A stretch of DNA of 64,000 nucleotides from Flexilinea sp. Lineage in GTDB: Bacteria > Chloroflexota > Anaerolineae > Anaerolineales > Anaerolineaceae. Made by a program: the position numbers and the translations under genes. Every line of letters starts with the position of its first letter. Position 1 is the stretch's first letter. The notes under the pieces are model-generated. The model did not search any database. It saw only the letters and a program-made list of their open reading frames with translations, and was not told the origin of the DNA. This document shows positions 1 to 64,000 of the stretch, piece after piece. Location of the stretch: contig JAPKMT010000012.1 of NCBI GenBank assembly GCA_026645735.1, forward strand, positions 1 through 64,000. The letters run 5' to 3'.

Positions 1-71
1 TTCATAGCTCCTAATGATAATTAGGACATTTCTATTTTGCTACTATAGGACATTATCATGTTGCTCTTACA
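1..71. mobile_element. possible end of an IS21-type element running off the left edge
   Basis: Two imperfect 24-bp direct repeats, each beginning TAGGACATT and carrying TTGCT in the second half, start at 22 and 46; I count 18 of 24 matches. Tandem repeats with a GGACATT...TTGC core are, from memory, typical of IS21-family ends. A short inverted repeat (TCCTAAT at 9-15 with ATTAGGA at 20-26) lies just outside. No transposase is visible because the window begins here, so the call rests on resemblance only. The repeats could instead be a regulatory site. Confidence 0.35.
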
Positions 72-81
72 GAATTACTGC

Positions 82-114
82 TTTCGAATTCAGATATGCG
101 ATTCGTGGTATAAT
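82..114 (+). promoter_or_regulatory. extended -10 promoter for the phosphoribosyltransferase gene
   Basis: A perfect TATAAT at 109-114 is preceded by TG and one base (extended -10). No good -35 box sits 17 bp upstream; TTTCGA at 82-87 is only a weak candidate. The expected transcript leader is about 70 nt. I see no purine riboswitch pattern in it. Confidence 0.6.
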
Positions 115-191
115 GCATGCGTTAACCGTCTCCCGATTGGCTAACAAATGATAATGGATTTTCCGGAAGGAATTGGAGTAAAGAGGAATCT

Positions 192-743
192 ATGAAAGCT
201 GACCATTATGAAATTGAAATGGCAGGAATCAAACGCTCACTGCCTTTGTTTGAAGTAGCACCGGGTGTTCGTATTGCTGTTCTTAATATATTGGGTGATA
301 CAGAGTTAGTTGAAGCCTGTGCAACGGCAATTGCTGACAAATTGAAAGGATTCGAATTTGATGTATTGTTTACTGCGGAATCAAAAAGTATTCCTTTTGC
401 CCACGCATTATCCGTCAGAACTGGAAAACCTTACGTTGTTTGCCGGAAAAATTACAAATCGTATATGGGAAAAGCGTTGAAATCAACTTCCAATTCTATG
501 ACAACGCAACAGGAACAACTTCTGATTTTGGATGAGAAGGATATCCCGCTGATCAAAGGAAAGAAAGTTGTAATCGTTGATGATGTTATCAGTACCGGTT
601 CAACACTGCATGCTTTGACAACGTTGTTGGAAATGGCAGGCAGTAATCCAGATTATGAAATTGCATCCATTCTTACAGAGGGTGCTAAAGATGATTGGCC
701 GAATGTGATATGTCTTGGACATCTGCCAATTTTTAAAGATTAG
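192..743 (+). CDS. adenine/xanthine-type phosphoribosyltransferase
   Basis: A 183-residue cytosolic type I phosphoribosyltransferase. The PRPP-binding signature VVIVDDVISTGST lies near residues 126-138, with the two acidic residues and the STGST loop intact. The family joins a purine base to PRPP, releasing pyrophosphate, in purine salvage. Length and the N-terminal region around TAESKSIPFAHALS fit the adenine/xanthine phosphoribosyltransferase group better than the hypoxanthine or orotate enzymes, but the base specificity cannot be read safely. The start is supported by AGAGG shortly before the ATG. It stands alone, with its own promoter and a strong terminator. Confidence 0.85.
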   Translation: MKADHYEIEMAGIKRSLPLFEVAPGVRIAVLNILGDTELVEACATAIADKLKGFEFDVLFTAESKSIPFAHALSVRTGKPYVVCRKNYKSYMGKALKSTSNSMTTQQEQLLILDEKDIPLIKGKKVVIVDDVISTGSTLHALTTLLEMAGSNPDYEIASILTEGAKDDWPNVICLGHLPIFKD

Positions 744-762
744 AAAAAAGAACAATACAATG

Positions 763-797
763 AGGTTCCGAACGAAAAACGGAACCTTTTATTTTTT
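763..797 (+). terminator. rho-independent terminator
   Basis: Stem AGGTTCCG (763-770) with CGGAACCT (780-787), a 9-nt loop and a T-rich tail to 797, starting 20 bp after the phosphoribosyltransferase stop codon. Confidence 0.85.
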
Positions 798-964
798 AAA
801 CATATTATTTCTTAAAACTTGTTTTGAAAAAAAACAATTTTCATTTTAAATCAAGGTATTGGATTGACTGGAATCATCCTTTTTGCTATGCAATAGTTTG
901 AAATTGCGACCAGCTTTCTAAATAACGAGGTCTTTTGTAAATTGGTGTTTTCTTTCATCATTGA

Positions 965-993
965 TTGACAAGTACCGCGAAGTGCAGTAATAT
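965..993 (+). promoter_or_regulatory. sigma-70 type promoter of the tetR-like gene
   Basis: TTGACA at 965-970 and TAATAT at 988-993 are separated by exactly 17 bp. The -10 box and the predicted start point (about 1000) lie inside the large palindrome at 978-1033, so a bound repressor would block polymerase. Confidence 0.75.
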
Positions 994-1033
994 AAAAGCG
1001 ACACTAGTGTCGCTTTTATATTACTGCACTTCG
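978..1033. promoter_or_regulatory. 56-bp perfect palindrome, likely TetR-family operator
   Basis: Every base from 978 to 1005 pairs with its complement from 1006 to 1033, with no loop. The centre GCGACACTAGTGTCGC (998-1013) has the size and symmetry usual for TetR-family operators. It ends 11 bp before the regulator's start codon, so autorepression is the simplest reading. The outer 20 bp on each side, which duplicate the -10 box in mirror image, are more than an operator needs. Confidence 0.75.
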
Positions 1034-1044
1034 GATGGAAGTAG

Positions 1045-1629
1045 ATGGCTCAAAAAGGTGATTTAACAAAAAAGAAAATATTGAATCAGGCGATGCAATT
1101 ATTTTCTCAAAAAGGATATTCATCAGTAACGATGGAAGATATTCGTGAAGCAAGCGGTTTAAGCCGCGGGGGTTTATATCGGTATTTTAAGTCCACAAAA
1201 AAAATCTTCGAAGAAATTCTTGTTATGGATAAGGACCAAAATGAGAAAAAAATGAATGAGGCCATTGTTTCGGGTGTGCCTGCTGAGGTTTTATTCCGTT
1301 TTTTTATTGACCAACAAAAATCAGCGATCCTGAATCAAAAAGGAAGATTTAATCTGGCAATTTATGAATTCTTTCAAACAGAATCTGATATGCAGGAATT
1401 GATGAATGACCGATTTTTGTCGGCTGTGCGGATGCTGACGACACTGGTTGCGTACAAAAACCGGAATTACCTTATGTCCATCCAGGATACAGAAGCAATT
1501 GCTCGATTTACACTGTTATTTCTGGAAGGACTATTGAATTCTTCTGCATTGATTACAATGTCTGATGAAATGCTGGACGAACAATTTGCAATTCTAACCA
1601 CAATACTGCGTTGGGAAGACAGGGAATAA
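1045..1629 (+). CDS. TetR/AcrR family transcriptional regulator
   Basis: A 194-residue protein with an N-terminal helix-turn-helix: residues about 10-60 include SVTMEDIREASGLSRGGLYRY followed by FKSTKKIFEEIL, the usual TetR DNA-binding block. The remaining two thirds is a helical ligand-binding and dimerisation domain whose ligand cannot be inferred. GGAAG lies just 3 nt before the ATG, closer than usual. The gene follows a large palindrome that is probably its own operator. The next two genes follow closely (11-bp gap, then a 17-bp overlap) and are probably co-transcribed and controlled by it. Confidence 0.9.
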   Translation: MAQKGDLTKKKILNQAMQLFSQKGYSSVTMEDIREASGLSRGGLYRYFKSTKKIFEEILVMDKDQNEKKMNEAIVSGVPAEVLFRFFIDQQKSAILNQKGRFNLAIYEFFQTESDMQELMNDRFLSAVRMLTTLVAYKNRNYLMSIQDTEAIARFTLLFLEGLLNSSALITMSDEMLDEQFAILTTILRWEDRE

Positions 1630-1640
1630 AAAGGGTTGAT

Positions 1641-2102
1641 ATGGAAAATCATAAGTATCAAACAATTGTTGTATGTGATGATTATCAAAAGGTAAATGAA
1701 AACAGATCTGCAGAGACTGATGCTTTTCAAATCTCTGTAGGAATCAAACAAAATGAATGTACGAATGAAGAAAATCTTGCTGCCAGGATCGGATCGGAAA
1801 CAGGTATGGAAATTCCGCTGCTTCAGTTAATAGATTTGACGATTCTGTTCTGTCAGACCAAGGTTTATTTCCAGGATGCATATCGATATAAAAACTATTA
1901 TGATTCGGAAAAAATGCAGCTTGCCAGGGTTGGTCTTCAGGGTGGTGCAATGACCGTTGCAATCGATAAAAACAATCCGACTCTGGATCATGACATCAAA
2001 GATTTTGCTGCTCTTTTATCAAAAGAAGATGAGCGTATCAGTGAACGTTTATTTGTTCTTTCTCGAATACTGAAGGAAGCCGGGTATGATGCGAAATATT
2101 AA
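1641..2102 (+). CDS. conserved protein of unknown function, possibly DUF6530
   Basis: A soluble protein of 153 residues without signal peptide or membrane segment. The N-terminus (YQTIVVCDDYQKV) and the end (RLFVLSRILKEAGYDAKY) recall a small clostridial/Chloroflexi family that I remember as DUF6530; this is memory, not a search. I place the start at the ATG at 1641, with AAGGG 5 nt upstream; an earlier in-frame start at 1611 would overlap the TetR gene. It lies between the TetR gene and the isochorismatase gene and overlaps the latter by 17 bp, so it belongs to that regulated unit. Function unknown. Confidence 0.7.
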   Translation: MENHKYQTIVVCDDYQKVNENRSAETDAFQISVGIKQNECTNEENLAARIGSETGMEIPLLQLIDLTILFCQTKVYFQDAYRYKNYYDSEKMQLARVGLQGGAMTVAIDKNNPTLDHDIKDFAALLSKEDERISERLFVLSRILKEAGYDAKY

Positions 2103-2634
2103 AAATCAGAAAGCCCTGATTGTGATCGATATGCAAATGATGCCGTTTATCTGGAAAGATTATGGAGGCAAGGCTATTGATCATGAAAAAGAATTATTGG
2201 AACAAATAAAACTAATGATTCTGAATGCGAGAGCGGAAGGTGCACCAGTCTTTTACATCATGTATACAGAGAAAGGCGAATCATATCGGGCGGAAGGGAA
2301 ACCTTTGTGGCAGGTTCATCCGGAAATCGTTCCGGAAAAAGAGGATGTGATTGTCGTCAAATATTTTGCCGATTCTTTCTTTGAAACGGATTTGGAATCG
2401 AAATTACGAGAATCTCAGATCAATCAATTGGTTTTGTGCGGAGTTCAGACAGAGTTCTGTGTCGATACAACCTGCCGATGTGCATTTTCTCGCGGGTTTG
2501 AAATTGAGTTAGCAGAAGATGGACACAGTACCTATGACTCCGAGTTATTACGAGCGGAACAGATTATCCAACATCATAACCAGGTATTAAGACAATTTGC
2601 TGCTGTTAAACCGGCAAATTTGATCCAATTTTGA
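2086..2634 (+). CDS. isochorismatase-family cysteine hydrolase
   Basis: A 182-residue cytosolic hydrolase with the full family triad: Asp15 (ALIVIDMQ), Lys92 (VVKYFADSFF) and Cys125 (GVQTEFCVDTT). Members hydrolyse isochorismate, nicotinamide, N-carbamoyl compounds or other amides through the cysteine. The sequence does not reveal the substrate, and there is no siderophore or NAD gene nearby to guide the choice. AAGGAAG 8 nt upstream supports the ATG at 2086, which overlaps the previous gene, so coupled translation is likely. It is the last gene of the TetR-linked unit and probably its effector enzyme. No clear terminator follows. Confidence 0.85.
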   Translation: MMRNIKNQKALIVIDMQMMPFIWKDYGGKAIDHEKELLEQIKLMILNARAEGAPVFYIMYTEKGESYRAEGKPLWQVHPEIVPEKEDVIVVKYFADSFFETDLESKLRESQINQLVLCGVQTEFCVDTTCRCAFSRGFEIELAEDGHSTYDSELLRAEQIIQHHNQVLRQFAAVKPANLIQF

Positions 2635-2835
2635 TTTTTTTAGAAGTGAGGAGGATTATTACACTTTTGTTTTGTGTTTTGTAAAAAAATATATGATCAG
2701 CTGAATCCTGTCTTTGCCGGATGGACGGTCTGTCCTGTAAATGGATGCCGAATCATTGTTCCTATGGTTTTTTCCAGACAATACTCATTGGAAGGATATT
2801 ATCTTACTCTCATAAAGCTGCGTTCATGATTGGAA

Positions 2836-5358
2836 TCAATTGGAAAAGGTAAGCGGTTTTCCATTAGAGTCAATGATTGCAGGAAAAATCAGCCAGATCC
2901 CTTCGAAATATCCATTTCCGCTTTGGTTGCCGATAACCAGACAATCCGTGTCGTTTGGAATAAAAACCGGTTCGGATTCCATGGGAATAATGATGTTGGT
3001 GTTTTCCTGATTCAGAAGAATAAATCCCAGCCGGTTAAAATCACGCACCTCGTAGACCGTCCATGGATTGGCACTGGTTAAACCTTGTCCCGCTTCAAAA
3101 TACCGCGGGTAAATCGTTTTCCCATTGATGATCAGAAGTTTTTCTTCATTCGTTTGCTGCAGCATTGATCGGAAAGGTTTCCCATATTGAAAAGCCATTT
3201 TTTCAATTATTTGCAGGTTCTCCGATTGTGAACCGGTCATCATCTGATTTGGAATCAGGTACGGCAAGGAGACGGGAAGCGATCCGGTGCCAATGAGTGT
3301 AAAAAATAACACAAATGGTTTCCAATTTTGGATGATCGATTTTTTGAACGCTGCGGGTTTCTTTTTTTGAATAGCCGTATTTAAATTTTGCTTCAATTTG
3401 AAATTCTTAAAAATCCGCTGAATTATCTCAAAAATCCCTGCTGAGAAATATAAATAAAAAATCCAATCAGACGGCAAAATAAATCTCCAACCGGAATATC
3501 TGCCGGCTGCGGTTGCTGCCATATACATGGAACAAAGCACAAAAGGAATTAGTCCAGTGAATCCATGAGCGTTCATACAAGCTGCAAATCCACAGGCAAT
3601 TAATACTGCGAAAAATAAAATAGATAAAACATTATGATTGGATAATCGCTGCGTTACTTCATGGTAGGAAGTGTCTAAAATGTCTTCAGCAGTCATAGTA
3701 AAGGACATACCAACAGGTAAAACGAGCCAGGAATCAATCTGATTCTTCAAAAAATGGTTCGAAATAAATTGCATGACGTAAAACGGCTTATTTACAATAA
3801 ACTGACCGATCTGATATAAGGATTTGTCAATAATGTCCGAATTCATTGTGGATGGTATCTTTTCGTCAGGATCAGAATATCTTCTGACGATCTCTGCGCC
3901 ATGAATGTCGTTGTCTTCCAGAAAGAACGTCCCCTTCACAGACATGCTGCGGATCAGAGACGGTGCAAGGACTGCGAACAGTGTAATCGAGAAAATAAGA
4001 AAGGAATAGAATATTTTTCTATGGAGTGTTTTCCTTCGAAAGATAACCAAAACGATGACCAGAAGAAAAAACAAAATAAACTGTGAACGGATTAAGGTGA
4101 CCAATCCGAGCAGTCCGCCTGCAAGGATGGCTTTATTCTTTGAATCTGAATTTTGATACCAGGAAATAAATGCTGACAGGAAAAACAAGAAAAAAAGCAA
4201 AGTCGGCAGATCGGACAGGAACATTTTTGAATTCGACATACCAAAATGAGGTGCTAAAAGCAGAGAATTATATTCTCTCAGAATTGCTATTCCTGCTGCA
4301 AAAAGACCCGCTCCTGCAGAATGAAGTTGTTTTCCGATCAGGAAGAGCATTGCAGGAATCAGCGCTAAAAAGATTGTTTGAATATCGATGGCTAAGAGTA
4401 TGTTTTTCTTAGCCATCATTTGAAAGAATGCCAGCAAGACGACATAGAATTGACGCGAAACGACGCTGTTCTTAAATCCCAACCCGTTTATCAGACTTTC
4501 AGACCATAAACCAAAATATGCCGCATCCGAAGCAGGATAGGGTACATTATTGGGAGGTGTGATTTCCATAAAATAACTGTGTTTCAGAAACTCTGATGAA
4601 GATACGGAGGTCCAAAGCAGTGATGCGGTGATCCAAAGAATCACGAAAAACAGAATGGTCTGAAAAATCTCAGGCATTTTATTATGCAATAAGAGAGAAA
4701 TTACCAGCAGGAAAGATCCAAATAAAAAAGCTGTGCTCAACTCCCAGTATTGCACGGTCATGCCATTTGGCTGCCAATCCATAGGATCCGGTGTAATCCC
4801 CAAGCCGGTTACTTTGATGATCAGAAAAACAATACTTTCAATCAGAAAAACTATTATGGACCTCTTTAGAAATAACAGATTGCGATGATCAATTTTGGGA
4901 TCCTTATCCGATCCGAAGCTTAAAAGAAGCAGGATCGATTGAATGGAAGATATAATCACAAATAAACCCAAAGGGAGCAGTCTTTCATAATATGGTTGAT
5001 AATCAGTCGGATTAAGAAATCCTGTATAAATTAGAATCGAGGAAAAAAGGAAGAAAAGAAATACACAGAACCAGATAACGATTCTGTGTATTGAATTCAT
5101 TTTTAGAAATTTTCCGAAAACCGTCTGGGATGTTTTTATTGAAAGGTTTAGAAGAAATCCTGACAAGGCAACCATAATACTAATGACCAGGAAAACAAGC
5201 ATTAGAAACCTGGAGATCGAAAACCCGAGAAAAAAGCTGTTGTTTTCTTCTTTGGGTATGGAAACAAGCCAGAAAATCGCTGCTGCGGCCTCGAGCGCTG
5301 ACAATACAAAATAATAATTGGCTAATTTTGAGATGTGCTTTGTTTTCATTTTGCTCAT
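2836..5358 (-). CDS. polytopic membrane protein, GT-C glycosyltransferase-like
   Basis: An 840-residue protein with about a dozen or more hydrophobic segments. An early loop contains SDAAYFGLWSESLINGLGF, placed like the catalytic Asp/Glu loop of GT-C (GT39/ArnT-like) enzymes, which move sugars from polyprenyl-phosphate carriers to acceptors outside the membrane. The last 120 residues are a soluble domain after the final membrane span. The exact donor and acceptor are unknown, and O-antigen-like or protein glycosylation are both possible. It is transcribed away from another GT-C-like gene at 5674, with a palindromic repeat between them. An in-frame ATG three codons further in is an equally good start. 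The Shine-Dalgarno is weak. Confidence 0.65.
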   Translation of the reverse strand: MSKMKTKHISKLANYYFVLSALEAAAAIFWLVSIPKEENNSFFLGFSISRFLMLVFLVISIMVALSGFLLNLSIKTSQTVFGKFLKMNSIHRIVIWFCVFLFFLFSSILIYTGFLNPTDYQPYYERLLPLGLFVIISSIQSILLLLSFGSDKDPKIDHRNLLFLKRSIIVFLIESIVFLIIKVTGLGITPDPMDWQPNGMTVQYWELSTAFLFGSFLLVISLLLHNKMPEIFQTILFFVILWITASLLWTSVSSSEFLKHSYFMEITPPNNVPYPASDAAYFGLWSESLINGLGFKNSVVSRQFYVVLLAFFQMMAKKNILLAIDIQTIFLALIPAMLFLIGKQLHSAGAGLFAAGIAILREYNSLLLAPHFGMSNSKMFLSDLPTLLFFLFFLSAFISWYQNSDSKNKAILAGGLLGLVTLIRSQFILFFLLVIVLVIFRRKTLHRKIFYSFLIFSITLFAVLAPSLIRSMSVKGTFFLEDNDIHGAEIVRRYSDPDEKIPSTMNSDIIDKSLYQIGQFIVNKPFYVMQFISNHFLKNQIDSWLVLPVGMSFTMTAEDILDTSYHEVTQRLSNHNVLSILFFAVLIACGFAACMNAHGFTGLIPFVLCSMYMAATAAGRYSGWRFILPSDWIFYLYFSAGIFEIIQRIFKNFKLKQNLNTAIQKKKPAAFKKSIIQNWKPFVLFFTLIGTGSLPVSLPYLIPNQMMTGSQSENLQIIEKMAFQYGKPFRSMLQQTNEEKLLIINGKTIYPRYFEAGQGLTSANPWTVYEVRDFNRLGFILLNQENTNIIIPMESEPVFIPNDTDCLVIGNQSGNGYFEGIWLIFPAIIDSNGKPLTFSN

Positions 5359-5469
5359 TTCTGGATTAATTCTAATGCGGTTATTCCGAATATTCTTCTA
5401 TGTTTTATTAATGGGGGGAGAATTATTCTCTTTTATAACAGAAGGCCAGTCTGTCATCCGAAATATTGG

Positions 5470-5591
5470 CAGTAGTTCGAGATATGAAAAAAATCTTTGT
5501 TGTTGAATTGTTTTTGCGTTTCGCGCAAAAACAATTCAACAACATAATTTCTCTTTCAATTCGCAAAGCCTATTCATATTTTAAATTGTTG
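5470..5591. repeat. intergenic palindromic repeat, copy 1
   Basis: Ends CAGTAGTTCGA (5470) and AAATTGTTG (5591) are diverged family termini. The central hairpin has perfect 21-nt arms at 5498-5518 and 5524-5544 with a 5-nt loop. This copy has GAATTG/CAATTC in the arm where most copies have GTGTTG/CAACAC, changed on both sides. It lies in the divergent gap between two GT-C-like genes. Confidence 0.85.
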
Positions 5592-5673
5592 AAATATTGG
5601 ATGGCAGCCAGCCGAATTGTCCATATATTGGTAAGATTATAAGATCAAAGTATTAATTAATAACCAGGCAGAA

Positions 5674-7374
5674 ATGATGATACATCATACCAAATCAGAC
5701 AACATTCTACATTGCATACATACCTTTTTTCTCCAACTTATTAAAGATTATGGGTGGATTTTCCTGTTTTTTATTGTTGGAATCGGATCCATTGTATTTT
5801 CTTTCGGAAAAAATTTTCTGAAGATACCTGGCGATTTGGGAGATGCCAGATTTAATAACTATATTCTGGAACATTTCTTTCAATGGATTATTCGTCGCGA
5901 GCCGGATTATTGGAGTGCTCCGATGTTCTATCCATATCCATTAGCAACCGCCTTTAGTGATAATCTCCTGGGATCGGCTCCATTTTATGCTGCGATTCGA
6001 ATATTAGGATTCAGCCGAGAGACTGCTTTTCAGGGATGGTTTCTGTTGGGATTTATGTTGAATTATTCTGTTACGGCTAGTGTGTTAAAGAAGGAGAATT
6101 TGAAATCACTGCCGGTTGCAGTCGGAGCGTTTTTCTTCACATTTGGACTTCCCATGTTAGCACAGGAAGGCCACCCGCAGTTGATATACCGGTTTTGTAT
6201 ACCGGCTGCGTGCTCCTTTTTATACAGCTTTTCAAGAAAAGCGGATCTGAAGAAAATCTTATTCCTGACGGTAGCGATTGTCTGGCAATTTTACCTGACA
6301 ATTTACATGGGTTTCTTTCTCGTGCTTTTGATCGGTGTGATGTTTTTCGTTATTCCGCTATCGAATTCATCAGGAAATTTCATCAAATTTTGGATTTTAC
6401 GAATCCTTTCCGCATGGGATAGCGCCAAAAGATCAGAAAAATTATGTTTTTTTGTCGGTTTGATTCTGCTCCTTGCAATTCTATCTCTGCTTTTTGCGCC
6501 TTATTTGCAGGTGACTAAACTTTACCATTTTTCAAGAGGGATTGATGAAATAAAAAATATGCTGCCCCGATTGTCCAGTTATTTTCTTTCGGATCATGCT
6601 GCCTTGTGGCGGTTCGGCATGAATAATTTCAAGGACCTTCCAATGCGGCATGAACATCAATTATTTCCAGGCCTGGCAGCAGCAAGTTTATTCGTAATTG
6701 GTTTGCTTTGGAGAAAATTTGCCGAAAAAGGTTCATTCCTGCAGGTTCATATAATCAGTCTTTTCATCATTTTTTTCATGACGTTAACTGTCAATGAAAA
6801 ATCGCTTTATTTCCTGATATTGAAAATTCCGGGATACAACAGCATCCGTGCTGTAACTCGTATTCAATTGGTGCTTATGTGGCCTTTAGCCGTCTATATT
6901 GCTTTTGTTACTGATCGAATTATGAGCTTGAATAGTCCCATTTTCCGGATCAAAGCAGCGCTTGGGTTATTAATTCTCCTTTTGCTTTCTGAATCAGTCT
7001 TTTTCACACATTCCTCATATTCAAAAATTGAAGGGCAGAAACGAATTGATTCACTGCGGAAAACGACAGAATATTCCTTGAAGAAGGCGAATATCCTGGA
7101 TCCGATATTGTTAATCCATGGGAAAGCTGGCGATCCGTGGTTTGTAACTGCTTTAGATGCGATGTTGACAGCACAGGAACTTAGCATCCCACTGATAAAC
7201 GGTTATTCAGGGAACGCTCCGCAATTTGGGTTTACAGAATCGATGCACAGTTGTCGGACACTCCCCGGCTCAGTGGAATCTTATATTGAAAAAGCAAATG
7301 AGTTCGTGGGTGATCCGGACCTTAATATTAAAAATCGAATTGTTTATGTTCGTTATGCGGAATGCGGATTGTAA
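5674..7374 (+). CDS. polytopic membrane protein, possible GT-C glycosyltransferase
   Basis: A 566-residue protein with roughly 11 hydrophobic spans and a short C-terminal soluble tail. The first extracytoplasmic loop contains GDLGDARFNNYILEHFFQW, an acidic loop in the place where GT-C enzymes carry their catalytic Asp, followed by YWSAPMFYPYP. Proteins of this build in Chloroflexota and Planctomycetes are usually annotated only as membrane proteins. It probably transfers or exports a sugar or lipid-linked unit at the outer face of the membrane, by analogy only. The start is one of two adjacent ATG codons. Palindromic repeats flank it on both sides. Confidence 0.6.
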   Translation: MMIHHTKSDNILHCIHTFFLQLIKDYGWIFLFFIVGIGSIVFSFGKNFLKIPGDLGDARFNNYILEHFFQWIIRREPDYWSAPMFYPYPLATAFSDNLLGSAPFYAAIRILGFSRETAFQGWFLLGFMLNYSVTASVLKKENLKSLPVAVGAFFFTFGLPMLAQEGHPQLIYRFCIPAACSFLYSFSRKADLKKILFLTVAIVWQFYLTIYMGFFLVLLIGVMFFVIPLSNSSGNFIKFWILRILSAWDSAKRSEKLCFFVGLILLLAILSLLFAPYLQVTKLYHFSRGIDEIKNMLPRLSSYFLSDHAALWRFGMNNFKDLPMRHEHQLFPGLAAASLFVIGLLWRKFAEKGSFLQVHIISLFIIFFMTLTVNEKSLYFLILKIPGYNSIRAVTRIQLVLMWPLAVYIAFVTDRIMSLNSPIFRIKAALGLLILLLLSESVFFTHSSYSKIEGQKRIDSLRKTTEYSLKKANILDPILLIHGKAGDPWFVTALDAMLTAQELSIPLINGYSGNAPQFGFTESMHSCRTLPGSVESYIEKANEFVGDPDLNIKNRIVYVRYAECGL

Positions 7375-7404
7375 TGATTCAAAATAAAAATGACCGACGA
7401 AAAT

Positions 7405-7515
7405 CAGTAATTCGAAACCGGTAGAAATCTTTAAAAAAATGTTGTTGTGTTGTTTTTGCGCTCCGCACAAAAACAACACAACAACAAATAATCCCTTCCA
7501 TAATTCGAATCGCTG
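7405..7515. repeat. intergenic palindromic repeat, copy 2
   Basis: Starts CAGTAATTCGAA (7405) and ends TTCGAATCGCTG (7515). Perfect 19-nt arms at 7440-7458 and 7468-7486 flank a 9-nt centre. The right end lies 33 bp upstream of the ftsK -10 box. Confidence 0.9.
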
Positions 7516-7544
7516 GCAAAAATTAGTTCTAATGTTCTATCTGA

Positions 7545-7553
7545 TGTTATACT
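7545..7553 (+). promoter_or_regulatory. extended -10 promoter of ftsK, leaderless
   Basis: TG-T-TATACT at 7545-7553 is an extended -10 box. Its last base is only 6 nt before the ATG at 7560, so the predicted +1 is the A of the start codon. There is no Shine-Dalgarno. Confidence 0.6.
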
Positions 7554-7559
7554 GTAATT

Positions 7560-10115
7560 ATGGCGTCAATTCAACCGAAAAAAAAAGTGAAGGCAAGTTA
7601 TCGCGGTGACAAGAAACCGTCCATGGCAGCCAGAAAAAAAGCTGCAACCACTGCTGCTCAACGCAACAAAAGAAATGCTTCCCATGCAGCATTAAGTGTT
7701 CGCTCAATCTTCAGTATTCTTGCTGATTTGATTGGTTTAATTCTTCTTTTTTCGGGTACCCTGATCATTTTCAGTTTGAAATTTCCGGATATGATTTCGT
7801 TAACCGGATGGTGCTCCCAGTTAACAATCTTTTACTCTGGAAAAAGTGCTTACCTGACAGGCTGTATTTTCATTTTAATTGGTTTATGGATACTGATCCT
7901 GCGCAGGATAAAAAAACCTTTTTCGTTTTCATGGAAAATTTTCTTTTTTTTGATTGTCGTCTATCAGTACGTTTTAGTCCTGATCCAGCATAAAACAAAT
8001 TCCAATTCGTTTGCATCTTATTCTGAATTGACAGGTGGATTTGCGGCCGACAAGATTGATGATGCGCTGAATGTCGCAGTCGGAAATACAGGATCCGTTT
8101 TGGTTTATGGATTTGCCGGTTTACTCTTGCTGTTAGTGGCCTGGTTATGGATTTCAAATTATTTTTCTTCCAGCCTGCATATTCAGCCTGCGTTTCTGAA
8201 TCCGCTGAAAAAGTTTCTGGGATCCTTTAATGAGAAATCACCCAGATCAGATTCTGTTCATTTGGATGAAACGATTGAAACAAATACAGAGCTCGCTTTT
8301 GATCTTCCGGATACTGAACTACCTTTCGGAGATGTGAAAAAGAAGAAATCTTCAGAAGTTCGGGATAAAAAGGATGGAACCAGATCCTTGGCAAATACAG
8401 AGACTGTCATTTCAAAAGGAGAAATCACAAAACCGGACGGCAAAAAGATTCTTGAAAAAGAAATTCAAACCCAAAAGAAAGTTGATCCACTACCTGAGAA
8501 AATTTTACCGGTGACTTTTTTAAAAAACTCGTTCAAACCTTCTTTGTCTGAACGATCGGGTAAACACGAAACTACTGCGAAAAATGAAGAATCAACAATA
8601 ACCTGGAGGTTACCGGTTACAGATGAAATTCTGGATCCCGTGAAAGCACGACATAATATTACTCCTGAAGATCCACACATCCTGGGACAAATTCAAAAAA
8701 TCGAACATGTATTGGATGCTTTTGATGCTCCAGGGAAGGTTGTCGATATTCAAATCGGACCTACTTTTACACAATACGGGATTGAACCCGGATTCATCGA
8801 ACGTGCAGATCGCAGGACTCGCGTACGTGTCAAACAGATCGAAAACGTAAAAAAAGACCTTGAAATGGCGTTATCTGTCAAACAACTGACGATCGAAGCG
8901 CCAATTCCCAACAAAACCTTTGTCGGGTTGCAGGTCCAAAACAAATTTCGTATCCCTGTCACCTTGCATGAAATCATTGAAAGTGATGTATTTCGGAAAA
9001 ATCGAAAAGGTTTGGGTATCGCATTAGGCAAAGATATTAATGGAGCGGTTTATGCCGCTGATTTAACGCGCATGCCTCACCTCTTGATTGCTGGCGCCAC
9101 AGGATCCGGCAAATCAGTGTGTCTGAATGCAATTTTAGTCTGTTTGTTGATGAATTACACACCGGATCAGTTGAAACTGGTGCTGATCGATCCGAAACGG
9201 GTGGAATTAACCGGTTATAACGGCATTCCGCATTTGATCACACCGGTCGTAACGGATGTAGAACAGGTTGGAAATGTTCTGCAATGGATACTGCGAGAGA
9301 TGGACATGCGCAATCTTCATTTTATGCAAACTGGTGTCAGAAATATTCAGGATTACAATCAAAAAAATCCTGACAAAATCCTGCCATATCTGGTGGTTGT
9401 AATTGATGAACTGGCTAATCTAATGATGGAAGCAGCTTCCGATATCGAAACCAGTATTACCCGTCTGGCTCAGACTGCACGGGCGATGGGAATTCACATC
9501 ATCGTGGCCACGCAGCGCCCATCCCGGGATGTTATCACCGGTACGATTAAGGGAAACCTTCCGTCACGAATTGCATTTGCAGTTGCAACGAATATTGATA
9601 GTCACGTGATTTTGGATCGAAGCGGTGCAGAGAACCTGTTCGGAAAAGGGGATATGTTTTTCATGTCTTCAGAAGACAGTAACTTGAAACGGCTTCAATG
9701 CGTATATGTGTCCGATGATGAAATTAAAAAACTGGTGGATTACTGGAAAAAGAATCCGCGGATCGGTGATGATCAGTCGGAAACGGAAAAAAGCGGAATT
9801 ACCCCTGTGACAGTGAGAACGAAACCGCAAATCAAGCAGGGAACATTGACACAATTACCGTTATTAAATGAAGATGTTTCAACAGTAAAAAAAGGGGATG
9901 ACCCGTTATTGGAAGAGGCCATTGCGATGGTTCGGAAACAAGGCCGTGCATCGGCAAACATGCTGGTCAGTCGTCTCAGTATTGGATTTACACGCGCTAA
10001 TAAACTGCTTTCACAAATGGAAGATTTGGGAATAATTAGTTCTCCCAATGCGAATCCGGCAATTCCCAGAGAGATTTTGGATTATGGTGAAAATGGCGCT
10101 CCCAATGAGGATTAA
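7560..10115 (+). CDS. ftsK: DNA translocase FtsK/SpoIIIE
   Basis: An 851-residue protein with a basic N-terminus, four membrane spans (about residues 50-200) and a charged Lys/Glu/Pro-rich linker (about 220-370). The RecA-like motor follows, with Walker A GATGSGKS at 512-519 and Walker B LVVVIDELANLM. A C-terminal winged-helix gamma domain (about 780-840, RLSIGFTRANKLLSQMEDLG) completes it. FtsK anchors at the division septum and pumps chromosomal DNA toward dif/KOPS-guided positions. All motor motifs look intact. The downstream methyltransferase starts 7 bp after the stop, so the two form an operon. Confidence 0.97.
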   Translation: MASIQPKKKVKASYRGDKKPSMAARKKAATTAAQRNKRNASHAALSVRSIFSILADLIGLILLFSGTLIIFSLKFPDMISLTGWCSQLTIFYSGKSAYLTGCIFILIGLWILILRRIKKPFSFSWKIFFFLIVVYQYVLVLIQHKTNSNSFASYSELTGGFAADKIDDALNVAVGNTGSVLVYGFAGLLLLLVAWLWISNYFSSSLHIQPAFLNPLKKFLGSFNEKSPRSDSVHLDETIETNTELAFDLPDTELPFGDVKKKKSSEVRDKKDGTRSLANTETVISKGEITKPDGKKILEKEIQTQKKVDPLPEKILPVTFLKNSFKPSLSERSGKHETTAKNEESTITWRLPVTDEILDPVKARHNITPEDPHILGQIQKIEHVLDAFDAPGKVVDIQIGPTFTQYGIEPGFIERADRRTRVRVKQIENVKKDLEMALSVKQLTIEAPIPNKTFVGLQVQNKFRIPVTLHEIIESDVFRKNRKGLGIALGKDINGAVYAADLTRMPHLLIAGATGSGKSVCLNAILVCLLMNYTPDQLKLVLIDPKRVELTGYNGIPHLITPVVTDVEQVGNVLQWILREMDMRNLHFMQTGVRNIQDYNQKNPDKILPYLVVVIDELANLMMEAASDIETSITRLAQTARAMGIHIIVATQRPSRDVITGTIKGNLPSRIAFAVATNIDSHVILDRSGAENLFGKGDMFFMSSEDSNLKRLQCVYVSDDEIKKLVDYWKKNPRIGDDQSETEKSGITPVTVRTKPQIKQGTLTQLPLLNEDVSTVKKGDDPLLEEAIAMVRKQGRASANMLVSRLSIGFTRANKLLSQMEDLGIISSPNANPAIPREILDYGENGAPNED

Positions 10116-10122
10116 TTGAGGA

Positions 10123-10563
10123 ATGGCTTTTTTCGAAATCGGAATTTTTCAACCCAGATCGGAAGAGAATATTGGAACGTTATGGCGAAGTGCCTGGCAA
10201 TTGGGGGCTGCAGGTATATTTACAATCGGGAAAAAACAACGAAAACAAACAAGCGATGTATTGCATGTCTCGTATAAAATCCCTTTTCGTCATTATGAAA
10301 CCATCGAAGATTTTCTTAACGCTCGTCCAAAGCAAGCTCAATTGATCGGTATTGAGATGGGTGGGATACCGCTGCATACATTCACTCATCCGGAATGTGC
10401 CGTTTATTTGTTGGGATCGGAAGCCAATGGACTATCCAAACAAATACTGTCTCAATGCAACCAGGTGGTTGAAATAGAATCTGTGCGTTATGCTTCTTTC
10501 AATGTCGCTGTCTCAGGTTCTATCGTGATGTATCACCGCTGTTCTTCTTTGGGTTTTTTATAG
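10123..10563 (+). CDS. TrmH/SpoU-family (SPOUT) RNA 2'-O-methyltransferase
   Basis: A 146-residue minimal SPOUT enzyme with all three family motifs: PRSEENIGTLWRSA near the N-terminus, LLGSEANGLSKQIL (SAM-binding knot) near residue 95 and SFNVAVSGSIVMY near the end. Such short forms (TrmL-like) methylate a ribose in tRNA using S-adenosylmethionine, and the target base cannot be told here. It is translated just after ftsK. Its stop codon directly abuts that of the convergent herA-like gene, with no base between them and no terminator. Confidence 0.88.
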   Translation: MAFFEIGIFQPRSEENIGTLWRSAWQLGAAGIFTIGKKQRKQTSDVLHVSYKIPFRHYETIEDFLNARPKQAQLIGIEMGGIPLHTFTHPECAVYLLGSEANGLSKQILSQCNQVVEIESVRYASFNVAVSGSIVMYHRCSSLGFL

Positions 10564-12225
10564 CTATTCATCCGGAAACATCCAGTCTTTTTTTGCATCT
10601 TTCATAGTGGAATGAATAGGTTGATCTCCCAAAAGGTCTTTCCAAAAATTTTCGTCATAACGCCGTGAACGAACAGGCAGTGGCATTGGAACACCATATC
10701 CAAGCAACAGCACTTCTTCTTTAGGCTGCAATCGGGATAACATTCCGCGCAGTGCTTCTCTCCCGGCTAATCCGGACAATACAGCAGAGATATCGGCATC
10801 ATCGCCCAGCCAGCCGGAAATACGTGTCCCCAACTGGGACATTACCTCATCATAAATCTGGGACGGACGCTGGTCGATGACTAATAACGTCACAAAATAT
10901 TTTCGCATTTCACGTGCAATCATTGCAAAGGATGTTTGGCCTGCCATCTCGCGGTTAAGCAGTTTGTGAGCTTCTTCAATGGCGATGACTAAAGATATCG
11001 GTTGTTTCCCGGTTCCCCCGTGGAAATCATTGGTCCTTTTTTCCCATACTTCCCGAATTTTTCGAGTCAGGATATTGGTGACGAGCAGATAATCTAAATC
11101 AGATTCATATTTTCCGAAAGACAGCACAACGGAACAACCGGATTGGAGTGTTTCAATAATCTGCTGGATGCAATTGGTTGGCGCTTTTTCGAGAATATAT
11201 GACTTGTTGAATACTCGGGATAATTTGCCTTGCAAGCTCTCAGCAGCCTGAGGGATAATTCGGTTTTCCTGTGCCCAGGATTCCAGTGTTCCTTCTCCGT
11301 TGCCAGATTTCAACTCCATAAACGTCTTAAACCATTTTTTTTCTCCGAAGGATTGAACCAGCGCAGCTAATGTGTTCGAAGTTGTTTCCCGCAGGTTCAA
11401 TTCCCGTGACAGCATTTCAATATCTTCCGGTAAAATATCCTGCTGTTCTATAACGAGATCAAAATCAGGACGCAATTTCCTTTGGATATCAGTTCCTCTT
11501 CCCAATGCGCAGACCTTAACATGACTGCCGAGCTTTTCTTTTAATCCGGGAACCCGGATGTTTGTATCCGGTGAGGTATCACCAAAAGCATATTCGTCAT
11601 GCATATCAAAGACCAGAACCGATGCCAGTTTGCTATGAATCAGACCGGCAAGAATTAAACGAGTCAGATATGATTTGCCTGTTCCGGTTGCGCCAAAAAT
11701 ACCGGAGGAGCGGTGGATAAATTTTTCCAGATCAATGGCAATCGGATGATTCTGTTCACGAGTCAAACCAACTGTAAATTTCGCTTTAGCCTTTGGGTCT
11801 CCAAAAATTTCCCACACATCAAAGGCATTTGCAATCCTTACAACTGCATGGTGGGCTGGCAGTGTCTTTACTGGAATCGGGTATGAATCGACAGACTGGG
11901 AATATTGTGCATAATCTTCCGTTCCCGGTTCTGGTCCGACCTTTTGCATTAATGATGGGAGTATCTCTAATTCGGTATAGAGCGTTTTGGCATTCAGCAG
12001 TAGAGCAATATCTTTTTGGAGTCTTAATTCATTTTTTTCTTCAGAAAAACGGGAATCAGATGCTTTAAGTCGTAAATCTGTAATTAATCCATAAAATTTG
12101 TAATTCCCGCTTTGGACAACCACAAATCCGCCTTCCTGAATTTCATCAGCCGGTACAGTCAGTCTGACTAAAAAACCTGTTTTCAGACTGCCACCGGTAA
12201 TATATCCGATTGTTTTTTGTTCCAT
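10564..12225 (-). CDS. HerA-type hexameric ATPase/translocase
   Basis: A 553-residue cytosolic protein. The N-terminal 100 residues look like a HAS-barrel (YKFYGLITDLRL). The FtsK-like HerA motor follows, with Walker A GATGTGKS at 178-185, Walker B LVIAIEEAHKLL near 400 and DQRPSQIYDEVMSQLGTRI as the sensor/arginine region. HerA pumps DNA and works with the NurA nuclease in end resection, and HerA pairs also occur in anti-phage modules. CAGGAGA precedes the ATG. It is the third gene of a minus-strand unit after nurA and a HAS-barrel-like gene, which supports a joint role. Confidence 0.9.
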   Translation of the reverse strand: MEQKTIGYITGGSLKTGFLVRLTVPADEIQEGGFVVVQSGNYKFYGLITDLRLKASDSRFSEEKNELRLQKDIALLLNAKTLYTELEILPSLMQKVGPEPGTEDYAQYSQSVDSYPIPVKTLPAHHAVVRIANAFDVWEIFGDPKAKAKFTVGLTREQNHPIAIDLEKFIHRSSGIFGATGTGKSYLTRLILAGLIHSKLASVLVFDMHDEYAFGDTSPDTNIRVPGLKEKLGSHVKVCALGRGTDIQRKLRPDFDLVIEQQDILPEDIEMLSRELNLRETTSNTLAALVQSFGEKKWFKTFMELKSGNGEGTLESWAQENRIIPQAAESLQGKLSRVFNKSYILEKAPTNCIQQIIETLQSGCSVVLSFGKYESDLDYLLVTNILTRKIREVWEKRTNDFHGGTGKQPISLVIAIEEAHKLLNREMAGQTSFAMIAREMRKYFVTLLVIDQRPSQIYDEVMSQLGTRISGWLGDDADISAVLSGLAGREALRGMLSRLQPKEEVLLLGYGVPMPLPVRSRRYDENFWKDLLGDQPIHSTMKDAKKDWMFPDE

Positions 12226-12335
12226 AGTGTCTCCTGATTCCAGTTCATAAGTGGAATTTATATAAAAAAATCAAATCAATCCATGGAACTTAAGTTCTCT
12301 GATTTCGCCATTCTGTTAACAAGGATAGAATATCC

Positions 12336-12956
12336 TTACTCCATGGAAATATCCGCATCACCCAGTGCGCTGAGAATCTCAAGTAAACCGGCACTGTCAT
12401 CTCTCATTAAATCGATAATTTCCTCGATCGCGTTTTTGATCCATGCTGAATGATTGTTTGCCGTTTGGGCAATCGCAGTTTGTCGGAGGTGGACAGCCAA
12501 TAATTCGGCTATTGGTACATTTGATACACGAAGAATATGTCGAAGGTACCCAAAATTTCCGTGTGATGTGAAACCTGCAATTTCAGATAAAGTACATAGG
12601 TAGATCGAATCGAGTGATAAAGGAGGCTTCGGTGGCAGAAGATGAGAAAATCCGCTCTCGTTTTGAAATCCGAGAAACAAAATTCGGATCACAATTGGAA
12701 TATTTCGGTTGACTCGGTTGTCACTTAATACTTCATCAGAAATGGAATCCGCTGCAGCGATCTGTCTCAAAAAATCATCTTGTTCAATTTGTACGTCAGT
12801 AACAAGTCCATAAATTTGATACGATGATTCCTCTTGCACGGGTATCCGAACAATGGATGCAAATTGTGGCAGTTCTTTTTCCGAAGTTCGATAACCTGCC
12901 ACGCACTCGCGACTGTTCGCGCTGATGATTCTACCAAATGCATTTGAATGATTCAT
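12336..12956 (-). CDS. HAS-barrel-like protein between nurA and herA
   Basis: A 206-residue soluble protein. Its first half (GRIISANSRECVAGYRT, then YQIYGLVTDVQIEQDDFLRQ) resembles the N-terminal HAS-barrel of HerA proteins. The second half is helical (LLAVHLRQTAIAQTANNHSA...) with no motor motif. HAS-barrels mediate assembly of HerA with NurA, so this may be an adaptor or a regulatory barrel subunit. That role is inference from shape and position. Its spacing from both neighbours (67 and 110 bp) is compatible with one transcript. Confidence 0.65.
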   Translation of the reverse strand: MNHSNAFGRIISANSRECVAGYRTSEKELPQFASIVRIPVQEESSYQIYGLVTDVQIEQDDFLRQIAAADSISDEVLSDNRVNRNIPIVIRILFLGFQNESGFSHLLPPKPPLSLDSIYLCTLSEIAGFTSHGNFGYLRHILRVSNVPIAELLAVHLRQTAIAQTANNHSAWIKNAIEEIIDLMRDDSAGLLEILSALGDADISME

Positions 12957-13023
12957 TATTTTCCCTTTTCTGTTATCCTGCTGCTATATATTGAAGCATC
13001 TAACCATACTGGTTCCAGGATGG

Positions 13024-14199
13024 TTAGATGGAAATTTTTCGGTTTGACATATCTTTCATGATTTGTTTGTTTGACTTTTGAAAAAAAGATTTTTCCTGTC
13101 TTGACAGTTCCTGAGCCACAAGATTCGTTATTTGATTTTTCTCTGCAAAATTTATTAAAGCACTTTCATGTGCGCGATGAAGCACATACGGGTATGGGTA
13201 GATCCCGAAAATTTTTGTCTGCTCCAGTATGCACGCGTGCAGAAGATTGACCGATTCGACATTTTGAGCGGTCCAGGATGGTATTTCGATTCTGGCAATC
13301 ATGGGTTTTGGGATAGTCCCGACATTCAAATAGAAAAAGAATATTTTCATCGATTCTTTGGATTCCATACTGTTTTTTGAATACAAATTAAACAGGGATG
13401 ATCTTTCACCAGGTCGTAATAAAAGAGAAAAAATGTCACTGTCGCAGATCAAAGGAAATTGGGGTTCTCCAGACTGAATGTTTCTTTCCGGGTTCTCTTT
13501 CAGGAAATCGATCATCCGTATTACATAATCAGCCCTAGGGCGATCGACATATCCTGCTGTGATGATGTTTTTCTCCGAAAGTTGCTGAATTGCGGATTGA
13601 TATTCTTCAAAAAGTTTCTTTTGATTCTGAAAAAGCTGGCGTAAATTGAACAATTGTAACGGACCGTCTATAAGCGCGATTACAGGATTGTCGCATCCAA
13701 GCTGACAGGCCTCTTTTGCAAGCAGTTTTCGCTCGGCTATATCTCTTTGTAATGCGATCATATTCTCATCAAATTCATCGTCATACTGACTTGATGGGTC
13801 CGGATGAATCAGAGCGGTTTCTGTGACGATCGACGGAATTTCTGTGCTGTGTGTACGATAAATAAAAATGGCTGTATTAATGAGACCAAAAGATACTGCT
13901 TCATGACGGTTCGGGCTGATCTGGGAGCCGTCCGCTGCAAGAATAGTAATTTTTTGATCGGTTTCTCTGTCAGCAGGGTGGCTGCCATCGATTAACGCTT
14001 CTGCTGGAATTGCGTATCGTTTTTCTGATTTTTTGTTTAAGACTCTTGACAAACGTTCTACGTCAATACTGCTGCTTGCAAGATCTCTAAAAAATTTGGC
14101 AGCTTTCTGCAATTGTGCATTTCGTTCTTGGATCTGAAACCCGAGTGATATACCTGACTGCAAAATTTGAGGTTGTAATTGTTCGAAGTTGATCGGCAT
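13024..14199 (-). CDS. nurA: NurA-domain nuclease
   Basis: A 391-residue protein with a helical N-terminus followed by the NurA domain: ITILAADGSQISPNRHE (Asp90 in the conserved DGS) and VIALIDGPLQLF (second metal-binding Asp, near residue 187). NurA is a Mn-dependent 5'-3' nuclease that acts in complex with HerA on DNA ends. It heads the minus-strand unit nurA - HAS-barrel gene - herA. The ATG lies 6 nt after a perfect TATAAT, so the message is probably leaderless. The family is well known in archaea and scattered in bacteria including Chloroflexota. Confidence 0.88.
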   Translation of the reverse strand: MPINFEQLQPQILQSGISLGFQIQERNAQLQKAAKFFRDLASSSIDVERLSRVLNKKSEKRYAIPAEALIDGSHPADRETDQKITILAADGSQISPNRHEAVSFGLINTAIFIYRTHSTEIPSIVTETALIHPDPSSQYDDEFDENMIALQRDIAERKLLAKEACQLGCDNPVIALIDGPLQLFNLRQLFQNQKKLFEEYQSAIQQLSEKNIITAGYVDRPRADYVIRMIDFLKENPERNIQSGEPQFPLICDSDIFSLLLRPGERSSLFNLYSKNSMESKESMKIFFFYLNVGTIPKPMIARIEIPSWTAQNVESVNLLHACILEQTKIFGIYPYPYVLHRAHESALINFAEKNQITNLVAQELSRQEKSFFQKSNKQIMKDMSNRKISI

Positions 14200-14205
14200 G
14201 TAATA

Positions 14206-14234
14206 ATTATATGGACAGAACGCTCGGGACGCAA
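14206..14234 (-). promoter_or_regulatory. promoter of the nurA-herA unit, leaderless
   Basis: On the minus strand TTGCGT (14234-14229) and TATAAT (14211-14206) are 17 bp apart. The -10 box ends 6 nt before the nurA ATG at 14199, so +1 should coincide with the start codon. Confidence 0.65.
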
Positions 14235-14237
14235 ATC

Positions 14238-14268
14238 AAAAAAAAATCAGGATTTTCTCCTGATTCTT
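14238..14268 (-). terminator. terminator of the tRNA-Val gene
   Basis: On the minus strand, stem AATCAGGA/TCCTGATT (14265-14258 with 14252-14245) around a 5-nt loop is followed by a run of T's to 14238. It begins about 5 nt after the mature tRNA end and separates tRNA transcription from nurA. Confidence 0.85.
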
Positions 14269-14269
14269 G

Positions 14270-14343
14270 TGAGCGGTATAGGACTCGAACCTACGGCCTT
14301 CGCGATGTCAACGCGACGCTCTAACCAACTGAGCTAACCGCTC
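14270..14343 (-). tRNA. tRNA-Val (anticodon GAC)
   Basis: A full cloverleaf reads on the minus strand: acceptor GAGCGGT/ACCGCTC with discriminator A, D stem GCTC/GAGC, anticodon stem TCGCG/CGCGA with loop TTGACAT (anticodon GAC), and T stem GTAGG/CCTAT with loop TTCGAGT. CCA is not encoded. It reads GUC and GUU valine codons. Confidence 0.95.
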
Positions 14344-14392
14344 AAACAGCATACATTATATACACAAGTTCCATTCTTGGCAAGTAATTCAA

Positions 14393-14514
14393 CAGTAATT
14401 CGAATTTTGGAAAAGCCATTTGAGAAAAAAGAGAAAATTTGTTGTTGTGTTGATTTTGCACTCCGCGCAAAATCAACACAACAACAAATTTTCTCCTCAT
14501 ATTTCGAATCGCTG
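14393..14514. repeat. intergenic palindromic repeat, copy 3
   Basis: Starts CAGTAATTCGAA (14393) and ends TTCGAATCGCTG (14514). The arms are perfect over 29 nt (14431-14459 and 14467-14495) with a 7-nt loop. Here GATTTTGC/GCAAAATC replaces the usual GTTTTTGC/GCAAAAAC, changed on both arms. Confidence 0.92.
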
Positions 14515-14531
14515 TTATTTCAATAAAAGAT

Positions 14532-14563
14532 CAGCAATTTTCGTCCAAAATTTCGATTAGTGT
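14532..14563. repeat. probable hairpin-less remnant of the palindromic repeat
   Basis: CAGCAATTTTCG at 14532 and an ATTTCGATTAGTG-like end by 14563 look like the two outer ends of the family brought together with the centre deleted. It lies 17 bp after copy 3. The match is weaker than for the other remnants. Confidence 0.4.
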
Positions 14564-14665
14564 TTTAAATAAATGGATACCTTCTCATTTTTCCAAATCC
14601 TTATAGAAGGTGATAAAATTGGATGCAGTGACTTCAACGACCTGAATCATCACAGATTTTCCCAA

Positions 14666-14696
14666 TTATCAAATTGCAAAAAAATTATGATATAAT
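14666..14696 (+). promoter_or_regulatory. main promoter of the ribosomal superoperon
   Basis: TATAAT at 14691-14696, preceded by TG and one base, is an extended -10. TTATCA at 14666-14671 is a poor -35 at 19 bp. The resulting leader before rplC is about 200 nt. Confidence 0.65.
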
Positions 14697-14702
14697 ATTT
14701 CA

Positions 14703-14902
14703 GTTTGCGCTGATAGATGCCGGCGCAGCAAATATCGCATGTCAAGAATCTGCTTCTTTGCGCACGACACAAATTCCACGGTGCTGCATTGGCAGGTTAA
14801 CTGATTGCGGACAAGATGATGCAGCTAAGCCCATGCTGGCAATCTTGAAACGAGGTCAACTTGATCTCATGAATTTACCTAAAATAAGGGAGAAAACAGA
14901 GA
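14703..14902 (+). other. long untranslated leader of the ribosomal operon
   Basis: About 200 nt between the predicted start point and rplC. TGCGC (14706-14710) can pair with GCGCA (14723-14727). I could not derive a full fold or match it to a known r-protein leader. An open frame of 78 codons across it begins upstream of the -10 box and has no Shine-Dalgarno, so I do not call it a gene. rpsJ, the usual first gene of the S10 operon, is not here. Confidence 0.45.
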
Positions 14903-15532
14903 ATGTTTAAAGGGCTACTCGGCAAGAAAATCGGCATGACCCAGATTTTCGATGAGAATGGTATTGCAGTTCCGATTACCGTCATCGAAGCTGGGCCTTG
15001 CTTTGTTACCCAGTTACGTAATCAGGAAACTGATGGGTACACTGCCGTTCAAATCGGTTTTGAAGAAGTTAAACCAAAACGTGTTTCGAATGGCGAAAAG
15101 GGTCACTTAAAGCGGAACAACTTGCCTCCGCTGCGCTTTTTGCGCGAATTTCGTGTTAAAGATCCACAAGTTTCCGAAGGTGACAAGGTTACTGTGGATT
15201 TGTTCGCATTAGGCGAACTGGTCGATGTTGTTGGTACCAGCAAGGGTCGTGGATTTGCCGGCGGTGTGAAACGATATAACTTCCGTGGTGGACCAAAAAC
15301 CCACGGTCAATCTGATCGTCTTCGTGCGCCTGGTTCTCACGGTTCGGGTACAACACCGGGTCGTGTTTTCAAGGGTTCCCGTGGTCCGGGTCATATGGGC
15401 AATGATCGTGTAACGGTACAAAACCTGAAGGTCGCTTTTGTCGATACAGAGAGAAATCTGATCGGTGTTAAGGGCGCAATCCCCGGATCGCGCGGCGGTC
15501 TTGTAATGATTAAGGAAGCCAGTAAATCCTGA
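14903..15532 (+). CDS. rplC: 50S ribosomal protein L3
   Basis: 209 residues of normal L3 length. It starts [20 protein letters not shown], and the long glycine-rich loop [20 protein letters not shown] that reaches the peptidyl-transferase centre lies near 115-135. L3 is one of the first proteins to bind 23S rRNA. It is the first gene of the superoperon here because rpsJ is absent upstream. GGGAGAAAACAGAGA before the ATG supplies the ribosome site. rplD follows after 32 bp. Confidence 0.97.
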
Positions 15533-15564
15533 GCGGATTTATTGGAATAGGGAGCGTAAGTACT

Positions 15565-16191
15565 ATGATTATCGATGTCAAAAATATGAAGGGCGAAAAA
15601 GTCAGCGAAGTTGAACTTCCTGAAGTAATTTTCGAAGCCCCGATTTACATAGACTTGATGCATCAGGCATATGTTCGTCAAATGGCAAACGCCCGCCTCG
15701 GAACACACGAGACCAAAACCCGACATGAAGTTGCTGGCGGTGGTAAAAAACCGTTCAAACAAAAGGGTACTGGACGAGCTCGACAGGGTTCAATCCGCGC
15801 TGCACAGTGGAAGGGCGGCGGCAGGGTTCATACCCCGCATATGCGTGACTATACTCAAGCAATGCCTAAGAAAATGCGCCGGGCTGCGCTGCGTTCTGCT
15901 TTAAGTGTCAAAGCAGGCGAATCTCAAATCGTTGTTGTGGATGAATTAAAACTGGCTGAACCAAAAACGCGCCTCATGGCTTTGGCTTTGAATGCACTGG
16001 TTGGTTCCAGCAGCGCCTTAATTCTCGTCCCGGATGTTGAATCAACCGTGGATGTCGTTCGAGCGACCAACAATCTGCCCGATGCAAAAATATTAAGAGC
16101 GAATTATTTAAATATCCGCGATTTATTACGTTTTGATCATGTCATCCTACCGGTGGCAGCCATCGAAACCATTAACGCGTACTTAGGATAA
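15565..16191 (+). CDS. rplD: 50S ribosomal protein L4
   Basis: 208 residues. The extended internal loop is recognisable as GGGKKPFKQKGTGRARQGS with RAAQWKGGGRVHTP, which lines the nascent-peptide exit tunnel. In gamma-proteobacteria L4 also represses its own operon at the leader; whether that holds here is unknown. GGGAGCG lies upstream of the ATG. Confidence 0.97.
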   Translation: MIIDVKNMKGEKVSEVELPEVIFEAPIYIDLMHQAYVRQMANARLGTHETKTRHEVAGGGKKPFKQKGTGRARQGSIRAAQWKGGGRVHTPHMRDYTQAMPKKMRRAALRSALSVKAGESQIVVVDELKLAEPKTRLMALALNALVGSSSALILVPDVESTVDVVRATNNLPDAKILRANYLNIRDLLRFDHVILPVAAIETINAYLG

Positions 16192-16200
16192 GGAGGAGAA

Positions 16201-16503
16201 ATGTCAACAATTTATGATGTGCTCCGCCGTCCAATGGTGACAGAAAAAACAAATGATTTAGCATTCAAACTGAATCAATATGTTTTTGAAGTGCAGGTAA
16301 ATGCAAACCGAACTTTGGTAAAAGACGCTGTTGAATCGATTTTCAAAGTTAATGTTGTGAGCGTCAATATTATCAAATCACCGGGCAAGACAAAGCGGAA
16401 TACAAAAAGCCGGCGTGTCGTTCTCAAGAAACCTGTTATCAAAAAGGCGATTGTTACATTGGCAGCTGGTGAGAAGATTCCGTTCTTCGAGGGGGTTGAA
16501 TAA
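16201..16503 (+). CDS. rplW: 50S ribosomal protein L23
   Basis: 100 residues beginning [19 protein letters not shown], the standard L23 start, with the [10 protein letters not shown] basic loop. It sits at the tunnel exit and docks trigger factor and SRP. A strong AGGAGG precedes the ATG. Its stop overlaps the rplB start by one base. Confidence 0.97.
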
Positions 16504-17342
16504 TGGCCGTTAAGATTTATAAACCAATTACCCCGAGTTTGCGCAATATGACCGGTTATACCTTTGAAGAAATTACAAAGAAAAAACCGGAACGAGCCTT
16601 AATTGTATTCCGCAAACAGCACGCAGGCCGCAATAATGATGGTCGTGTAACAGTCCGTCATCGTGGTGGTGGGGAAAGACGCTTTATCCGTATTATTGAT
16701 ACAAAACGCGATAAAATTAATATCCCCGCGAAAGTTGCTGCCATTGAGTATGATCCGAATAGAACTGCCCGCCTTGCTCTTCTTTTCTATGTGGATGGAG
16801 CAAAACGGTATATATTAGCCCCAATTGGTTTGAAAGTCGGCGATATGGTTGTTTCTGGACCGAATTCTGAAATTCGAATCGGCAATGCGATGCCGATTTC
16901 CAATATTCCAGTCGGTTCAACCATTCATAACATTGAATTGAAACCTGGCAAAGGCGGACAAATGGTCCGTGCGGCTGGTGCATCTGCTCAGCTTCTGGCA
17001 AAAGAAGGTGATTATGCTCAGGTCCGTCTTCCTTCCGGAGAAGTCCGGTTGGTATTGCAGGTTTGTTATGCAACGATTGGTCAAATTGGCAACCTGGATC
17101 ACAGTAATGTGAAGCTGGGAAAAGCCGGACGCAAACGTCATCTGGGTATTCGCCCGACCGTTCGCGGTACTGCGATGTCCCCGCGCGACCATCCGCATGG
17201 TGGTGGTGAGGGACGCCAGCCAGTTGGAATGCCAGGACCTAAAACCCCGTGGGGTAAACCGGCTTTGGGTTATAAAACCCGGAATAACAAGAAAACGGAC
17301 AAATATATTGTTCGACGCCGCAATGTCAAGAGCGGACGTTAG
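16503..17342 (+). CDS. rplB: 50S ribosomal protein L2
   Basis: 279 residues, full length. The conserved C-terminal block [18 protein letters not shown] contains the histidine and glycines that touch the peptidyl-transferase centre, followed by a basic tail. The start overlaps the rplW stop codon (TAATG), so the two are translationally coupled. Confidence 0.98.
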
Positions 17343-17377
17343 TCCTCGGATCAGTCATTTAAGAGAGGTACGAAGAT

Positions 17378-17653
17378 ATGTCAAGATCATTAAAGAAAGG
17401 GCCGTTTATAGACCCGAAACTCTTAAAGAAGGTTGAGAAAATGAATGACGCCGGCGACAAAAAAGTGATTCGCACTTGGAGCCGCGCCAGCACAATCTTC
17501 CCCCAGATGGTAGGTCATACCATCGCCGTACATGACGGCCGACGCCATATCCCGGTTTACATAACCGACAACATGGTAGGTCATCGATTGGGTGAGTTTG
17601 CCCCCACCCGTCTGTTCCGTGGTCATGTTTCGGAAAAATCGACAAAGAGGTAG
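17378..17653 (+). CDS. rpsS: 30S ribosomal protein S19
   Basis: 91 residues starting [20 protein letters not shown] with the diagnostic [17 protein letters not shown] near the end. It binds the 30S head with S13. GAGAGGT lies upstream of the ATG. The end is 5 bp from rplV. Confidence 0.97.
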
Positions 17654-17658
17654 AAGCA

Positions 17659-18000
17659 ATGGCACAAGATGTAACAGCAAAATTAAGCAACAGTGGTGTT
17701 TCTGCCCAAAAAGTTCGACTGGTGATCAATTTGGTTCGCGGTATGCCTGTAAATGAAGCTTTGAATATATTGAAATTTACAAATAAAATTTCAGCAGAGC
17801 CGATCTACAAACTGATTGCATCCGCCGCGGCAAATGCAGAAGAAAATTTTGGCCTCGACCGGAATGAAATGTATGTACACAGCATTTTCTGCGATGAAGC
17901 AGCAACTCGCCGCTGGAGATATTTTGGAGCAAGAGGTCGTTTCAAACCAGTTCTTCGCCGATCATCCCATGTTACTGTGGTTCTTCGAGAACGTGAGTAG
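17659..18000 (+). CDS. rplV: 50S ribosomal protein L22
   Basis: 113 residues. SAQKVRLVINLVRGMPVNEA at the start and RRWRYFGARGRFKPVLRRSS at the tip of the beta-hairpin that enters the exit tunnel are typical. The C-terminus HVTVVLRERE is the standard end. 41 bp separate it from rpsC. Confidence 0.96.
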   Translation: MAQDVTAKLSNSGVSAQKVRLVINLVRGMPVNEALNILKFTNKISAEPIYKLIASAAANAEENFGLDRNEMYVHSIFCDEAATRRWRYFGARGRFKPVLRRSSHVTVVLRERE

Positions 18001-18041
18001 TGTGAGACCGAAGGAACCAAGGAAGAAATCAGGAGAAAAAT

Positions 18042-18722
18042 ATGGGTCGTAAAGTACATCCTATTGGATTTCGATTGAATATCAACAAACCCTGGGATGG
18101 GCGTTGGTATGCGAAGGGAATTGATTACGTGGATCAGCTTCATCAGGATTTGAAAATTCGGGATCTGATTCATGAACAAACCGGAAAAGCAGGCGTATCA
18201 AAAGTTGAAGTTGAACGCTTCCCCGGAAAAGTAAAAGTCGTGGTGAACACTGCAAAACCGGGTATTCTCATTGGCCGAAAAGGTGAAACAGTTAAAATTG
18301 TTCGCCAGAACCTCGAATCGATGACCGGCAAAAAAGTGGACTTGGAAATCAAGGAAATCAAATCGCCGGATCTGGATGCATATTTGGTCGCACAGAATAT
18401 TGCCGGCCAGATTGAACGGCGTGTTGGTTATCGCCGCGCCATGAAACGCGCAATTCAGCAAGGTTTACGCCAGGGCGGACAAGGCGTCAAAGTCCAGGTA
18501 AGCGGTCGTTTGAGTGGTGCCGATATGGCACGTACTGTCGTACTGCGTGAAGGCCAGGTACCACTGCAGATGCTTCGTGCTGATATTGATTTTGCGCGTG
18601 CTGAAGCCAACACAACCTATGGCAAAATCGGTGTCAAAGTGTGGATCTATCGCGGAAACATCCTTTCCATGAGTGAAGAAGTATCTGCTGAGTCCACCGA
18701 GGGTGTTTACGTCAGTGAATAA
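18042..18722 (+). CDS. rpsC: 30S ribosomal protein S3
   Basis: 226 residues: MGRKVHPIGFRLNINKPWDG, a KH domain with GILIGRKGETVKIVRQ, and the C-terminal GQVPLQMLRADIDFA block. It lies at the mRNA entry site, where it helps unwind message. AGGAG precedes the ATG. The tail is short and acidic, with no extension. Confidence 0.97.
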   Translation: MGRKVHPIGFRLNINKPWDGRWYAKGIDYVDQLHQDLKIRDLIHEQTGKAGVSKVEVERFPGKVKVVVNTAKPGILIGRKGETVKIVRQNLESMTGKKVDLEIKEIKSPDLDAYLVAQNIAGQIERRVGYRRAMKRAIQQGLRQGGQGVKVQVSGRLSGADMARTVVLREGQVPLQMLRADIDFARAEANTTYGKIGVKVWIYRGNILSMSEEVSAESTEGVYVSE

Positions 18723-18789
18723 TACTTACACCGGATGGATATACGGAAATTCCGTGTATTTCGGTTAATCGAAAAAAGAGGTATTGGAT

Positions 18790-19224
18790 ATGTTAATGCC
18801 AAAACGTGTGAAGTACCGCAAGCAGCAGCGTGGCCGTATGCGAGGAAAGGCCTTGCGCGGAGCGGAAATTACCTTCGGCGAATTCGGTCTGATGGCCATG
18901 GAACCGGGCTGGGTAACCCAACGACAGATCGAAGCTGCTCGCCGTACACTGGCGCGTGAAATGAAGCGCCGCGGGAAGGTTTGGATTCGTATCTTCCCGG
19001 ATAAACCTTATACACACCGCCCCCCGGAGACTCGTATGGGTAAAGGAAAAGGCAATGTGGAATATTGGGTAGCAGTCGTTAAACCGGGTCGTATTATGTT
19101 CGAAATTGGTGGATTAACTGAGGATATAGCCTTAGAAGCATTACATCAGGCTTCCTATAAATTTTCAATTCGAACGAAAGTGATTTCTCGGCACGAACTG
19201 GGTACAGGAGAACAACAGCAATGA
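18790..19224 (+). CDS. rplP: 50S ribosomal protein L16
   Basis: 144 residues. I use the ATG at 18790 ([15 protein letters not shown]), the normal L16 start, with AAGAGG 8 nt upstream; a TTG two codons earlier is also open. [20 protein letters not shown] and the [16 protein letters not shown] loop are diagnostic. L16 organises the A-site region of 23S rRNA. Overlaps rpmC by 4 bp. Confidence 0.96.
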
Positions 19225-19433
19225 AACCAGCAGAAATCAGAATTTTATCAAGTAAAGAAATTGTGGCAAAGCTGGCTGATTTGAGACAAGAAAGCATGAA
19301 TCTGCGGTTCCAGGTTGTTTCTGGCCAATTGACAGATTTCAGCCGCGTCAAAGAAGTTCGCCGTGATATTGCCCGGATGGAGACCATTCTTCGCGAAATG
19401 GAATTGAAGAGTCAACAAGAAGGTGAAGCATGA
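19221..19433 (+). CDS. rpmC: 50S ribosomal protein L29
   Basis: 70 residues, two long helices: [20 protein letters not shown] and the [20 protein letters not shown] turn-helix typical of L29. It borders the tunnel exit next to L23. ATGA overlaps join it to both rplP and rpsQ. Confidence 0.95.
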
Positions 19434-19744
19434 ATGCACGCCGCCGTATAATGGGTATCGTCACTAGTGACAAAATGGATAAAACAGTTGTGGTCGAAAT
19501 CAGCCGCACTTACCGCCATCCGCTGGTTGGAAAAATTGTTCATGATTATAAACGTGTCAAGGCACACGATGAAAAGAATGAATGCAAAATCGGCGACAAA
19601 GTTTTACTGGTTGAAAGCGCACCGCTTTCAAAAGAAAAACGATGGGTTGTTGAATCCATAATCAAGCGGGACGAGAAGAAAGAAATTGTCGAAGAGATCA
19701 CTGAAGAACTGGCAGCAGAACTTAAAGAAGGAGCTGAAGAATGA
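19430..19744 (+). CDS. rpsQ: 30S ribosomal protein S17
   Basis: 104 residues, longer than the usual 80-90 because of an acidic C-terminal tail ([20 protein letters not shown]). The OB-fold core is clear: [18 protein letters not shown] with [20 protein letters not shown]17 is a primary 16S rRNA binder. Four-base overlaps on both sides imply coupled translation. Confidence 0.96.
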
Positions 19745-20112
19745 TTCAAAAAGAATCCAGACTTAAAGTTGCTGATAATACCGGTGCTAAAGAAATCCTT
19801 GTCATACACATCACAGGTGGCTCGGTTCGACGTTATGGATATGTTGGTGATATCGTTGTAGGTACAGTCAAGTCAGCTACACCGCATGGATCGGTTAAGA
19901 AAAGCGATATCGTGAAAGCAGTCATCGTCCGCTGTTCAAAGGAATGGCGACGCGAAGATGGTTCATCCATCCGCTTTGATGACAATGCAGTGGTGATTTT
20001 GGATGCAAATGGTACTGATCCAAAAGGTACTCGAATTTTCGGACCTGTTGCACGCGAATTGCGTGAAAAAGGATTTACGAAAATTGTTTCCCTGGCACCG
20101 GAAGCTATCTAA
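19741..20112 (+). CDS. rplN: 50S ribosomal protein L14
   Basis: 123 residues. [20 protein letters not shown] at the start and [20 protein letters not shown] at the end are near-invariant L14 blocks. It forms part of the intersubunit surface and the docking site for RsfS. Overlaps rpsQ by 4 bp. Confidence 0.97.
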
Positions 20113-20133
20113 TCACGAAAGATGGAGCGAAGA

Positions 20134-20466
20134 ATGAAACAAAAAATTCGCAAGGGTGATACTGTCGAAGTCATCAGCGGCCGCTCGGAAGACAAGAAGA
20201 AGCGTGGAGAGGTCATTCGTATGATTCCTGCTGAATCTCGGGTTGTTGTCCAGGGTGTCAATATTCGATCAAGACATAAGGGACAAACTCAGGCAGGACG
20301 TCGCCAGATCGATGCCGGCATTGTAAAATTTGAAGCACCCATTCACATTTCGAATGTGATGCTCGTATGCCCGAAATGCAACAAGGCAACCCGTGTAGGG
20401 TTTAGCCGCGACAATGGAAAATTAAGCCGAATCTGCAAAAAATGTAATGCGGATATCGATGCGTAA
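20134..20466 (+). CDS. rplX: 50S ribosomal protein L24
   Basis: 110 residues from the ATG at 20134 ([20 protein letters not shown]), which is preceded by GGAGCGAAGA; an ATG four codons earlier is open but less well placed. The KOW motif and the C-terminal [20 protein letters not shown] with a further CKKC give a four-cysteine zinc-binding L24. It is an assembly initiator. Confidence 0.95.
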
Positions 20467-20483
20467 GTAGCAGGAGAAAAAAC

Positions 20484-21026
20484 ATGAATCAACTGAAAGA
20501 GAAATATCTGAACAATGTTGTTCCTGCTATGAAAACCGCTTTGAATCTGGACAATCCGATGCAGTATCCACGCATTGAAAAAGTTGTTGTGAATATTGGA
20601 CTCGGAGAAGCGCTGGATAATCCGAAAGCGTTGGATGCAGCTGTCAATGATCTGGCCCAGATCGCCGGACAAAAACCTGTAATTACTAAAGCCCGTGTCA
20701 GTATTGCTAACTTCAAATTACGTGAAGGGCGTCAAATTGGTGCCAAAGTAACACTGCGTGGCGAGAAAATGTGGGCTTTTTTGGATCGTGTGATGAATAT
20801 CGTATTACCTCGTGTTCGTGATTTCCGCGGAATTTCCGCCGATGCATTTGACGGACGCGGTAACTATACACTCGGTCTGAAGGAACAGACATTGTTCCCG
20901 GAAATTGATTATGAAAAAGTCGACAAAGTCCGCGGAATGGAAATTACTATCGTTACTACAGCACAGACGGACGATCAGGCACGTGTAATGCTTGATCTGC
21001 TCGGCATGCCTTTCAGGAAGGGTTAA
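20484..21026 (+). CDS. rplE: 50S ribosomal protein L5
   Basis: 180 residues. [20 protein letters not shown] and the [20 protein letters not shown] block are diagnostic. L5 binds 5S rRNA with L18 and contacts P-site tRNA. AGGAG lies upstream of the ATG. The rpsN start follows after one base. Confidence 0.97.
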
Positions 21027-21027
21027 T

Positions 21028-21210
21028 ATGGCAAAGAAATGCATGAAATATCGTGAAATTCGGCGTGAATACCCGAATCAGGTTCGCAATCGATGTCGAC
21101 TATGCGGTCGTCCGCACGGATATATGCGTCGTTTTGGTTTGTGCCGCATTTGCTTCCGCGAACTTGCGCTGAATGGCCAAATTCCCGGCGTTACGAAGTC
21201 ATCCTGGTAA
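21028..21210 (+). CDS. rpsN: 30S ribosomal protein S14, zinc-binding type Z
   Basis: 60 residues from the ATG at 21028 ([20 protein letters not shown]). The four zinc ligands Cys23, Cys26, Cys39 and Cys42 (CRLC and CRIC) mark the short zinc-dependent type Z form. AGGAAGGG of the rplE end acts as its ribosome site. A longer frame starting inside rplE is not the real start. Confidence 0.95.
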
Positions 21211-21231
21211 TGGACACGGAGGAATAGAATA

Positions 21232-21642
21232 ATGGTTAATGATCCTATTGCCGATATGTTGACTCGAATTCGCAACGCAATGATGGCTGGTCATGCAACG
21301 GTTGCGATGCCAAGTTCAAATATCAAAATTGAAATCGCTCGGATCCTCAAAGAAGAAGGTTATTTGGATTCTTATGAGGTTCTGGAGAGCGAAAATGTAG
21401 CTCAGCGTGTTCTGCGTGTGAAAATTAAATATGCAGGAGAACGCCGTTCACGTCGCCCGGTAATCACCGGAATTGTCCGTGTCAGCAAACCTGGCAGACG
21501 TGTTTATACTCGCCGTGATAATATCCCCTGGATTCTCTCCGGTATGGGTATTTCAATTATGTCCACTCCGAAGGGAGTGATGACCGGGCAGCGCGCCCGC
21601 CAACTGAATGTCGGCGGCGAAATCCTCTGCAAGGTCTGGTAG
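21232..21642 (+). CDS. rpsH: 30S ribosomal protein S8
   Basis: 136 residues: MVNDPIADMLTRIRNAMMAG at the start and STPKGVMTGQRARQLNVGGE near the end. S8 binds the central domain of 16S rRNA and in enterobacteria represses the spc operon at the rplE site; no such site was checked here. CGGAGGAATAG precedes the ATG. Confidence 0.97.
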   Translation: MVNDPIADMLTRIRNAMMAGHATVAMPSSNIKIEIARILKEEGYLDSYEVLESENVAQRVLRVKIKYAGERRSRRPVITGIVRVSKPGRRVYTRRDNIPWILSGMGISIMSTPKGVMTGQRARQLNVGGEILCKVW

Positions 21643-21658
21643 GAAAGGAAGGTTGTAA

Positions 21659-22207
21659 GTGTCTCGTATTGGACGTTTACCCATTACCGTTCCGGCAGGC
21701 GTTAAAGTGGACATCAATGGTAGTGAAGTTACTGTAAAGGGACCTAAAGGAGAATTAAAGCGTGTTTTTTCTCCGGTTGTCAAGATTGAACAGGATGGTC
21801 CTGTAATTCAAATTTCACGATCCAATGATGAAGCTTCGGTTCGCGCTCTTCACGGAACCAGCCGGGCGCTGTTAAATAACATGGTGGTTGGTGTTTCAAC
21901 AGGCTTTACGATTGTGTTGGAAGTCGATGGAGTCGGATACCGCCCTGAAATGAACGGCAAGAATTTAGTATTGTATGTCGGTTACTCTGCTCCAAAAGAA
22001 GTTGTTCCTCCTGATGGAATCAGCTTTGATGTTGATGCAAAAGCCCGGCAGATTAAAGTCATGGGCTTTGACCGCGAACAGGTTGGACAGGTTGCAGCGG
22101 ATATCCGCTTCATTCGTCCACCGGAACCGTACAAAGGCAAAGGTATTCACTATCTGGGTGAAAAAATCCGCCGCAAAGCCGGTAAGACCGGTAAAGCTAA
22201 GAAATAG
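21659..22207 (+). CDS. rplF: 50S ribosomal protein L6
   Basis: 182 residues, beginning with GTG at 21659 (MSRIGRLPITVPAGVKVDIN) after AAAGGAAGG. The C-terminal PPEPYKGKGIHYLGEKIRRK motif is diagnostic. L6 binds near the sarcin-ricin loop. Ten bases separate it from rplR. Confidence 0.97.
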   Translation: MSRIGRLPITVPAGVKVDINGSEVTVKGPKGELKRVFSPVVKIEQDGPVIQISRSNDEASVRALHGTSRALLNNMVVGVSTGFTIVLEVDGVGYRPEMNGKNLVLYVGYSAPKEVVPPDGISFDVDAKARQIKVMGFDREQVGQVAADIRFIRPPEPYKGKGIHYLGEKIRRKAGKTGKAKK

Positions 22208-22216
22208 GGGTGAAGA

Positions 22217-22582
22217 ATGGCGAAATTTTCTCGAAGTGAGGCTCGTATTCGCCGCCATGCCCGTGTTCGTAAGAACCTGGCCGGAACAGCGGATTGCCCA
22301 CGTTTGAATGTTTTTCGAAGTCTCAATTGCATTTATGCTCAGGTCATTGATGACGAAGCAGGAAAAACGCTTGTTTCTGCATCCACGATCGATCGGGCGT
22401 TGAAAGCTGATTTGGATGGAAAAAATAAGACCGAACAGGCGAAACTGGTTGGTAAAGCTGTTGCCGAGCGTGCAAAAGAAAAAGGTATCACTGCGGTAGT
22501 TTTTGACCGTGGTGGATTCCGCTACATGGGTCGTGTAAAAGCCCTGGCGGACGCTGCTCGTGAAGCAGGCCTTGAGTTTTAG
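22217..22582 (+). CDS. rplR: 50S ribosomal protein L18
   Basis: 121 residues. The basic N-terminus ([20 protein letters not shown]) and the end [20 protein letters not shown] are typical. L18 binds 5S rRNA with L5. GGGGTGAAGA precedes the ATG. Confidence 0.97.
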
Positions 22583-22607
22583 GCAGAAATAGAAGAGGAC
22601 TAAAACC

Positions 22608-23138
22608 ATGGAACATATGGAATATCAACCAATGGAAGATCAAATGGATGAGCGCGTTATCGAAATCGCTCGTGTGTCAAAAGTTGTTAAAGGCGGACGT
22701 CGTTTTCGATATCGTGTTACAGTAGTTGTGGGTGATAACAAAGGGACCATCGGATTGGGAATTGGCAAAGCCAATGCCGTTCCGGATGCTATGAAAAAAG
22801 CCTCAGATCGGGCACGTAAAAATATGCAGAAAGTCAATCTTTACAAGACGACCATTCCGCATGAAGTAATCGGACAGGTTTCCGGTGCACGTGTCCTTTT
22901 GCGCCCCGCATCAGAAGGTACTGGCGTTATTTCCGCAGGTGGTGTTCGTGCCGTGCTCGAAGTAGCTGGTGTTCACGACATCTTAACAAAATCTTTAGGC
23001 AGTGCCAACACGCTCAATGTAGTTATGGCTACGTTTGATGCGCTGCATCAGTTGAAAGACGCTCGAGAAGAAGCGATTCTGCGCGGAAAAAATGCAGATG
23101 AATTGCTTCCTTTCTGGGATCGGAGGCAGCATGCCTGA
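22608..23138 (+). CDS. rpsE: 30S ribosomal protein S5
   Basis: 176 residues. The double-stranded RNA-binding domain begins [20 protein letters not shown], then [20 protein letters not shown] and the C-terminal [21 protein letters not shown]5 works with S4 in decoding fidelity. The last 8 bases overlap rpmD, so the two are coupled. A second ATG three codons in is also possible. Confidence 0.97.
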
Positions 23139-23334
23139 GAATTTAGAACCCAAGAAATTGCAGATCACTTATGTGAAAAGTGCAATTGGTTACTCACAGA
23201 AGCACAAAAAGACGATTAAAGCCCTTGGTTTTCATCATCTGAATGAGACAGTTGTCCATGACGACACGTCATCAATTCGTGGAATGCTTCAAATGGTTAA
23301 TCATCTGGTAGAGATCGTAGAGCTGGTGGATTAA
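23131..23334 (+). CDS. rpmD: 50S ribosomal protein L30
   Basis: 67 residues from the ATG at 23131 ([20 protein letters not shown]), overlapping rpsE. SQKHKKTIKALGFHHLNETV and the end GMLQMVNHLVEIVE are typical L30. GGAGGCAGC just before the ATG is the ribosome site. It is slightly longer at the N-terminus than the usual 60 residues. Confidence 0.94.
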   Translation: MPENLEPKKLQITYVKSAIGYSQKHKKTIKALGFHHLNETVVHDDTSSIRGMLQMVNHLVEIVELVD

Positions 23335-23336
23335 TT

Positions 23337-23789
23337 ATGAAATTAAATGATTTAAAACCAAATGAAGGAGCAAAAAGCTCCAAAAAACGTGTTGGACGTG
23401 GACCATCAGCCGGACAGGGTAAAACCGCCGGTAAAGGTACAAAAGGCCAGCATGTCCGCCAGGGAGCGGGTGGTCATATTTACCGTCAGGGTGGAAATCT
23501 TCCTTTCTACCGGAAATTTCCGTTCATGCGTGGTGAAGGGTTCACACCACCAAATCGCGTTGAATTTAATGAAGTGAATCTTAGTGCGCTGGAACGATTT
23601 GACGGTACTGTTGAAATCACACCAGAAGTACTTGGGGAAGCCAATCTTCTCAGCAAGAAAAACAACCCGGTTGTTATTCTTGGAAATGGTGAAGTGGATA
23701 AAGCTTACAAACTTAAGGTTCACCGCATTACCAAGGGTGCTCGTGCAAAAATCGAGGCAGCTGGCGGTAGTGTTGAAATCATCGGTTAA
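23337..23789 (+). CDS. rplO: 50S ribosomal protein L15
   Basis: 150 residues. MKLNDLKPNEGAKSSKKRVG and the glycine-rich GKTAGKGTKGQHVRQGAGG tail that penetrates 23S rRNA are diagnostic. It is a late-assembly protein. The start lies 2 bp after the rpmD stop. secY follows 39 bp later. Confidence 0.96.
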   Translation: MKLNDLKPNEGAKSSKKRVGRGPSAGQGKTAGKGTKGQHVRQGAGGHIYRQGGNLPFYRKFPFMRGEGFTPPNRVEFNEVNLSALERFDGTVEITPEVLGEANLLSKKNNPVVILGNGEVDKAYKLKVHRITKGARAKIEAAGGSVEIIG

Positions 23790-23828
23790 TTCAGAACCGA
23801 ATCAGATTATTAAAGGAGAACGAAAAGC

Positions 23829-25166
23829 ATGAAGCGATCCCCATGGCGTTATATTTGGAAGTCTATTGATATTCGCAATAAGTTACTTCTAACTTTGGGA
23901 ATACTGGTGATCTATCGGTTCATTGCAAATATACCGGTTCCGGGTTTTAACTCGGAGGTGATCAATGCTCTCAACAGCAGCAGATCGGCAGCCGGTGATC
24001 TGATCAGTATTCTGAACATGTTATCTGGTGGAACACTCTCATCATTCTCCATTCTGGCTATGGGTGTATACCCATACATTACTGCGTCCATCATTCTTCA
24101 ACTCCTCGGACCGATTATTCCGGCGATCGAGGAGAAAATGAAGAATGATCCGCGGGAAGGCCGCAAGTGGATGGAAAAATGGACGATGTATCTGACAATT
24201 CCGATGGCGCTGCTTTCTGCTGTCGGTCAGATCGGGTTGTTCAATCAGATCGTTCCAGGAATGGCTGTATTAAAAAATTATGGTTGGTCCGGAAGCAATT
24301 TGCTGCCTACGATTGCAAACGTCAGCACCATGATTGCCGGTACGATGATAGCAATTTGGCTGGGTCAAATTATTTCTGAATATGGAATCCAGCAACAAGG
24401 ACTTTCCTTAATCATCTTCTCCGGTATTGTTTCGCAAATGCCAAACAACCTGGTCAAAATTTTGGCAGACCAATCTTCCGGATGGTATATGCTGATTGTT
24501 TCCCTGGCTGTTCTTTTGTTGACAGTGTTTGCGATTGTATATATTCAGCAGGGAACACGGTTTATTCGATTGATGATACCGGGACAACGGATCAGCTATC
24601 GTGGCATTAAATCAGGTGGATCAACGACGCTTCCGCTACGTGTAAACAGCGTGGGCATGATCCCGTTGATTTTTGCACAATCCATCATCACTTTCCCAGC
24701 TTTAATTGCAAGCTTTTTTGTCAATTCCGGTGCTGCCTGGGTAAAGAATTCCGCAAGCTGGATACAACAGAACTTAAGCGGCAGTTCTTTTCTTTATGTG
24801 GTTCTCTACTTTTTACTGGTCGTAGGTTTCACATTCTTCTATACGAGCGTTACATTCATGAACAATGACTATGGAACCAGTCTCAAGAAGCAGGGCGCAG
24901 TGGTTCCGGGCAGAGCAGCAGGTTCGGAAACTCAAAATTATCTGGCGAAAATTCAAAATCGCATTACGTTCCCGGGTGCAGTATTTCTCGGTCTCATCGC
25001 CATTTTGCCTTATATTCTTGGAGCAATCCTGAATACCAATGCCAATGCGACCATGCTGTTATCCTCAGCCGGTATGCTGATCGTTGTGGGTGTCGTCCGC
25101 GACATTATTGATTATCTGCAGAGCGATCTGGGCCAGCACGGCTATGAAGAGAAGTTAATTCGATAA
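23829..25166 (+). CDS. secY: preprotein translocase subunit SecY
   Basis: 445 residues with ten transmembrane helices. IPVPGFNSEVI (plug region), MGVYPYITASIILQLLGPII, and cytoplasmic loops PGQRISYRGIKSGGSTTLP and FMNNDYGTSLKKQGAVVPG are conserved SecY blocks. It forms the membrane channel for protein export with SecE and SecG. Placement between rplO and adk is the standard spc-operon order. AAAGGAGAACG precedes the ATG. Confidence 0.98.
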   Translation: MKRSPWRYIWKSIDIRNKLLLTLGILVIYRFIANIPVPGFNSEVINALNSSRSAAGDLISILNMLSGGTLSSFSILAMGVYPYITASIILQLLGPIIPAIEEKMKNDPREGRKWMEKWTMYLTIPMALLSAVGQIGLFNQIVPGMAVLKNYGWSGSNLLPTIANVSTMIAGTMIAIWLGQIISEYGIQQQGLSLIIFSGIVSQMPNNLVKILADQSSGWYMLIVSLAVLLLTVFAIVYIQQGTRFIRLMIPGQRISYRGIKSGGSTTLPLRVNSVGMIPLIFAQSIITFPALIASFFVNSGAAWVKNSASWIQQNLSGSSFLYVVLYFLLVVGFTFFYTSVTFMNNDYGTSLKKQGAVVPGRAAGSETQNYLAKIQNRITFPGAVFLGLIAILPYILGAILNTNANATMLLSSAGMLIVVGVVRDIIDYLQSDLGQHGYEEKLIR

Positions 25167-25190
25167 TTTTGGGAGAAAACTGCATAAATC

Positions 25191-25853
25191 ATGGCGACAT
25201 TTATTGTTTTGCTCGGACCTCCGGGAGCTGGTAAAGGTACACAAGCTCAGATTATTTCACGATCCATGAATCTGCCCCATATTTCGACGGGTGATTTATT
25301 TCGGGAAAACATCAAGAACCTAACTGAGCTGGGTAAAGAAGCACAAACTTACATGAATCAAGGTCAATTGGTACCCGATTCTTTGACCATTTCGATGGTA
25401 AAAGAGCGATTATCCAGAAGTGACTGCGTCAACGGAGCACTGCTCGATGGTTTTCCCAGGACATCCGCTCAGGCGGAAGCATTTGACAGGATGCTACTGG
25501 AAACATTCAAAAGCAAAGTCGATTGCGTACCATGCATTGAAGTCGAGGCAGATCATTTGATTGAACGGTTATGTGGTCGATGGATGTGCCCCAATGGACA
25601 TGTCTTTCACACTAAATTCAATCCTCCGAAAGAATCAGGTGTGTGCGATATTTGCGGAAGTGCACTATACCAGCGGGATGATGATAAGATACAAACTGTG
25701 TCAAGACGAATCGCAGTATACGAAGCACAGACAGCGCCATTGATTCAATATTATGAAAATCAGAATGTTCTGTATCGCATCGATGGAAGTCAGGAAATAG
25801 ATTCTGTCAGCGCTGACATTCTGGATGTCTTAAAAAAGTTCGCGAAAAAATAG
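25191..25853 (+). CDS. adk: adenylate kinase
   Basis: 220 residues. P-loop GPPGAGKGT at about 9-17, AMP-binding DGFPRTSAQAEAF, and a LID region with CPNGHVFHTKF and CDICGSAL that carries cysteines and histidine suited to a structural zinc, as in Gram-positive adenylate kinases. It interconverts ATP plus AMP with two ADP in the cytosol. The ATG lies 24 bp after secY; GGGAGAA upstream is the likely ribosome site. Confidence 0.97.
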   Translation: MATFIVLLGPPGAGKGTQAQIISRSMNLPHISTGDLFRENIKNLTELGKEAQTYMNQGQLVPDSLTISMVKERLSRSDCVNGALLDGFPRTSAQAEAFDRMLLETFKSKVDCVPCIEVEADHLIERLCGRWMCPNGHVFHTKFNPPKESGVCDICGSALYQRDDDKIQTVSRRIAVYEAQTAPLIQYYENQNVLYRIDGSQEIDSVSADILDVLKKFAKK

Positions 25854-25862
25854 GGACAAAAA

Positions 25863-26684
25863 ATGAGTTGGGAACGGCAGGTTAGTATTAAATCCAGAGA
25901 AGAACTGGAACTGATGCGGGAAGCTGGCAAGATTAACGCTGAAGCGTTAAAAGCTGCCAGTGAAGCATGTGTTGCCGGTGCAAGTACCTGGGATGTCAAT
26001 GCTGCTGCTGAACGTGTGTTGGAGCACTATCATGTCATTTCGCCTTTTAAAGGTGTGCCTGGTCCGATTCCATTTCCGGCAAGTACGTGCGTCAGCGTCA
26101 ATCATGTTTTAGTTCATGGGATTCCGAGCAAAAAGATGATTTTACGCGATGGTGATATTGTTTCAGTGGATTGCGGGACGCTCTATAAGGGTTTTGTTGC
26201 TGATTCTGCTTTCACGATCGGAGTTGGCAAGATTTCTGAAGAAGCTCAGCATTTACTGGAAGTAACCGAAGAATCGTTGTATGTCGGTATTCAAAAAATG
26301 GTTTCTGGGAACTACACCGGTGATGTCTCAGCATCCATCCAACAGTTCGTTGAAAGTCATGGATTGTATGTAACGAAACAATATACAGGGCATGGAGTAG
26401 GCCGCAGAATGTGGGAAGCTCCTCAGGTCCCGAATTACGGCACTGCCGGGCAGGGATTGCTGCTGAAACCAGGAATAACGATTGCAATTGAGCCGATGGT
26501 TTTGATCGGTTCTGAGGCAACGAAAGTCTTGTCCGATGGATGGGCAGTATCTTCTGAACGGATGAGCCTTACGGCTCATTATGAACATACCGTAGCGGTT
26601 ACAGACAACGGTCCGATGATAACCACTTTATTGGAAAATGGCGAAACGCCTGTTTCTATGAAAAAGCGAGGAGCCTTGTCATAA
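25863..26684 (+). CDS. map: type I methionine aminopeptidase
   Basis: 273 residues. All five metal ligands are visible: two Asp in VSVDCGTLYKGFVADSAFTI, His in GHGVGRRMWEAPQVPNYG, Glu in IAIEPMV and Glu in YEHTVAVTDNG. It removes the initiator Met from nascent proteins, acting at the ribosome. It starts 9 bp after adk. infA, which often follows map, is absent; instead a new promoter and rpmJ come next. Confidence 0.97.
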   Translation: MSWERQVSIKSREELELMREAGKINAEALKAASEACVAGASTWDVNAAAERVLEHYHVISPFKGVPGPIPFPASTCVSVNHVLVHGIPSKKMILRDGDIVSVDCGTLYKGFVADSAFTIGVGKISEEAQHLLEVTEESLYVGIQKMVSGNYTGDVSASIQQFVESHGLYVTKQYTGHGVGRRMWEAPQVPNYGTAGQGLLLKPGITIAIEPMVLIGSEATKVLSDGWAVSSERMSLTAHYEHTVAVTDNGPMITTLLENGETPVSMKKRGALS

Positions 26685-26699
26685 GATCTCGATCAAATT

Positions 26700-26729
26700 T
26701 TGACAAAATTGTTAAAGAAAGAGTATAAT
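26700..26729 (+). promoter_or_regulatory. internal promoter for rpmJ-rpsM-rpsK-rpsD-rpoA
   Basis: TTGACA at 26700-26705 and TATAAT at 26724-26729, both consensus, separated by 18 bp. It lets the alpha-operon part of the cluster be transcribed separately from the upstream genes. Confidence 0.85.
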
Positions 26730-26751
26730 TGGCAGGCTTTAATGTAATTTA

Positions 26752-26768
26752 CGGGTGAAAATCATCCG
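26752..26768 (+). other. small leader hairpin before rpmJ
   Basis: CGGGTGA-AAA-TCATCCG forms a 7-bp stem (one G-U pair in RNA) with a 3-nt loop, immediately before the GAGGGAG ribosome site of rpmJ. It could modulate initiation; function is not shown. Confidence 0.4.
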
Positions 26769-26781
26769 AGGGAGTGTTAAA

Positions 26782-26895
26782 ATGAAGGTTACTTCATCAA
26801 TTCGAAAACGATGTGCAAAGTGCAAGATCGTCAAACGGGGAAGCCGTTTGTACGTGATTTGTGAAAACCCAAAGCACAAACAGCGACAGGGATAA
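26782..26895 (+). CDS. rpmJ: 50S ribosomal protein L36
   Basis: 37 residues ([20 protein letters not shown]...). The zinc ligands Cys11, Cys14, Cys27 and His32 are all present, so this is the zinc-binding (C+) type. GAGGGAG lies 8-14 nt upstream of the ATG. It is the first gene after the strong internal promoter. rpsM begins 6 bp later. Confidence 0.95.
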
Positions 26896-26901
26896 TAAAA
26901 T

Positions 26902-27291
26902 ATGGCAAGAATTGAAGGTGTCGATCTTCCGCGTAATAAACGGATTGAAATAGCATTAACCTATATTTATGGAATTGGGCTTACCCGGGCTCAAAAGGTC
27001 CTTCAGGATACCGGCGTCAATGCTGACGTTCGTGTCCGAGATCTGTCGGATAATGACGAAAATTTGCTTCGTGAATATATTGCCAAAAACTTTGTGGTTG
27101 AAGGCGATTTGAGACGCGAAGTTCAAATGAATATTAAGCGCCTGGTTGAAATTGGCTGCTACCGTGGGTTACGCCACCGTAGAAATTTACCGTCCCGTGG
27201 GCAGAGAACCCGGACAAATGCACGTACTGCAAAGGGTCCGAAGAAAACTGTAGCTGGACGTGGCCGCCGTCGTGGAGCAACCAAGAAATAA
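26902..27291 (+). CDS. rpsM: 30S ribosomal protein S13
   Basis: 129 residues. [33 protein letters not shown] and the C-terminal [20 protein letters not shown] plus basic tail are diagnostic. S13 contacts the 50S subunit and P-site tRNA. A 121-bp gap with a predicted RNA fold separates it from rpsK, unusually long for this cluster. Confidence 0.97.
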
Positions 27292-27304
27292 TTCCGGGAT
27301 TAAT

Positions 27305-27365
27305 TTGCGAATGGTTACAGGTTGGGATTCCTTTCTTCCCGCGGCTGCCTGGACCATTTTCGCAA
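27305..27365 (+). other. candidate structured RNA between rpsM and rpsK
   Basis: A long imperfect hairpin: TTGCGA (27305-27310) with TCGCAA (27360-27365), ATGGT with ACCAT, CAGG with CCTG, and an inner GGGA with TCCC. It fills the only sizeable gap in this part of the operon and lies 48 bp before rpsK. An r-protein autoregulatory element or a processing site are both possible. Confidence 0.5.
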
Positions 27366-27412
27366 CTTAAGAAATGGAATGTTTCATTCATAAGGTTATG
27401 TAAGAGGATATA

Positions 27413-27817
27413 ATGGCTCAAAATGTACGCTCATCGCGTCGTACAGCGACTGTACGAAAAGTGAAGCGCACCCTGGGATTAGCTCAGGTGCACATTTTTG
27501 CTTCCTTTAACAACACCATCATCACAATTACCGATGCAATGGGAAATCCCGTTTGTTGGGGTAGTTCCGGTGCCGTAGGCTATAAAGGATCTCGAAAGAG
27601 TACTCCCTTTGCAGCGCGTCTGGCAGCTGAACAGGCAATGAAAACCGCACAAACCATGGGTGTTCAGGAAGTTGATTTAATTATTAAAGGACCTGGTCCT
27701 GGCCGAGAATCAGCAATTCGTGCCGTCCAGGGATTGGGGATCAAGGTGCGATCCATTTCTGATATTACACCGGTTCCGCACAACGGATGCAGACCCCCGA
27801 AAAAACGCCGCGTTTAA
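27413..27817 (+). CDS. rpsK: 30S ribosomal protein S11
   Basis: 134 residues. [39 protein letters not shown] and the end [15 protein letters not shown] are near-universal S11 blocks. It forms the mRNA exit platform with S7. AAGAGGATATA precedes the ATG. Confidence 0.97.
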
Positions 27818-27835
27818 GATTGAGAGGACTATTCA

Positions 27836-28480
27836 ATGGCTAGATATACTGGCTCGGCATGTAAATTGTGCCGGCGAGAAAATGTAAAGTTATTCTTGAA
27901 AGGTGAACGTTGTTATACACCGAAATGTTCTTTTGAGAAACGTGCATACGCTCCGGGCGACCATGGCAAAACTGGAAGCAGCCGCGGAGGTGGCGAACGA
28001 GTATCAGACTATTCTCGTCAATTGCGCGCGAAACAAAGAGTCCGCAGAGTTTATGGCGTTCTTGAGCGGCAGTTCAGCCGTGTCTATGGAATCGCTGAAA
28101 AAACTCCTGGAATAACCGGTTTGAACTTATTACAGTTATTGGAAACCCGTTTAGACAATGTCGTCTATCGATTAGGGTTTGCTGATAACCGGGCTTCTGC
28201 CCGACAGATGGTGAACCATGGGCATTTTATGGTGAATGGCATTCATGTCAATATACCTTCAATGATTTTGAAACCCGGGGATCAAATTGTCGTGCGTGAA
28301 GTTTCCAAGACACGAAAAATGTTCCAGGACTTTGCAGATTATGCAGAAAAACGGAATTGTGCTTTATGGCTGGATCGTGATGTGAAAGCAATCAGCGGTC
28401 GTGTATTACGACTCCCTGAAAGAAGCGAAATTGATGGAGATATTACTGAACAGTTGATCGTTGAATACTATTCACGATAA
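27836..28480 (+). CDS. rpsD: 30S ribosomal protein S4, zinc-binding form
   Basis: 214 residues. Cys9, Cys12, Cys26 and Cys31 form the N-terminal zinc site. The S4 RNA-binding domain is seen in RLDNVVYRLGFADNRASARQ followed by MVNHGHFMVNG. S4 nucleates 30S assembly and represses its own synthesis in several bacteria. TGAGAGGAC precedes the ATG. Confidence 0.97.
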   Translation: MARYTGSACKLCRRENVKLFLKGERCYTPKCSFEKRAYAPGDHGKTGSSRGGGERVSDYSRQLRAKQRVRRVYGVLERQFSRVYGIAEKTPGITGLNLLQLLETRLDNVVYRLGFADNRASARQMVNHGHFMVNGIHVNIPSMILKPGDQIVVREVSKTRKMFQDFADYAEKRNCALWLDRDVKAISGRVLRLPERSEIDGDITEQLIVEYYSR

Positions 28481-28533
28481 AGCAATTTAGGCCGATACGC
28501 GGGTTTAAGAGGTGTATCGGGAAGGGGTGTTAA

Positions 28534-29499
28534 TTGGCTACATTAAGTAATATGGTGACACCAAAAATCGAGCGAGAACGGGAAGCGAGCAATTACGGAA
28601 AATTCGTCATCTATCCTCTGGAAAGAGGGTATGGTGTAACGCTCGGAAATGCCTTGCGGAGAGTTTTGCTTTCCTCTTTGGAGGGCGTTGCAATTACTTC
28701 CATTCGAATAACGGATGTGATGCATGAGTTCAGCGCTATTCCAGGCGTCCGCGAGGATGTTCTTCAGGTAATGCTGCAAATTAAACAAATCCGTTTATTG
28801 ATGCACGAAGGTGACGTTTCCCACCTTCACCTCGTAGTTAATGGTGAAGGGGAAGTCACAGCTTCCGATATTCAGTGCCCAGCTGAAGTTGAAATCCTTA
28901 ATCCCGAATTGTATCTGTTCACCGTTGATAACCCAAGCGCTCATCTGGAAATTGATATGACAGTTGAAAGAGGACGGGGCTATCTTCCGGCAAATGATCG
29001 TTCTGCGCATTTGCAAATCAGTGAATTGCCAGTCGATGCGATTTTTAGTCCAATCCGACGTGTCAATTGGAACGTCGGTTCTGCTCTGTATGGTCAGAGT
29101 ACGAATTATGATAAATTGGAACTGGAAATCTGGACAGATGGAACCATTCAGCCAGAACCAGCTTTAGTCATGGCGTCAAAAATATTAATCGAACATTTGC
29201 GGTATATTTCCGGCATCAGCGAAGATATACTGCCGGATATCATCGAAAAAGAGGTTCCGAATACACGCTTAACGAGCGAAACAGCGGAAACCCCCATAGA
29301 AAATCTTGATTTATCCGTCAGAGTGTTCAATTCATTAAAGCGTACTGGCGTAGCGACAGTTGGTGATGTCCTTGAATTGTTGGATAAAGGTGATGATGCT
29401 GTAAAATCCATTCGCAATTTTGGTGAGAAAAGCCTGGATGAATTGCGGGAAAAATTACAGGAAAAAGGCTATCTGAAGAAAGATAAGGATACGGAGTAA
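28534..29499 (+). CDS. rpoA: DNA-directed RNA polymerase subunit alpha
   Basis: 321 residues from a TTG start at 28534, preceded by GAAGGGGTG. The N-terminal dimerisation domain (about 1-230) has ERGYGVTLGNALRRVLLSSL. A linker leads to the C-terminal domain (about 260-315), with LSVRVFNSLKRTGVATVGDV and the helix-hairpin-helix SIRNFGEKSLDELREKL, which contacts UP elements and activators. A dimer of alpha nucleates polymerase assembly. It lies in its usual place between rpsD and rplQ. Confidence 0.98.
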   Translation: MATLSNMVTPKIEREREASNYGKFVIYPLERGYGVTLGNALRRVLLSSLEGVAITSIRITDVMHEFSAIPGVREDVLQVMLQIKQIRLLMHEGDVSHLHLVVNGEGEVTASDIQCPAEVEILNPELYLFTVDNPSAHLEIDMTVERGRGYLPANDRSAHLQISELPVDAIFSPIRRVNWNVGSALYGQSTNYDKLELEIWTDGTIQPEPALVMASKILIEHLRYISGISEDILPDIIEKEVPNTRLTSETAETPIENLDLSVRVFNSLKRTGVATVGDVLELLDKGDDAVKSIRNFGEKSLDELREKLQEKGYLKKDKDTE

Positions 29500-29504
29500 A
29501 CGAG

Positions 29505-29885
29505 ATGCGACACGGAGTTGCAGGGTATAAATTAGGAAGAACCTCTTCTCAAAGAAAGCTTTTGCGAGTGAATTTGGTTCGTCAGCTTTTTGAGCATGAA
29601 CGGATTACAACGACTCAGGCAAAAGCCTTAGCGATGAGAAATGACGCTGAAAAACTGATCACATTGGCAAAAAAAGGAAATAAAGGCGATCAAATTGTAA
29701 AGATGAATGCTTCCAGACTGGCAGCATCCAGATTGGGAAATGATCGTGATATTACCAAGAAACTTTTTAGTGATATTGCCACTCGTTTCGAAAATCGAAA
29801 CGGCGGCTATACCCGCATGATCAAGTTGGGACCCCGCAAGGGCGATTCAGCTGAAATGGTAATTATTGAATTGGTTAGTGAGTAA
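29505..29885 (+). CDS. rplQ: 50S ribosomal protein L17
   Basis: 126 residues. MRHGVAGYKLGRTSSQRKLL, EHERITTTQAKALAMRNDAE and the end YTRMIKLGPRKGDSAEMVII are diagnostic. It starts 5 bp after rpoA and its last 8 bases overlap the likely truA start. Confidence 0.97.
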   Translation: MRHGVAGYKLGRTSSQRKLLRVNLVRQLFEHERITTTQAKALAMRNDAEKLITLAKKGNKGDQIVKMNASRLAASRLGNDRDITKKLFSDIATRFENRNGGYTRMIKLGPRKGDSAEMVIIELVSE

Positions 29886-30666
29886 ATCCTCTGAGGGGAA
29901 TTGTTCCCCTGCAGATGATTCTGTACGTTACAAATTTACAGTTTCTTATGACGGAACGCTCTATTGGGGTTTTCAACGCCAAAAAGGTCATCCTACCATA
30001 CAGGAAAAACTGGAAACAGCATTAAGAAATCTTGGATGGGAAGAAGCGAGTATTATCGGAGCCGGACGGACTGACAGCGGAGTCCATGCTGATGGACAGG
30101 TTTTTTCAGCATGTCTGCGCTGGAGACACAGTCTCCCTTCATTGATAGCCGCAATCAACTGGCATTTGCCAGAAGATATTTCGGTCAAAGCGATTGAGGC
30201 GGTTCCCAATACTTTCCATGCGAGATTTGATGCACGATCACGAACTTATCATTATTATGTCTATCACAATGAGATTCGTGATCCGCTGAAAGATCGTTTT
30301 TTTTGGCGGGTATGGCCAGTGTTGGATTTGAAAATGCTAAATAGAGCTGCAGCAGAGTTATTGGGCGAACATGATTTTTGTTCATTTGGTTCCCCGCCCC
30401 GGAAAGATGGACGAACTGTTCGCACAGTAATGAAAAGCTGCTGGTATGAAAAGAGCGAAAACGAACGCGTCTTTGAAGTCGAAGCGAACGCTTTTTTATA
30501 TCGGATGGTGCGAAGAATGGTTTTTCTTCAGATTCAAACAGCAGCAGGATGGATGGGTTGGGATTCCTGGAAAAACGCTGTTTGGAAAGCTGAAAAAGCG
30601 AAACCCGGAATTGCTCCTGCAAACGGCTTAAGATTACATGCTGTTTCTTACGAATCTTTATTCTAA
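29878..30666 (+). CDS. truA: tRNA pseudouridine(38-40) synthase TruA
   Basis: 262 residues using GTG at 29878, which overlaps the rplQ stop; an earlier TTG at 29866 is open too. The catalytic Asp lies in IGAGRTDSGVHADGQV. FHARFDARSRTYHYYVYHN and the HDFCSFGSPPRKDGRTVRTV block are also typical. It isomerises uridines 38-40 in the anticodon arm of many tRNAs. No good Shine-Dalgarno is visible, so translation is probably coupled to rplQ. Confidence 0.95.
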   Translation: MSKSSEGNCSPADDSVRYKFTVSYDGTLYWGFQRQKGHPTIQEKLETALRNLGWEEASIIGAGRTDSGVHADGQVFSACLRWRHSLPSLIAAINWHLPEDISVKAIEAVPNTFHARFDARSRTYHYYVYHNEIRDPLKDRFFWRVWPVLDLKMLNRAAAELLGEHDFCSFGSPPRKDGRTVRTVMKSCWYEKSENERVFEVEANAFLYRMVRRMVFLQIQTAAGWMGWDSWKNAVWKAEKAKPGIAPANGLRLHAVSYESLF

Positions 30667-30741
30667 GAAAGAATCATGAGACTGTAAAATAATAGCAAAG
30701 ATAGACTAGAAGACTATTTTTGAAAATTGGAGAGAATGACT

Positions 30742-31167
30742 GTGGAAAAGACCTATGTCATTAAAGGTGAACCTGAGAGCGAATGGCTGTTGCTTGATGC
30801 AAGTGGACAGAGCATTGGCCGATTGGCTACCCAAATAGCAAACTATTTGTTGGGGAAACATAAACCAGATTATACCCCCGGCGTAAAAATGGGAGATTAT
30901 GTTGTTGTGATTAATTGTTCTCAACTGGCTATTTCTCCCAAAAAGATGACGACAAAATTTTATTATCGTCATTCAGGATATCCCGGTGGTTTAACTACCA
31001 CTTCCCTGAAAGATATGATGCGGACTTATCCGGATCGTGTCATTAAGAGTGCTGTTTGGGGCATGCTTCCTCATAACTCACATGGTCGTGAGTTACTGAA
31101 GCGGTTAAAATTATTTGCCGGAAATGAACATCTGCATGATGCTCAAAATCCGAAACGTGTGAACTAA
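30742..31167 (+). CDS. rplM: 50S ribosomal protein L13
   Basis: 141 residues from GTG at 30742, which is 7 nt after GGAGAG; an ATG at 30736 is in frame but sits almost on the ribosome site. LLLDASGQSIGRLATQIANY and HKPDYTPGVKMGDYVVVINC are diagnostic. L13 is an early 50S assembly protein. It is paired with rpsI as in most bacteria. Confidence 0.96.
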   Translation: MEKTYVIKGEPESEWLLLDASGQSIGRLATQIANYLLGKHKPDYTPGVKMGDYVVVINCSQLAISPKKMTTKFYYRHSGYPGGLTTTSLKDMMRTYPDRVIKSAVWGMLPHNSHGRELLKRLKLFAGNEHLHDAQNPKRVN

Positions 31168-31178
31168 AGGAGCAAAAA

Positions 31179-31574
31179 ATGGCCGGAAAATACTATGAAG
31201 GTGTTGGTCGCCGCAAAGAGAGTGTTGCTCGAGTTCGTTTGAGTACCGGAACAGGTGACTTTACGGTTAATGACAAGCCTATAGCAAATTACTTCACTCG
31301 TTTAGGAGATGTAGAGGCTATTTTAGTTCCGTTTTCAGCGATCAATCAAGATTTGAACGGTTACGATGTGTCCGTACATGTCAATGGCGGCGGCGTAACC
31401 GGACAAACCGATGCGGTACAACTTGGTTTAGCCAGGGCGATTATCAAGATGGATGAAACCTTGAAACCATCTTTAAGCCACGCAGGGTTGTTAACGCGGG
31501 ATCCAAGAATCAAGGAACGGAAGAAACCAGGTTTGAAAAGAGCTCGTAAGGCTCCAACCTATACAAAACGTTAA
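31179..31574 (+). CDS. rpsI: 30S ribosomal protein S9
   Basis: 131 residues. GVGRRKESVARVRLSTGTGD and the end DPRIKERKKPGLKRARKAPT-YTKR give the basic tail that reaches P-site tRNA; the final TKR is slightly changed from the common SKR. AAAGGAG precedes the ATG. It is the last gene of the superoperon and a strong terminator follows. Confidence 0.97.
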   Translation: MAGKYYEGVGRRKESVARVRLSTGTGDFTVNDKPIANYFTRLGDVEAILVPFSAINQDLNGYDVSVHVNGGGVTGQTDAVQLGLARAIIKMDETLKPSLSHAGLLTRDPRIKERKKPGLKRARKAPTYTKR

Positions 31575-31609
31575 TTTTTGTTTTGTATCCTGATCTGTGG
31601 ACTATGATG

Positions 31610-31640
31610 AAAAAGGAACCAATTAAAAGGGTTCCTTTTT
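31610..31640 (+). terminator. terminator of the ribosomal superoperon
   Basis: Stem AAAAAGGAACC (31610-31620) with GGTTCCTTTTT (31630-31640), 9-nt loop, T run at the 3' end. The A-run on the other side could also serve the opposite strand, where the next gene ends. Confidence 0.9.
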
Positions 31641-31734
31641 TCTATTACTGACCGATTGTTATAGATCAACGGCATTTCGAAAAGGATCATTATTTATCAG
31701 AAATCGGGGCAATATATTTTTCAGATAAAAATCA

Positions 31735-32958
31735 TTATCCTTCAAGAAGAAATTCTGGAATATTCTGCCGCTCGATACCCTCGATTTTTGTTGCCGGAAG
31801 AATATCCATCGTTAAAATCGTTTTGCGGTAATTATCATCGATTGCTCGTAAAGGGTTCATCTCCCGGATCAGTGTTCCCTCTGATGCAAACATATAAGCA
31901 ACCTGAATATACCATGGCTGCCCATCTTTTACAGCTACAAAATCAACTTCAGCAGAGTTTTGTTTTCCTACAGAAACGCTGTAACCCCGGCACAATAATT
32001 CGATAAAAACAACATTCTCCAGCATACCTGGAATCGCCTGATCATTAAACCCCAGCATGCCATGCTGTAAACCCAAATCATTAATATAATATTTTTCCTG
32101 CGTTTCCAGCCATCTTTTGCCTCGAAGATCGTAGCGTCTGACTTTATAAAAGATCAGTGCATCCTGCAGTGCCTGTAAATAAGAATAGATCGTTTCGATA
32201 CTATGTTTTCTTCCCTTATTTTTGAGAAAATCAAAAATACTATTTGCTGAAAAGATATTTCCGATATTATCCATAAGATACTGAAGGATGCGTTCCAACA
32301 GCTCTGTATTGCGAATGTCATGCCTCAGGACCACATCTTTCAGCACTACTGAATTCAATACGTCTTGTAGATATAGCCTGATAAAAACCGGATCCGCCTG
32401 TAGTTGATGAATTCCCGGTAAACCCCCATATTGCATATAATTCCAAAACTGTTTTGTCTTATCGATCGTTTCAGCGGGATTGGTCTTGTCTTTGGCAGCG
32501 ATAAAATCCAAATATTCAGCAAAAGAGAGGGTGTAAACAGGGATTGTGGCATACCTTCCGGTCAGTAGTGTCGCCAGGTCTGTAGACAGTAATCCCGCAT
32601 GGGAACCGGTAATATAGATATCGCAGTCCAGATCTGCCAGAAATGAACTGACCACTTTTTCCCATTGCTGAACCTGTTGAATTTCATCCAGCATGATATA
32701 AACATGCTTTTGAATCGGCTTAACTTTTGCTGTTACTTCCTTATACAAGACCATGTAATCCTGCAAATGAGCGTTGCTCAGGGATTCCATATTCAGGTAA
32801 ATTATTTGCTGATCTGAAATTCCGTTTTTCCGGAGCTCCTGGGACAGCATCGATAACAGAGTAGATTTTCCGACCCGGCGCATTCCTGTAATAATCTTGA
32901 TCAGTTTGTCGTTCTGATGACTGAGAAGCTGGTTAAGATAGTGATACCGTCTAATCAT
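31735..32958 (-). CDS. AAA-family ATPase with DUF4143-type C-terminus
   Basis: A 407-residue protein: N-terminal AAA domain with Walker A GMRRVGKST (about 25-33), Walker B VYIMLDEIQQV and sensor DIYITGSHAGLLS. The DUF4143-like C-terminal half ends in a nuclease-like fold segment (AEVDFVAVKDGQPWYIQVAY), whose E-VDF...Q pattern recalls the PD-(D/E)xK core. These proteins are common in Bacteroidetes, archaea and Chloroflexota and their role is unknown. AAGGATA precedes the ATG. It lies beside a related but clearly different gene (33068). Confidence 0.85.
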   Translation of the reverse strand: MIRRYHYLNQLLSHQNDKLIKIITGMRRVGKSTLLSMLSQELRKNGISDQQIIYLNMESLSNAHLQDYMVLYKEVTAKVKPIQKHVYIMLDEIQQVQQWEKVVSSFLADLDCDIYITGSHAGLLSTDLATLLTGRYATIPVYTLSFAEYLDFIAAKDKTNPAETIDKTKQFWNYMQYGGLPGIHQLQADPVFIRLYLQDVLNSVVLKDVVLRHDIRNTELLERILQYLMDNIGNIFSANSIFDFLKNKGRKHSIETIYSYLQALQDALIFYKVRRYDLRGKRWLETQEKYYINDLGLQHGMLGFNDQAIPGMLENVVFIELLCRGYSVSVGKQNSAEVDFVAVKDGQPWYIQVAYMFASEGTLIREMNPLRAIDDNYRKTILTMDILPATKIEGIERQNIPEFLLEG

Positions 32959-33067
32959 GTGAAGTATCCTTATCTTTGAATTATTTCCAATATAACCGAA
33001 ACAATCATTATTTATTACAATAGTTTCTATCGTAATGGAAATTTATATATATCATCCTTAGCAGCTG

Positions 33068-34219
33068 TTAATCCGGAATACGGTCCAAATTCCGCCAACT
33101 GATGAATGTTCCGGCACCTGTTTGCATCGATTGTTCACCTCCATAGACCACATAACCCTGATCTTCCGGCAGATCTACAAGTGACCGCCAATATGCAAGG
33201 TTGTCAAAGTAGCTGGCAGAAATCGTTTTCCCGGATTTAATCTCAACCGGTGTGACATTTTCGCCATTTACCAACAGACAGTCTATTTCTTTGCCATGGT
33301 TGTCCTGCCAAAAATATGGTTGGCGATTCTCTCCGCGGTTGAAATTACGCTTGATGAATTCGTTGATAACAAAATTTTCAAAAAGGGAACCTTTCAAATA
33401 ATGCAAGCGGACTTGATCTTTCTCGCGTATACCAAGCAGTGAACATGCGACACCCGTGTCGTAAAAATAGAGTTTTGGTGATTTAACCAACCGTTTGTTG
33501 AAATTGCGATAGTAAGGTTGAAGACGAAATAGAATGTAGGAACTCTCAAGAATAGACAACCATGACTTGGCAGTGTTGGGACTGATACCGGCATCGCTCG
33601 CCAGATTGGCATAATTTAGAAGTTGCCCAATTCGTCCGGCGCACAACTGTATGAATTGGATAAAGGTATTGATGTCTCCGATATTTTTCATCAATCGTAC
33701 ATCCTTTTCTACATAGGTTTGGATGTAGGACGGATAAAAATCGGTGGGCGAGATGTCACGGTCGTAAATACGCGGGTACTGACCTTTGAAAATCAGGTTT
33801 TCGTACGGCTCTGCCAGTGGTTCCAGTTCGTTAAAAGAAAAGGGCAGTAAATGCAAGACTGCGGTGCGCCCGGCCAGGGTTTGGCTGATCCTTTCCATCA
33901 ACAGGAAGTTCGATGAGCCTGTCAGGATGTATTGAATCTGCCGGTTTTCATCCACAATTCTTTGGATATAGGAAAACAATTCAGGAGTATTTTGGATTTC
34001 ATCCAGGATTGCGCCTGCGGGATAGTTCGAGAGGAACCCGCGCGGGTCGGTCAGTGCAACCTGGCGAATATCCGGGTCCTCAAGGGATACATAGGATAAG
34101 GACGGAAAAGAAGCTCTGACGAGCGTAGTCTTGCCAGATTGGCGCGGTCCGGTGATGGTAATCACCTGGAATTTTTGCGCCAGGGATAACATTTTGGATG
34201 CCAAAGTTCTTTCAATCAT
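33068..34219 (-). CDS. AAA-family ATPase with DUF4143 domain
   Basis: About 383 residues from the ATG at 34219, which has GGAG 9 nt upstream; an ATG at 34234 is in frame without a ribosome site. Walker A GPRQSGKTT, Walker B AILDEIQNTPELF and sensor YILTGSSNFLLME form the AAA part. The C-terminal DUF4143 part ends with GKEIDCLLVNGENVTPVEIK, again a PD-(D/E)xK-like E-IDC...EIK pattern. It belongs to the same broad family as the 31735 gene, but identity between the two is low by eye. Function unknown; stress, mobile-element or toxin roles have been suggested for the family without proof. Confidence 0.85.
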   Translation of the reverse strand: MIERTLASKMLSLAQKFQVITITGPRQSGKTTLVRASFPSLSYVSLEDPDIRQVALTDPRGFLSNYPAGAILDEIQNTPELFSYIQRIVDENRQIQYILTGSSNFLLMERISQTLAGRTAVLHLLPFSFNELEPLAEPYENLIFKGQYPRIYDRDISPTDFYPSYIQTYVEKDVRLMKNIGDINTFIQFIQLCAGRIGQLLNYANLASDAGISPNTAKSWLSILESSYILFRLQPYYRNFNKRLVKSPKLYFYDTGVACSLLGIREKDQVRLHYLKGSLFENFVINEFIKRNFNRGENRQPYFWQDNHGKEIDCLLVNGENVTPVEIKSGKTISASYFDNLAYWRSLVDLPEDQGYVVYGGEQSMQTGAGTFISWRNLDRIPD

Positions 34220-34267
34220 GGAAAAATGCTCCATTTACTAAAAGATGACCTGATAAATCATACCATC

Positions 34268-34316
34268 ATCATAGCATATTATGTACAAATATGCAATTGT
34301 AATGCGTAATTGTACA
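34268..34316. promoter_or_regulatory. inverted TGTACAA/TTGTACA pair upstream of the second DUF4143 gene
   Basis: TGTACAA and TTGTACA lie in inverted orientation about 21 bp apart between 34268 and 34316, in the upstream region of the minus-strand ATPase gene. It could be a repressor site or chance in AT-rich DNA. Confidence 0.3.
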
Positions 34317-34319
34317 AAA

Positions 34320-34416
34320 TATCGAAATATGAGGAGGATTCTATGTTGTTGTGATGTTTTTGCGCTTTGCGCAAAAACATCACAACAATAAATATTTTCC
34401 GATTGCTTCGAATAGC
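34320..34416. repeat. intergenic palindromic repeat, copy 4
   Basis: Perfect 20-nt arms at 34346-34365 and 34369-34388 with a 3-nt TTT loop. The arm reads GTGATG/CATCAC where other copies have GTGTTG/CAACAC: a paired change. The left flank ATCGAAATATGAGG is the reverse complement of the usual right end, so this copy is probably inverted. The outer ends are diverged. The remaining gap to 34538 shows nothing recognisable. Confidence 0.8.
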
Positions 34417-34538
34417 AAGTCGATATTTTGGATTACTGCAATTGTACAATAAGCGTAAAACCAGCGTAAACGGAATTTTTACAATTGAATCGGAAAGATT
34501 ATAAATTTCGCATGAAATCGCTTTATGTTGAGCCCTGA

Positions 34539-35117
34539 TTATTGTATGCTCAGGTTATCAATTGTCAAGCCATCATCTAAATAAATCGTCAATGGTCCCT
34601 CTGCCGGGGCTAATATGATTTCTGACACTAATTCACCCTTAATAAATATGCGGTAAGAAGAACCGGATACAACAATTTTAAATCTTCCACAATCCAGATC
34701 TTCATAACCGTTTATTCTCTTCCATTCGTCTGAAGTATAGGCTTCCCACGTCAAATCGCCACTATAATCGGAATAAGTAAATTTAAACCGTATTTTTGGT
34801 GAAAATCCAACCATTAAATACTTAAAATATCCAAAGCCGCAGTAATCTGTTTCTTCTCCCCAAACATCCATTTCCAGCGTGTAATTATCCAGATTGAAAT
34901 CATTAAGTTCGATTGCGATATCGTCCGAAGCAGCGCCCAACCTTCCGTCAAGAATCACGGGAATTCCGCTGACAATATTCCATTCCGCAGCTAAGCCGTC
35001 ATTAAAGTCGTCTGTAAATGGTAATTCTATTGATGAGGCGGCAGCTTTCGTTATTTCAACCGGAAAAAAAACGGTAATCAACAATGATACAAAAGTGAGG
35101 ATAGCTCTTCTTTTCAT
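34539..35117 (-). CDS. secreted protein with a jelly-roll (LamG/DUF1080-like) domain
   Basis: 192 residues. A signal peptide is clear: MKRR, a hydrophobic stretch (AILTFVSLLITVFFPVEI) and a cleavage region at TKAAASS. The rest is all beta: LPFTDDFNDGLAAEWNIVSG followed by NYTLEMDVWGEE and FKIVVSGSSYRIFIKGELV, the usual layout of concanavalin-like domains, which bind or cleave glycans. No catalytic residues can be assigned. It faces the SUMF1 genes across a 300-bp divergent gap. Confidence 0.65.
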   Translation of the reverse strand: MKRRAILTFVSLLITVFFPVEITKAAASSIELPFTDDFNDGLAAEWNIVSGIPVILDGRLGAASDDIAIELNDFNLDNYTLEMDVWGEETDYCGFGYFKYLMVGFSPKIRFKFTYSDYSGDLTWEAYTSDEWKRINGYEDLDCGRFKIVVSGSSYRIFIKGELVSEIILAPAEGPLTIYLDDGLTIDNLSIQ

Positions 35118-35273
35118 GATTCTGCTCCAATTCTGATATTCATTTAATCAAGGTAAGCATAACAACAAATAAAAACATTTGGCGAAATTTAGAATCCATT
35201 TTCCGCTTCTGTTTCTATCGTTATAAGTGTACGAAAGAGATAGCACACGCTTTATGAAATAGATGCAAATAAA

Positions 35274-35301
35274 TTGCTATTTGTGTAAAAAACATTATAA
35301 T
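35274..35301 (+). promoter_or_regulatory. promoter upstream of the SUMF1 gene
   Basis: TTGCTA (35274-35279) and TATAAT (35296-35301), 16 bp apart, leave a leader of roughly 110 nt. The rest of the 35118-35420 gap is AT-rich, and I see no other feature in it. Confidence 0.6.
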
Positions 35302-35420
35302 AGATTTCATAAATTATCAAAAGGAAATTAATTTAAATCGATTTGATCGAAGCCTATTATATTATTATTGATTTACATTACAGTTCTGAATATATATAAT
35401 AATACAAAAGAAGATTACCA

Positions 35421-36905
35421 ATGAAAGAAAAAATTATTTCAATAATTTTATTAATGATTTTGTTAATCCCTTCCGGTCATGCTTCAGGTATCAGTGAGAA
35501 TAGGTTCAGGGCGATTGCGCCTTCGTTCCTGGAGTGGTTTAGTAACGACTTAAGCGAATTTTCAGGGATGAAATCTGCCGGGATACCCAAAACTGAACCG
35601 GGAATCGATTCTGCCTTCTTATCGTATGCGGAGGCATTGTCCGGACAGGAACCGGTTGGCAGTTTTCAGACTTTTTCGAAAACTGAAACCGGTTTAATTC
35701 GGGATATTGATGGAATGCCGATGGTCTACATCCCCGAAGGTGAATTTACGATGGGAATTGATCGTGAAACGGTTGGAGGTTCTGATGAATGGTCTGTACC
35801 GGCGCATAACGTATACCTGGATTCTTACTGGATCGATCAATATGAAATAACCAATCGGCAATATCAAAAATGCGTTGCTGAGCAAGCATGTGAAAAACCC
35901 CCTGTTTATGATATTGCCAACGAATATTATGAAGAAAAGCAATATGAGAATTATCCTGTTACCACGATCTTCTGGGAACAGGCAAAAGTGTATTGCGAAT
36001 GGGTTGGTGCGTCTTTGCCTACTGAAGCGCAATGGGAAAAAGCTGCAAGAGGGATCGATGGAAGGAAATATCCATGGGGAGATGATTATGAATTTGAAGA
36101 TAGGGCAAATCATTGTAACGGTGATAAATGTCTCTTCCCGGATCCATGTAATGATGGATTTGAATTTACCGCGCCTGTAGGTTCTTATCAAAAAGGAGCA
36201 AGCCCATATGACGTTTTCGACATGACGGGAAATGTTGACGAATGGGTTATAGATTGGTTTGCGGAAGATTATTACAAAAATAGTCCTGACAAAAATCCGC
36301 AGGGACCTGAAAATGGCACTTATCATGGACTTCGAGGAGGGTCATGGGGAGATTCTCATGAGACTTTACAAATCTGGCGCCGGTCATGGAGTTCAGGTAC
36401 AGATAATGAGATTGGCTTCAGATGTGTTATGCCGGTCACAGATGCAAATGCCCGTCACTTACCGGAAGATCAGCCAGAATTAAAAAATCAGGATGAAATT
36501 GAAATTGAAGCTGCGAAGAAAGTTTTTCAGGCGCTCTATGGCTGTTTTAAATCCTATGTTTTTGATACGTTGAATCCCGATGAATTTAATACTGCGAATG
36601 GAAATAAGATCAGGCTTCTTGAACAAGACAAACCTCAACTATCAAAAAAGCTCAGTGAGGCTGATAAAGCGAATGGGGTTGTCTGGGAGAATTTTACAGG
36701 CCTGAAAACACTAGTCTATCATAACCTCTATAACACCGGTTGGGAATGGCATGACGTGAACCTTTTTACAAGATATTACCGCTATTATGAAGACGGGACG
36801 ATTCGAACATTGGTGTTTAAATCCGCAGTACAACCGGGCGAATGGATTGAGTATGGCGCCAAGTGTTATATGGATGATTTAGAGGCGATGATGCTGTATA
36901 AGTGA
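35421..36905 (+). CDS. secreted SUMF1/FGE-like domain protein
   Basis: 494 residues. A signal peptide (KEKIISIILLMILLIPSGHA) is followed by about 70 residues of linker. A formylglycine-generating-enzyme-type domain spans about 95-340: GMPMVYIPEGEFTMGIDRET, DSYWIDQYEITNRQYQKCV, LPTEAQWEKAARG, GNVDEWVIDWFAEDYYK, and the end RSWSSGTDNEIGFRCVMP. The C-terminal 150 residues form a separate domain I do not recognise (FTGLKTLVYHNLYNTGWEWH). Most bacterial homologues are not true sulfatase activators but carbohydrate-, peptide- or ligand-binding scaffolds. No sulfatase lies nearby, and the paired catalytic cysteines of FGE are not evident. Confidence 0.8.
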   Translation: MKEKIISIILLMILLIPSGHASGISENRFRAIAPSFLEWFSNDLSEFSGMKSAGIPKTEPGIDSAFLSYAEALSGQEPVGSFQTFSKTETGLIRDIDGMPMVYIPEGEFTMGIDRETVGGSDEWSVPAHNVYLDSYWIDQYEITNRQYQKCVAEQACEKPPVYDIANEYYEEKQYENYPVTTIFWEQAKVYCEWVGASLPTEAQWEKAARGIDGRKYPWGDDYEFEDRANHCNGDKCLFPDPCNDGFEFTAPVGSYQKGASPYDVFDMTGNVDEWVIDWFAEDYYKNSPDKNPQGPENGTYHGLRGGSWGDSHETLQIWRRSWSSGTDNEIGFRCVMPVTDANARHLPEDQPELKNQDEIEIEAAKKVFQALYGCFKSYVFDTLNPDEFNTANGNKIRLLEQDKPQLSKKLSEADKANGVVWENFTGLKTLVYHNLYNTGWEWHDVNLFTRYYRYYEDGTIRTLVFKSAVQPGEWIEYGAKCYMDDLEAMMLYK

Positions 36906-36941
36906 GAACCATGTTTCAGATTTTCGGTAGGTTTATAAATC

Positions 36942-36993
36942 CATTTTCTTTGGAACGTAACAAGGGCGGAGCTTGCCATCAACAAAGAAAATG
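36942..36993 (+). other. inverted repeat before the lipoprotein gene
   Basis: CATTTTCTTTG (36942-36952) and CAAAGAAAATG (36983-36993) form an 11-bp stem around 30 nt, between the SUMF1 gene and the lipoprotein gene. There is no T run, so it is not a standard terminator. A processing or leader hairpin is possible. Confidence 0.4.
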
Positions 36994-37062
36994 CAGCCTG
37001 TTTTGAGGCAAATTACCGGTTGCTTCCGAAAAAAAATTGCCGGTCAGTTCAGGGTGGTATCG

Positions 37063-38871
37063 ATGAAAAAAGCATTCGCGCTATTGTTCCTCATAATATT
37101 ATTCTTTGCCATGACCGGCTGTGGACTCTCTCCTGGATTGATGCGGCAGACCAATGAAGCGATCATTGATGAAACTGTCTTAAGCGTTCCAACCGGGACT
37201 CCTTATCTGACATATACTGCACAACCAACCTACACACTTCCTCCCACGCTGACCTCGCTGCCAACTTATACGACCATACCTACTTATACGGCTCTTCCCA
37301 CTTATACATTCCAGCCAACCCGGACGCCAAAGCCCTCCTATACACCTTTTCCAACAAATACGAAGCAGTTTACCTATACACCTTTACCTACGGGCACCGC
37401 ACAGCACACATACACGCCTTTTCCGACTGATACAATGCAGCCTGCATATACCCTTCCACCAACTTATACGTTTGAACCGACCCTGACACCAAAGCCTTCC
37501 TATACACCTTTCCCAACAAACACGAAGCAGTTTACCTATACACCGTTACCTACAAACACCGTTCAGCAGACATATACGCCATTACCGACAAATACAATAC
37601 AACCTGCTTATACCCTTTTCCCGACTTATACAATTGAACCGACCAAAACTCCCATACCGATGCCCACTTCGATTTTTTCATCAATGAGCGTGGATATTGA
37701 TTCCTTTTTCAATCAGGGAGGCAATTCTTCCGGAAACAAAGGTTTAGAATCGGTAGGACTGATAGATCACCTCTATCTCGCAGGCTCGAATACACTTCAG
37801 AATATTAATGTCGGGTTTTTATATCAGGATTTCAAAAACCTGATTATGAGCGCTCAAAATTTACTCGATTTTTGGGATACTTTTAATTTCGAAACAATCG
37901 AGACGGATTTTAGTAATTTTTCTAACGAATTCATCCGGCAGTTGGCGATTGAAGAATTTCCGGGGGAATTAATCAAGTTCATTTTTACTATCGGACAATC
38001 GTTAACAATTCCGCAAAATTCAGCATATCAGGCCAGCAACAATTTTTATCTGACAATCAGTGAAAATGAATATATGTATTTCCCTGAATATTCCATTGTA
38101 ATTGAAGGAGAGGATATCTTTTTCTATAATCTTGAGGGTGAAAAAATTGGAAAAATAATAAAAGAATACTCCCCGGACAAACCGGATGAAATCTCTTTTA
38201 TGATTGAAAGTTTTTTGAATGAAATAACGTATGAACTGCAAATGGTGTCAAAAGATTCAGAATTATGCATGTTTATCGACACAGATAAGGTTTTTTCATT
38301 AAAAATAGATTCTGCTGTAAAAGCAGTTACTTTATTGGATGTCCTATCCGACACACAATTGACAGTGTCATTTGATCCCGAATTACATACCATTACCTTT
38401 GCAAATCCCGGAAACGGATTATTAAATACGGTTGAAATATTCCTTGATAAACAGAAAAAGAAAATTTCAGTGAACTTCTTATATGAGAACCTTTTTTTCC
38501 TTACTTTTGCTGATCAATCAAGAATTCTTTTGGGAGTTCCTGATCAGATTTATCTTATTACTTTCGATGATGAAAATCATCAAATTCATTTCCTGCCTGG
38601 TTCGAATAAATATGCATCTTTCGATATCTCTTTTTCGGATCAGTCAGATTTGGTTTCCTTAACATCCGACTTATATGGAAAGAACGATGAAAATTTATAT
38701 TCAATAAAATTCGATAAAGAAAAATCAGCTCTTTCCTTTTTTGTTGGAGATTCTTTGGGGGGAGGCATTACTTTTAACAAAAAAAGCGAAGAAATCATTC
38801 TGTCTGATGGAATATCCGCAACAGTTATTAATAATGAATGGTTTGATAATTTGATAAATGGTTCGTTTTGA
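37063..38871 (+). CDS. lipoprotein with PTxTxx hexapeptide stalk
   Basis: 602 residues from the ATG at 37063 (MKKAFALLFLIILFF), after AGGGTGG; an upstream in-frame ATG would bury the signal peptide. The lipobox AMTGC predicts lipid attachment. Residues about 40-205 are a stalk of some 25 hexapeptides of pattern PTxTxx, rich in Thr and Pro and likely extended and possibly O-glycosylated. The remaining 400 residues are rich in short beta strands and match no family I know. The stalk contains a 162-nt (9-hexapeptide) duplication. Such a stalk would hold the C-terminal domain away from the cell surface. Confidence 0.75.
   Translation: MKKAFALLFLIILFFAMTGCGLSPGLMRQTNEAIIDETVLSVPTGTPYLTYTAQPTYTLPPTLTSLPTYTTIPTYTALPTYTFQPTRTPKPSYTPFPTNTKQFTYTPLPTGTAQHTYTPFPTDTMQPAYTLPPTYTFEPTLTPKPSYTPFPTNTKQFTYTPLPTNTVQQTYTPLPTNTIQPAYTLFPTYTIEPTKTPIPMPTSIFSSMSVDIDSFFNQGGNSSGNKGLESVGLIDHLYLAGSNTLQNINVGFLYQDFKNLIMSAQNLLDFWDTFNFETIETDFSNFSNEFIRQLAIEEFPGELIKFIFTIGQSLTIPQNSAYQASNNFYLTISENEYMYFPEYSIVIEGEDIFFYNLEGEKIGKIIKEYSPDKPDEISFMIESFLNEITYELQMVSKDSELCMFIDTDKVFSLKIDSAVKAVTLLDVLSDTQLTVSFDPELHTITFANPGNGLLNTVEIFLDKQKKKISVNFLYENLFFLTFADQSRILLGVPDQIYLITFDDENHQIHFLPGSNKYASFDISFSDQSDLVSLTSDLYGKNDENLYSIKFDKEKSALSFFVGDSLGGGITFNKKSEEIILSDGISATVINNEWFDNLINGSF
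37230..37660 (+). repeat. hexapeptide-coding repeats with a 162-nt higher-order duplication
   Basis: An 18-nt unit (PTxTxx) is repeated throughout. A larger block with TPKPSYTPFPTNTKQFTYTP occurs twice, its DNA starting near 37324 and 37486, 162 nt apart, showing expansion by unequal exchange. Confidence 0.8.
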
Positions 38872-39048
38872 TTGGCCTTTATGTAAATCATGTGAACAAC
38901 GTGAGCGATCTTGGCAGATGAGGCTTCTGATTAGAATTTGTTATTTTCATTGGCTGTAACTGTTTAACAATCTTTTTTCAAAACTTTTTTAGACCGATTA
39001 ATCCGGATTCTTTTTCTGATTTTTTTGTCGGACAATAAGGAGAATTCT

Positions 39049-42000
39049 ATGAAAAAGAGATGCTTTTTCTTCATTCCATACATTTTTGTGATTCTTTTTC
39101 TGACAGGATGTGGACCATCCAACGAGTCAATTCAAAAAACAAATGAGATGATCATCGAAAAGACCGTTGAAAAAATCCCTGCATACACTCCTTATCCAAT
39201 CGCCACCATTCGACCCACCTTTACAAAATATCCAACTCACACTGCGAATCCGACCCATACTGCTTTCCCAACGCATACGGTATTACCCACCTACACAAAA
39301 ATAGCGACCGGAACTTTTCAGTTTACTTTTACCCCGCAGCCAACCGATACAACTTACCCGACCAGTATACCGCTCCTGACATATACAAAATTACCGACAA
39401 ATACGGCTCAACCGGCCAATACATCTTTCCCGACACATACCGCAATGCCTACTTACACAAAAATCCCAACTGGAACTGACCAATTTACCAGCACGCCTTT
39501 GACGGTTTTTACCGTTTATCCGACCAATACACCTTATGCAGTTTTTACAAAACTGCCAACAAGCACTCCTCGGGCTACTTATACATTTCTGCCAACTTAT
39601 ACACCTTTTCCAACATTTACAGAAATACCAACGACGACGTCGACACCGTCCAAAACACCACAACCAACTTTGACACCAACCCTGACGCATACTGCTACCA
39701 ATACTGCAACCTCCACCTCGACAAATACCCTGACACCTGTTCCGCCTACTTCCACAGCCACAGCAACGCCGGAAGCATCGAATACTCCCACTTTGGGAAT
39801 TGGTTCCACCCGCATACGTAAAGAAGACGGGATGACGATGGTGTATGTTCCGGCAGGGGAATTTGAAATGGGATCCGATAAAGATTGGTGGTCTGATGAA
39901 CAACCGGCGCATAGGGTATATCTGGATGAGTATTGGATTGATCGGACAGAAGTGACCAACGAGCAATATGAGAGCTGTGTTGCAGCAGGTAGCTGCACAG
40001 AACCAATGAGATTAGACTCATATTCCCGAAGGGATAGTTATTATGGAAACCGTTTATATGCAGATTACCCGGTGATCTATGTGGACTGGAACCAGGCGGC
40101 TGCCTATTGTGTGTGGGCAGGTGGGCGGCTGCCGACCGAAGCGGAGTGGGAAAAAGCTGCCCGTGGAACGGATGGAAGGATTTATCCCTGGGGAGATACA
40201 ATTGATAAAACCCGGGCAAATTATAACGGAAATGTAGGAGACACAACCTCAGTAGGCAGCTATCCGGCAGGAGCCAGTCCGTACGGTGCTTTGGATATGG
40301 CAGGAAACGTCTTTGAATGGGTGTCGGACTGGTATGTTGAAGATTATTACGATATCTCACCCGAACAGAATCCATCCGGGCCGGAAATGGGGGAATCCCG
40401 CATGCCACGGGGAGGTTCTTGGTACAGTGAGGATTACGAATCCTGGTCGACGTATCGCGGTAGGTACTATAAACCGTACAGGTTTCTCAATGTCGGGATT
40501 CGTTGTGCTTTCTCATCGTCAATGACGTCCGAGTCCGAGAAATCAAAAACACTGTCCAAAACGCCACAACCAACGAAAACACCTACGATGAGAGTCATAC
40601 CAGCACCGACGATAGTCTATGGGATCGTTTATGTCCCGAATGATGTTGGTTTACTGATCAGGCAAAAGCCGGGAAATGATGGAACTGTTATGCAGAGTCA
40701 AAAAAATGGATCCCGCTTGGAGATAATCGGTGAGAACACAGAGACTATAGACGGAATCACCTGGATAAACGTTCGCACGAACAACGGAGTGGAGGGATGG
40801 GTAACTCAATCCACCATCCGAATATTGTCGTCTCGCATACGTGAAATAGATGGGATGACGATGGTGTATGTACCAGCGGGGGAATTTGAAATGGGATCCT
40901 ATTTTTTTGGTTATTCAGATGAACAACCGGTACATTCGGTAAATCTGGATGCGTATTGGATCGACCAGACAGAAGTGACCAACGGACAGTATGAGCGCTG
41001 TGTTGCAGCAGGTATCTGCTCAGCACCAGAGTATTCAGGCTCAAATACACGGGACAGTTATTATGACAACAGTACATATGCGGATTACCCGGTAATCCAT
41101 ATGAACTGGGACCAGGCGGCTGCCTATTGTGCGTGGGCGGGGGGCAGGCTGCCAACCGAAGCAGAATGGGAAAAAGCTGCCCGGGGAACGGATGGAGGAA
41201 CGTTTAGGTACTATCCATGGGGAGATGAATTTGACGGAACAAAACTAAATTATTGCGATAAGAATTGTTCCAAGGATTGGAAAGATGAAAAGTATGATGA
41301 TGGATATGTAGATACGGCCCCGATAGGGAGTTATCCAGCGGGTGCCAGCCCGTATGGAGCGCTGGACATGGTGGGAAATGTCTGGGAATGGGCTTCGGAC
41401 TGGTATGCCGAAGATTATTATAAGAATTCTCCAGACCGGAATCCAATCGGACCTCAATCCGGGGAGTATCGTGTGCTTCGGGGCGGCTCGTGGGCCAGTC
41501 GTGATGACCTTACCCGCTCGGCTTGCCGCGGCGGGGAACTCCCGTCTAACTTGCTTACCGATGCCGGGTTCCGTTGCGCTTTCGCTGTTGACCCGATTTC
41601 ATCCTCTCCAATTACAGTCACCGAAAGTCCGGACGTCACTTTACTGGCAGACGATGATGAAGCAGATTGGACAGACCAGAACATACTGAAATCTGATAAA
41701 CCGGATGGATTTTATTTGGTGGGTACTGAAATTGAACCGGGTGTATGGAAAACTGAAGATGGTAAGTCAAAATGTTACTGGAAAATAACTGATATTAAAG
41801 GAAATATCATTTCAAATTACCTGGGCGCTGGCGGTGGAACAATTTTTATCGATGAAAACGCTTATCAAATTGAAACTATAAATTGCGGAACAATCATATA
41901 TCTTGGAGATCCATCAAAAATAATTCCTGATGAAAGCATTCGGAAATCTGATAAACCGGATGGATTTTATTTGGTGGACACTGAAATTGAGCCGGGTGTA

Positions 42001-42231
42001 TGGAAAACTGAAGAAGGTAAGTCAAAATGTTACTGGAAAATAACTGATAATAAAGGAAATATCATTTCAAATTACCTGGGCGCTGGCGGCGGAACAATTT
42101 TTATCGATGAAAACGCTTATCAAATCGAAATCCTGAATTGCGGAATAACCACATATATTGAAACATATCAGACTGATCCAACCACGCCCGCTGATGACAA
42201 AACACACGATACTAGAGGGATAAACCGATGA
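39049..42231 (+). CDS. lipoprotein with two SUMF1 domains, SH3 domain and duplicated C-terminal module
   Basis: 1060 residues from the ATG at 39049, with AAGGAG 6 nt upstream. The signal ends in lipobox FLTGC (Cys21). A PTxTxx stalk spans about 45-250. SUMF1 domain 1 (about 260-490: [20 protein letters not shown]) is followed by a bacterial SH3 domain (about 525-595, [13 protein letters not shown]...GVEGWV). SUMF1 domain 2 spans about 598-848. The end holds two 85-residue-spaced copies of a small module ([20 protein letters not shown] ... CYWKITD ... NCG), a cell-surface module known from actinobacterial and Chloroflexi secreted proteins. It probably binds cell wall or glycans at the surface, and no catalytic role can be shown. 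It follows the previous lipoprotein by 177 bp. Confidence 0.85.
41689..42165 (+). repeat. 255-nt tandem duplication in the coding sequence
   Basis: Units starting at 41689 and 41944 (AAATCTGATAAACCGGATGG) are almost identical over most of their length, including silent positions, implying a recent duplication of the C-terminal module. Confidence 0.9.
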
Positions 42232-42232
42232 G

Positions 42233-42372
42233 CTTACAAAAACATTTCTGCGGATTACTCTAAAATTGCGTATTGGTCAGAAAAGGATGGCAATCCGGAA
42301 ATCTGTGTCTATGACATGATTATTCGAAATAATATAAGAATCATTTCAAGCCCTGATGAAATGGACTTATAA
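42233..42372 (+). pseudogene. fragment of a TolB/PD40-type beta-propeller gene
   Basis: An open stretch without a start codon encodes NISADYSKIAYWSEKDGNPE then ICVYDM, one blade of a PD40/TolB-like propeller (pattern DGSKIAF.S..DGNPEIYVMD), ending at a stop at 42372. The rest of the gene is missing. It abuts the end of the large lipoprotein gene and may be what is left of a neighbour cut by a rearrangement. Confidence 0.6.
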
Positions 42373-42394
42373 CCTGAATTCCCGTATTTTATAC

Positions 42395-42549
42395 CTATGA
42401 TGGTGCCTCAACACCAGGCAACTTGCAGAGATCCACTTGATTCCTGGTCATCTCACCCACATAGGGTCTTTATCCGGGTTGTTCGAAACGTTCAATTGCA
42501 TCCAGATCATCCAATAGTTCGTAAAGCGTGTAGTTCTTGGAAAGCTGAA
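42395..42549 (-). pseudogene. C-terminal fragment of a transposase
   Basis: On the minus strand the frame reads QLSKNYTLYELLDDLDAIER-FEQPG, then an in-frame stop, then RPYVGEMTRNQVDLCKLPGV and a final stop at 42395. The pattern (one- or two-helix start, D-IE-FE-PG-----GE-T--Q--LY--LGV) is that of the C-terminal end of IS4/IS1634-type transposases, recalled from memory. The nonsense codon and the missing body show it is dead. Confidence 0.55.
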
Positions 42550-42556
42550 ATAGGGT

Positions 42557-42838
42557 TTATTTAGAAGACAGACGATATAATATATACTGGTTTAGAGAAA
42601 TACCTTCCTGTTTAGCTTCACTTTTGAGGCGTGAATGCAGGCTTTTGGGAATACGGAGAAGCAGTTTCCCGCTTTCTTCTTTTTCCTGTTGGTATTCTTC
42701 CAGTGAACCCCAGCGCTGGTCTTTTCCAGAAGATTCGCGTTCGTCGGAAGCTTGCATCAAGGCAAGATCGATTTCGTCTGGTTCTTCTTCAGGTATAGTG
42801 GCGAGCTTCGCCATGAATTCTTCTTTAGATAATGACAT
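42557..42838 (-). CDS. ribbon-helix-helix antitoxin of a type II toxin-antitoxin pair
   Basis: 93 residues from the ATG at 42838, with a strong AAGGAGGT (42850-42843) that overlaps the toxin stop codon. The N-terminal half is acidic (AKLATIPEEEPDEIDLALMQ), as in toxin-wrapping regions. The C-terminal LRIPKSLHSRLKSEAKQEGI then SLNQYILYRLS is a ribbon-helix-helix/HicB-like DNA-binding motif. It would neutralise the adjacent RelE/ParE-like toxin and repress the promoter. Translation is coupled to the toxin. Confidence 0.8.
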   Translation of the reverse strand: MSLSKEEFMAKLATIPEEEPDEIDLALMQASDERESSGKDQRWGSLEEYQQEKEESGKLLLRIPKSLHSRLKSEAKQEGISLNQYILYRLSSK

Positions 42839-42848
42839 GTTTACCTCC

Positions 42849-43103
42849 TTATTTATAGATATCACCTCTTATTCCGATTTCTTTGATAAAAATTTCGTTA
42901 TTGGAGAAGTCAGGGGCGAAAATGATACGATATTGAAAAATCTTGTACCTGTATTCATTATCGCGGCCAGCCAACTTTTTGATGTCGCCATTGAGGTTTT
43001 CAATATCATTGATTCCTTCAAGCAATTTGGCATAAACCTTTTTGTCCGATTTCTCGATTTTGTCAAGGTACTTTTTTGCTTGTTTGGAAAGTATTGTTTT
43101 CAC
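42849..43103 (-). CDS. RelE/ParE-family toxin
   Basis: 84 residues from GTG at 43103 (MKTILSKQAKKYLDKIEKSD). The family pattern is clear: L-KQAKKYL-KI, then GDIKKLAGRDNEYRYKIFQY and a C-terminal basic strand. RelE members cut mRNA on the ribosome and ParE members poison gyrase; the sequence does not decide. A longer frame beginning TTG at 43139 starts in the -35 box itself and cannot be the real start. Toxin-first order, as in higBA. Start point and start codon nearly coincide, so the message is probably leaderless. Confidence 0.8.
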   Translation of the reverse strand: MKTILSKQAKKYLDKIEKSDKKVYAKLLEGINDIENLNGDIKKLAGRDNEYRYKIFQYRIIFAPDFSNNEIFIKEIGIRGDIYK

Positions 43104-43110
43104 ATTTTTA

Positions 43111-43139
43111 ATGATACTATATATAATATCATATGTCAA
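43111..43139 (-). promoter_or_regulatory. promoter of the toxin-antitoxin pair
   Basis: On the minus strand TTGACA (43139-43134), a 17-bp spacer and TATCAT (43116-43111). The -10 box ends 7 nt before the GTG start. The AT-rich palindromic spacer could hold the antitoxin operator. Confidence 0.75.
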
Positions 43140-43166
43140 GATAATTCAGGAAGGAAACTGAGACTA

Positions 43167-43291
43167 TTATGAATGTACATTTTCGCCAGTTTTCTTTTTT
43201 TCGACAGATTTGATCTGTCAGAACAGCTTCCGGATAATGCTCAGTGCAAAGGTCATACGCTTCGGTCTGCACCAATTGATCATCAATATAT
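43167..43291 (-). pseudogene. internal fragment of an IS1182/IS5-type transposase
   Basis: On the minus strand an open stretch without start encodes YIDDQLVQTEAYDLCTEHYP followed by EAVLTDQICRKKENWRKC. This matches the conserved Y--R-G-YPE-V-ADKIYR-RENR--CK region of these transposases, as I recall it. Both ends are missing. With the other transposase fragment at 42395 it brackets the toxin-antitoxin pair. Confidence 0.6.
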
Positions 43292-43385
43292 ACTGAGATA
43301 AAAATAAGATTTTATCCCTTTGATTACAGCAATTCCTATGAAAATAGAATTCAATTTTCATTATTGGATGTGTAATATTTTTCAT

Positions 43386-43503
43386 CTGTTGTTCGAAAAA
43401 TTGAATGGGCTTATGAAAACGTGATTGTGGATATTGTTATGTTGTTTTAAACGAAGCTCAAAACAACATAACAAAAAAAACCTTCTCAACGTTCGGATTG
43501 CTG
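43386..43503. repeat. intergenic palindromic repeat, copy 5
   Basis: Diverged ends (TTCGAAAAATTGAA near 43392 and GTTCGGATTGCTG ending 43503). The hairpin arms are perfect over 15 nt (43434-43448, 43460-43474) but the GCGC closing part is lost and the 11-nt loop differs. The right end touches the TATACT (43504-43509) that probably drives the HAD gene. Confidence 0.75.
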
Positions 43504-43539
43504 TATACTTACAAAGACTAAAAAACGAAAGAGGTGGAT

Positions 43540-44211
43540 ATGGTCAAGGGGATCATATTTGATTTTAATGGGACGCTGTTTTTCGATACGGATTTACAAG
43601 AGGAAGCCTGGCGGGTTCTTTTCAAAAAATACAAGGGACGCGACCTGGGATTGACTGAATTTCAAGATTATATTCATGGACGGGTTAATACAGACATCAT
43701 GGACTATTTTTTCGGTAAATCCGCTTCAATCGAAAAACGATTTCAGCTTATGATGGAAAAAGAGCAGACTTACCGTCAAATTGTAAGAACAAAAAACGGT
43801 TCACCTCAACTTGTCAATGGCGCGATGGAACTATTCGACGAGTTGCAGCGGCGCGGTATCAAATTTACGATTGCAACTGCATCGGAAATCAGCAATGTGG
43901 AATTTTATTTTGAGGTTTTTCCATTAAAAAAATGGTTATCCGGACCGGAAGCAATTCTATATGACAACGGAACGTTCCCCGGAAAACCGGCTCCGGATAT
44001 TTATCAAAGAGCAGCGGCGTTAATTGGCGAAGATCCAAAAGAATGTATGGTCGTGGAAGATTCTCTGTCCGGTTTGCGCTCTGCACAGAACGCAGGAATC
44101 GGCAGAATTATTGCAATGCGCCCTGAAAAGGATGCCAAAATCATACGCCAGGATCAGAAGGTTGAAGCAATTATTGACGATTTTACAGGTTTTACAGAAA
44201 GATTCCTATGA
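43540..44211 (+). CDS. HAD-superfamily hydrolase (beta-phosphoglucomutase-like group)
   Basis: 223 residues from the ATG at 43540, 5 nt after GAAAGAGG. Motif I is DFNGT (Asp8, Asn10), motif II TIATASE, motif III Lys in GKPAP, motif IV VVEDSLSGLRSAQNAG. The cap domain lies at about 16-85. The second acid of motif I, the usual general acid/base Asp10, is Asn here, which should weaken or change the chemistry. Members dephosphorylate sugar phosphates or nucleotides. It overlaps mazG by 4 bp, so a nucleotide-related housecleaning role fits, by context only. Confidence 0.82.
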   Translation: MVKGIIFDFNGTLFFDTDLQEEAWRVLFKKYKGRDLGLTEFQDYIHGRVNTDIMDYFFGKSASIEKRFQLMMEKEQTYRQIVRTKNGSPQLVNGAMELFDELQRRGIKFTIATASEISNVEFYFEVFPLKKWLSGPEAILYDNGTFPGKPAPDIYQRAAALIGEDPKECMVVEDSLSGLRSAQNAGIGRIIAMRPEKDAKIIRQDQKVEAIIDDFTGFTERFL

Positions 44212-45284
44212 ACAAAGTAACTTCTACGCTATTAGATATGCCGGATAATGTAGTTATTGTCGAGGGCGAAAAACTTCTTAGCCTTCGGCATATGCTGGTT
44301 CCGCCTCATTTAGAAATTATTATTCGGAATCCGACGGATCCGGAAAGACTCTGGGAAATTTTATCCGAGGAATATCCTCAGGATCATCCGCTTGCAATAA
44401 TTCTGAGGAAACCAGATGCTGAGCCGGATTCGAGGCTATTTTTGCTAAGGGATTTGAGAAATATCGGAACTGAATTGCAAACTGCTGCAGCGCTGCAAAT
44501 CGCACCACTCTCCGAGAAAAACTCTTTTGAATATTTTCAAAATGTTATCGCGATCTTGAGAAGTCCGGGCGGATGTCCATGGGATCGAAAACAGACACAT
44601 CAATCTTTGCGGGATGACTTTCTTCAGGAAGCGTACGAACTCTTAGATGGACTGGATAAGAATGATTTGGACGCTGTGGCTGAAGAATTAGGCGATGTAT
44701 TGCTGCACATCGTAATTCAAGCCCAGATTGCTTTGGAGAACAACGAATTTAACATGGGGGAAGTGCTCAGTCATATCAGTGAAAAACTGATTTTCCGGCA
44801 TCAGCATGTCTTTGAAAAAATAGAGGACTTGTCACCGGACCAGGTGGTTGAGCGATGGGAACGAATGAAGAAAGCTGAACGGGAAAAAACGAATAAGAAA
44901 CAGGGATTATTGGATGGGATTTCCAGTACCATGCCGGCTCTGTCCATGGCATTTTCGTTTCAGAAGCGGGCATCCAAAGTTGGTTTTGATTGGGATTCCA
45001 TCGATGGCGTGTGGGAAAAAGTTTATGAGGAGATCGAAGAATTTCGAAATGCTGAGACTTTGGACGAAAAAGCTGATGAATTGGGTGACTTGCTTTTCAG
45101 TATTGTTAATCTGGCAAGGTGGACAAAAATCGATCCCGAAACTTCACTGCGGATGGCAAATCTTAAGTTTTCAAAGCGGGTGCATTTTGTGGAGGAGCGA
45201 GCCAGGGATCTGGGTAAAGATTTATTCGATATGCCATTAGCAGAGAAAGATTCATATTGGGATGAGTATAAAACGATCGAATAA
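44208..45284 (+). CDS. mazG: MazG nucleoside triphosphate pyrophosphohydrolase
   Basis: 358 residues. The N-terminal 105 residues resemble a shortened methylase-like domain (as in YabN-type proteins) but show no clear motif. Two MazG domains follow: LRSPGGCPWDRKQTHQSLRD, with EEx(12)ExxD-type ligands in EAYELLDGLDKNDLDAVAEE, and a second set in EEIEEFRNAETLDEKADELG. MazG hydrolyses NTPs to NMP plus pyrophosphate, removing aberrant nucleotides and lowering ppGpp pools. It is coupled to the HAD gene by an ATGA overlap and overlaps the next gene by 23 bp. Confidence 0.92.
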   Translation: MNKVTSTLLDMPDNVVIVEGEKLLSLRHMLVPPHLEIIIRNPTDPERLWEILSEEYPQDHPLAIILRKPDAEPDSRLFLLRDLRNIGTELQTAAALQIAPLSEKNSFEYFQNVIAILRSPGGCPWDRKQTHQSLRDDFLQEAYELLDGLDKNDLDAVAEELGDVLLHIVIQAQIALENNEFNMGEVLSHISEKLIFRHQHVFEKIEDLSPDQVVERWERMKKAEREKTNKKQGLLDGISSTMPALSMAFSFQKRASKVGFDWDSIDGVWEKVYEEIEEFRNAETLDEKADELGDLLFSIVNLARWTKIDPETSLRMANLKFSKRVHFVEERARDLGKDLFDMPLAEKDSYWDEYKTIE

Positions 45285-45981
45285 ATCAAATAATTTATTG
45301 CGATTGTTGACAATATTTTCTGTTGCTCTAAGTGTGCTGGGGTACGTCGGATTAGGGTGGCTGTTTTACTCAACGAAACAAGCCCGCCTGGAGGAAAAAA
45401 TCCCTTCAAGGCAAATTCCGATAACGATGGATGGAAAAGTTTGTGAGATGATCACGCCTGAAATACGGATTAATCTTTCCTGGCCTGTCAGGATTGCTCT
45501 TGGAAAAACAGGATCCATTACAGTTGAATTGATGGCAGATGAAAACATTCAATGGATCTGTCCGGATTTGATTAATTTCTTGGATGTGCTGGTTGAATCA
45601 CGATTGGAAATTCCGGACTCATCCCTGCATCCCGCGAATCAGTTGATACAAAAATTTTCTCAAGCCACACCACAAAAATTTTTGTGGTCTGTGGATTTCC
45701 ATAAGGAGTCGGCATCTGATTTGTCTTCTTTTTGGTTGAATCTGATTGTACGGAAAAGTGAAGCAGTTTCGGATAGGAATAACAGTATAATTGATATCGA
45801 AAATTGGAGTCTGTTTACGAAAAATCTGCCCATATCGATTCTTTCTGTAGCAGGTTTTCAATCGAAAAGTGTTTTTGAAACTGCGATCAGTATGATCTGG
45901 TTGGGCCAAGTCTTATTTTTGATTGCACTTATCCGCTATCAAAAAAAGAAGTTAATCAAAATTTATGGAATTATGCAGTAA
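45262..45981 (+). CDS. membrane protein of unknown function
   Basis: 239 residues with one N-terminal membrane segment (about 12-36), an extracytoplasmic middle part of some 170 residues and a second segment near the C-terminus (ISMIWLGQVLFLIALI). No family recognised. It overlaps mazG by 23 bp and is followed by the ATP synthase genes after 65 bp with a promoter between, so it belongs with mazG rather than with ATP synthase. Confidence 0.6.
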   Translation: MSIKRSNKSNNLLRLLTIFSVALSVLGYVGLGWLFYSTKQARLEEKIPSRQIPITMDGKVCEMITPEIRINLSWPVRIALGKTGSITVELMADENIQWICPDLINFLDVLVESRLEIPDSSLHPANQLIQKFSQATPQKFLWSVDFHKESASDLSSFWLNLIVRKSEAVSDRNNSIIDIENWSLFTKNLPISILSVAGFQSKSVFETAISMIWLGQVLFLIALIRYQKKKLIKIYGIMQ

Positions 45982-45993
45982 AAAATAGGACAT

Positions 45994-46019
45994 TTGACAC
46001 AGATTCCCACTGATATAAT
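45994..46019 (+). promoter_or_regulatory. promoter of the ATP synthase Fo operon
   Basis: TATAAT at 46014-46019 with TG one base upstream (extended -10). TTGACA at 45994-45999 is consensus but only 14 bp away, too short to act as a normal -35, so the extended -10 may do most of the work. Confidence 0.55.
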
Positions 46020-46046
46020 TATCAGAAAAAGGATCAGAACGTAAAA

Positions 46047-46334
46047 ATGTCAATGGCAGAAAAACAAAAAGGAAACAGCATTTTTAAAGGGATACCGGTT
46101 CATGTTTTCAAATGGGCTTTAATTCTGTTTTGTTCGATTGCTTTCATTACGTTGGGTATAGCATTTGGTACTTTTTTTATCGGACAAAAATTAGATTTTC
46201 ATTTTGGCACTCATCCCTGGATTACTCTGGTACTGGGCTTGATCGGAATGATGATCATTTTAGGAGCCACTTTGTTTATCGCTCTGAAATCCGCTAAAGA
46301 AATCCGTGAAATCATGAACTCGAAAAAAAAGTAG
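46047..46334 (+). CDS. AtpZ/AtpI-like membrane protein
   Basis: 95 residues with two membrane segments (about 22-45 and 53-78) and a basic C-terminus. Position directly before atpB, size and topology fit the AtpI/AtpZ proteins that help assemble the c ring and may carry magnesium or calcium. AAAAGGA lies 13 nt upstream of the ATG. The next gene starts 10 bp later. Confidence 0.75.
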   Translation: MSMAEKQKGNSIFKGIPVHVFKWALILFCSIAFITLGIAFGTFFIGQKLDFHFGTHPWITLVLGLIGMMIILGATLFIALKSAKEIREIMNSKKK

Positions 46335-46344
46335 GAGGGAGTTT

Positions 46345-47364
46345 TTGGCAGAAATTGTAAATTCTGAAAATGGGGTCATTGTCCACAAAAAAAAATCAAG
46401 GCGCTGGTTGATTCCAATTCTTGGATTGATTCTTTTAAATATCGTTGTGGTTTTATTCTACAAGCCGATCGCCCCTGCTATCTCCGTAAAAACAGAAAGT
46501 TTATTGTTTGATGTTGTGGATGGCGAAGTTGCAGCCAGACCCTGGTTTACGCTTCCATTGCTGGGTTCCGTTTTCCTGACTAATTCTCTGTTATCCGTTG
46601 GTATTATTTTCATCGTAATTTTCTTTTTAGCGCTGGCAGTTCATCGTCAAACGAAAGATGGACAGATTAAAACACATGGTGTTGTATTACTAATAGAAAT
46701 GATTATGTCCGCATTAACAAACATGGCAGATGGTTCTGTCGATGAAAAATGGCGAAAGAAAATCTATCCTTTTTATTTGTCCATATTTTTATACATAGCG
46801 ATCGCGAATTTGACAAAATTATTACCCTTCTTTGAATCATTTGGTTTTGCAGTTCCGATTGGAGAGGGTGGCTTACAAGCGCATCACTGGACATCCTGGT
46901 TGTATGCCATAACTGCGAATCCTGCTGCTGCAGGGCAGCAAGGATATGAAGTCGTGAGCTTCTTTCGTGGTGCAGCGACCGATTTAAACTTTACTCTGGC
47001 CATTGCAATCACTGCTGTAGCGGCTATTCAGATCCTTGGTTTTCAGGCGAAAGGCCTGGATTACTTCAGCAAATTTATTAACATCAAAGCGCTTATCCGA
47101 AATCCCAAGATGGGATTCATCGATTTTTTCATCGGAATTTTGGAAACCATTGCAGAAATTGCCAAGATCGCTTCTTTTGGATTTCGACTTTTTGGTAATA
47201 TCTTCGCTGGTATGGTGCTTTTATTATTCCTGGGATATATGATTCCATGGGTTGTAAGTTCGTTTATAATGCTGTATGAAGTATTTATTGGTCTGTTGCA
47301 AGCATTTATTTTTGGGATGTTGACTGTTGTTTTTATGGGTATGGCTGTTCGGACTGAAGAGTAA
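46345..47364 (+). CDS. atpB: ATP synthase Fo subunit a
   Basis: 339 residues from TTG at 46345 after AGGAGGG. This is longer than the usual 240-275 because of an N-terminal membrane anchor and an extra extracytoplasmic loop. The essential arginine is Arg281 in SFGFRLFGNIFAGM. The last helices (YEVFIGLLQAFIFGMLTVVF) are typical. Subunit a forms the two half-channels that carry protons to the c ring. Confidence 0.95.
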   Translation: MAEIVNSENGVIVHKKKSRRWLIPILGLILLNIVVVLFYKPIAPAISVKTESLLFDVVDGEVAARPWFTLPLLGSVFLTNSLLSVGIIFIVIFFLALAVHRQTKDGQIKTHGVVLLIEMIMSALTNMADGSVDEKWRKKIYPFYLSIFLYIAIANLTKLLPFFESFGFAVPIGEGGLQAHHWTSWLYAITANPAAAGQQGYEVVSFFRGAATDLNFTLAIAITAVAAIQILGFQAKGLDYFSKFINIKALIRNPKMGFIDFFIGILETIAEIAKIASFGFRLFGNIFAGMVLLLFLGYMIPWVVSSFIMLYEVFIGLLQAFIFGMLTVVFMGMAVRTEE

Positions 47365-47401
47365 TCATGGTAAAAATTTTGTACTTCGGAGGAAGTAAAA
47401 A

Positions 47402-47626
47402 ATGAGTGTCGATGTTGTAAAGTATTTATCTGTGGGTCTGGTGATGTTATCGACGATAGGTGCTGCTTATGCTGTAGGAAAAATTGGGGCGGCAGGTTTG
47501 GATGGAATGGCTCGGAATCCGGAAGCTTCCGGCAGTTTGCTGACTGCCATGATTCTCGCCATTGCATTTGCAGAAGCATTAGCTATTTATGCATTAGTGG
47601 TCGCATTTCTGATCCTTTTTGCTTGA
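47402..47626 (+). CDS. atpE: ATP synthase Fo subunit c
   Basis: 74 residues, two membrane helices with the polar loop ARNPEA. The ion-binding carboxylate is Glu58 in IAFAEALAIYALV. The Gln and Ser that mark sodium-type c subunits are missing, so proton coupling is likely. GGAGG precedes the ATG. Confidence 0.96.
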   Translation: MSVDVVKYLSVGLVMLSTIGAAYAVGKIGAAGLDGMARNPEASGSLLTAMILAIAFAEALAIYALVVAFLILFA

Positions 47627-47645
47627 TTAAAAAAGAGGTGAAAAT

Positions 47646-48392
47646 TTGGAAGCATTAGGTATTAATGCGGGTAACCTTTTCGTTAATATCATTTGTTTTG
47701 CTATTGCTTTTTTACTGCTTGTCCGGTTTGTGGTTGGTCCAATTCAAAGAATGATGGATTCAAGAAACAAGATTATTGACAAAGGACTTGAGGACGCAAA
47801 AATCGCAGCTGAGGCAAAGAAAAACGCTCAGGCTGAAGCGGCGATCATCATCAAAGAAGCACAAGACAAACGTGATGCGCTATTGAAAGAAGCGCATGAT
47901 GAAACAGCTTTGCTGAAAATGGACTATCGAGAAACAGTAGATCGCGAAGCGGCGAAAGATTTGGATGCAGCAAGAGAAGAAATCTTGAAAGAACGGGATA
48001 AGATTTTGAGAAATCTGCGTACCCAAATTATTGAAATATCACTCAACAGTGCCAAAAAGCTGGTAAATGAATCATTGTTACTCGATGAATCAAAACAGCA
48101 TCTTATTTTGAATGAATTACTGACTGGTATAGCTGATGGGAAAATCGTTGATATTTCGGCTTTCCCCAATAATCAAAAAAATATTGAAGTTACAACAGCT
48201 GTTCCGTTGAATGATGCTGAGCAATTATTGGTCAATGACCAATTATCCGGAAAACTATCACCCGGAAAGTCGATAACTTTCATGGTTGAGCCAAAAATCA
48301 TCGGCGGGATGATTATCCGCAGCAATGACCAGCTGATTGATGCTTCAGTCACTGGAAAATCTCAACTATTGAAGGAAGCACTGTCAAAATAA
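47646..48392 (+). CDS. atpF: ATP synthase subunit b fused to the C-terminal part of subunit delta
   Basis: 248 residues from TTG at 47646 after AGAGGTG. Residues 1-30 are the b membrane anchor and 35-165 a long charged helix typical of b. Residues about 178-248 (VTTAVPLNDAEQLLVNDQLS, then FMVEPKIIGGMIIRSNDQLI DASVTG) match the C-terminal domain of delta, without its N-terminal six-helix domain. Subunits b and delta form the outer stalk. It is the last gene of the unit: a terminator follows and no atpA, atpG, atpD or atpC is in the window. Confidence 0.85.
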   Translation: MEALGINAGNLFVNIICFAIAFLLLVRFVVGPIQRMMDSRNKIIDKGLEDAKIAAEAKKNAQAEAAIIIKEAQDKRDALLKEAHDETALLKMDYRETVDREAAKDLDAAREEILKERDKILRNLRTQIIEISLNSAKKLVNESLLLDESKQHLILNELLTGIADGKIVDISAFPNNQKNIEVTTAVPLNDAEQLLVNDQLSGKLSPGKSITFMVEPKIIGGMIIRSNDQLIDASVTGKSQLLKEALSK

Positions 48393-48418
48393 AGCAAAAG
48401 TATTGGGAAATACTCTGC

Positions 48419-48458
48419 AGGGATCGGAAGAAACTTTTTTCTGATCCTTGTATTTTTT
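48419..48458 (+). terminator. terminator of the Fo operon
   Basis: GGATC (48421-48425) pairs with GATCC (48443-48447). The stem continues inward as GGAAGAAA with TTTTTTCT (some G-U pairs). A T-rich tail runs to 48458. Confidence 0.8.
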
Positions 48459-48503
48459 ATAAAACAGTTTGAAATATTACGATGGTATTAAATTAATTCT
48501 TCC

Positions 48504-48518
48504 CATATTTCGAATCAT
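48504..48518. repeat. isolated right end of the palindromic repeat
   Basis: CATATTTCGAATCAT directly precedes the left end of copy 6, as if two copies had been adjacent and one had lost everything but its right terminus. Confidence 0.6.
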
Positions 48519-48641
48519 CAGCAATTCGAAATTTGGAAAAGCCTTATGAAAAAAAAGAGAAAACTTGTTGTTGTGTTGTTTTTGCGCGGAGCGCAAAAAC
48601 AACACAACAACAAATATTCCCTCTAATAATTCGAATCGCTG
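48519..48641. repeat. intergenic palindromic repeat, copy 6
   Basis: Starts CAGCAATTCGAA (48519) and ends TTCGAATCGCTG (48641). Perfect 23-nt arms at 48565-48587 and 48591-48613 with a 3-nt GGA loop. This is the best representative of the family. Confidence 0.95.
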
Positions 48642-48658
48642 TCGAATCATCCATCCTG

Positions 48659-48664
48659 TATAAT
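48659..48664 (+). promoter_or_regulatory. -10 box of the lipoprotein gene, leaderless
   Basis: TATAAT ends 6 nt before the ATG at 48671. No Shine-Dalgarno is present. The right end of copy 6 covers the -35 region. Confidence 0.6.
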
Positions 48665-48670
48665 TCTTTT

Positions 48671-49498
48671 ATGATGCAGAAGCAACAGAAACGATTCATC
48701 ATCTTCTTGGGGTTCTTTGTTCTTTTTGTTATGACTTCTTGCAGGTTGCCGGGGAATCATCCGGTTTCAACATCAATCGAACAGATCGTTTCCACGGTGC
48801 ATCACATGGAATCGAGAACTCCTTATCCCACTCATACCAATTTTCCGACACAAATCCCTTATCCTACGCATACACAAAAACCTGACCAACAAGAGTATCA
48901 GCCTGAATCTCATGAACTGTCCGGCGAAACCAGGCCATATCTGACCTGGACAGCCTATCCGACGCAGCGACCATATTCCGAAGATGATATGAACCACGTA
49001 ATTGTGATGCAGCCTGGAATTTGGGCTCGCAACTTGTCTGAATATGGACACTGCGGAGATTTGTTTTCTGTCAAAATTGGATCGAAAACCCCCTATTTTG
49101 CCTTTGCGGTTGGAAATGAGGCGTCAAAGGAACAATTCTTAATCCTGAATATCAGCTTCTATAACGCATCAGATCACACATTACATATCGATCATCAACG
49201 ATTTCAGTTAATTGGAAATTTGGATGGAAAAGAAGTTATCTACGAATCCAACGGTGCAGCAGGACAGGCCGCAAGCAATCGTTGGGGAATGGACTTTATT
49301 GGCAGCAGAGGAATACCGCCGGGACTTGAAATTGGATCGTATCTGGCTTTTGACGTGGATTATCATGCAATGGATTGGCGGTTGGTGTATCATTCAGATC
49401 CTTCGGAAATAACTTCCTGCAGTTTTTCTGTCAAAATCACCCGACCTGAATTTGCGATTAAATATTATGAAACCTTGATTAGTACCAGTGGAAAATAG
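48671..49498 (+). CDS. lipoprotein with short PTxT stalk and DUF4352-like domain
   Basis: 275 residues from the ATG at 48671; the longer frame upstream runs through the palindromic repeat and is not coding. Lipobox FVMTSC. A short Pro/Thr-rich linker (TPYPTHTNFPTQIPYPTHT, about 50-110) leads to a beta-sandwich of about 150 residues: FLILNISFYNASDHTLHIDH, GIPPGLEIGSYLAFDVDYH. This is the pattern of DUF4352-type domains, which sit on the outer face of the membrane and whose ligand is unknown. The gene at 49707 encodes a related protein. Confidence 0.75.
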   Translation: MMQKQQKRFIIFLGFFVLFVMTSCRLPGNHPVSTSIEQIVSTVHHMESRTPYPTHTNFPTQIPYPTHTQKPDQQEYQPESHELSGETRPYLTWTAYPTQRPYSEDDMNHVIVMQPGIWARNLSEYGHCGDLFSVKIGSKTPYFAFAVGNEASKEQFLILNISFYNASDHTLHIDHQRFQLIGNLDGKEVIYESNGAAGQAASNRWGMDFIGSRGIPPGLEIGSYLAFDVDYHAMDWRLVYHSDPSEITSCSFSVKITRPEFAIKYYETLISTSGK

Positions 49499-49501
49499 AC
49501 C

Positions 49502-49624
49502 CAGTAATTCGTAATTTGGAAAAGCTGTCAGAGAAAAAAAAGAAAACTTGTTATTGTGTTGTTTTTGCGCTTTGCGCAAAAACAACACAATAACAAATAA
49601 TTCTCCCCATATTTCGAATTGCTG
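49502..49624. repeat. intergenic palindromic repeat, copy 7
   Basis: Starts CAGTAATTCG (49502) and ends TTCGAATTGCTG (49624). Perfect 23-nt arms at 49548-49570 and 49574-49596 with a TTT loop. One position (TTGTTATTG with CAATAACAA) differs from copy 6 on both arms. Confidence 0.95.
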
Positions 49625-49706
49625 AAATAGACGTTGACTGGCTGTTTCCCAGGATGATCTGACTCCGGGAAAATGGAAATCTTGCTTCAAAAAGAGAGTG
49701 CGTTAT

Positions 49707-50471
49707 ATGTTTAAAACAATCCGGTTCTTATGTATGTACTTGATTCTGTCTTTTTCAGCCTGTCAAAATCTGGAGAATGCGTTTGAAATTCCAACGTTTA
49801 CAAACCAGCCGACATTGACGGACCTTCCGACGCTCACGCTGCTGCCTACTTATACTGCCTTCCCATATGACGCTGCGGTTCCTGATTCCAGGAACGCATC
49901 CGATGCTGTTCAGATCCTTTCTCAGACCCCTTTACCAACTTTAACCGCTTTTCCTACGTTGACTTCCTATCCAACTCCGATTGTGCATAATGAGTATGTC
50001 ACCGTTACGCCATACAAAACTCCGACCGCTTTGATTCCCTCTGAAATTGACAGGGAAATTCAGTGCGCCGGGAAGATCAGTTTTGCATTTTCATATATGA
50101 ATCCAAAAATTCAGCGAACACTGACAGAAAGATTCCCTGTTGGCAGTTTCTTGCTGATGCAAATTCAACTCCGAAGCCTGGATGGAACTACCATCCCACC
50201 GCTTCAAAGTGAGACATTTCGGTTGTATGGTTCTTTATGGGGGAGGGATGTCAGATTTGATTTGGATCGTTCCAATTCCGATTATGCGAATTCCCGGTGG
50301 AGTACTCCTGATTTGAATACCACCATCGGGCCAAATGCAATCTATACGTTTCTCGTTTTTGATATAAATCCGGAATCACAAAACTTCGAACTGGAATTCT
50401 CTCCGATTCCGAAAGGGAGTGAAACAGCAATTTGTACCATTAAAGTGCCTTTACCAAAAGTCATTCGATAA
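49707..50471 (+). CDS. lipoprotein with PTxT stalk, paralogue of the preceding gene
   Basis: 254 residues from the ATG at 49707, about 9 nt after AAAGAGAG; GTG at 49698 is also open. Lipobox LSFSAC. The stalk (FTNQPTLTDLPTLTLLPTYT and further) ends near residue 115. The C-terminal 140 residues are a beta-sandwich in the same order as the 48671 protein (FLLMQIQLRSLDGTTIPPLQ; GPNAIYTFLVFDI). Probably a surface-anchored protein. The two genes are separated only by repeat copy 7. Confidence 0.75.
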   Translation: MFKTIRFLCMYLILSFSACQNLENAFEIPTFTNQPTLTDLPTLTLLPTYTAFPYDAAVPDSRNASDAVQILSQTPLPTLTAFPTLTSYPTPIVHNEYVTVTPYKTPTALIPSEIDREIQCAGKISFAFSYMNPKIQRTLTERFPVGSFLLMQIQLRSLDGTTIPPLQSETFRLYGSLWGRDVRFDLDRSNSDYANSRWSTPDLNTTIGPNAIYTFLVFDINPESQNFELEFSPIPKGSETAICTIKVPLPKVIR

Positions 50472-50476
50472 ACTGT

Positions 50477-50593
50477 CAGTAATTCGAAATTTGGAAAAGC
50501 CTTTTGAGAAAAAAGTGTAAATCTGTAGTGTTTTTGAGTTTAGCGCAAAAACACTACAACTACAATTATTTTTTTTCATATTTCGAATCGCTG
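50477..50593. repeat. intergenic palindromic repeat, copy 8, arm deletion
   Basis: Starts CAGTAATTCGAA (50477) and ends TTCGAATCGCTG (50593). The intact right arm extends to CTACAACTACAA, but the left arm lacks about 7 nt, leaving 13 paired bases (50524-50536, 50546-50558). It lies between convergent genes. Confidence 0.88.
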
Positions 50594-50619
50594 ATCGCTG
50601 CAGCTATTGCCTGTTAAGC

Positions 50620-51183
50620 CTATTTCGTGTTCTTATCAATTTCTTCACGCGCCCGGGCAATCAAATCACTGGCATCATCTACTCTGGAAACGCGTGATTT
50701 TTCGGATACCGCTGATTCCACATCATCGATGATACTGCCAGAATTTTTTTCGATTACATCACGTGCTTTTGAAATTAAATCGCTGGCATCATCCACTCTG
50801 GAAACGCGTGATTTTCCGGATACTGCTGATTCTACATCATCAACAGCATTCCCCAGGTTCTTCTGAATTTCTTCACGTGCTCTCGAAATAATATCACTGG
50901 CATCATCGACTCTGGAAACACGTGATTTTTCGGATACCGCGTCTTCTACTTTATCTGTAATATCTTTTATCGATGGGATGTTGAAAGAATTTCCCGGTTT
51001 GGTTGATGTCGAATTTGTGGATGAGGACCTTCTTCTTGAATCCATTAAGTATCCTGCAACCAATCCGCCGATCAGACCATAAAGCAGCAATGTATTTTCA
51101 TCAATACTGGTGACAACGTATCGCAGCAGGTAACCAGCTACAATACCAATAATGCTGTAGATTGCTAATATATTTTTTTTCAT
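50620..51183 (-). CDS. membrane-anchored protein with three 38-residue repeats
   Basis: 187 residues from the ATG at 51183 (MKKNILAIYSIIGIVAGYLL), with an upstream GGAG; a longer frame reaching into repeat copy 9 is not coding. Two short membrane segments (about 4-22 and 30-47) are followed by a Ser/Thr-rich linker and three near-identical 38-residue units (SRVSRVDDASDLISRAREEI plus about 18 residues), each predicted as helix-turn-helix rod. The DNA units are 114 bp apart and very similar, so the array is recent. The repeat recalls apolipoprotein- or YtxH-like amphipathic rods. Function unknown. Confidence 0.7.
   Translation of the reverse strand: MKKNILAIYSIIGIVAGYLLRYVVTSIDENTLLLYGLIGGLVAGYLMDSRRRSSSTNSTSTKPGNSFNIPSIKDITDKVEDAVSEKSRVSRVDDASDIISRAREEIQKNLGNAVDDVESAVSGKSRVSRVDDASDLISKARDVIEKNSGSIIDDVESAVSEKSRVSRVDDASDLIARAREEIDKNTK
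50630..50960 (-). repeat. three 114-bp tandem coding repeats
   Basis: The segment GCATCATCxACTCTGGAAAC begins at 50672, 50786 and 50900, exactly 114 bp apart, with near-identical DNA between the units. Confidence 0.92.
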
Positions 51184-51264
51184 GATTTTTTTACTCCTTT
51201 TCTCATTTGATGAAATATCATCATACAGAATTATAACCTTTGTGTCACGCGAGCTGCAAAATTC

Positions 51265-51370
51265 CAGCGATTTGAAATAAAAAAAAAGAATTATTGTAGT
51301 TGTGGTGTTTTTGCGCTTCGCGCAAAAACACCACAACTACAATAATTCCTTTCTTTATTCGAAACACATG
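51265..51370. repeat. intergenic palindromic repeat, copy 9
   Basis: Starts CAGCGATTTGAA (51265), ends near TTCGAAACACATG (51370). The hairpin is perfect over 29 bp (51288-51316 with 51320-51348) and has a 3-nt TTC loop. Its arms differ from copy 6 at several places (GTAGTTGTGGTG), always on both sides. Confidence 0.93.
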
Positions 51371-51502
51371 TCTATATTTCAAACCGATAGCAAAATTCAT
51401 AGCGATTCAGAAAACAAGCCTACAGGAAGCTTATAATTTCAATCTGGAGATTTGAAATTTGAACTGGATTTTCGATGAAAGGTGAAATGATTGATCATAA
51501 TG

Positions 51503-51579
51503 CTGTAATTTGAAAAAGAAATCAACCTCTCAAAGAAATTGAGAGTACTCAGAATATGCCCAATATTTCGAATTGTTGA
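51503..51579. repeat. variant of the palindromic repeat with a short different hairpin
   Basis: Family-like ends (CTGTAATTTGAAAAAG near 51503 and ATTTCGAATTGTTG ending 51579) enclose an unrelated 7-bp hairpin CTCTCAA (51527-51533) with TTGAGAG (51539-51545). Confidence 0.6.
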
Positions 51580-51601
51580 TTGTTTTTGGGCTGAGATTTG
51601 A

Positions 51602-51610
51602 TGATAGAAT
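51602..51610 (+). promoter_or_regulatory. extended -10 box of murJ, nearly leaderless
   Basis: TG-A-TAGAAT at 51602-51610 ends 8 nt before the ATG at 51619, giving a leader of about 2 nt. No Shine-Dalgarno is present. Confidence 0.5.
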
Positions 51611-51618
51611 GATATCTT

Positions 51619-53220
51619 ATGAATGACTCAAAAGGCTCAGTTTCATCCCAATTTGCCCGATCCGCTTTAGTCCTTGCAATGGCAATGGTTCTTTCTCAGC
51701 TTATCGGTTTACTTTCAAAGAGCCTTATCGGTTCTATTTATGGGGCATCTGCTGAAGTTGACGCTTTTTTGGCATCCAACCGACTGACAGAAACGCTCTT
51801 TAATTTAGTGGCGGGGGGGGCTTTGGGAAGTGCTTTTGTCCCGGCTTTCAGTGCCTTGTTGGATCGGGGTGACAATCGGGATGCATGGAAACTCGCTTCC
51901 AATGTTGCAAATATCATTTGCGCAATACTGATTTTTCTATGCGTGTTGGGATTCCTATTTGCTCCGCAAATTGTACGATATATTCTGGTTCCGGGTTTTT
52001 CTTTGAATGATCCCACATTGCAGCATCTGACTGTGAAATTGTTGCGCATTCAACTCCCTTCCGTTGTGATTTTTGGCTTATCCGGATTGATCATGGGCAT
52101 TCTCAATGCAAATCAGCATTTTTTACTACCCGGATTAGCACCTGCGATGTATCAGTTTGGTATTATGATTGGTGTTTTGTTCCTTTCAAAACCATTGGGG
52201 ATTGAAGGGCTGGCGTTTGGCGCATTGTGTGGATCATTCATGCACTTTTTCGTACAGTTGCCTCAAATTATTAAGCTGCGGGAGAAGCAATTCCATTTTT
52301 CTTTTGGATGGAAAGATCCAAAAGTTCGGAATGTCATCCGTTTGATGATACCGCGTCAAATCGGAGCTTCTGCTGTTCAGCTAAATTTTCTGGTAAACAA
52401 TTACATTGCTTCCTATATGGCCGCAGGATCCATTTCCGCTTTGTCCTGGGGACTGTCTTTAATGTTGATGCCGCAGGCGGCAATTGCTCAATCGGTTGCC
52501 ACAGTGTCTCTTCCCCTGTTTTCTGTGCAGGCTGCACGTGGAGATTTCTCTGAAATGAGAAGTGCATTGGCATCGACACTTCGTCTGGTCCTTTTCCTGG
52601 CGATTCCTGCCTCAGCGGGATTGATCATTTTTGGAGATCCCGTCGTTCGTTTGATTTTTGAACGACATGCATTTACTACAGAAATGACGAAGATGGTCAG
52701 TTGGGCATTGATCTGGTATGGAACAGGTCTGGTTGGACATTGTATCGTTGAGGTGGTTTCGCGTGCATTTTATGCGATGCAGGATACAAAAACGCCAGTC
52801 ATGATTCTCTTCTGTGCGATGATTCTAAATATGGGAATGAGTATTGGCTTGGCATCATTGTTTCAATCATTCGGATGGCAGGAACATGGCGGTTTGGCTC
52901 TGGCCAATTCCATCGCTACAGCGCTTGAAATGACTGCATTATTGTTTTTTATGCGGCGCAAGCTTCATGGATTAGAGGGAAAGCGAATTTGGCATGCCGT
53001 AATAATGAATCTGATCGCTGCAATTATTATGGGTGGAATCATGAGAATCTGGCTCTCTGTGGCAAGAAACCTGCCTTTGATTGCGATCGTTTTAGCAGGT
53101 GTTTTGGTCGCGATAGCGGTTTACGGTTTTGTTTGCTGGATGATGAAGTTGGATGAAGTATATTTGATCCGAAGGATTTTTCGGAAAGAAAAGATAATTC
53201 CAGATACAAGAAAAAGCTGA
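51619..53220 (+). CDS. murJ: lipid II flippase MurJ (MviN)
   Basis: 533 residues, 14 membrane segments expected for the MOP superfamily. ARSALVLAMAMVLSQLIGLL and FNLVAGGALGSAFVPAFSAL near the start and IVEVVSRAFYAMQDTKTPV in the second half are diagnostic. It moves lipid II to the outer leaflet for peptidoglycan synthesis. A related lipid-linked sugar flippase cannot be fully excluded because FAD-oxidoreductase and GT-C genes lie next to it. The terminator overlaps the stop codon. Confidence 0.9.
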   Translation: MNDSKGSVSSQFARSALVLAMAMVLSQLIGLLSKSLIGSIYGASAEVDAFLASNRLTETLFNLVAGGALGSAFVPAFSALLDRGDNRDAWKLASNVANIICAILIFLCVLGFLFAPQIVRYILVPGFSLNDPTLQHLTVKLLRIQLPSVVIFGLSGLIMGILNANQHFLLPGLAPAMYQFGIMIGVLFLSKPLGIEGLAFGALCGSFMHFFVQLPQIIKLREKQFHFSFGWKDPKVRNVIRLMIPRQIGASAVQLNFLVNNYIASYMAAGSISALSWGLSLMLMPQAAIAQSVATVSLPLFSVQAARGDFSEMRSALASTLRLVLFLAIPASAGLIIFGDPVVRLIFERHAFTTEMTKMVSWALIWYGTGLVGHCIVEVVSRAFYAMQDTKTPVMILFCAMILNMGMSIGLASLFQSFGWQEHGGLALANSIATALEMTALLFFMRRKLHGLEGKRIWHAVIMNLIAAIIMGGIMRIWLSVARNLPLIAIVLAGVLVAIAVYGFVCWMMKLDEVYLIRRIFRKEKIIPDTRKS

Positions 53221-53235
53221 TCCATCAGCTTTTTC
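53211..53235 (+). terminator. terminator overlapping the murJ stop codon
   Basis: AAAAAGCTGA (53211-53220) pairs with TCAGCTTTTT (53225-53234) across a 4-nt loop. It is symmetric, so it may also work on the minus strand. Confidence 0.85.
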
Positions 53236-53245
53236 TATGGAAAGT

Positions 53246-53283
53246 CAGTAATTTGAAAAGCTTATCCTTTTTTCGAATTGCTG
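53246..53283. repeat. hairpin-less remnant of the palindromic repeat
   Basis: CAGTAATTTGAAAAGCTTAT is followed within 38 bp by TTCGAATTGCTG: both family ends are present and the whole central hairpin is gone. Confidence 0.8.
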
Positions 53284-53339
53284 ATGGGAAGTCATGATTA
53301 TTTCGAGAGAAATATTGCGATTTAGACTTGCTAAGTTTC

Positions 53340-54929
53340 TTAATCAGAGGATCCATTCTCCGATGTTTCGTGATAGACCTTTTCGGTGTTGATTTGCCAA
53401 ATATTTTCTTTTGTATTGACATGATTCAGAATATTTTGGACAGCTTCAAAAGCGGTGGCCATGGAATGGTCTGAGTTATTATAGCGATGCTGCCCGTTTC
53501 GTCCAATGCAATATAAGTTTTCGATTGTATTCAGCCAGTCTATTAATTGATCAATTTCCTCGTAGGTATCAAAATAGGCAGGATAAGCTTTTTCCACATG
53601 TTCGATGTGACAATCAAGCACATCTTTTTCATCAATGATATCCATGGACACCAGTTCATGAATGGCATTTTGAATAAATTGATCATCCGGCATTGTCCAT
53701 AAATCATCACCTTCGGAACAAAAATACTCCAGCCCGAGACTGATATGTTTTTTAAAATCTTTGACGAGATAGGGAGACCAGTTATTAAAAATTTGAATTC
53801 TGCCCATCTTCACATCAGGTTCCTGAACATAAATCCAGCAATCCGGAATTCTCTGAAAAGGAGTTGCGATTTTCGTGTGGTTTTTTAATCGAATTGCGGA
53901 CAGCTGCAGACCGACTGTAATAAAATTTCGATAAGGCAGCCCTTCTGCTATTCTATGTATATGCTGCGGTACCGGTCCAGCCAATCCGTTGACCAGATCT
54001 TTTAATGGCATACTGGAAATAAACAAATCCGCTTCCAACTCTTTTTTCATATTGTTTTCAAGGTAGGTTAGGGAATGTATTTGGCCATTGATCATTTTCA
54101 GGTTGGTCACTTTACAATTTTTATTGATTTCTCCCCCCATCTCAATGATTTCCGCAGCAACCAATTCCCAGAGCTGACCCGGGCCCAGTTTTGGATACCA
54201 GAATTGTTCAATTAATGAGGTCTCAACTGCCCTTTTAGCTTTTATTGAATTGGGAAGCAATTTCGAAAGCATATTCAGAAGAATTTTGCTGATGGATAAT
54301 CCTTTGACTCGTTGAGCGCCCCAGTCTGCTGAAATTTTGGATGGATGTCTTCCCCATACTTTTTCTGTGTAATTCTCAAAAAACATTGCATACAACTTTT
54401 TCCCGAATCGATTGATGTAAAAGTTCTCAAGAGAGTTTTCCGGGATTTTTTTCAATATGGATAAAAAATAACTGATGCCGGATTGAATTGTATTTTTAAG
54501 ACCCATGTTGATGAAGGTCTGCAGCTTGAGAGAAATCGGGTAATCAAAAAATCGACGTAAATAATAAATACGGGATATTCGATTGCGAAACAGCATGACA
54601 CGATCAGCTGACTCTGGATCCGGTCCGCCTTCAGAAAGCGGTTTCTGAGTTTTTGTCAGAATATCATCGATGGAAGGTTTCCCTTGAAGTGGCATACGAT
54701 CGAGCCACCAATTCATCACGCGTTGGTCTTTGGAAAAGAAGCGATGACCGCCCAGATCCATGCGATTTCCATGATAGCGGACGGTACGGGAAATACCGCC
54801 ATACTCATCCAGCGCTTCTAAGATAACGATATGATATTTTCCATTGCTTTGTTTCAGCAACTCAAATGCTGCAGTCAGGCCTGCAGGACCGGCACCGATT
54901 ACTACAACCGTTGATTGTTTGTCTTTCAA
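53340..54929 (-). CDS. FAD-dependent amine-oxidase-like oxidoreductase
   Basis: 529 residues from TTG at 54929 after AAGGAA. The Rossmann FAD motif [18 protein letters not shown] is at about 8-25, followed by [36 protein letters not shown] and the C-terminal [20 protein letters not shown] block are typical of the group related to UDP-galactopyranose mutase and protoporphyrinogen oxidase. Such genes occur in polysaccharide clusters. Substrate unknown. The GT-C gene at 54962 is upstream on the same strand, 32 bp away, so they form an operon. Confidence 0.85.
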
Positions 54930-54961
54930 AATGATTCCTTACTTCTTTTCGTATCGAATAT

Positions 54962-57322
54962 TTAAATTATGAGAATAACACTGCATACATTGAAAATCAG
55001 GATAATTATTGTATACGCAGAACCAATTATATGCTCGAAACGGTTTTTTGTTCCCACATCATCATTTAATAATAACCCGCTGAAACATATACCAATGATC
55101 AGTGTAATGACGATGTATCTGAAATCCTGGGTGCAGGTATGTGGATACCGGTAGCAAAAAAACAAAAAGGAAGCCAGTTGTATGGCGTATACAATATATA
55201 AAAATGTGACCTTAAGATTTTTTTCCTTTATGATGCGCAATTTTTGAAAAAGTGCAAAAATTGATCCAATAATTAAAAGAATGTTGGAAATAAACAGCAT
55301 AAAAGCGATTCCTTTTCGTTCAAATTCCCAACCCCCGAAAATGGAAGATTTGATCACGGAAATGGGAATACTGAAATCGGCAAATTGTTTATTATCAAAC
55401 CGAATGAAAAGCGATTCAAAATGCCTTGTATCCAATGAGATCAACCTTTGAATTATCGAGTAATTACCGATATATTGCGGAGAGGCTTCTCCCTGATAAT
55501 AGATCGAATTGATCGGAATGGATAATACTGTTTGACACCGTATCACCCACCAGCCGGTGGCTGATGAAAAAACTGAGACAAAAATGATGCTGTCGATCAG
55601 AAACGACGGGAATTTTTTTTCCAGCAAGCACTTTTTAATAAAGATCAACAAGAGAATTGCAGGGAAAAGCAGGACTCCTGAAGTCTTTGTGACCATTGCC
55701 AGACCAGTCAAAAGGGCGGCAAGCAGTAAATATTTCTTTGATGAAATTTCACTCCATCGGATTGCACAATAAAGTCCGGCGAGTGTGCATAATAAAAGTA
55801 ATTCATCGTTGTTTAATGAACCTGAAAGGAAAATCAAATGCGGATGAAAACACAGGACGCTGAACGAATAGATGAGACTGCTGTTTTTGATTCCCAAAAC
55901 TCGCAGCAATTTCAGCGAAAGTATTAAGATCAGAATGCTGTAAAAAAGGGTTAATAACTGCAGTTGTTCAAAAGGTTCTGTGGAAAGCAATCCCATAAAG
56001 GCAAGAATTTTCAGATAAACTGCCCCCAACAGATGATGCAGCGGAGGGTGAATGAATTGCCATGGATCGGCTGAATTTGGCAAGGCTGAATGAGTGAAGA
56101 TACTTAGAATGTATCCTAAATGCCCTTCGCTGATGTGGTGTCCGATAACATCATGCTGGTGAACCTGCCAGGGAGATGACAGGACGTATATGGTTCGGAC
56201 GATCACACCAAGTCCTAATAGTATACAGATCAGAATGTTTTCATTGGTATGATTTTGCCTGATGAGAATGAAAAGGTTGAAAACGAATAAGGCGATACTG
56301 ACGAGTAAAAACACAAAAAACAGCGGGCGTTCAATTTGATCGAGAAGGAACCGGATTACCACAATGCAAACGATGCAGAAAAGAATCCTTTTCCAGTTAG
56401 TTTTGCAGAATAAATATAGACCTGCCAGCAGATAATACTGCCGGCATATGAAATTGTACAAAAAACAAATAAGAATGGAGATAAAGAAAATACGATAGAA
56501 ATTAATCTTTAATGGAATCTCCTGATTCAGAATGATGCTTTTAATTTGAAGGTAGCTTTCATAAATTGCATTGCCAAAATAGAGCGTGATTTCTTGTCCC
56601 GGTTTTTCATTTCGAAACCGGAAATTCGGGTTTCCATCATAGTATGGCAGAATAAATTCCTCTCCGAAATAAAGAACTGCCGGATCGATTTTCTCTTGGG
56701 TAATTGTGATGCCAAAAGCTAAATTTTCTTTAGACTTTTCCTCTGAAACAATGCGGATATTACGAATATCCGCGACATTTGGATTAAAGACCAGACTGTT
56801 TTCCTTAATGGAAAAGTCCGTTTTTGTGTTTTTAATAATGCCATCTGTCTCAGACAACGGGCGGTCCAGATAGATGACTGTATCGAAAGGAACATCGATA
56901 TTTTTTTTATCCGTTGAAATCAGTTCAAAATGGCGGTAGTTGAAGACAATAATTTCCAGAATGATTGAAACAAGGAAACAGAGAACAATTACATTAGCCA
57001 TCCCGAATTTCTTTTTATACTTTGGGTGAATAGACTGAAAGAATAACAAGGTCGATAGGAAAACCGCAGTCCAAACAGAAAGAAAGGATAGCTTCAGGTT
57101 TGTCGAATCAATTTTCCGGAAAAGTAAATCCCAGTCCGGTTTGGAAAGTGTCTGGATTATTTTAAGAAGGATGAATAACAGGATGGAAAGGATAACATTT
57201 ACGATAAGTATTCGAAAAAAATATGTCCAAGGCCGTTTCAAAACTGCAACATGCTGATGAAAAAAGTATTGAAATGCAGAAAAAAGAATGGATAATCCGC
57301 AGATAATAAAAAGCAGTTTCAT
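54962..57322 (-). CDS. polytopic membrane protein, GT-C (GT39/ArnT-like) glycosyltransferase
   Basis: 786 residues from the ATG at 57322 (MKLLFIICGLSILFSAFQYF); the longer frame starts with TTG inside a decayed palindromic repeat. Many membrane spans. The loop VHQHDVIGHHISEGHLGYIL followed by DPWQFIHPPLHHLLGAVYLK is the GT39/PMT-like catalytic region with Asp and the HPPLHH motif. It should transfer a sugar from a polyprenyl phosphate on the outer side. Co-transcribed with the FAD oxidoreductase. The -10-like TATACAAT shortly before the start suggests a very short leader. Confidence 0.78.
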   Translation of the reverse strand: MKLLFIICGLSILFSAFQYFFHQHVAVLKRPWTYFFRILIVNVILSILLFILLKIIQTLSKPDWDLLFRKIDSTNLKLSFLSVWTAVFLSTLLFFQSIHPKYKKKFGMANVIVLCFLVSIILEIIVFNYRHFELISTDKKNIDVPFDTVIYLDRPLSETDGIIKNTKTDFSIKENSLVFNPNVADIRNIRIVSEEKSKENLAFGITITQEKIDPAVLYFGEEFILPYYDGNPNFRFRNEKPGQEITLYFGNAIYESYLQIKSIILNQEIPLKINFYRIFFISILICFLYNFICRQYYLLAGLYLFCKTNWKRILFCIVCIVVIRFLLDQIERPLFFVFLLVSIALFVFNLFILIRQNHTNENILICILLGLGVIVRTIYVLSSPWQVHQHDVIGHHISEGHLGYILSIFTHSALPNSADPWQFIHPPLHHLLGAVYLKILAFMGLLSTEPFEQLQLLTLFYSILILILSLKLLRVLGIKNSSLIYSFSVLCFHPHLIFLSGSLNNDELLLLCTLAGLYCAIRWSEISSKKYLLLAALLTGLAMVTKTSGVLLFPAILLLIFIKKCLLEKKFPSFLIDSIIFVSVFSSATGWWVIRCQTVLSIPINSIYYQGEASPQYIGNYSIIQRLISLDTRHFESLFIRFDNKQFADFSIPISVIKSSIFGGWEFERKGIAFMLFISNILLIIGSIFALFQKLRIIKEKNLKVTFLYIVYAIQLASFLFFCYRYPHTCTQDFRYIVITLIIGICFSGLLLNDDVGTKNRFEHIIGSAYTIIILIFNVCSVILII

Positions 57323-57363
57323 TCGACACCCGATTGTATAATTTTGAAAATTGATAAATTGAT

Positions 57364-57507
57364 CAACCGCAATTTCGAATTCGGAACGGATTCTCAAATA
57401 AAGCGAGTAAATAGGTTATTACTTTATCTTTTCGCGAAAGGTAAAAACAATACAACAACAAGTTTTCTCTTTTTTCGAAAAACGCCTTTCCAAATTTCGA
57501 ATTGCTG
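57364..57507. repeat. decayed palindromic repeat, copy 10, inverted
   Basis: The right end in this strand (CCAAATTTCGAATTGCTG, ending 57507) is the reverse complement of the usual left end, so the copy is inverted. One hairpin arm survives (GTAAAAACAATACAACAACA); the partner has mutated and no longer pairs well. Confidence 0.7.
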
Positions 57508-57540
57508 TTTCAAATTTTTTGAATTATTGATGGATCATAT

Positions 57541-59913
57541 TTAATTTACTTCATATTCAATCCACAGATCGCCGATTCTTCGTTCTCCGAGTCCGAATAC
57601 CTCTCCATCCGGATTCGCGATTTTAAATCCGATTCGTGTTTTTCCCTGACCCTGAACCGGAAAAGTGATGCTGACTTCTGCTTCTTCTCCCGGTTCAATC
57701 TTCGTATTGAAATCGAACATTTTTTGCGGATTATTCAGATTGGAATCTGTCCAAAGAATTTTATAATTCTCGTGGATTGGACAGGTGCCGATATTTTTCA
57801 AAATCCATGTCTTCGTAACAATCTGTCCTTTTTGCAGAACGGTTCCGTCAGGAATCGTGATATCAGTAACATATCCGATTTTGTCGATACAGTCTTTCGG
57901 TGAAGTCGTGTAGTTCAAATCAGACGCAAGCACGGCTTTCTCAAGGATGGCAGTGACATTCGAATCGGAAATTTCCGAATCGTTTACTGCACAGCGAAAT
58001 CCGATTCTATCGGTACTTTCCGGATCTTCGCCTCGTCTGCGGAATACAAAATTACTGCTTTCCGGATCGGTCTCCCAAATATTTCCGCCTTTGATCGTTC
58101 GGTTGGTTCCTGAAACAGGACCAACCGGATTTCTCGATTCGGCAGCAATAACCCAATTTTCCTGAAAATAATCACTAACCCATTCACTGATATTTCTTCC
58201 CATATCAAACAACCCATACGGGCTGATATCCTTGCGATTTTTTCCTGCAGGATTGAGCGGATCCTGAATCATTTGGTTTTCTGCTGAGAAGAGATCGGGA
58301 CTCTGATTTCCCCAGGGGTATAATCGGTGATCAGTTCCACGGGCTGCTTTTTCCCATTCCGCTTCAGAAGGCAGCCGTTTCCCTGCCCATTTGCAGTAAT
58401 CAAATGCATTTTGCCAAGAGACTCCGACAACCGGATAATCCGGATTGATCAGATTGTCATCTGTTATATCAATATTGCTGCACGATCCTTCCTGTACACA
58501 AACATCATATTTTTTTTGAGTTACTTCAGTTTGATCGATCCAAAACGAGTCCAGATAAACGTCATGAAGCGGCAGAAGGTTGTGTATATTATAAAGAAAG
58601 GTCTGGTCCATTCCCATTTGAAAGTCCCCCTCTGGTACAAAAACCATGATTGAATTGTCATGGTTCCATTGAACAGCTGAACCTGTTGAACGGCTGATGG
58701 GAATTTTTGTCAAAGTTGGGGTTAAAGAAGGGGTCACTGTCGGTTCCGGTGTGTTTGTTGGGGTCCATGCTGCGATAATTGCTTTTTCTGTACCCTGCTG
58801 CGATAAGATTGTCTGGGTTATGTGCAGTTGATCAAGTGTTTGGAGATAATCATTTCGTTTTTTTCTGATTTCTGCATTTTTCGAAATGTTAAAAAACAGA
58901 AGGAACCCGCCAAAAATAATCAATGCAGCGAAGATTAGAGGGATCGTTTTGAGGAATACTTGTTTAAAAGTGATCTTCTGCCTGGGTTGAGCAGATGGAT
59001 TTTTTTTGATTTTCCTCGGTGCAGTATCCAGTAATTTTTCAAAATTCACGGACTGCGGTTCTTCCGGTTTCGGAGTTGTAGGGGAAACAATTGGAAGATT
59101 TTCAACTTCGGCTTTTTCCTCTAAGACTGTATCGATTTCTTTGCGAATATCCAAAAACAGATCGATTCCGTTTTTATACGGTGGAAGAGAATCTAAGGCG
59201 AAACATCGTTTAATGATGGTAATCAGGGTGGATGGGATTTCATTTGTTAGCTGCTCTAATCCCTGCCGGTAATAATCGATTGCGGGCAAGCGTTTTGAGT
59301 CGATGTCTGGATTTTCGGGGATAATCAGAGTGATATTGGTAAAAATCTCAAAAAGAATAATTCCAACTGCGTACACATCATCCGAAAAATCTGCTTTATG
59401 TGCAGGAGTCGTATCAGGTTTTCGGTAGTATAAATTTCTTGAATCAAAATCATTCGGCAGTGATAGAAAAGAGAGCAGAAGATTGCCGGTATCACTTAAT
59501 AAAAAATGGGATGTATCTAAATTTTCAAAAACTAAATTCTGATCGTGCAATGCAGCGAGAACTGACGTTATGGAATCTGCAATTTTTAATGCCTGGTCAT
59601 AAGGTAATGGCCTTCCGTTTTTTTTCAAATAATCACATAAGGAAACACCGGAGATAAAATTTTGCTGTAACAACAACCCATCTTCCGTTACTTCCGGAGA
59701 TAGAAATGGAATTGCATTGGAGTGCATGAATCCCGAAAATTGAGTGGATTTAAATTGAATCGCATGGAAAAGTCGGGCATCGACTTGGTGACGATCAATC
59801 TGAATCTGTTTAATGAGATAGTCCTTGTCTTCGATCGTTGAATGAACTTTCAACACTTGACCATTACTATCTTCACCGATTATTTCTATGAGTTGAAATT
59901 TCTGATCATCCAT
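57541..59913 (-). CDS. pseudokinase - membrane span - SUMF1 domain - NBR1-like Ig domain fusion
   Basis: 790 residues. Residues 1-270 have a protein-kinase fold: glycine loop IGEDSNGQV and Lys35 in YLIKQI. The HRD motif is FEN (129-131) and the following DxKxxN positions are lost (LVFENLDTSHFLL). The DFG position reads SFL, so catalysis is unlikely. A membrane span (about 325-350) follows, then a Thr/Pro linker (TPTNTPEPTVTPSLTPTLTK). A SUMF1 domain spans about 410-655 ([28 protein letters not shown]). The last 115 residues match the NBR1 Ig-like domain (IPDGTVLQKGQIVTKTWILK NIGTCPI). Probably a transmembrane sensor whose inner domain binds rather than phosphorylates. Confidence 0.85.
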   Translation of the reverse strand: MDDQKFQLIEIIGEDSNGQVLKVHSTIEDKDYLIKQIQIDRHQVDARLFHAIQFKSTQFSGFMHSNAIPFLSPEVTEDGLLLQQNFISGVSLCDYLKKNGRPLPYDQALKIADSITSVLAALHDQNLVFENLDTSHFLLSDTGNLLLSFLSLPNDFDSRNLYYRKPDTTPAHKADFSDDVYAVGIILFEIFTNITLIIPENPDIDSKRLPAIDYYRQGLEQLTNEIPSTLITIIKRCFALDSLPPYKNGIDLFLDIRKEIDTVLEEKAEVENLPIVSPTTPKPEEPQSVNFEKLLDTAPRKIKKNPSAQPRQKITFKQVFLKTIPLIFAALIIFGGFLLFFNISKNAEIRKKRNDYLQTLDQLHITQTILSQQGTEKAIIAAWTPTNTPEPTVTPSLTPTLTKIPISRSTGSAVQWNHDNSIMVFVPEGDFQMGMDQTFLYNIHNLLPLHDVYLDSFWIDQTEVTQKKYDVCVQEGSCSNIDITDDNLINPDYPVVGVSWQNAFDYCKWAGKRLPSEAEWEKAARGTDHRLYPWGNQSPDLFSAENQMIQDPLNPAGKNRKDISPYGLFDMGRNISEWVSDYFQENWVIAAESRNPVGPVSGTNRTIKGGNIWETDPESSNFVFRRRGEDPESTDRIGFRCAVNDSEISDSNVTAILEKAVLASDLNYTTSPKDCIDKIGYVTDITIPDGTVLQKGQIVTKTWILKNIGTCPIHENYKILWTDSNLNNPQKMFDFNTKIEPGEEAEVSITFPVQGQGKTRIGFKIANPDGEVFGLGERRIGDLWIEYEVN

Positions 59914-60094
59914 TTTTTTTTACCTTGGTTGTTTCCAACGGATATTATTCGGATTGTTCACCTTTGAGATATTATTCTATAACTGTGGAATCAGTTCCTT
60001 TGATTTCACAGACCGACTTTGTGGTTTTCAATGGCACTGTTTTTGTTTAAAATTATAGTTGATTATTGAGGCTGTTTCATATGCATCCAGTTTT

Positions 60095-60195
60095 CAGCCA
60101 ATAATTCGAAATATGAAAAGAATTCATTGTTGTTCTTGTGGGTTTGCGCTTCGCCCAAAAACCATAAGAACAACAAATTTTCTCTCTTCATTGAT
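60095..60195. repeat. intergenic palindromic repeat, copy 11
   Basis: Left end CAGCCAATAATTCGAAATATG (60095 on); the right end is decayed. The arms 60127-60148 and 60155-60176 pair with a few mismatches (TTGTTGTTCTTGTGG against CCATAAGAACAACAA). Elsewhere in the 59914-60355 gap I see only possible promoter sequences for the two divergent genes. Confidence 0.75.
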
Positions 60196-60355
60196 AGAGC
60201 AAGTTATTATTGCGACTTGCAGGGTTTTTCCACTATTCAAAGGACGCGTTTATGGATTGGAATCAGCGGAAGAGGAAATAACTGGAACGGCGATCGGAAA
60301 CAATCACTTTAACAAAGTGCATGACTTATTTTTACGTTTATGATCGGGAGAATCG

Positions 60356-61987
60356 ATGCTTATTTTGGAAGATATTCATAAACGATTTGGAGATCGGCAA
60401 ATTTTGAGGAATGTAAGTTTTCATGTTCAATCTGGTGAACGCGCAGCTATCCTCGGCAGTAATGGAACCGGGAAAACAACAATATTCAAGTTGATTATTG
60501 GAAAAGAAAAGCCGGATCAGGGAACGATCCGTTTTTCTCCATCCGATTTAAACTGGTTTTATATGCCCCAATCCAGAAGTTTTCGTGATTTGGAAACCAT
60601 CGCTGATTTTCTGTTGATGAATGGGGAAAGTATTGAAACTTTACAGGAAAAACTCGAAATACTTTCACAAAGAATGGAAGAAACACCAGATGATCTCAGT
60701 TTACACGCCACCTATGATTCTGTCTTGTCAAGATTATTTCAGGCATTCTCCAATGAGGGAAGTTCGGAATCGCTGCTTGCTTTATTTGGATTGAGTCAAT
60801 TCGACTTTCAAACTCCGATTCGACAGTTGAGTGGCGGTCAAATAGCCAGACTGTCCTTGGCAGCCGCATACCAATCAAAAGCGCGCCTCCTTCTGCTCGA
60901 TGAGCCGACCAATGATTTGGACGAACAGATGTTAAGGTGGCTGGAGAATTATTTTTGTTTATTTTCCGGCGCCATATTATACGTTTCTCATGACAGAGCT
61001 TTTATCAATCAAACTGCAACGAAAATACTGGAACTGGATGCTATAAACCATACCATTAAAGAATATATGGGAAACTATGAGGATTGGCTGGCAAAGAAAA
61101 AGTTCGAAAGGGAATCCGAATTGGCTGCATGGAATCGACAGCAAACAGAAATTTCACAGTTAAAAGATGCTGCGTTACGAATTCGAAGCTCTACAAAAAT
61201 GCACCGGGGAGGGAAAACCGACAGTGGCGACAAATTAGCTGCAGGTTTTTTCATGAATCGCAGCAGAAAAACCATTAAAAGAGCTGTTCAGATTGAAAAT
61301 CGGTTGAATCAGTTGATGACTGAAGATAAAAAAGAGAAGCCTGTACAGCGATGGAAGATGAAGATCGATTTTTTGAATCCTGGATATTCCGGGGACATGG
61401 TTTTGTCCCTGCAAAACATGTCCGTCGGTTACGATGGAGTACCTTTGATTTCAGACATCAATCTGGATCTGACAAGAGGCCAAACTTGTGTTTTGATTGG
61501 TCCCAACGGATGCGGGAAGACAACATTACTCAAGACAATCACGGGTGAGCTACAGCCAATCAGCGGTATCCTTAAACTGGGTGTAAATATGCGCATAGGT
61601 AAAATAGCACAGATATTGGACAGATCTCTATTTCAAAGCAATGCGTTAGAGTCGATTCAGAAACTTTCAAAGTTGAATGAGACGGAAGTTCGGAGATTTC
61701 TTTCCTATTATCTGTTTTTTGGAGATGATGTCTATATACCTTCTGAAAGATTATCAAATGGGCAATGCGCCCGGTTAGCTCTGGCTTCATTTGCCGTTCA
61801 GGGGAAAAATTTCCTGGTCATGGATGAGCCATTAAATCATCTCGATATTGAATCAAGAGAACAATTTGGAGAGGCATTGCTACAATTTCAGGGAACTGTG
61901 CTGGCTGTAGTCCATGACCGATATTTTTCAGATCAGGTTGCAGATATTATCTGGGAAATAAAAGATCATAAAATTTTGGTTTTATAA
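60356..61987 (+). CDS. ABC-F family ATPase
   Basis: 543 residues with two ATPase cassettes and no membrane part. Cassette 1: Walker A GSNGTGKTT, signature LSGGQIARLSLA, Walker B LLLLDEPTNDL. A charged linker follows (about 240-320). Cassette 2: GPNGCGKTT, degenerate signature LSNGQCARLALA, VMDEPLNHLD. ABC-F proteins act on the ribosome, in translation factor or antibiotic-protection roles. The closest type (EttA, Uup, antibiotic resistance) cannot be decided here. GGGAG precedes the ATG. Confidence 0.92.
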   Translation: MLILEDIHKRFGDRQILRNVSFHVQSGERAAILGSNGTGKTTIFKLIIGKEKPDQGTIRFSPSDLNWFYMPQSRSFRDLETIADFLLMNGESIETLQEKLEILSQRMEETPDDLSLHATYDSVLSRLFQAFSNEGSSESLLALFGLSQFDFQTPIRQLSGGQIARLSLAAAYQSKARLLLLDEPTNDLDEQMLRWLENYFCLFSGAILYVSHDRAFINQTATKILELDAINHTIKEYMGNYEDWLAKKKFERESELAAWNRQQTEISQLKDAALRIRSSTKMHRGGKTDSGDKLAAGFFMNRSRKTIKRAVQIENRLNQLMTEDKKEKPVQRWKMKIDFLNPGYSGDMVLSLQNMSVGYDGVPLISDINLDLTRGQTCVLIGPNGCGKTTLLKTITGELQPISGILKLGVNMRIGKIAQILDRSLFQSNALESIQKLSKLNETEVRRFLSYYLFFGDDVYIPSERLSNGQCARLALASFAVQGKNFLVMDEPLNHLDIESREQFGEALLQFQGTVLAVVHDRYFSDQVADIIWEIKDHKILVL

Positions 61988-62058
61988 ACTGATAATCGTT
62001 GAAACGAAACAGACCTTTTTTCGTATATGAAATGTATCTATTTGGAAAGGAATAACAC

Positions 62059-62547
62059 ATGAATATTGAAACCATCATTTCAAAGATCAAGAACGCACTT
62101 GGAGAAGGTGTTGAAAAGGTGTCCGATGAGGTTGAAAAAAATCAGGTTTTCGAAAAATTCGAAGATTCTGATGACAAGGTCGCGAAAATCCTGGATGATG
62201 CCGGAAAAGCTTTGACCAGCTTGTTTGATACAATCGCGGATAAAGCAGAGCCGATGATCAAAAAGACCAAAGCTAAGATTTATGAAGGGATTTTTGAGGA
62301 GTATCGAAAGGATGGAAGTCCTTATGGAGAAACCCATGATGGGTTTATGCAATGGGTGGATGAGCACGAAACCGAAATCCGGGAGAAAGTTGATGATGGT
62401 ATTACCAAAACGCGTGAAACGATTCTTTCCGGTGTGAAAAAGACTCAGGAATATATCAACCGCGAAGTTTCGAAAAAGGAAAAGCCGTCCGATTCAGTTG
62501 TTGATGGATCCTCTGTGACTGACCAGAAATCATCCGATAAAGAATAA
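62059..62547 (+). CDS. small helical protein of unknown function
   Basis: 162 residues, strongly charged and predicted almost wholly helical (SDEVEKNQVFEKFEDSDDKV, KLLFDTIADKAEP-like amphipathic segments). The tail is Ser/Lys/Asp-rich and disordered. No signal peptide, no motif. A good ribosome site (GGAAAGGAA) and a strong terminator support it as a real gene. It recalls the repeat rods of the 50620 protein in composition only. Confidence 0.65.
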   Translation: MNIETIISKIKNALGEGVEKVSDEVEKNQVFEKFEDSDDKVAKILDDAGKALTSLFDTIADKAEPMIKKTKAKIYEGIFEEYRKDGSPYGETHDGFMQWVDEHETEIREKVDDGITKTRETILSGVKKTQEYINREVSKKEKPSDSVVDGSSVTDQKSSDKE

Positions 62548-62594
62548 AATAATTCGGTTCCTCGAATAAAACGAGAGCTTTCATTATTATGAAT

Positions 62595-62637
62595 AATCTG
62601 CGGTTTACATCAGAAAGTAAACGGCAGATTTTTTTTT
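62595..62637 (+). terminator. terminator after the helical-protein gene
   Basis: AATCTGCGGTTTAC (62595-62608) pairs with GTAAACGGCAGATT (62617-62630), one mismatch, 8-nt loop, followed by a run of T's to 62637. Confidence 0.9.
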
Positions 62638-62781
62638 GGATTTCTTGTGACCTGAGTAAATGAAGTAAAACAAGAAAAGGAGGTAAATTCTTTCAAAGAT
62701 TTAAAGAATATTTTATATTTCCTAAATGTTTTCTCTGGATTATTACAGACCAGATGGTTTATCAAAAAACTGATTCTATGA

Positions 62782-62819
62782 CAGCCATTCGAAATTCAAG
62801 CCCATATTTCAAATTGATG
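62782..62819. repeat. hairpin-less remnant of the palindromic repeat
   Basis: CAGCCATTCGAAATTCAAG is followed by CATATTTCAAATTGATG within 38 bp. The central hairpin is absent. The rest of the 62638-63148 gap holds a 9-bp inverted repeat (TGCAGATTT at 62969 with AAATCTGCA at 63040) and nothing else I can recognise. Confidence 0.75.
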
Positions 62820-63148
62820 ATAAAAACACCAAGAAGAATCGTTATAATTGTGCTCAATTAAGATCATTTGATTTATTATAAATTTTTGATAGTTGCGGTA
62901 TATCCGGCTTTTATTCTCTTCACTGAACGATAACACTGCAAATCCTTACTATTGCAACGGGAAAAAAGTGCAGATTTTCAGTTTCGGAAAAATCGATGTC
63001 GATGTAAAATTTACTGGCAACTTTTTCGTTCGCATCAGCAAATCTGCAATTGTTTGAAGAGATTTTTTTATTGTACATTCGAGATGTTCAATTTATGATG
63101 TATCATCTGTAATATTTCGGTTTCAGAACTCTTTAGGGGCGATATACA

Positions 63149-64000
63149 ATGACTTGTATTACAAAGCGAAGTGATAAGATTTTCTTTCTCCTAATTCCAA
63201 TTAGTATTTATATAATTATCAATTTGATTTTTATAAAATTTCATGAACCTTGGCGTGATGAGGCGCTTCAATGGCTGATCGCAGAAAAACTTTCACCCAT
63301 TGAAATTATCGGTGAAATGAAATATCAGGGACATCCTGCTTTATGGTATTTGTTGATTTTTCCGTTGAATCGGTTGGGCTTTCCATATTATTCTGCCAAC
63401 TTGCTTAGTTTGGGATTCATGGTAGTGGGTGCATTCATTTTCTTAAGGTACTCACCTTTTCCGATTTATGTAAGGATTATTGGTATTTTCAGCCCAATCT
63501 TTCTTTACTTCTATCCAGTGATCTCTCGCAGTTATTGTTTGATTCCTTCCATTCTATTCTTACTTGCATTCACATATCCGAATCGACATTCAAAGACGGT
63601 TATCTATGGTTTGTTGATTGCACTATTAATTCAAACGCACATTCTGATGTTGGGGATGGCAGGTTTATTAGTGTTATTTTGGATTATCGAATCTATCAGA
63701 AATTATGTACAAACACAGAATCGGGAACAGTTATTTTCCCAATGGAAGGGAATATTGTTTCCCTTGTTGAGTTTGATTTTTTTATTATTCCAACTATCTG
63801 GCGTTAGATCGAGCAGTTGGTATCATTCTCAAAACAACTCATTCATCAATCTTCTAAAAGTGTTGTATACAAAAATTAATGTGATTTTCGATACAATATT
63901 TGGTATTGGCAAAAATAACGCCTGGTTTCTTCTTTATTGGTTTGTGGTTTTCCTCGTTATTACGATTTTGATTGAAAAGAAAAGAAGCATACCCGTTTCA
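63149..64000 (+). CDS. GT-C type membrane glycosyltransferase, cut by the window end
   Basis: The first 284 codons are visible from the ATG at 63149, with AGGGGCG 7 nt upstream; the frame stays open to the last base. An N-terminal membrane span is followed by the catalytic-loop signature EPWRDEALQWLIAEKLSP and then YQGHPALWYLLIFPLNRL. This is the DEA-WLiA...EGHPaLWYLL pattern of a known bacterial GT-C/GT39-like family. Several further membrane spans follow. It is the fourth GT-C-like gene in the window. Confidence 0.8.
   Translation, partial: MTCITKRSDKIFFLLIPISIYIIINLIFIKFHEPWRDEALQWLIAEKLSPIEIIGEMKYQGHPALWYLLIFPLNRLGFPYYSANLLSLGFMVVGAFIFLRYSPFPIYVRIIGIFSPIFLYFYPVISRSYCLIPSILFLLAFTYPNRHSKTVIYGLLIALLIQTHILMLGMAGLLVLFWIIESIRNYVQTQNREQLFSQWKGILFPLLSLIFLLFQLSGVRSSSWYHSQNNSFINLLKVLYTKINVIFDTIFGIGKNNAWFLLYWFVVFLVITILIEKKRSIPVS

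Follow-up and report, generated by a model that had tools for sequence, protein, structure and literature searches.

Bacterial miniature inverted-repeat transposable elements (MITEs) are short and non-coding, have inverted ends, carry a target duplication and outnumber their autonomous partner (PMC10969869), and the same source quotes 30 to 711 copies per genome for ERIC. ISNpu3-like elements have been put forward as the movers of the cyanobacterial Nezha, and the pneumococcal RUP, BOX and SPRITE are short intergenic MITE-like repeats with stems (PMC3049150). Where template switching homogenises inverted repeats, paired changes in the arms and inversion of the spacer are expected (PMC8604942, PMC8794818).

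The repeats analysed here, from the window (the whole 64,000-nucleotide stretch of Flexilinea DNA) and from its genome, are high-copy non-autonomous transposable elements (MITEs) of a known kind but of a new sequence family. They are short and non-coding, with terminal inverted repeats, a target duplication of fixed length and ends in common with an autonomous element from Flexilinea flocculi. These are the traits given for bacterial MITEs in PMC10969869; what sets the Flexilinea family apart from the elements described there is its sequence, its paired hairpin arms and its number, estimated at ~615 copies by extrapolation. Nezha is also a MITE, and Nostocales contain homologues of the transposase considered below.

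A high-copy family with fixed ends

Members of the family across the genome have the inverted outer ends CAGYRATTCGAAATWTG and a main size of 123 bp (range 122–124 bp); the family has no coding capacity, and its shorter forms reach 38 bp. The end pattern CAGYRATTCGAAATWTG, with ≤2 mismatches, gave 970 matches genome-wide compared to 0 for a control pattern, and the spacing of inverted pairs of ends peaked at 122–124 bp (74 of 164 pairs). An nhmmer search with a profile built from 33 copies, three of which lie in the window, detected 153 copies in an 834,295-bp genome sample and 0 in the reversed sequence of the same sample; the family is not absent elsewhere in the genome. These copies make up 1.9% of the sampled DNA, a fraction that can be explained by a single family of parasites for which there is a candidate helper enzyme. 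Across the genus Flexilinea, presence of the family is patchy as judged by end-pattern matches.

In the window, nhmmer returned 11 non-overlapping matches (lower ends 5470, 7405, 14393, 34322, 43392, 48519, 49502, 50477, 51265, 57412 and 60103), at or near every position of the 11 copies in the original prediction. The central hairpin that it ascribed to the copies was recovered by a hairpin scan in 10 of the 11, with stems of 13–37 bp (0–2 mismatches) and loops of 3–12 nt, and was missing from the decayed copy at 57364. At gathering score, Rfam matched one tRNA only in the window, leaving the MITE copies unmatched, and one riboswitch only, outside the copy, in 8 loci with copies. A literature search for the end sequence as an insertion-sequence inverted repeat found nothing, nor did the literature searched hold a description of the MITE family, of a likely helper enzyme or of two-armed hairpin evolution. 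The earlier statement that no described family has this sequence thus stands for Rfam and the literature searched, with ISfinder and subscription papers outside this scope.

Target duplications and a candidate autonomous partner

A 9-bp flank duplication with ≤1 mismatch was present in 35 of 77 full-size elements (121–125 bp), and was exact in 21; 200 shuffles gave 0.49 on average and never more than 4. Among duplication lengths from 3 to 13, 9 alone exceeded its shuffle maximum on that count; mean flank identity was slightly above the shuffles at length 8 (0.354 versus 0.346) and length 10 (0.335 versus 0.323). The shared inverted ends and 9-bp target duplications show that the elements were inserted by a transposase whose cuts in the target are staggered by 9 bp, and the duplications identify the repeats as a non-autonomous transposable element. 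We also considered a REP/BIME-type origin, in which a Y1 (RAYT) transposase, an enzyme suggested in the original prediction, would move the repeats; their palindromic, intergenic, high-copy nature is consistent with it. To our knowledge, Y1/HUH elements make no target duplication, whereas the present family does, and Y1_Tnp (PF01797) had no match in the 4 genomes searched, with 5 of 14 control genomes positive; we reject this explanation.

Shorter forms also carry duplications. In the window's own genome (G000), at least 8/9 duplication was found for 6 of 39 pairs of ends spaced 46–100 bp apart and 2 of 14 at 25–45 bp; in F. flocculi (G010), the corresponding counts were 13 of 75 and 1 of 23. 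The six G000 forms measure 59–77 bp and have inner stems of ≤11 bp. Because forms of 38 and 59–77 bp without the hairpin carry 9-bp duplications, the ends alone seem to be enough for insertion, with the hairpin as an extra module of the family.

An insertion sequence with matching ends, which the original prediction had proposed looking for, was found in F. flocculi and not in the window's own genome. This element (1,632 bp, L101:821-2452) has MITE-like ends, CAGCAATTCGAAATATG and CAGTAATTCGAAAAATG, an exact 9-bp duplication and an intact 446-aa frame for a DDE-type transposase. The protein matches DDE_Tnp_1 and DDE_Tnp_1_assoc weakly and no NCBIfam model; its AlphaFold model had a mean pLDDT of 35 and was not used. 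Within 795 kb of G010, L101 was the sole pair of ends that lay 1–4 kb apart and had a duplication of at least 8/9. By eye, the MITE and the insertion sequence have only the terminal 17–20 bp in common; the MITE thus mimics the ends of the F. flocculi element and did not arise from it by simple deletion. A DDE transposase of this type is the likely mover, as inferred from sequence, and would act in trans on the end-mimicking MITEs. The earlier proposal of mobilisation in trans gains support from this insertion sequence and from the 9-bp duplications. The reading that we favour, with a probability of roughly 85%, is a high-copy MITE family moved by an F. flocculi-type DDE transposase, with the paired-arm hairpin as an extra module.

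Alternatively, the repeats could be MITEs of a different insertion sequence, lost or unassembled, which the F. flocculi element merely resembles. In G010, 1,103 end matches stand beside a single copy of the insertion sequence, and of 14 genomes in the genus just 1 has the transposase, which was detected in neither G000 nor G003; the assembly of the window's genome is in 86 contigs and 92% complete, so the gene may be missing from it or lost. The short terminal sharing points the same way, as does a truncated, different DDE_Tnp_1 gene, the one match to that domain in the window's own genome (L071). That gene lies at a contig edge with a MITE-like copy ~300 bp downstream and its upstream side beyond the assembly, so its own ends are unseen; it was set aside but may still be the parent. 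In the 834-kb sample of this genome, no pair of ends 130 bp–12 kb apart had at least 8/9 duplication. The idea of a different parent is countered by the recurrence of the same kind of ends and of 9-bp duplications in F. flocculi and five homologues elsewhere, and by a 4,516-bp pair of ends in G010 (8/9) whose frames looked ordinary by eye, with no transposase recognised. On balance we consider it unlikely, and retain the F. flocculi-type transposase as the candidate mover.

The five remote homologues come from other bacteria and carry CAGCAATT ends between exact 9-bp duplications. Among 16 homologous or fragmentary loci, 6, L101 among them, combined CAGYAATT-type sequence at both ends with a 9/9 duplication; 1 had both ends without duplication, 4 had one recognisable end and 5 had none. 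Homologues in Nostocales carry 9-bp duplications. One homologue, which shares 37% identity with the transposase of the candidate parent, is named ISNCY-type in RefSeq. ISNCY denotes elements 'not classified yet', and the candidate parent goes with this ISNCY-type set by its homologous transposase, CAGCAATT-type ends and 9-bp duplication. ISMae2 is the name of an ISNCY subgroup (PMC11448079). In the class Anaerolineae, a homologue occurred in 4 of the 16 genomes that contain such ends (two only as fragments), compared to 0 of 8 genomes with 0–1 end matches, a co-occurrence in the right direction but with small numbers.

Other Anaerolineae contain MITEs with similar ends and unrelated interiors; of 16 loci inspected in other genomes, 8 had a 9/9 duplication and 1 more had 8/9. 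In G368, insertion sequence and MITEs have only CAGCAATTCC in common. As a diagnostic, CAGCAATTC-like ends plus a 9-bp duplication tie MITEs from several Anaerolineae genomes, otherwise unrelated in sequence, to insertion sequences of Anaerolineae, cyanobacteria and one gammaproteobacterium. Viral contigs gave 30 pattern matches and no homologue, and no MITE with the cyanobacterial ends was present in 100 kb of a plasmid from Anabaena cylindrica.

Paired changes in the hairpin arms

Across 69 copies, 20 of 23 stem pairs had changes on both arms (107 cells), compared to 5 of 17 terminal-repeat pairs with changes on both sides (6 cells). In a 25-copy subfamily, we counted 17 complementary double changes, 16 single changes and 0 other double changes in the stem, versus 0, 68 and 3, respectively, in the ends. 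Single stem changes showed no G-T preference (26 G-T and 28 A-C, of 107). At 9 strictly orthologous sites in two species (21 rows processed), 5 stem changes were paired and 36 affected a single arm; this count argues against upkeep of the hairpin after insertion, which had looked promising in single cases. Higher profile scores go with better stems, and stems decay with age. Once inserted, copies decay.

The paired arms could result either from correction by template switching or from selection while the family amplifies. Polymerase template switching, by which one arm is copied from the other, is the more likely cause of their evolution as a pair. Spacer inversion, which this mechanism predicts, reached significance only in one subfamily (24 loops, p = 0.027) and not across 112 loops (p = 0.23); template switching in place is weakly supported. 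PMC8604942 and PMC8794818 deal with yeast coding DNA and RNA genes, whereas the Flexilinea hairpins belong to a mobile family in which the spacer test is weak. We propose, tentatively, that the hairpin, a near-perfect palindrome, is a self-renewing module in which template switching uses each 23-bp arm to rewrite the other in spreading copies. If so, structure would stay constant as stem sequence drifts freely, one genome would hold hundreds of parallel records of hairpin evolution, and the same ends would have acquired different hairpins across several lineages of Anaerolineae.

A close alternative is that amplifying copies are selected for a good hairpin. If only copies with good stems transpose well, for example by stem extrusion joining the ends, paired changes would accumulate in the source lineage. 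Strong covariation between copies with weak covariation at orthologous sites is consistent with such selection, as are the better stems of higher-scoring copies and the long stems of unrelated sequence in MITEs of other genomes (L087, L084, L178-L181, L186 and L187). Related MITEs without a long stem (L184, L185, L188, L189 and L191) argue against it, and hairpin-less forms with at least 8/9 duplication (six of 59–77 bp, two of 38 bp) indicate that the stem is not needed for insertion. We regard selection as a real possibility that falls short of even odds. Hundreds of natural copies make the question of template switching versus selection testable. More generally, covariation, often taken as proof of a functional RNA, can arise in mobile DNA; in Flexilinea it comes without G-U preference and without clear placement bias.

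Placement and the copies in the window

Most copies stand between genes: 144 of the 153 sampled, and 9 of the 11 that the window contains. The original prediction placed all of them there, and those at 48519 and 51265 overlap called frames, although gene calling was crude (82–89% of each contig called coding) and the frame ends at these two may be wrong. The ribosomal cluster, as predicted, holds no copy by nhmmer and is flanked on both sides, at 14393 and 34316. Median distances from copy to gene were 107 bp on the left and 90.5 bp on the right. Against a background of intergenic bases that includes the copies themselves, divergent gaps held a mild excess (48 of 140 copies, 34%, versus 24% of bases) and convergent gaps none (16 of 140, 11%, versus 12%). 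RUP, BOX and SPRITE, by contrast, are described in PMC3049150 as over-represented between convergent genes.

These counts bear on whether the repeats serve the host as regulatory hairpins or terminators, retained through selection on their RNA. Intergenic location, strong stems, the mild divergent-gap excess and, by eye, a T-rich tract after the stem on one strand would suit such a role. In co-directional gaps, however, 43 copies had the same orientation and 33 the opposite, without clear bias; the absence of a convergent excess and of a G-T preference, the patchy occurrence in the genus and the decay of stems with age also tell against it. We judge a host role improbable, and the earlier suggestion of functional sites finds no support in position or orientation.

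Under the favoured MITE reading, the window copies range from intact to decayed. Two full copies have exact duplications: 5470..5591 (minus strand, 122 bp, 21-bp perfect stem in the hairpin scan, 60.6 bits, duplication AAATATTGG 9/9) and 48519..48641 (plus, 129.1 bits, duplication TCGAATCAT 9/9), whose 23-bp perfect stem with a GGA loop spans 48565..48613 (hairpin scan; no strand assigned). A further full copy at 14393..14514 (plus, 122 bp, 118.4 bits, duplication 7/9) has a 29-bp stem by the hairpin scan, and the syntenic gap in G010 is of empty-site size with no profile match. The full copy at 34316..34438 (minus, 68.9 bits over 34322-34438) has a decayed left end and an 8/9 duplication obtained with the left border shifted by 1 nt. 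At 49502..49624 (plus, 115.7 bits, duplication 8/9), a full copy lies a few bases past a called gene end, and an element sits at the same point in G010. The full copy at 51265..51389 (minus, 62.2 bits over 51265-51383) has the longest stem, 37 bp with 2 mismatches in the hairpin scan.

Less complete are a 111-bp copy with a shortened left flank at 7405..7515 (plus, 81.7 bits, duplication 5/9), whose matching gap in G010 also holds a copy, a diverged copy with a 15-bp stem at 43386..43503 (plus, 26.4 bits over 43392-43503, duplication 3/9) and a 117-bp copy at 50477..50593 (plus, 91.9 bits, duplication 2/9), where the element at the same point in G010 has a perfect 24-bp stem that differs from it. 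Decayed copies lie on the minus strand at 57367..57507 (56.0 bits over 57412-57507; left border from repeat family D1 and by eye) and 60098..60210 (51.6 bits over 60103-60200; ends uncertain, borders by eye). Three features are additions to the 11 copies first listed: a right-end remnant of another copy at 48491..48515 (plus, direct-repeat family D16), which adjoins the 48519 copy; a doubtful 38-bp minimal element at 62782..62819 (two ends 38 bp apart, duplication only 4/9; no strand assigned); and a 38-bp minimal element at 53246..53283 (likewise without strand), in which two ends stand back to back without the hairpin module, flanked by the duplication ATGGAAAGT/ATGGGAAGT (8/9).

The MITE family in the window and its genome

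The repeats form a MITE family that is new and present at high copy number, has a candidate helper, and belongs to a wider set of like-ended elements. A profile built on 33 copies of these ~123-bp repeats, 3 of them from the window, returned exactly the 11 window copies of the original prediction. Seven 123-nt copies were grouped by a repeat search of the window, with other copies grouped as overlapping subsets, and in 10 of the 11 a hairpin scan found stems of 13–37 bp with 0–2 mismatches and loops of 3–12 nt. Copies elsewhere in the Flexilinea sp. genome (G000), a check proposed with the original prediction, proved abundant: the profile search found 153 non-overlapping copies in an 834,295-bp sample, 104 of which extend over 109 or more of the 123 model positions, and no match in the reversed sample. 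This sample is non-random, consisting of the window and six contigs picked from the larger ones (one without its last 2.7 kb), and its MITE density of 1.9% of bases extrapolates to ~615 copies in 3.35 Mb. As an independent count, the end pattern with up to 2 mismatches matched 970 ends across the whole genome, compared to 0 matches for a control pattern. We found no earlier description in Rfam or, among the entries listed, in the literature on Flexilinea, Chloroflexi MITEs, and the end sequence; as far as these searches reach, the family is unpublished. The comparison literature included PMC10969869, PMC3733652, PMC11448079, and PMC3049150.

By crude gene calls, 144 of the 153 copies are intergenic. 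For the 140 that have a gene on either side, the two neighbours are co-directional in 76 cases, divergent in 48, and convergent in 16; the corresponding shares of intergenic bases, copies included, are 64%, 24%, and 12%. With no convergent excess, and with orientations of 43 versus 33 within co-directional gaps, the elements do not look like terminators. There is also a mild excess between divergent genes. A c-di-GMP-I riboswitch (L003:2115–2202) lies ~500 bp from one copy.

In 795 kb of Flexilinea flocculi TC1 (G010), we found 201 copies, 136 near full length. Both flanks of 84 of the 153 G000 sample copies are syntenic in this genome. Judged by gap size, 16 of these sites looked empty (mean 85 bits) and another 16 filled (mean 63 bits), with 52 unclear; intergenic sequence is too diverged for exact empty sites to be read. 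A G010 profile match was present in 6 and absent in 10 of the 'empty' gaps, and present in 12 of 16 'filled' gaps. Some shared insertions, such as the G010 elements at the points of window copies 49502 and 50477, look older than the species split. At one place (G000 C11:16225–16346, G010 C2:13541–13680), the two genomes have the same sequence over the element and the short flanks examined, against 75–77% identity in the syntenic stretch compared; this identity points to recent exchange or assembly contamination.

Target duplications and a candidate transposase

We compared the flanks of 77 end pairs 121–125 bp apart in the sample, a set that includes chance pairs such as 5990–6111, within a gene. 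Left and right 9-bp flanks were 66% identical, compared to 29% in shuffles, with exact duplications in 21 pairs and at most one mismatch in 35 (shuffle mean 0.49, maximum 4). By the latter count, none of the other lengths from 3 to 13 exceeded its own shuffle maximum; mean flank identity at lengths 8 and 10 was slightly above it. In the window, the duplication scored 9/9 at copies 5470 and 48519, 8/9 at copies 34316 and 49502 and at a 38-bp element at 53246, 7/9 at copy 14393, and 2–5 at 7405, 43386, 50477, and 62782, in a test covering elements other than 51265, 57367, and 60098, whose ends are uncertain. Such 9-bp duplications are what a transposase cutting with a 9-bp stagger leaves behind on insertion. 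Shorter end pairs also scored at least 8/9, in 6 of 39 (46–100 bp) and 2 of 14 (25–45 bp) in G000, and in 13 of 75 and 1 of 23, respectively, in G010. The six G000 elements of 59–77 bp among these have inner stems no longer than 11 bp, suggesting that MITE ends alone are enough for insertion.

A Y1 transposase, as suggested by the original prediction, was not found in G000, G010, G003, or G008, the four genomes searched. Among five relatives searched for DDE_Tnp_1, two genomes had seven matching places in total; one of these, in G010, is flanked by MITE-type ends. This 1,632-bp element has ends CAGCAATTCGAAATATG and CAGTAATTCGAAAAATG, a duplication GCATTCTGT at either side, and an open frame of 446 aa that matched DDE_Tnp_1_assoc (20.6 bits) and DDE_Tnp_1 (19.2 bits) below the curated Pfam cut-offs and nothing in NCBIfam. 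Its resemblance to the MITE extends over no more than ~20 bp. Searches for the enzyme in the G000 assembly and in 12 further genomes of the genus found none; G000 has one other DDE_Tnp_1 gene, truncated at a contig edge with its own ends out of view. Homologues in 13 plasmid records are 27–42% identical. At 16 homologous or fragmentary loci (fragment L110 left out), some cut by contig edges, we found both ends with an exact 9-bp duplication in six (F. flocculi, Calothrix, Anabaena cylindrica, Nostoc edaphicum, Saccharobesus, and the Anaerolineae genome G368), both ends without duplication in 1, one recognisable end in 4, and none in 5. The F. flocculi DDE-type enzyme is likely to be a helper of the MITE family. 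On a Methylomagnum plasmid (L115), a homologue abuts a group II intron reverse transcriptase gene, probably through intron insertion.

Across 81 genomes, the end pattern (up to 2 mismatches) gave 970 matches in G000, 1,103 in G010, 299 in G003, 84 in G028, 26 in G008, and 21 in G040, with most others close to background. Matches in G028 and G040 were chiefly a variant, CAGCAATTCTCAATATG; in G028, many such ends lie close to contig ends, and pairs occur 0.5–1.4 kb apart (L080, L081), one interior having unread bases. Among 396 members of the class (up to 1 mismatch), nine scattered genomes besides G000 had 10–53 matches, mainly of the CAGCAATTCCAAATATG type among the places listed. At 16 loci with two such ends 111–310 bp apart, the 9-bp duplication was exact in 8 and 8/9 in 1; interiors were unrelated from genome to genome, with long stems in several, not all. 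Of 16 genomes carrying such ends, the transposase was found in 4, two of them with fragments only; it was found in none of 8 genomes with 0–1 end matches.

Paired changes in the hairpin

A covarying hairpin is an unusual feature of this family. We aligned 69 of 103 near-complete copies, most of those omitted being low-scoring or of unusual size, and tested a single structure of 17 end pairs and 23 stem pairs. Both-side changes occurred in 20 of 23 stem pairs (107 cells, 94–95% of cells paired), compared to 5 of 17 end pairs (6 cells, 80% paired); cells tally sequences rather than events, and the signal is partly inherited within subfamilies. The whole-structure values were reached by 0 of 500 shuffles, and slid partners gave 24–49 double-change cells compared to 113 for the true structure. 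Coming from the same copies, the ends serve as an internal control for the stem, although they also differ from it in arm distance and separate enzyme binding. In a 25-copy subfamily, complementary double, single, and other double changes numbered 17, 16, and 0 in the stem and 0, 68, and 3 in the ends; across 83 stems with 3-nt loops, counted separately, the numbers were 158, 82, and 7. Single stem changes to G-T and A-C were about equal (26 versus 28 of 107), and thus give no sign of selection as RNA.

Template switching between hairpin arms would fit the paired changes: between close inverted repeats, it is known to homogenise arms and invert the spacer (PMC8604942), and it has been proposed to maintain hairpins (PMC8794818). 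Two results limit this explanation. Spacer inversion was non-significant over 112 loops (p 0.23), with p 0.027 in one subfamily of 24 loops, and nine strict orthologous sites in G000 and G010, counted on the first 21 rows, had 5 paired versus 36 single-arm stem changes. Stems also degrade as copies age: the median number of paired bases, of 23, was 22 in the best-scoring third and 17 in the lowest third in G000, and 20.5 and 15, respectively, in G010. Renewal would thus act mainly in copies still spreading, or selection acts on those copies; as a source of paired arms, selection during amplification has odds close to those of template switching.

Other repeats in the window

A perfect 56-bp loop-less palindrome at 978–1033 lies, by eye, 11 bp upstream of the start codon of a TetR-like frame and is possibly the operator of that regulator; one arm also matched at G010 C2:362002 (up to 5 mismatches in 26). 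At 37209–39620, coding-type repeat runs with spacings of 18 and 36 nt adjoin repeated modules at 35798–42160, and three tandem copies of ~106–114 bp each lie at 50629–50962 within a crudely called frame.
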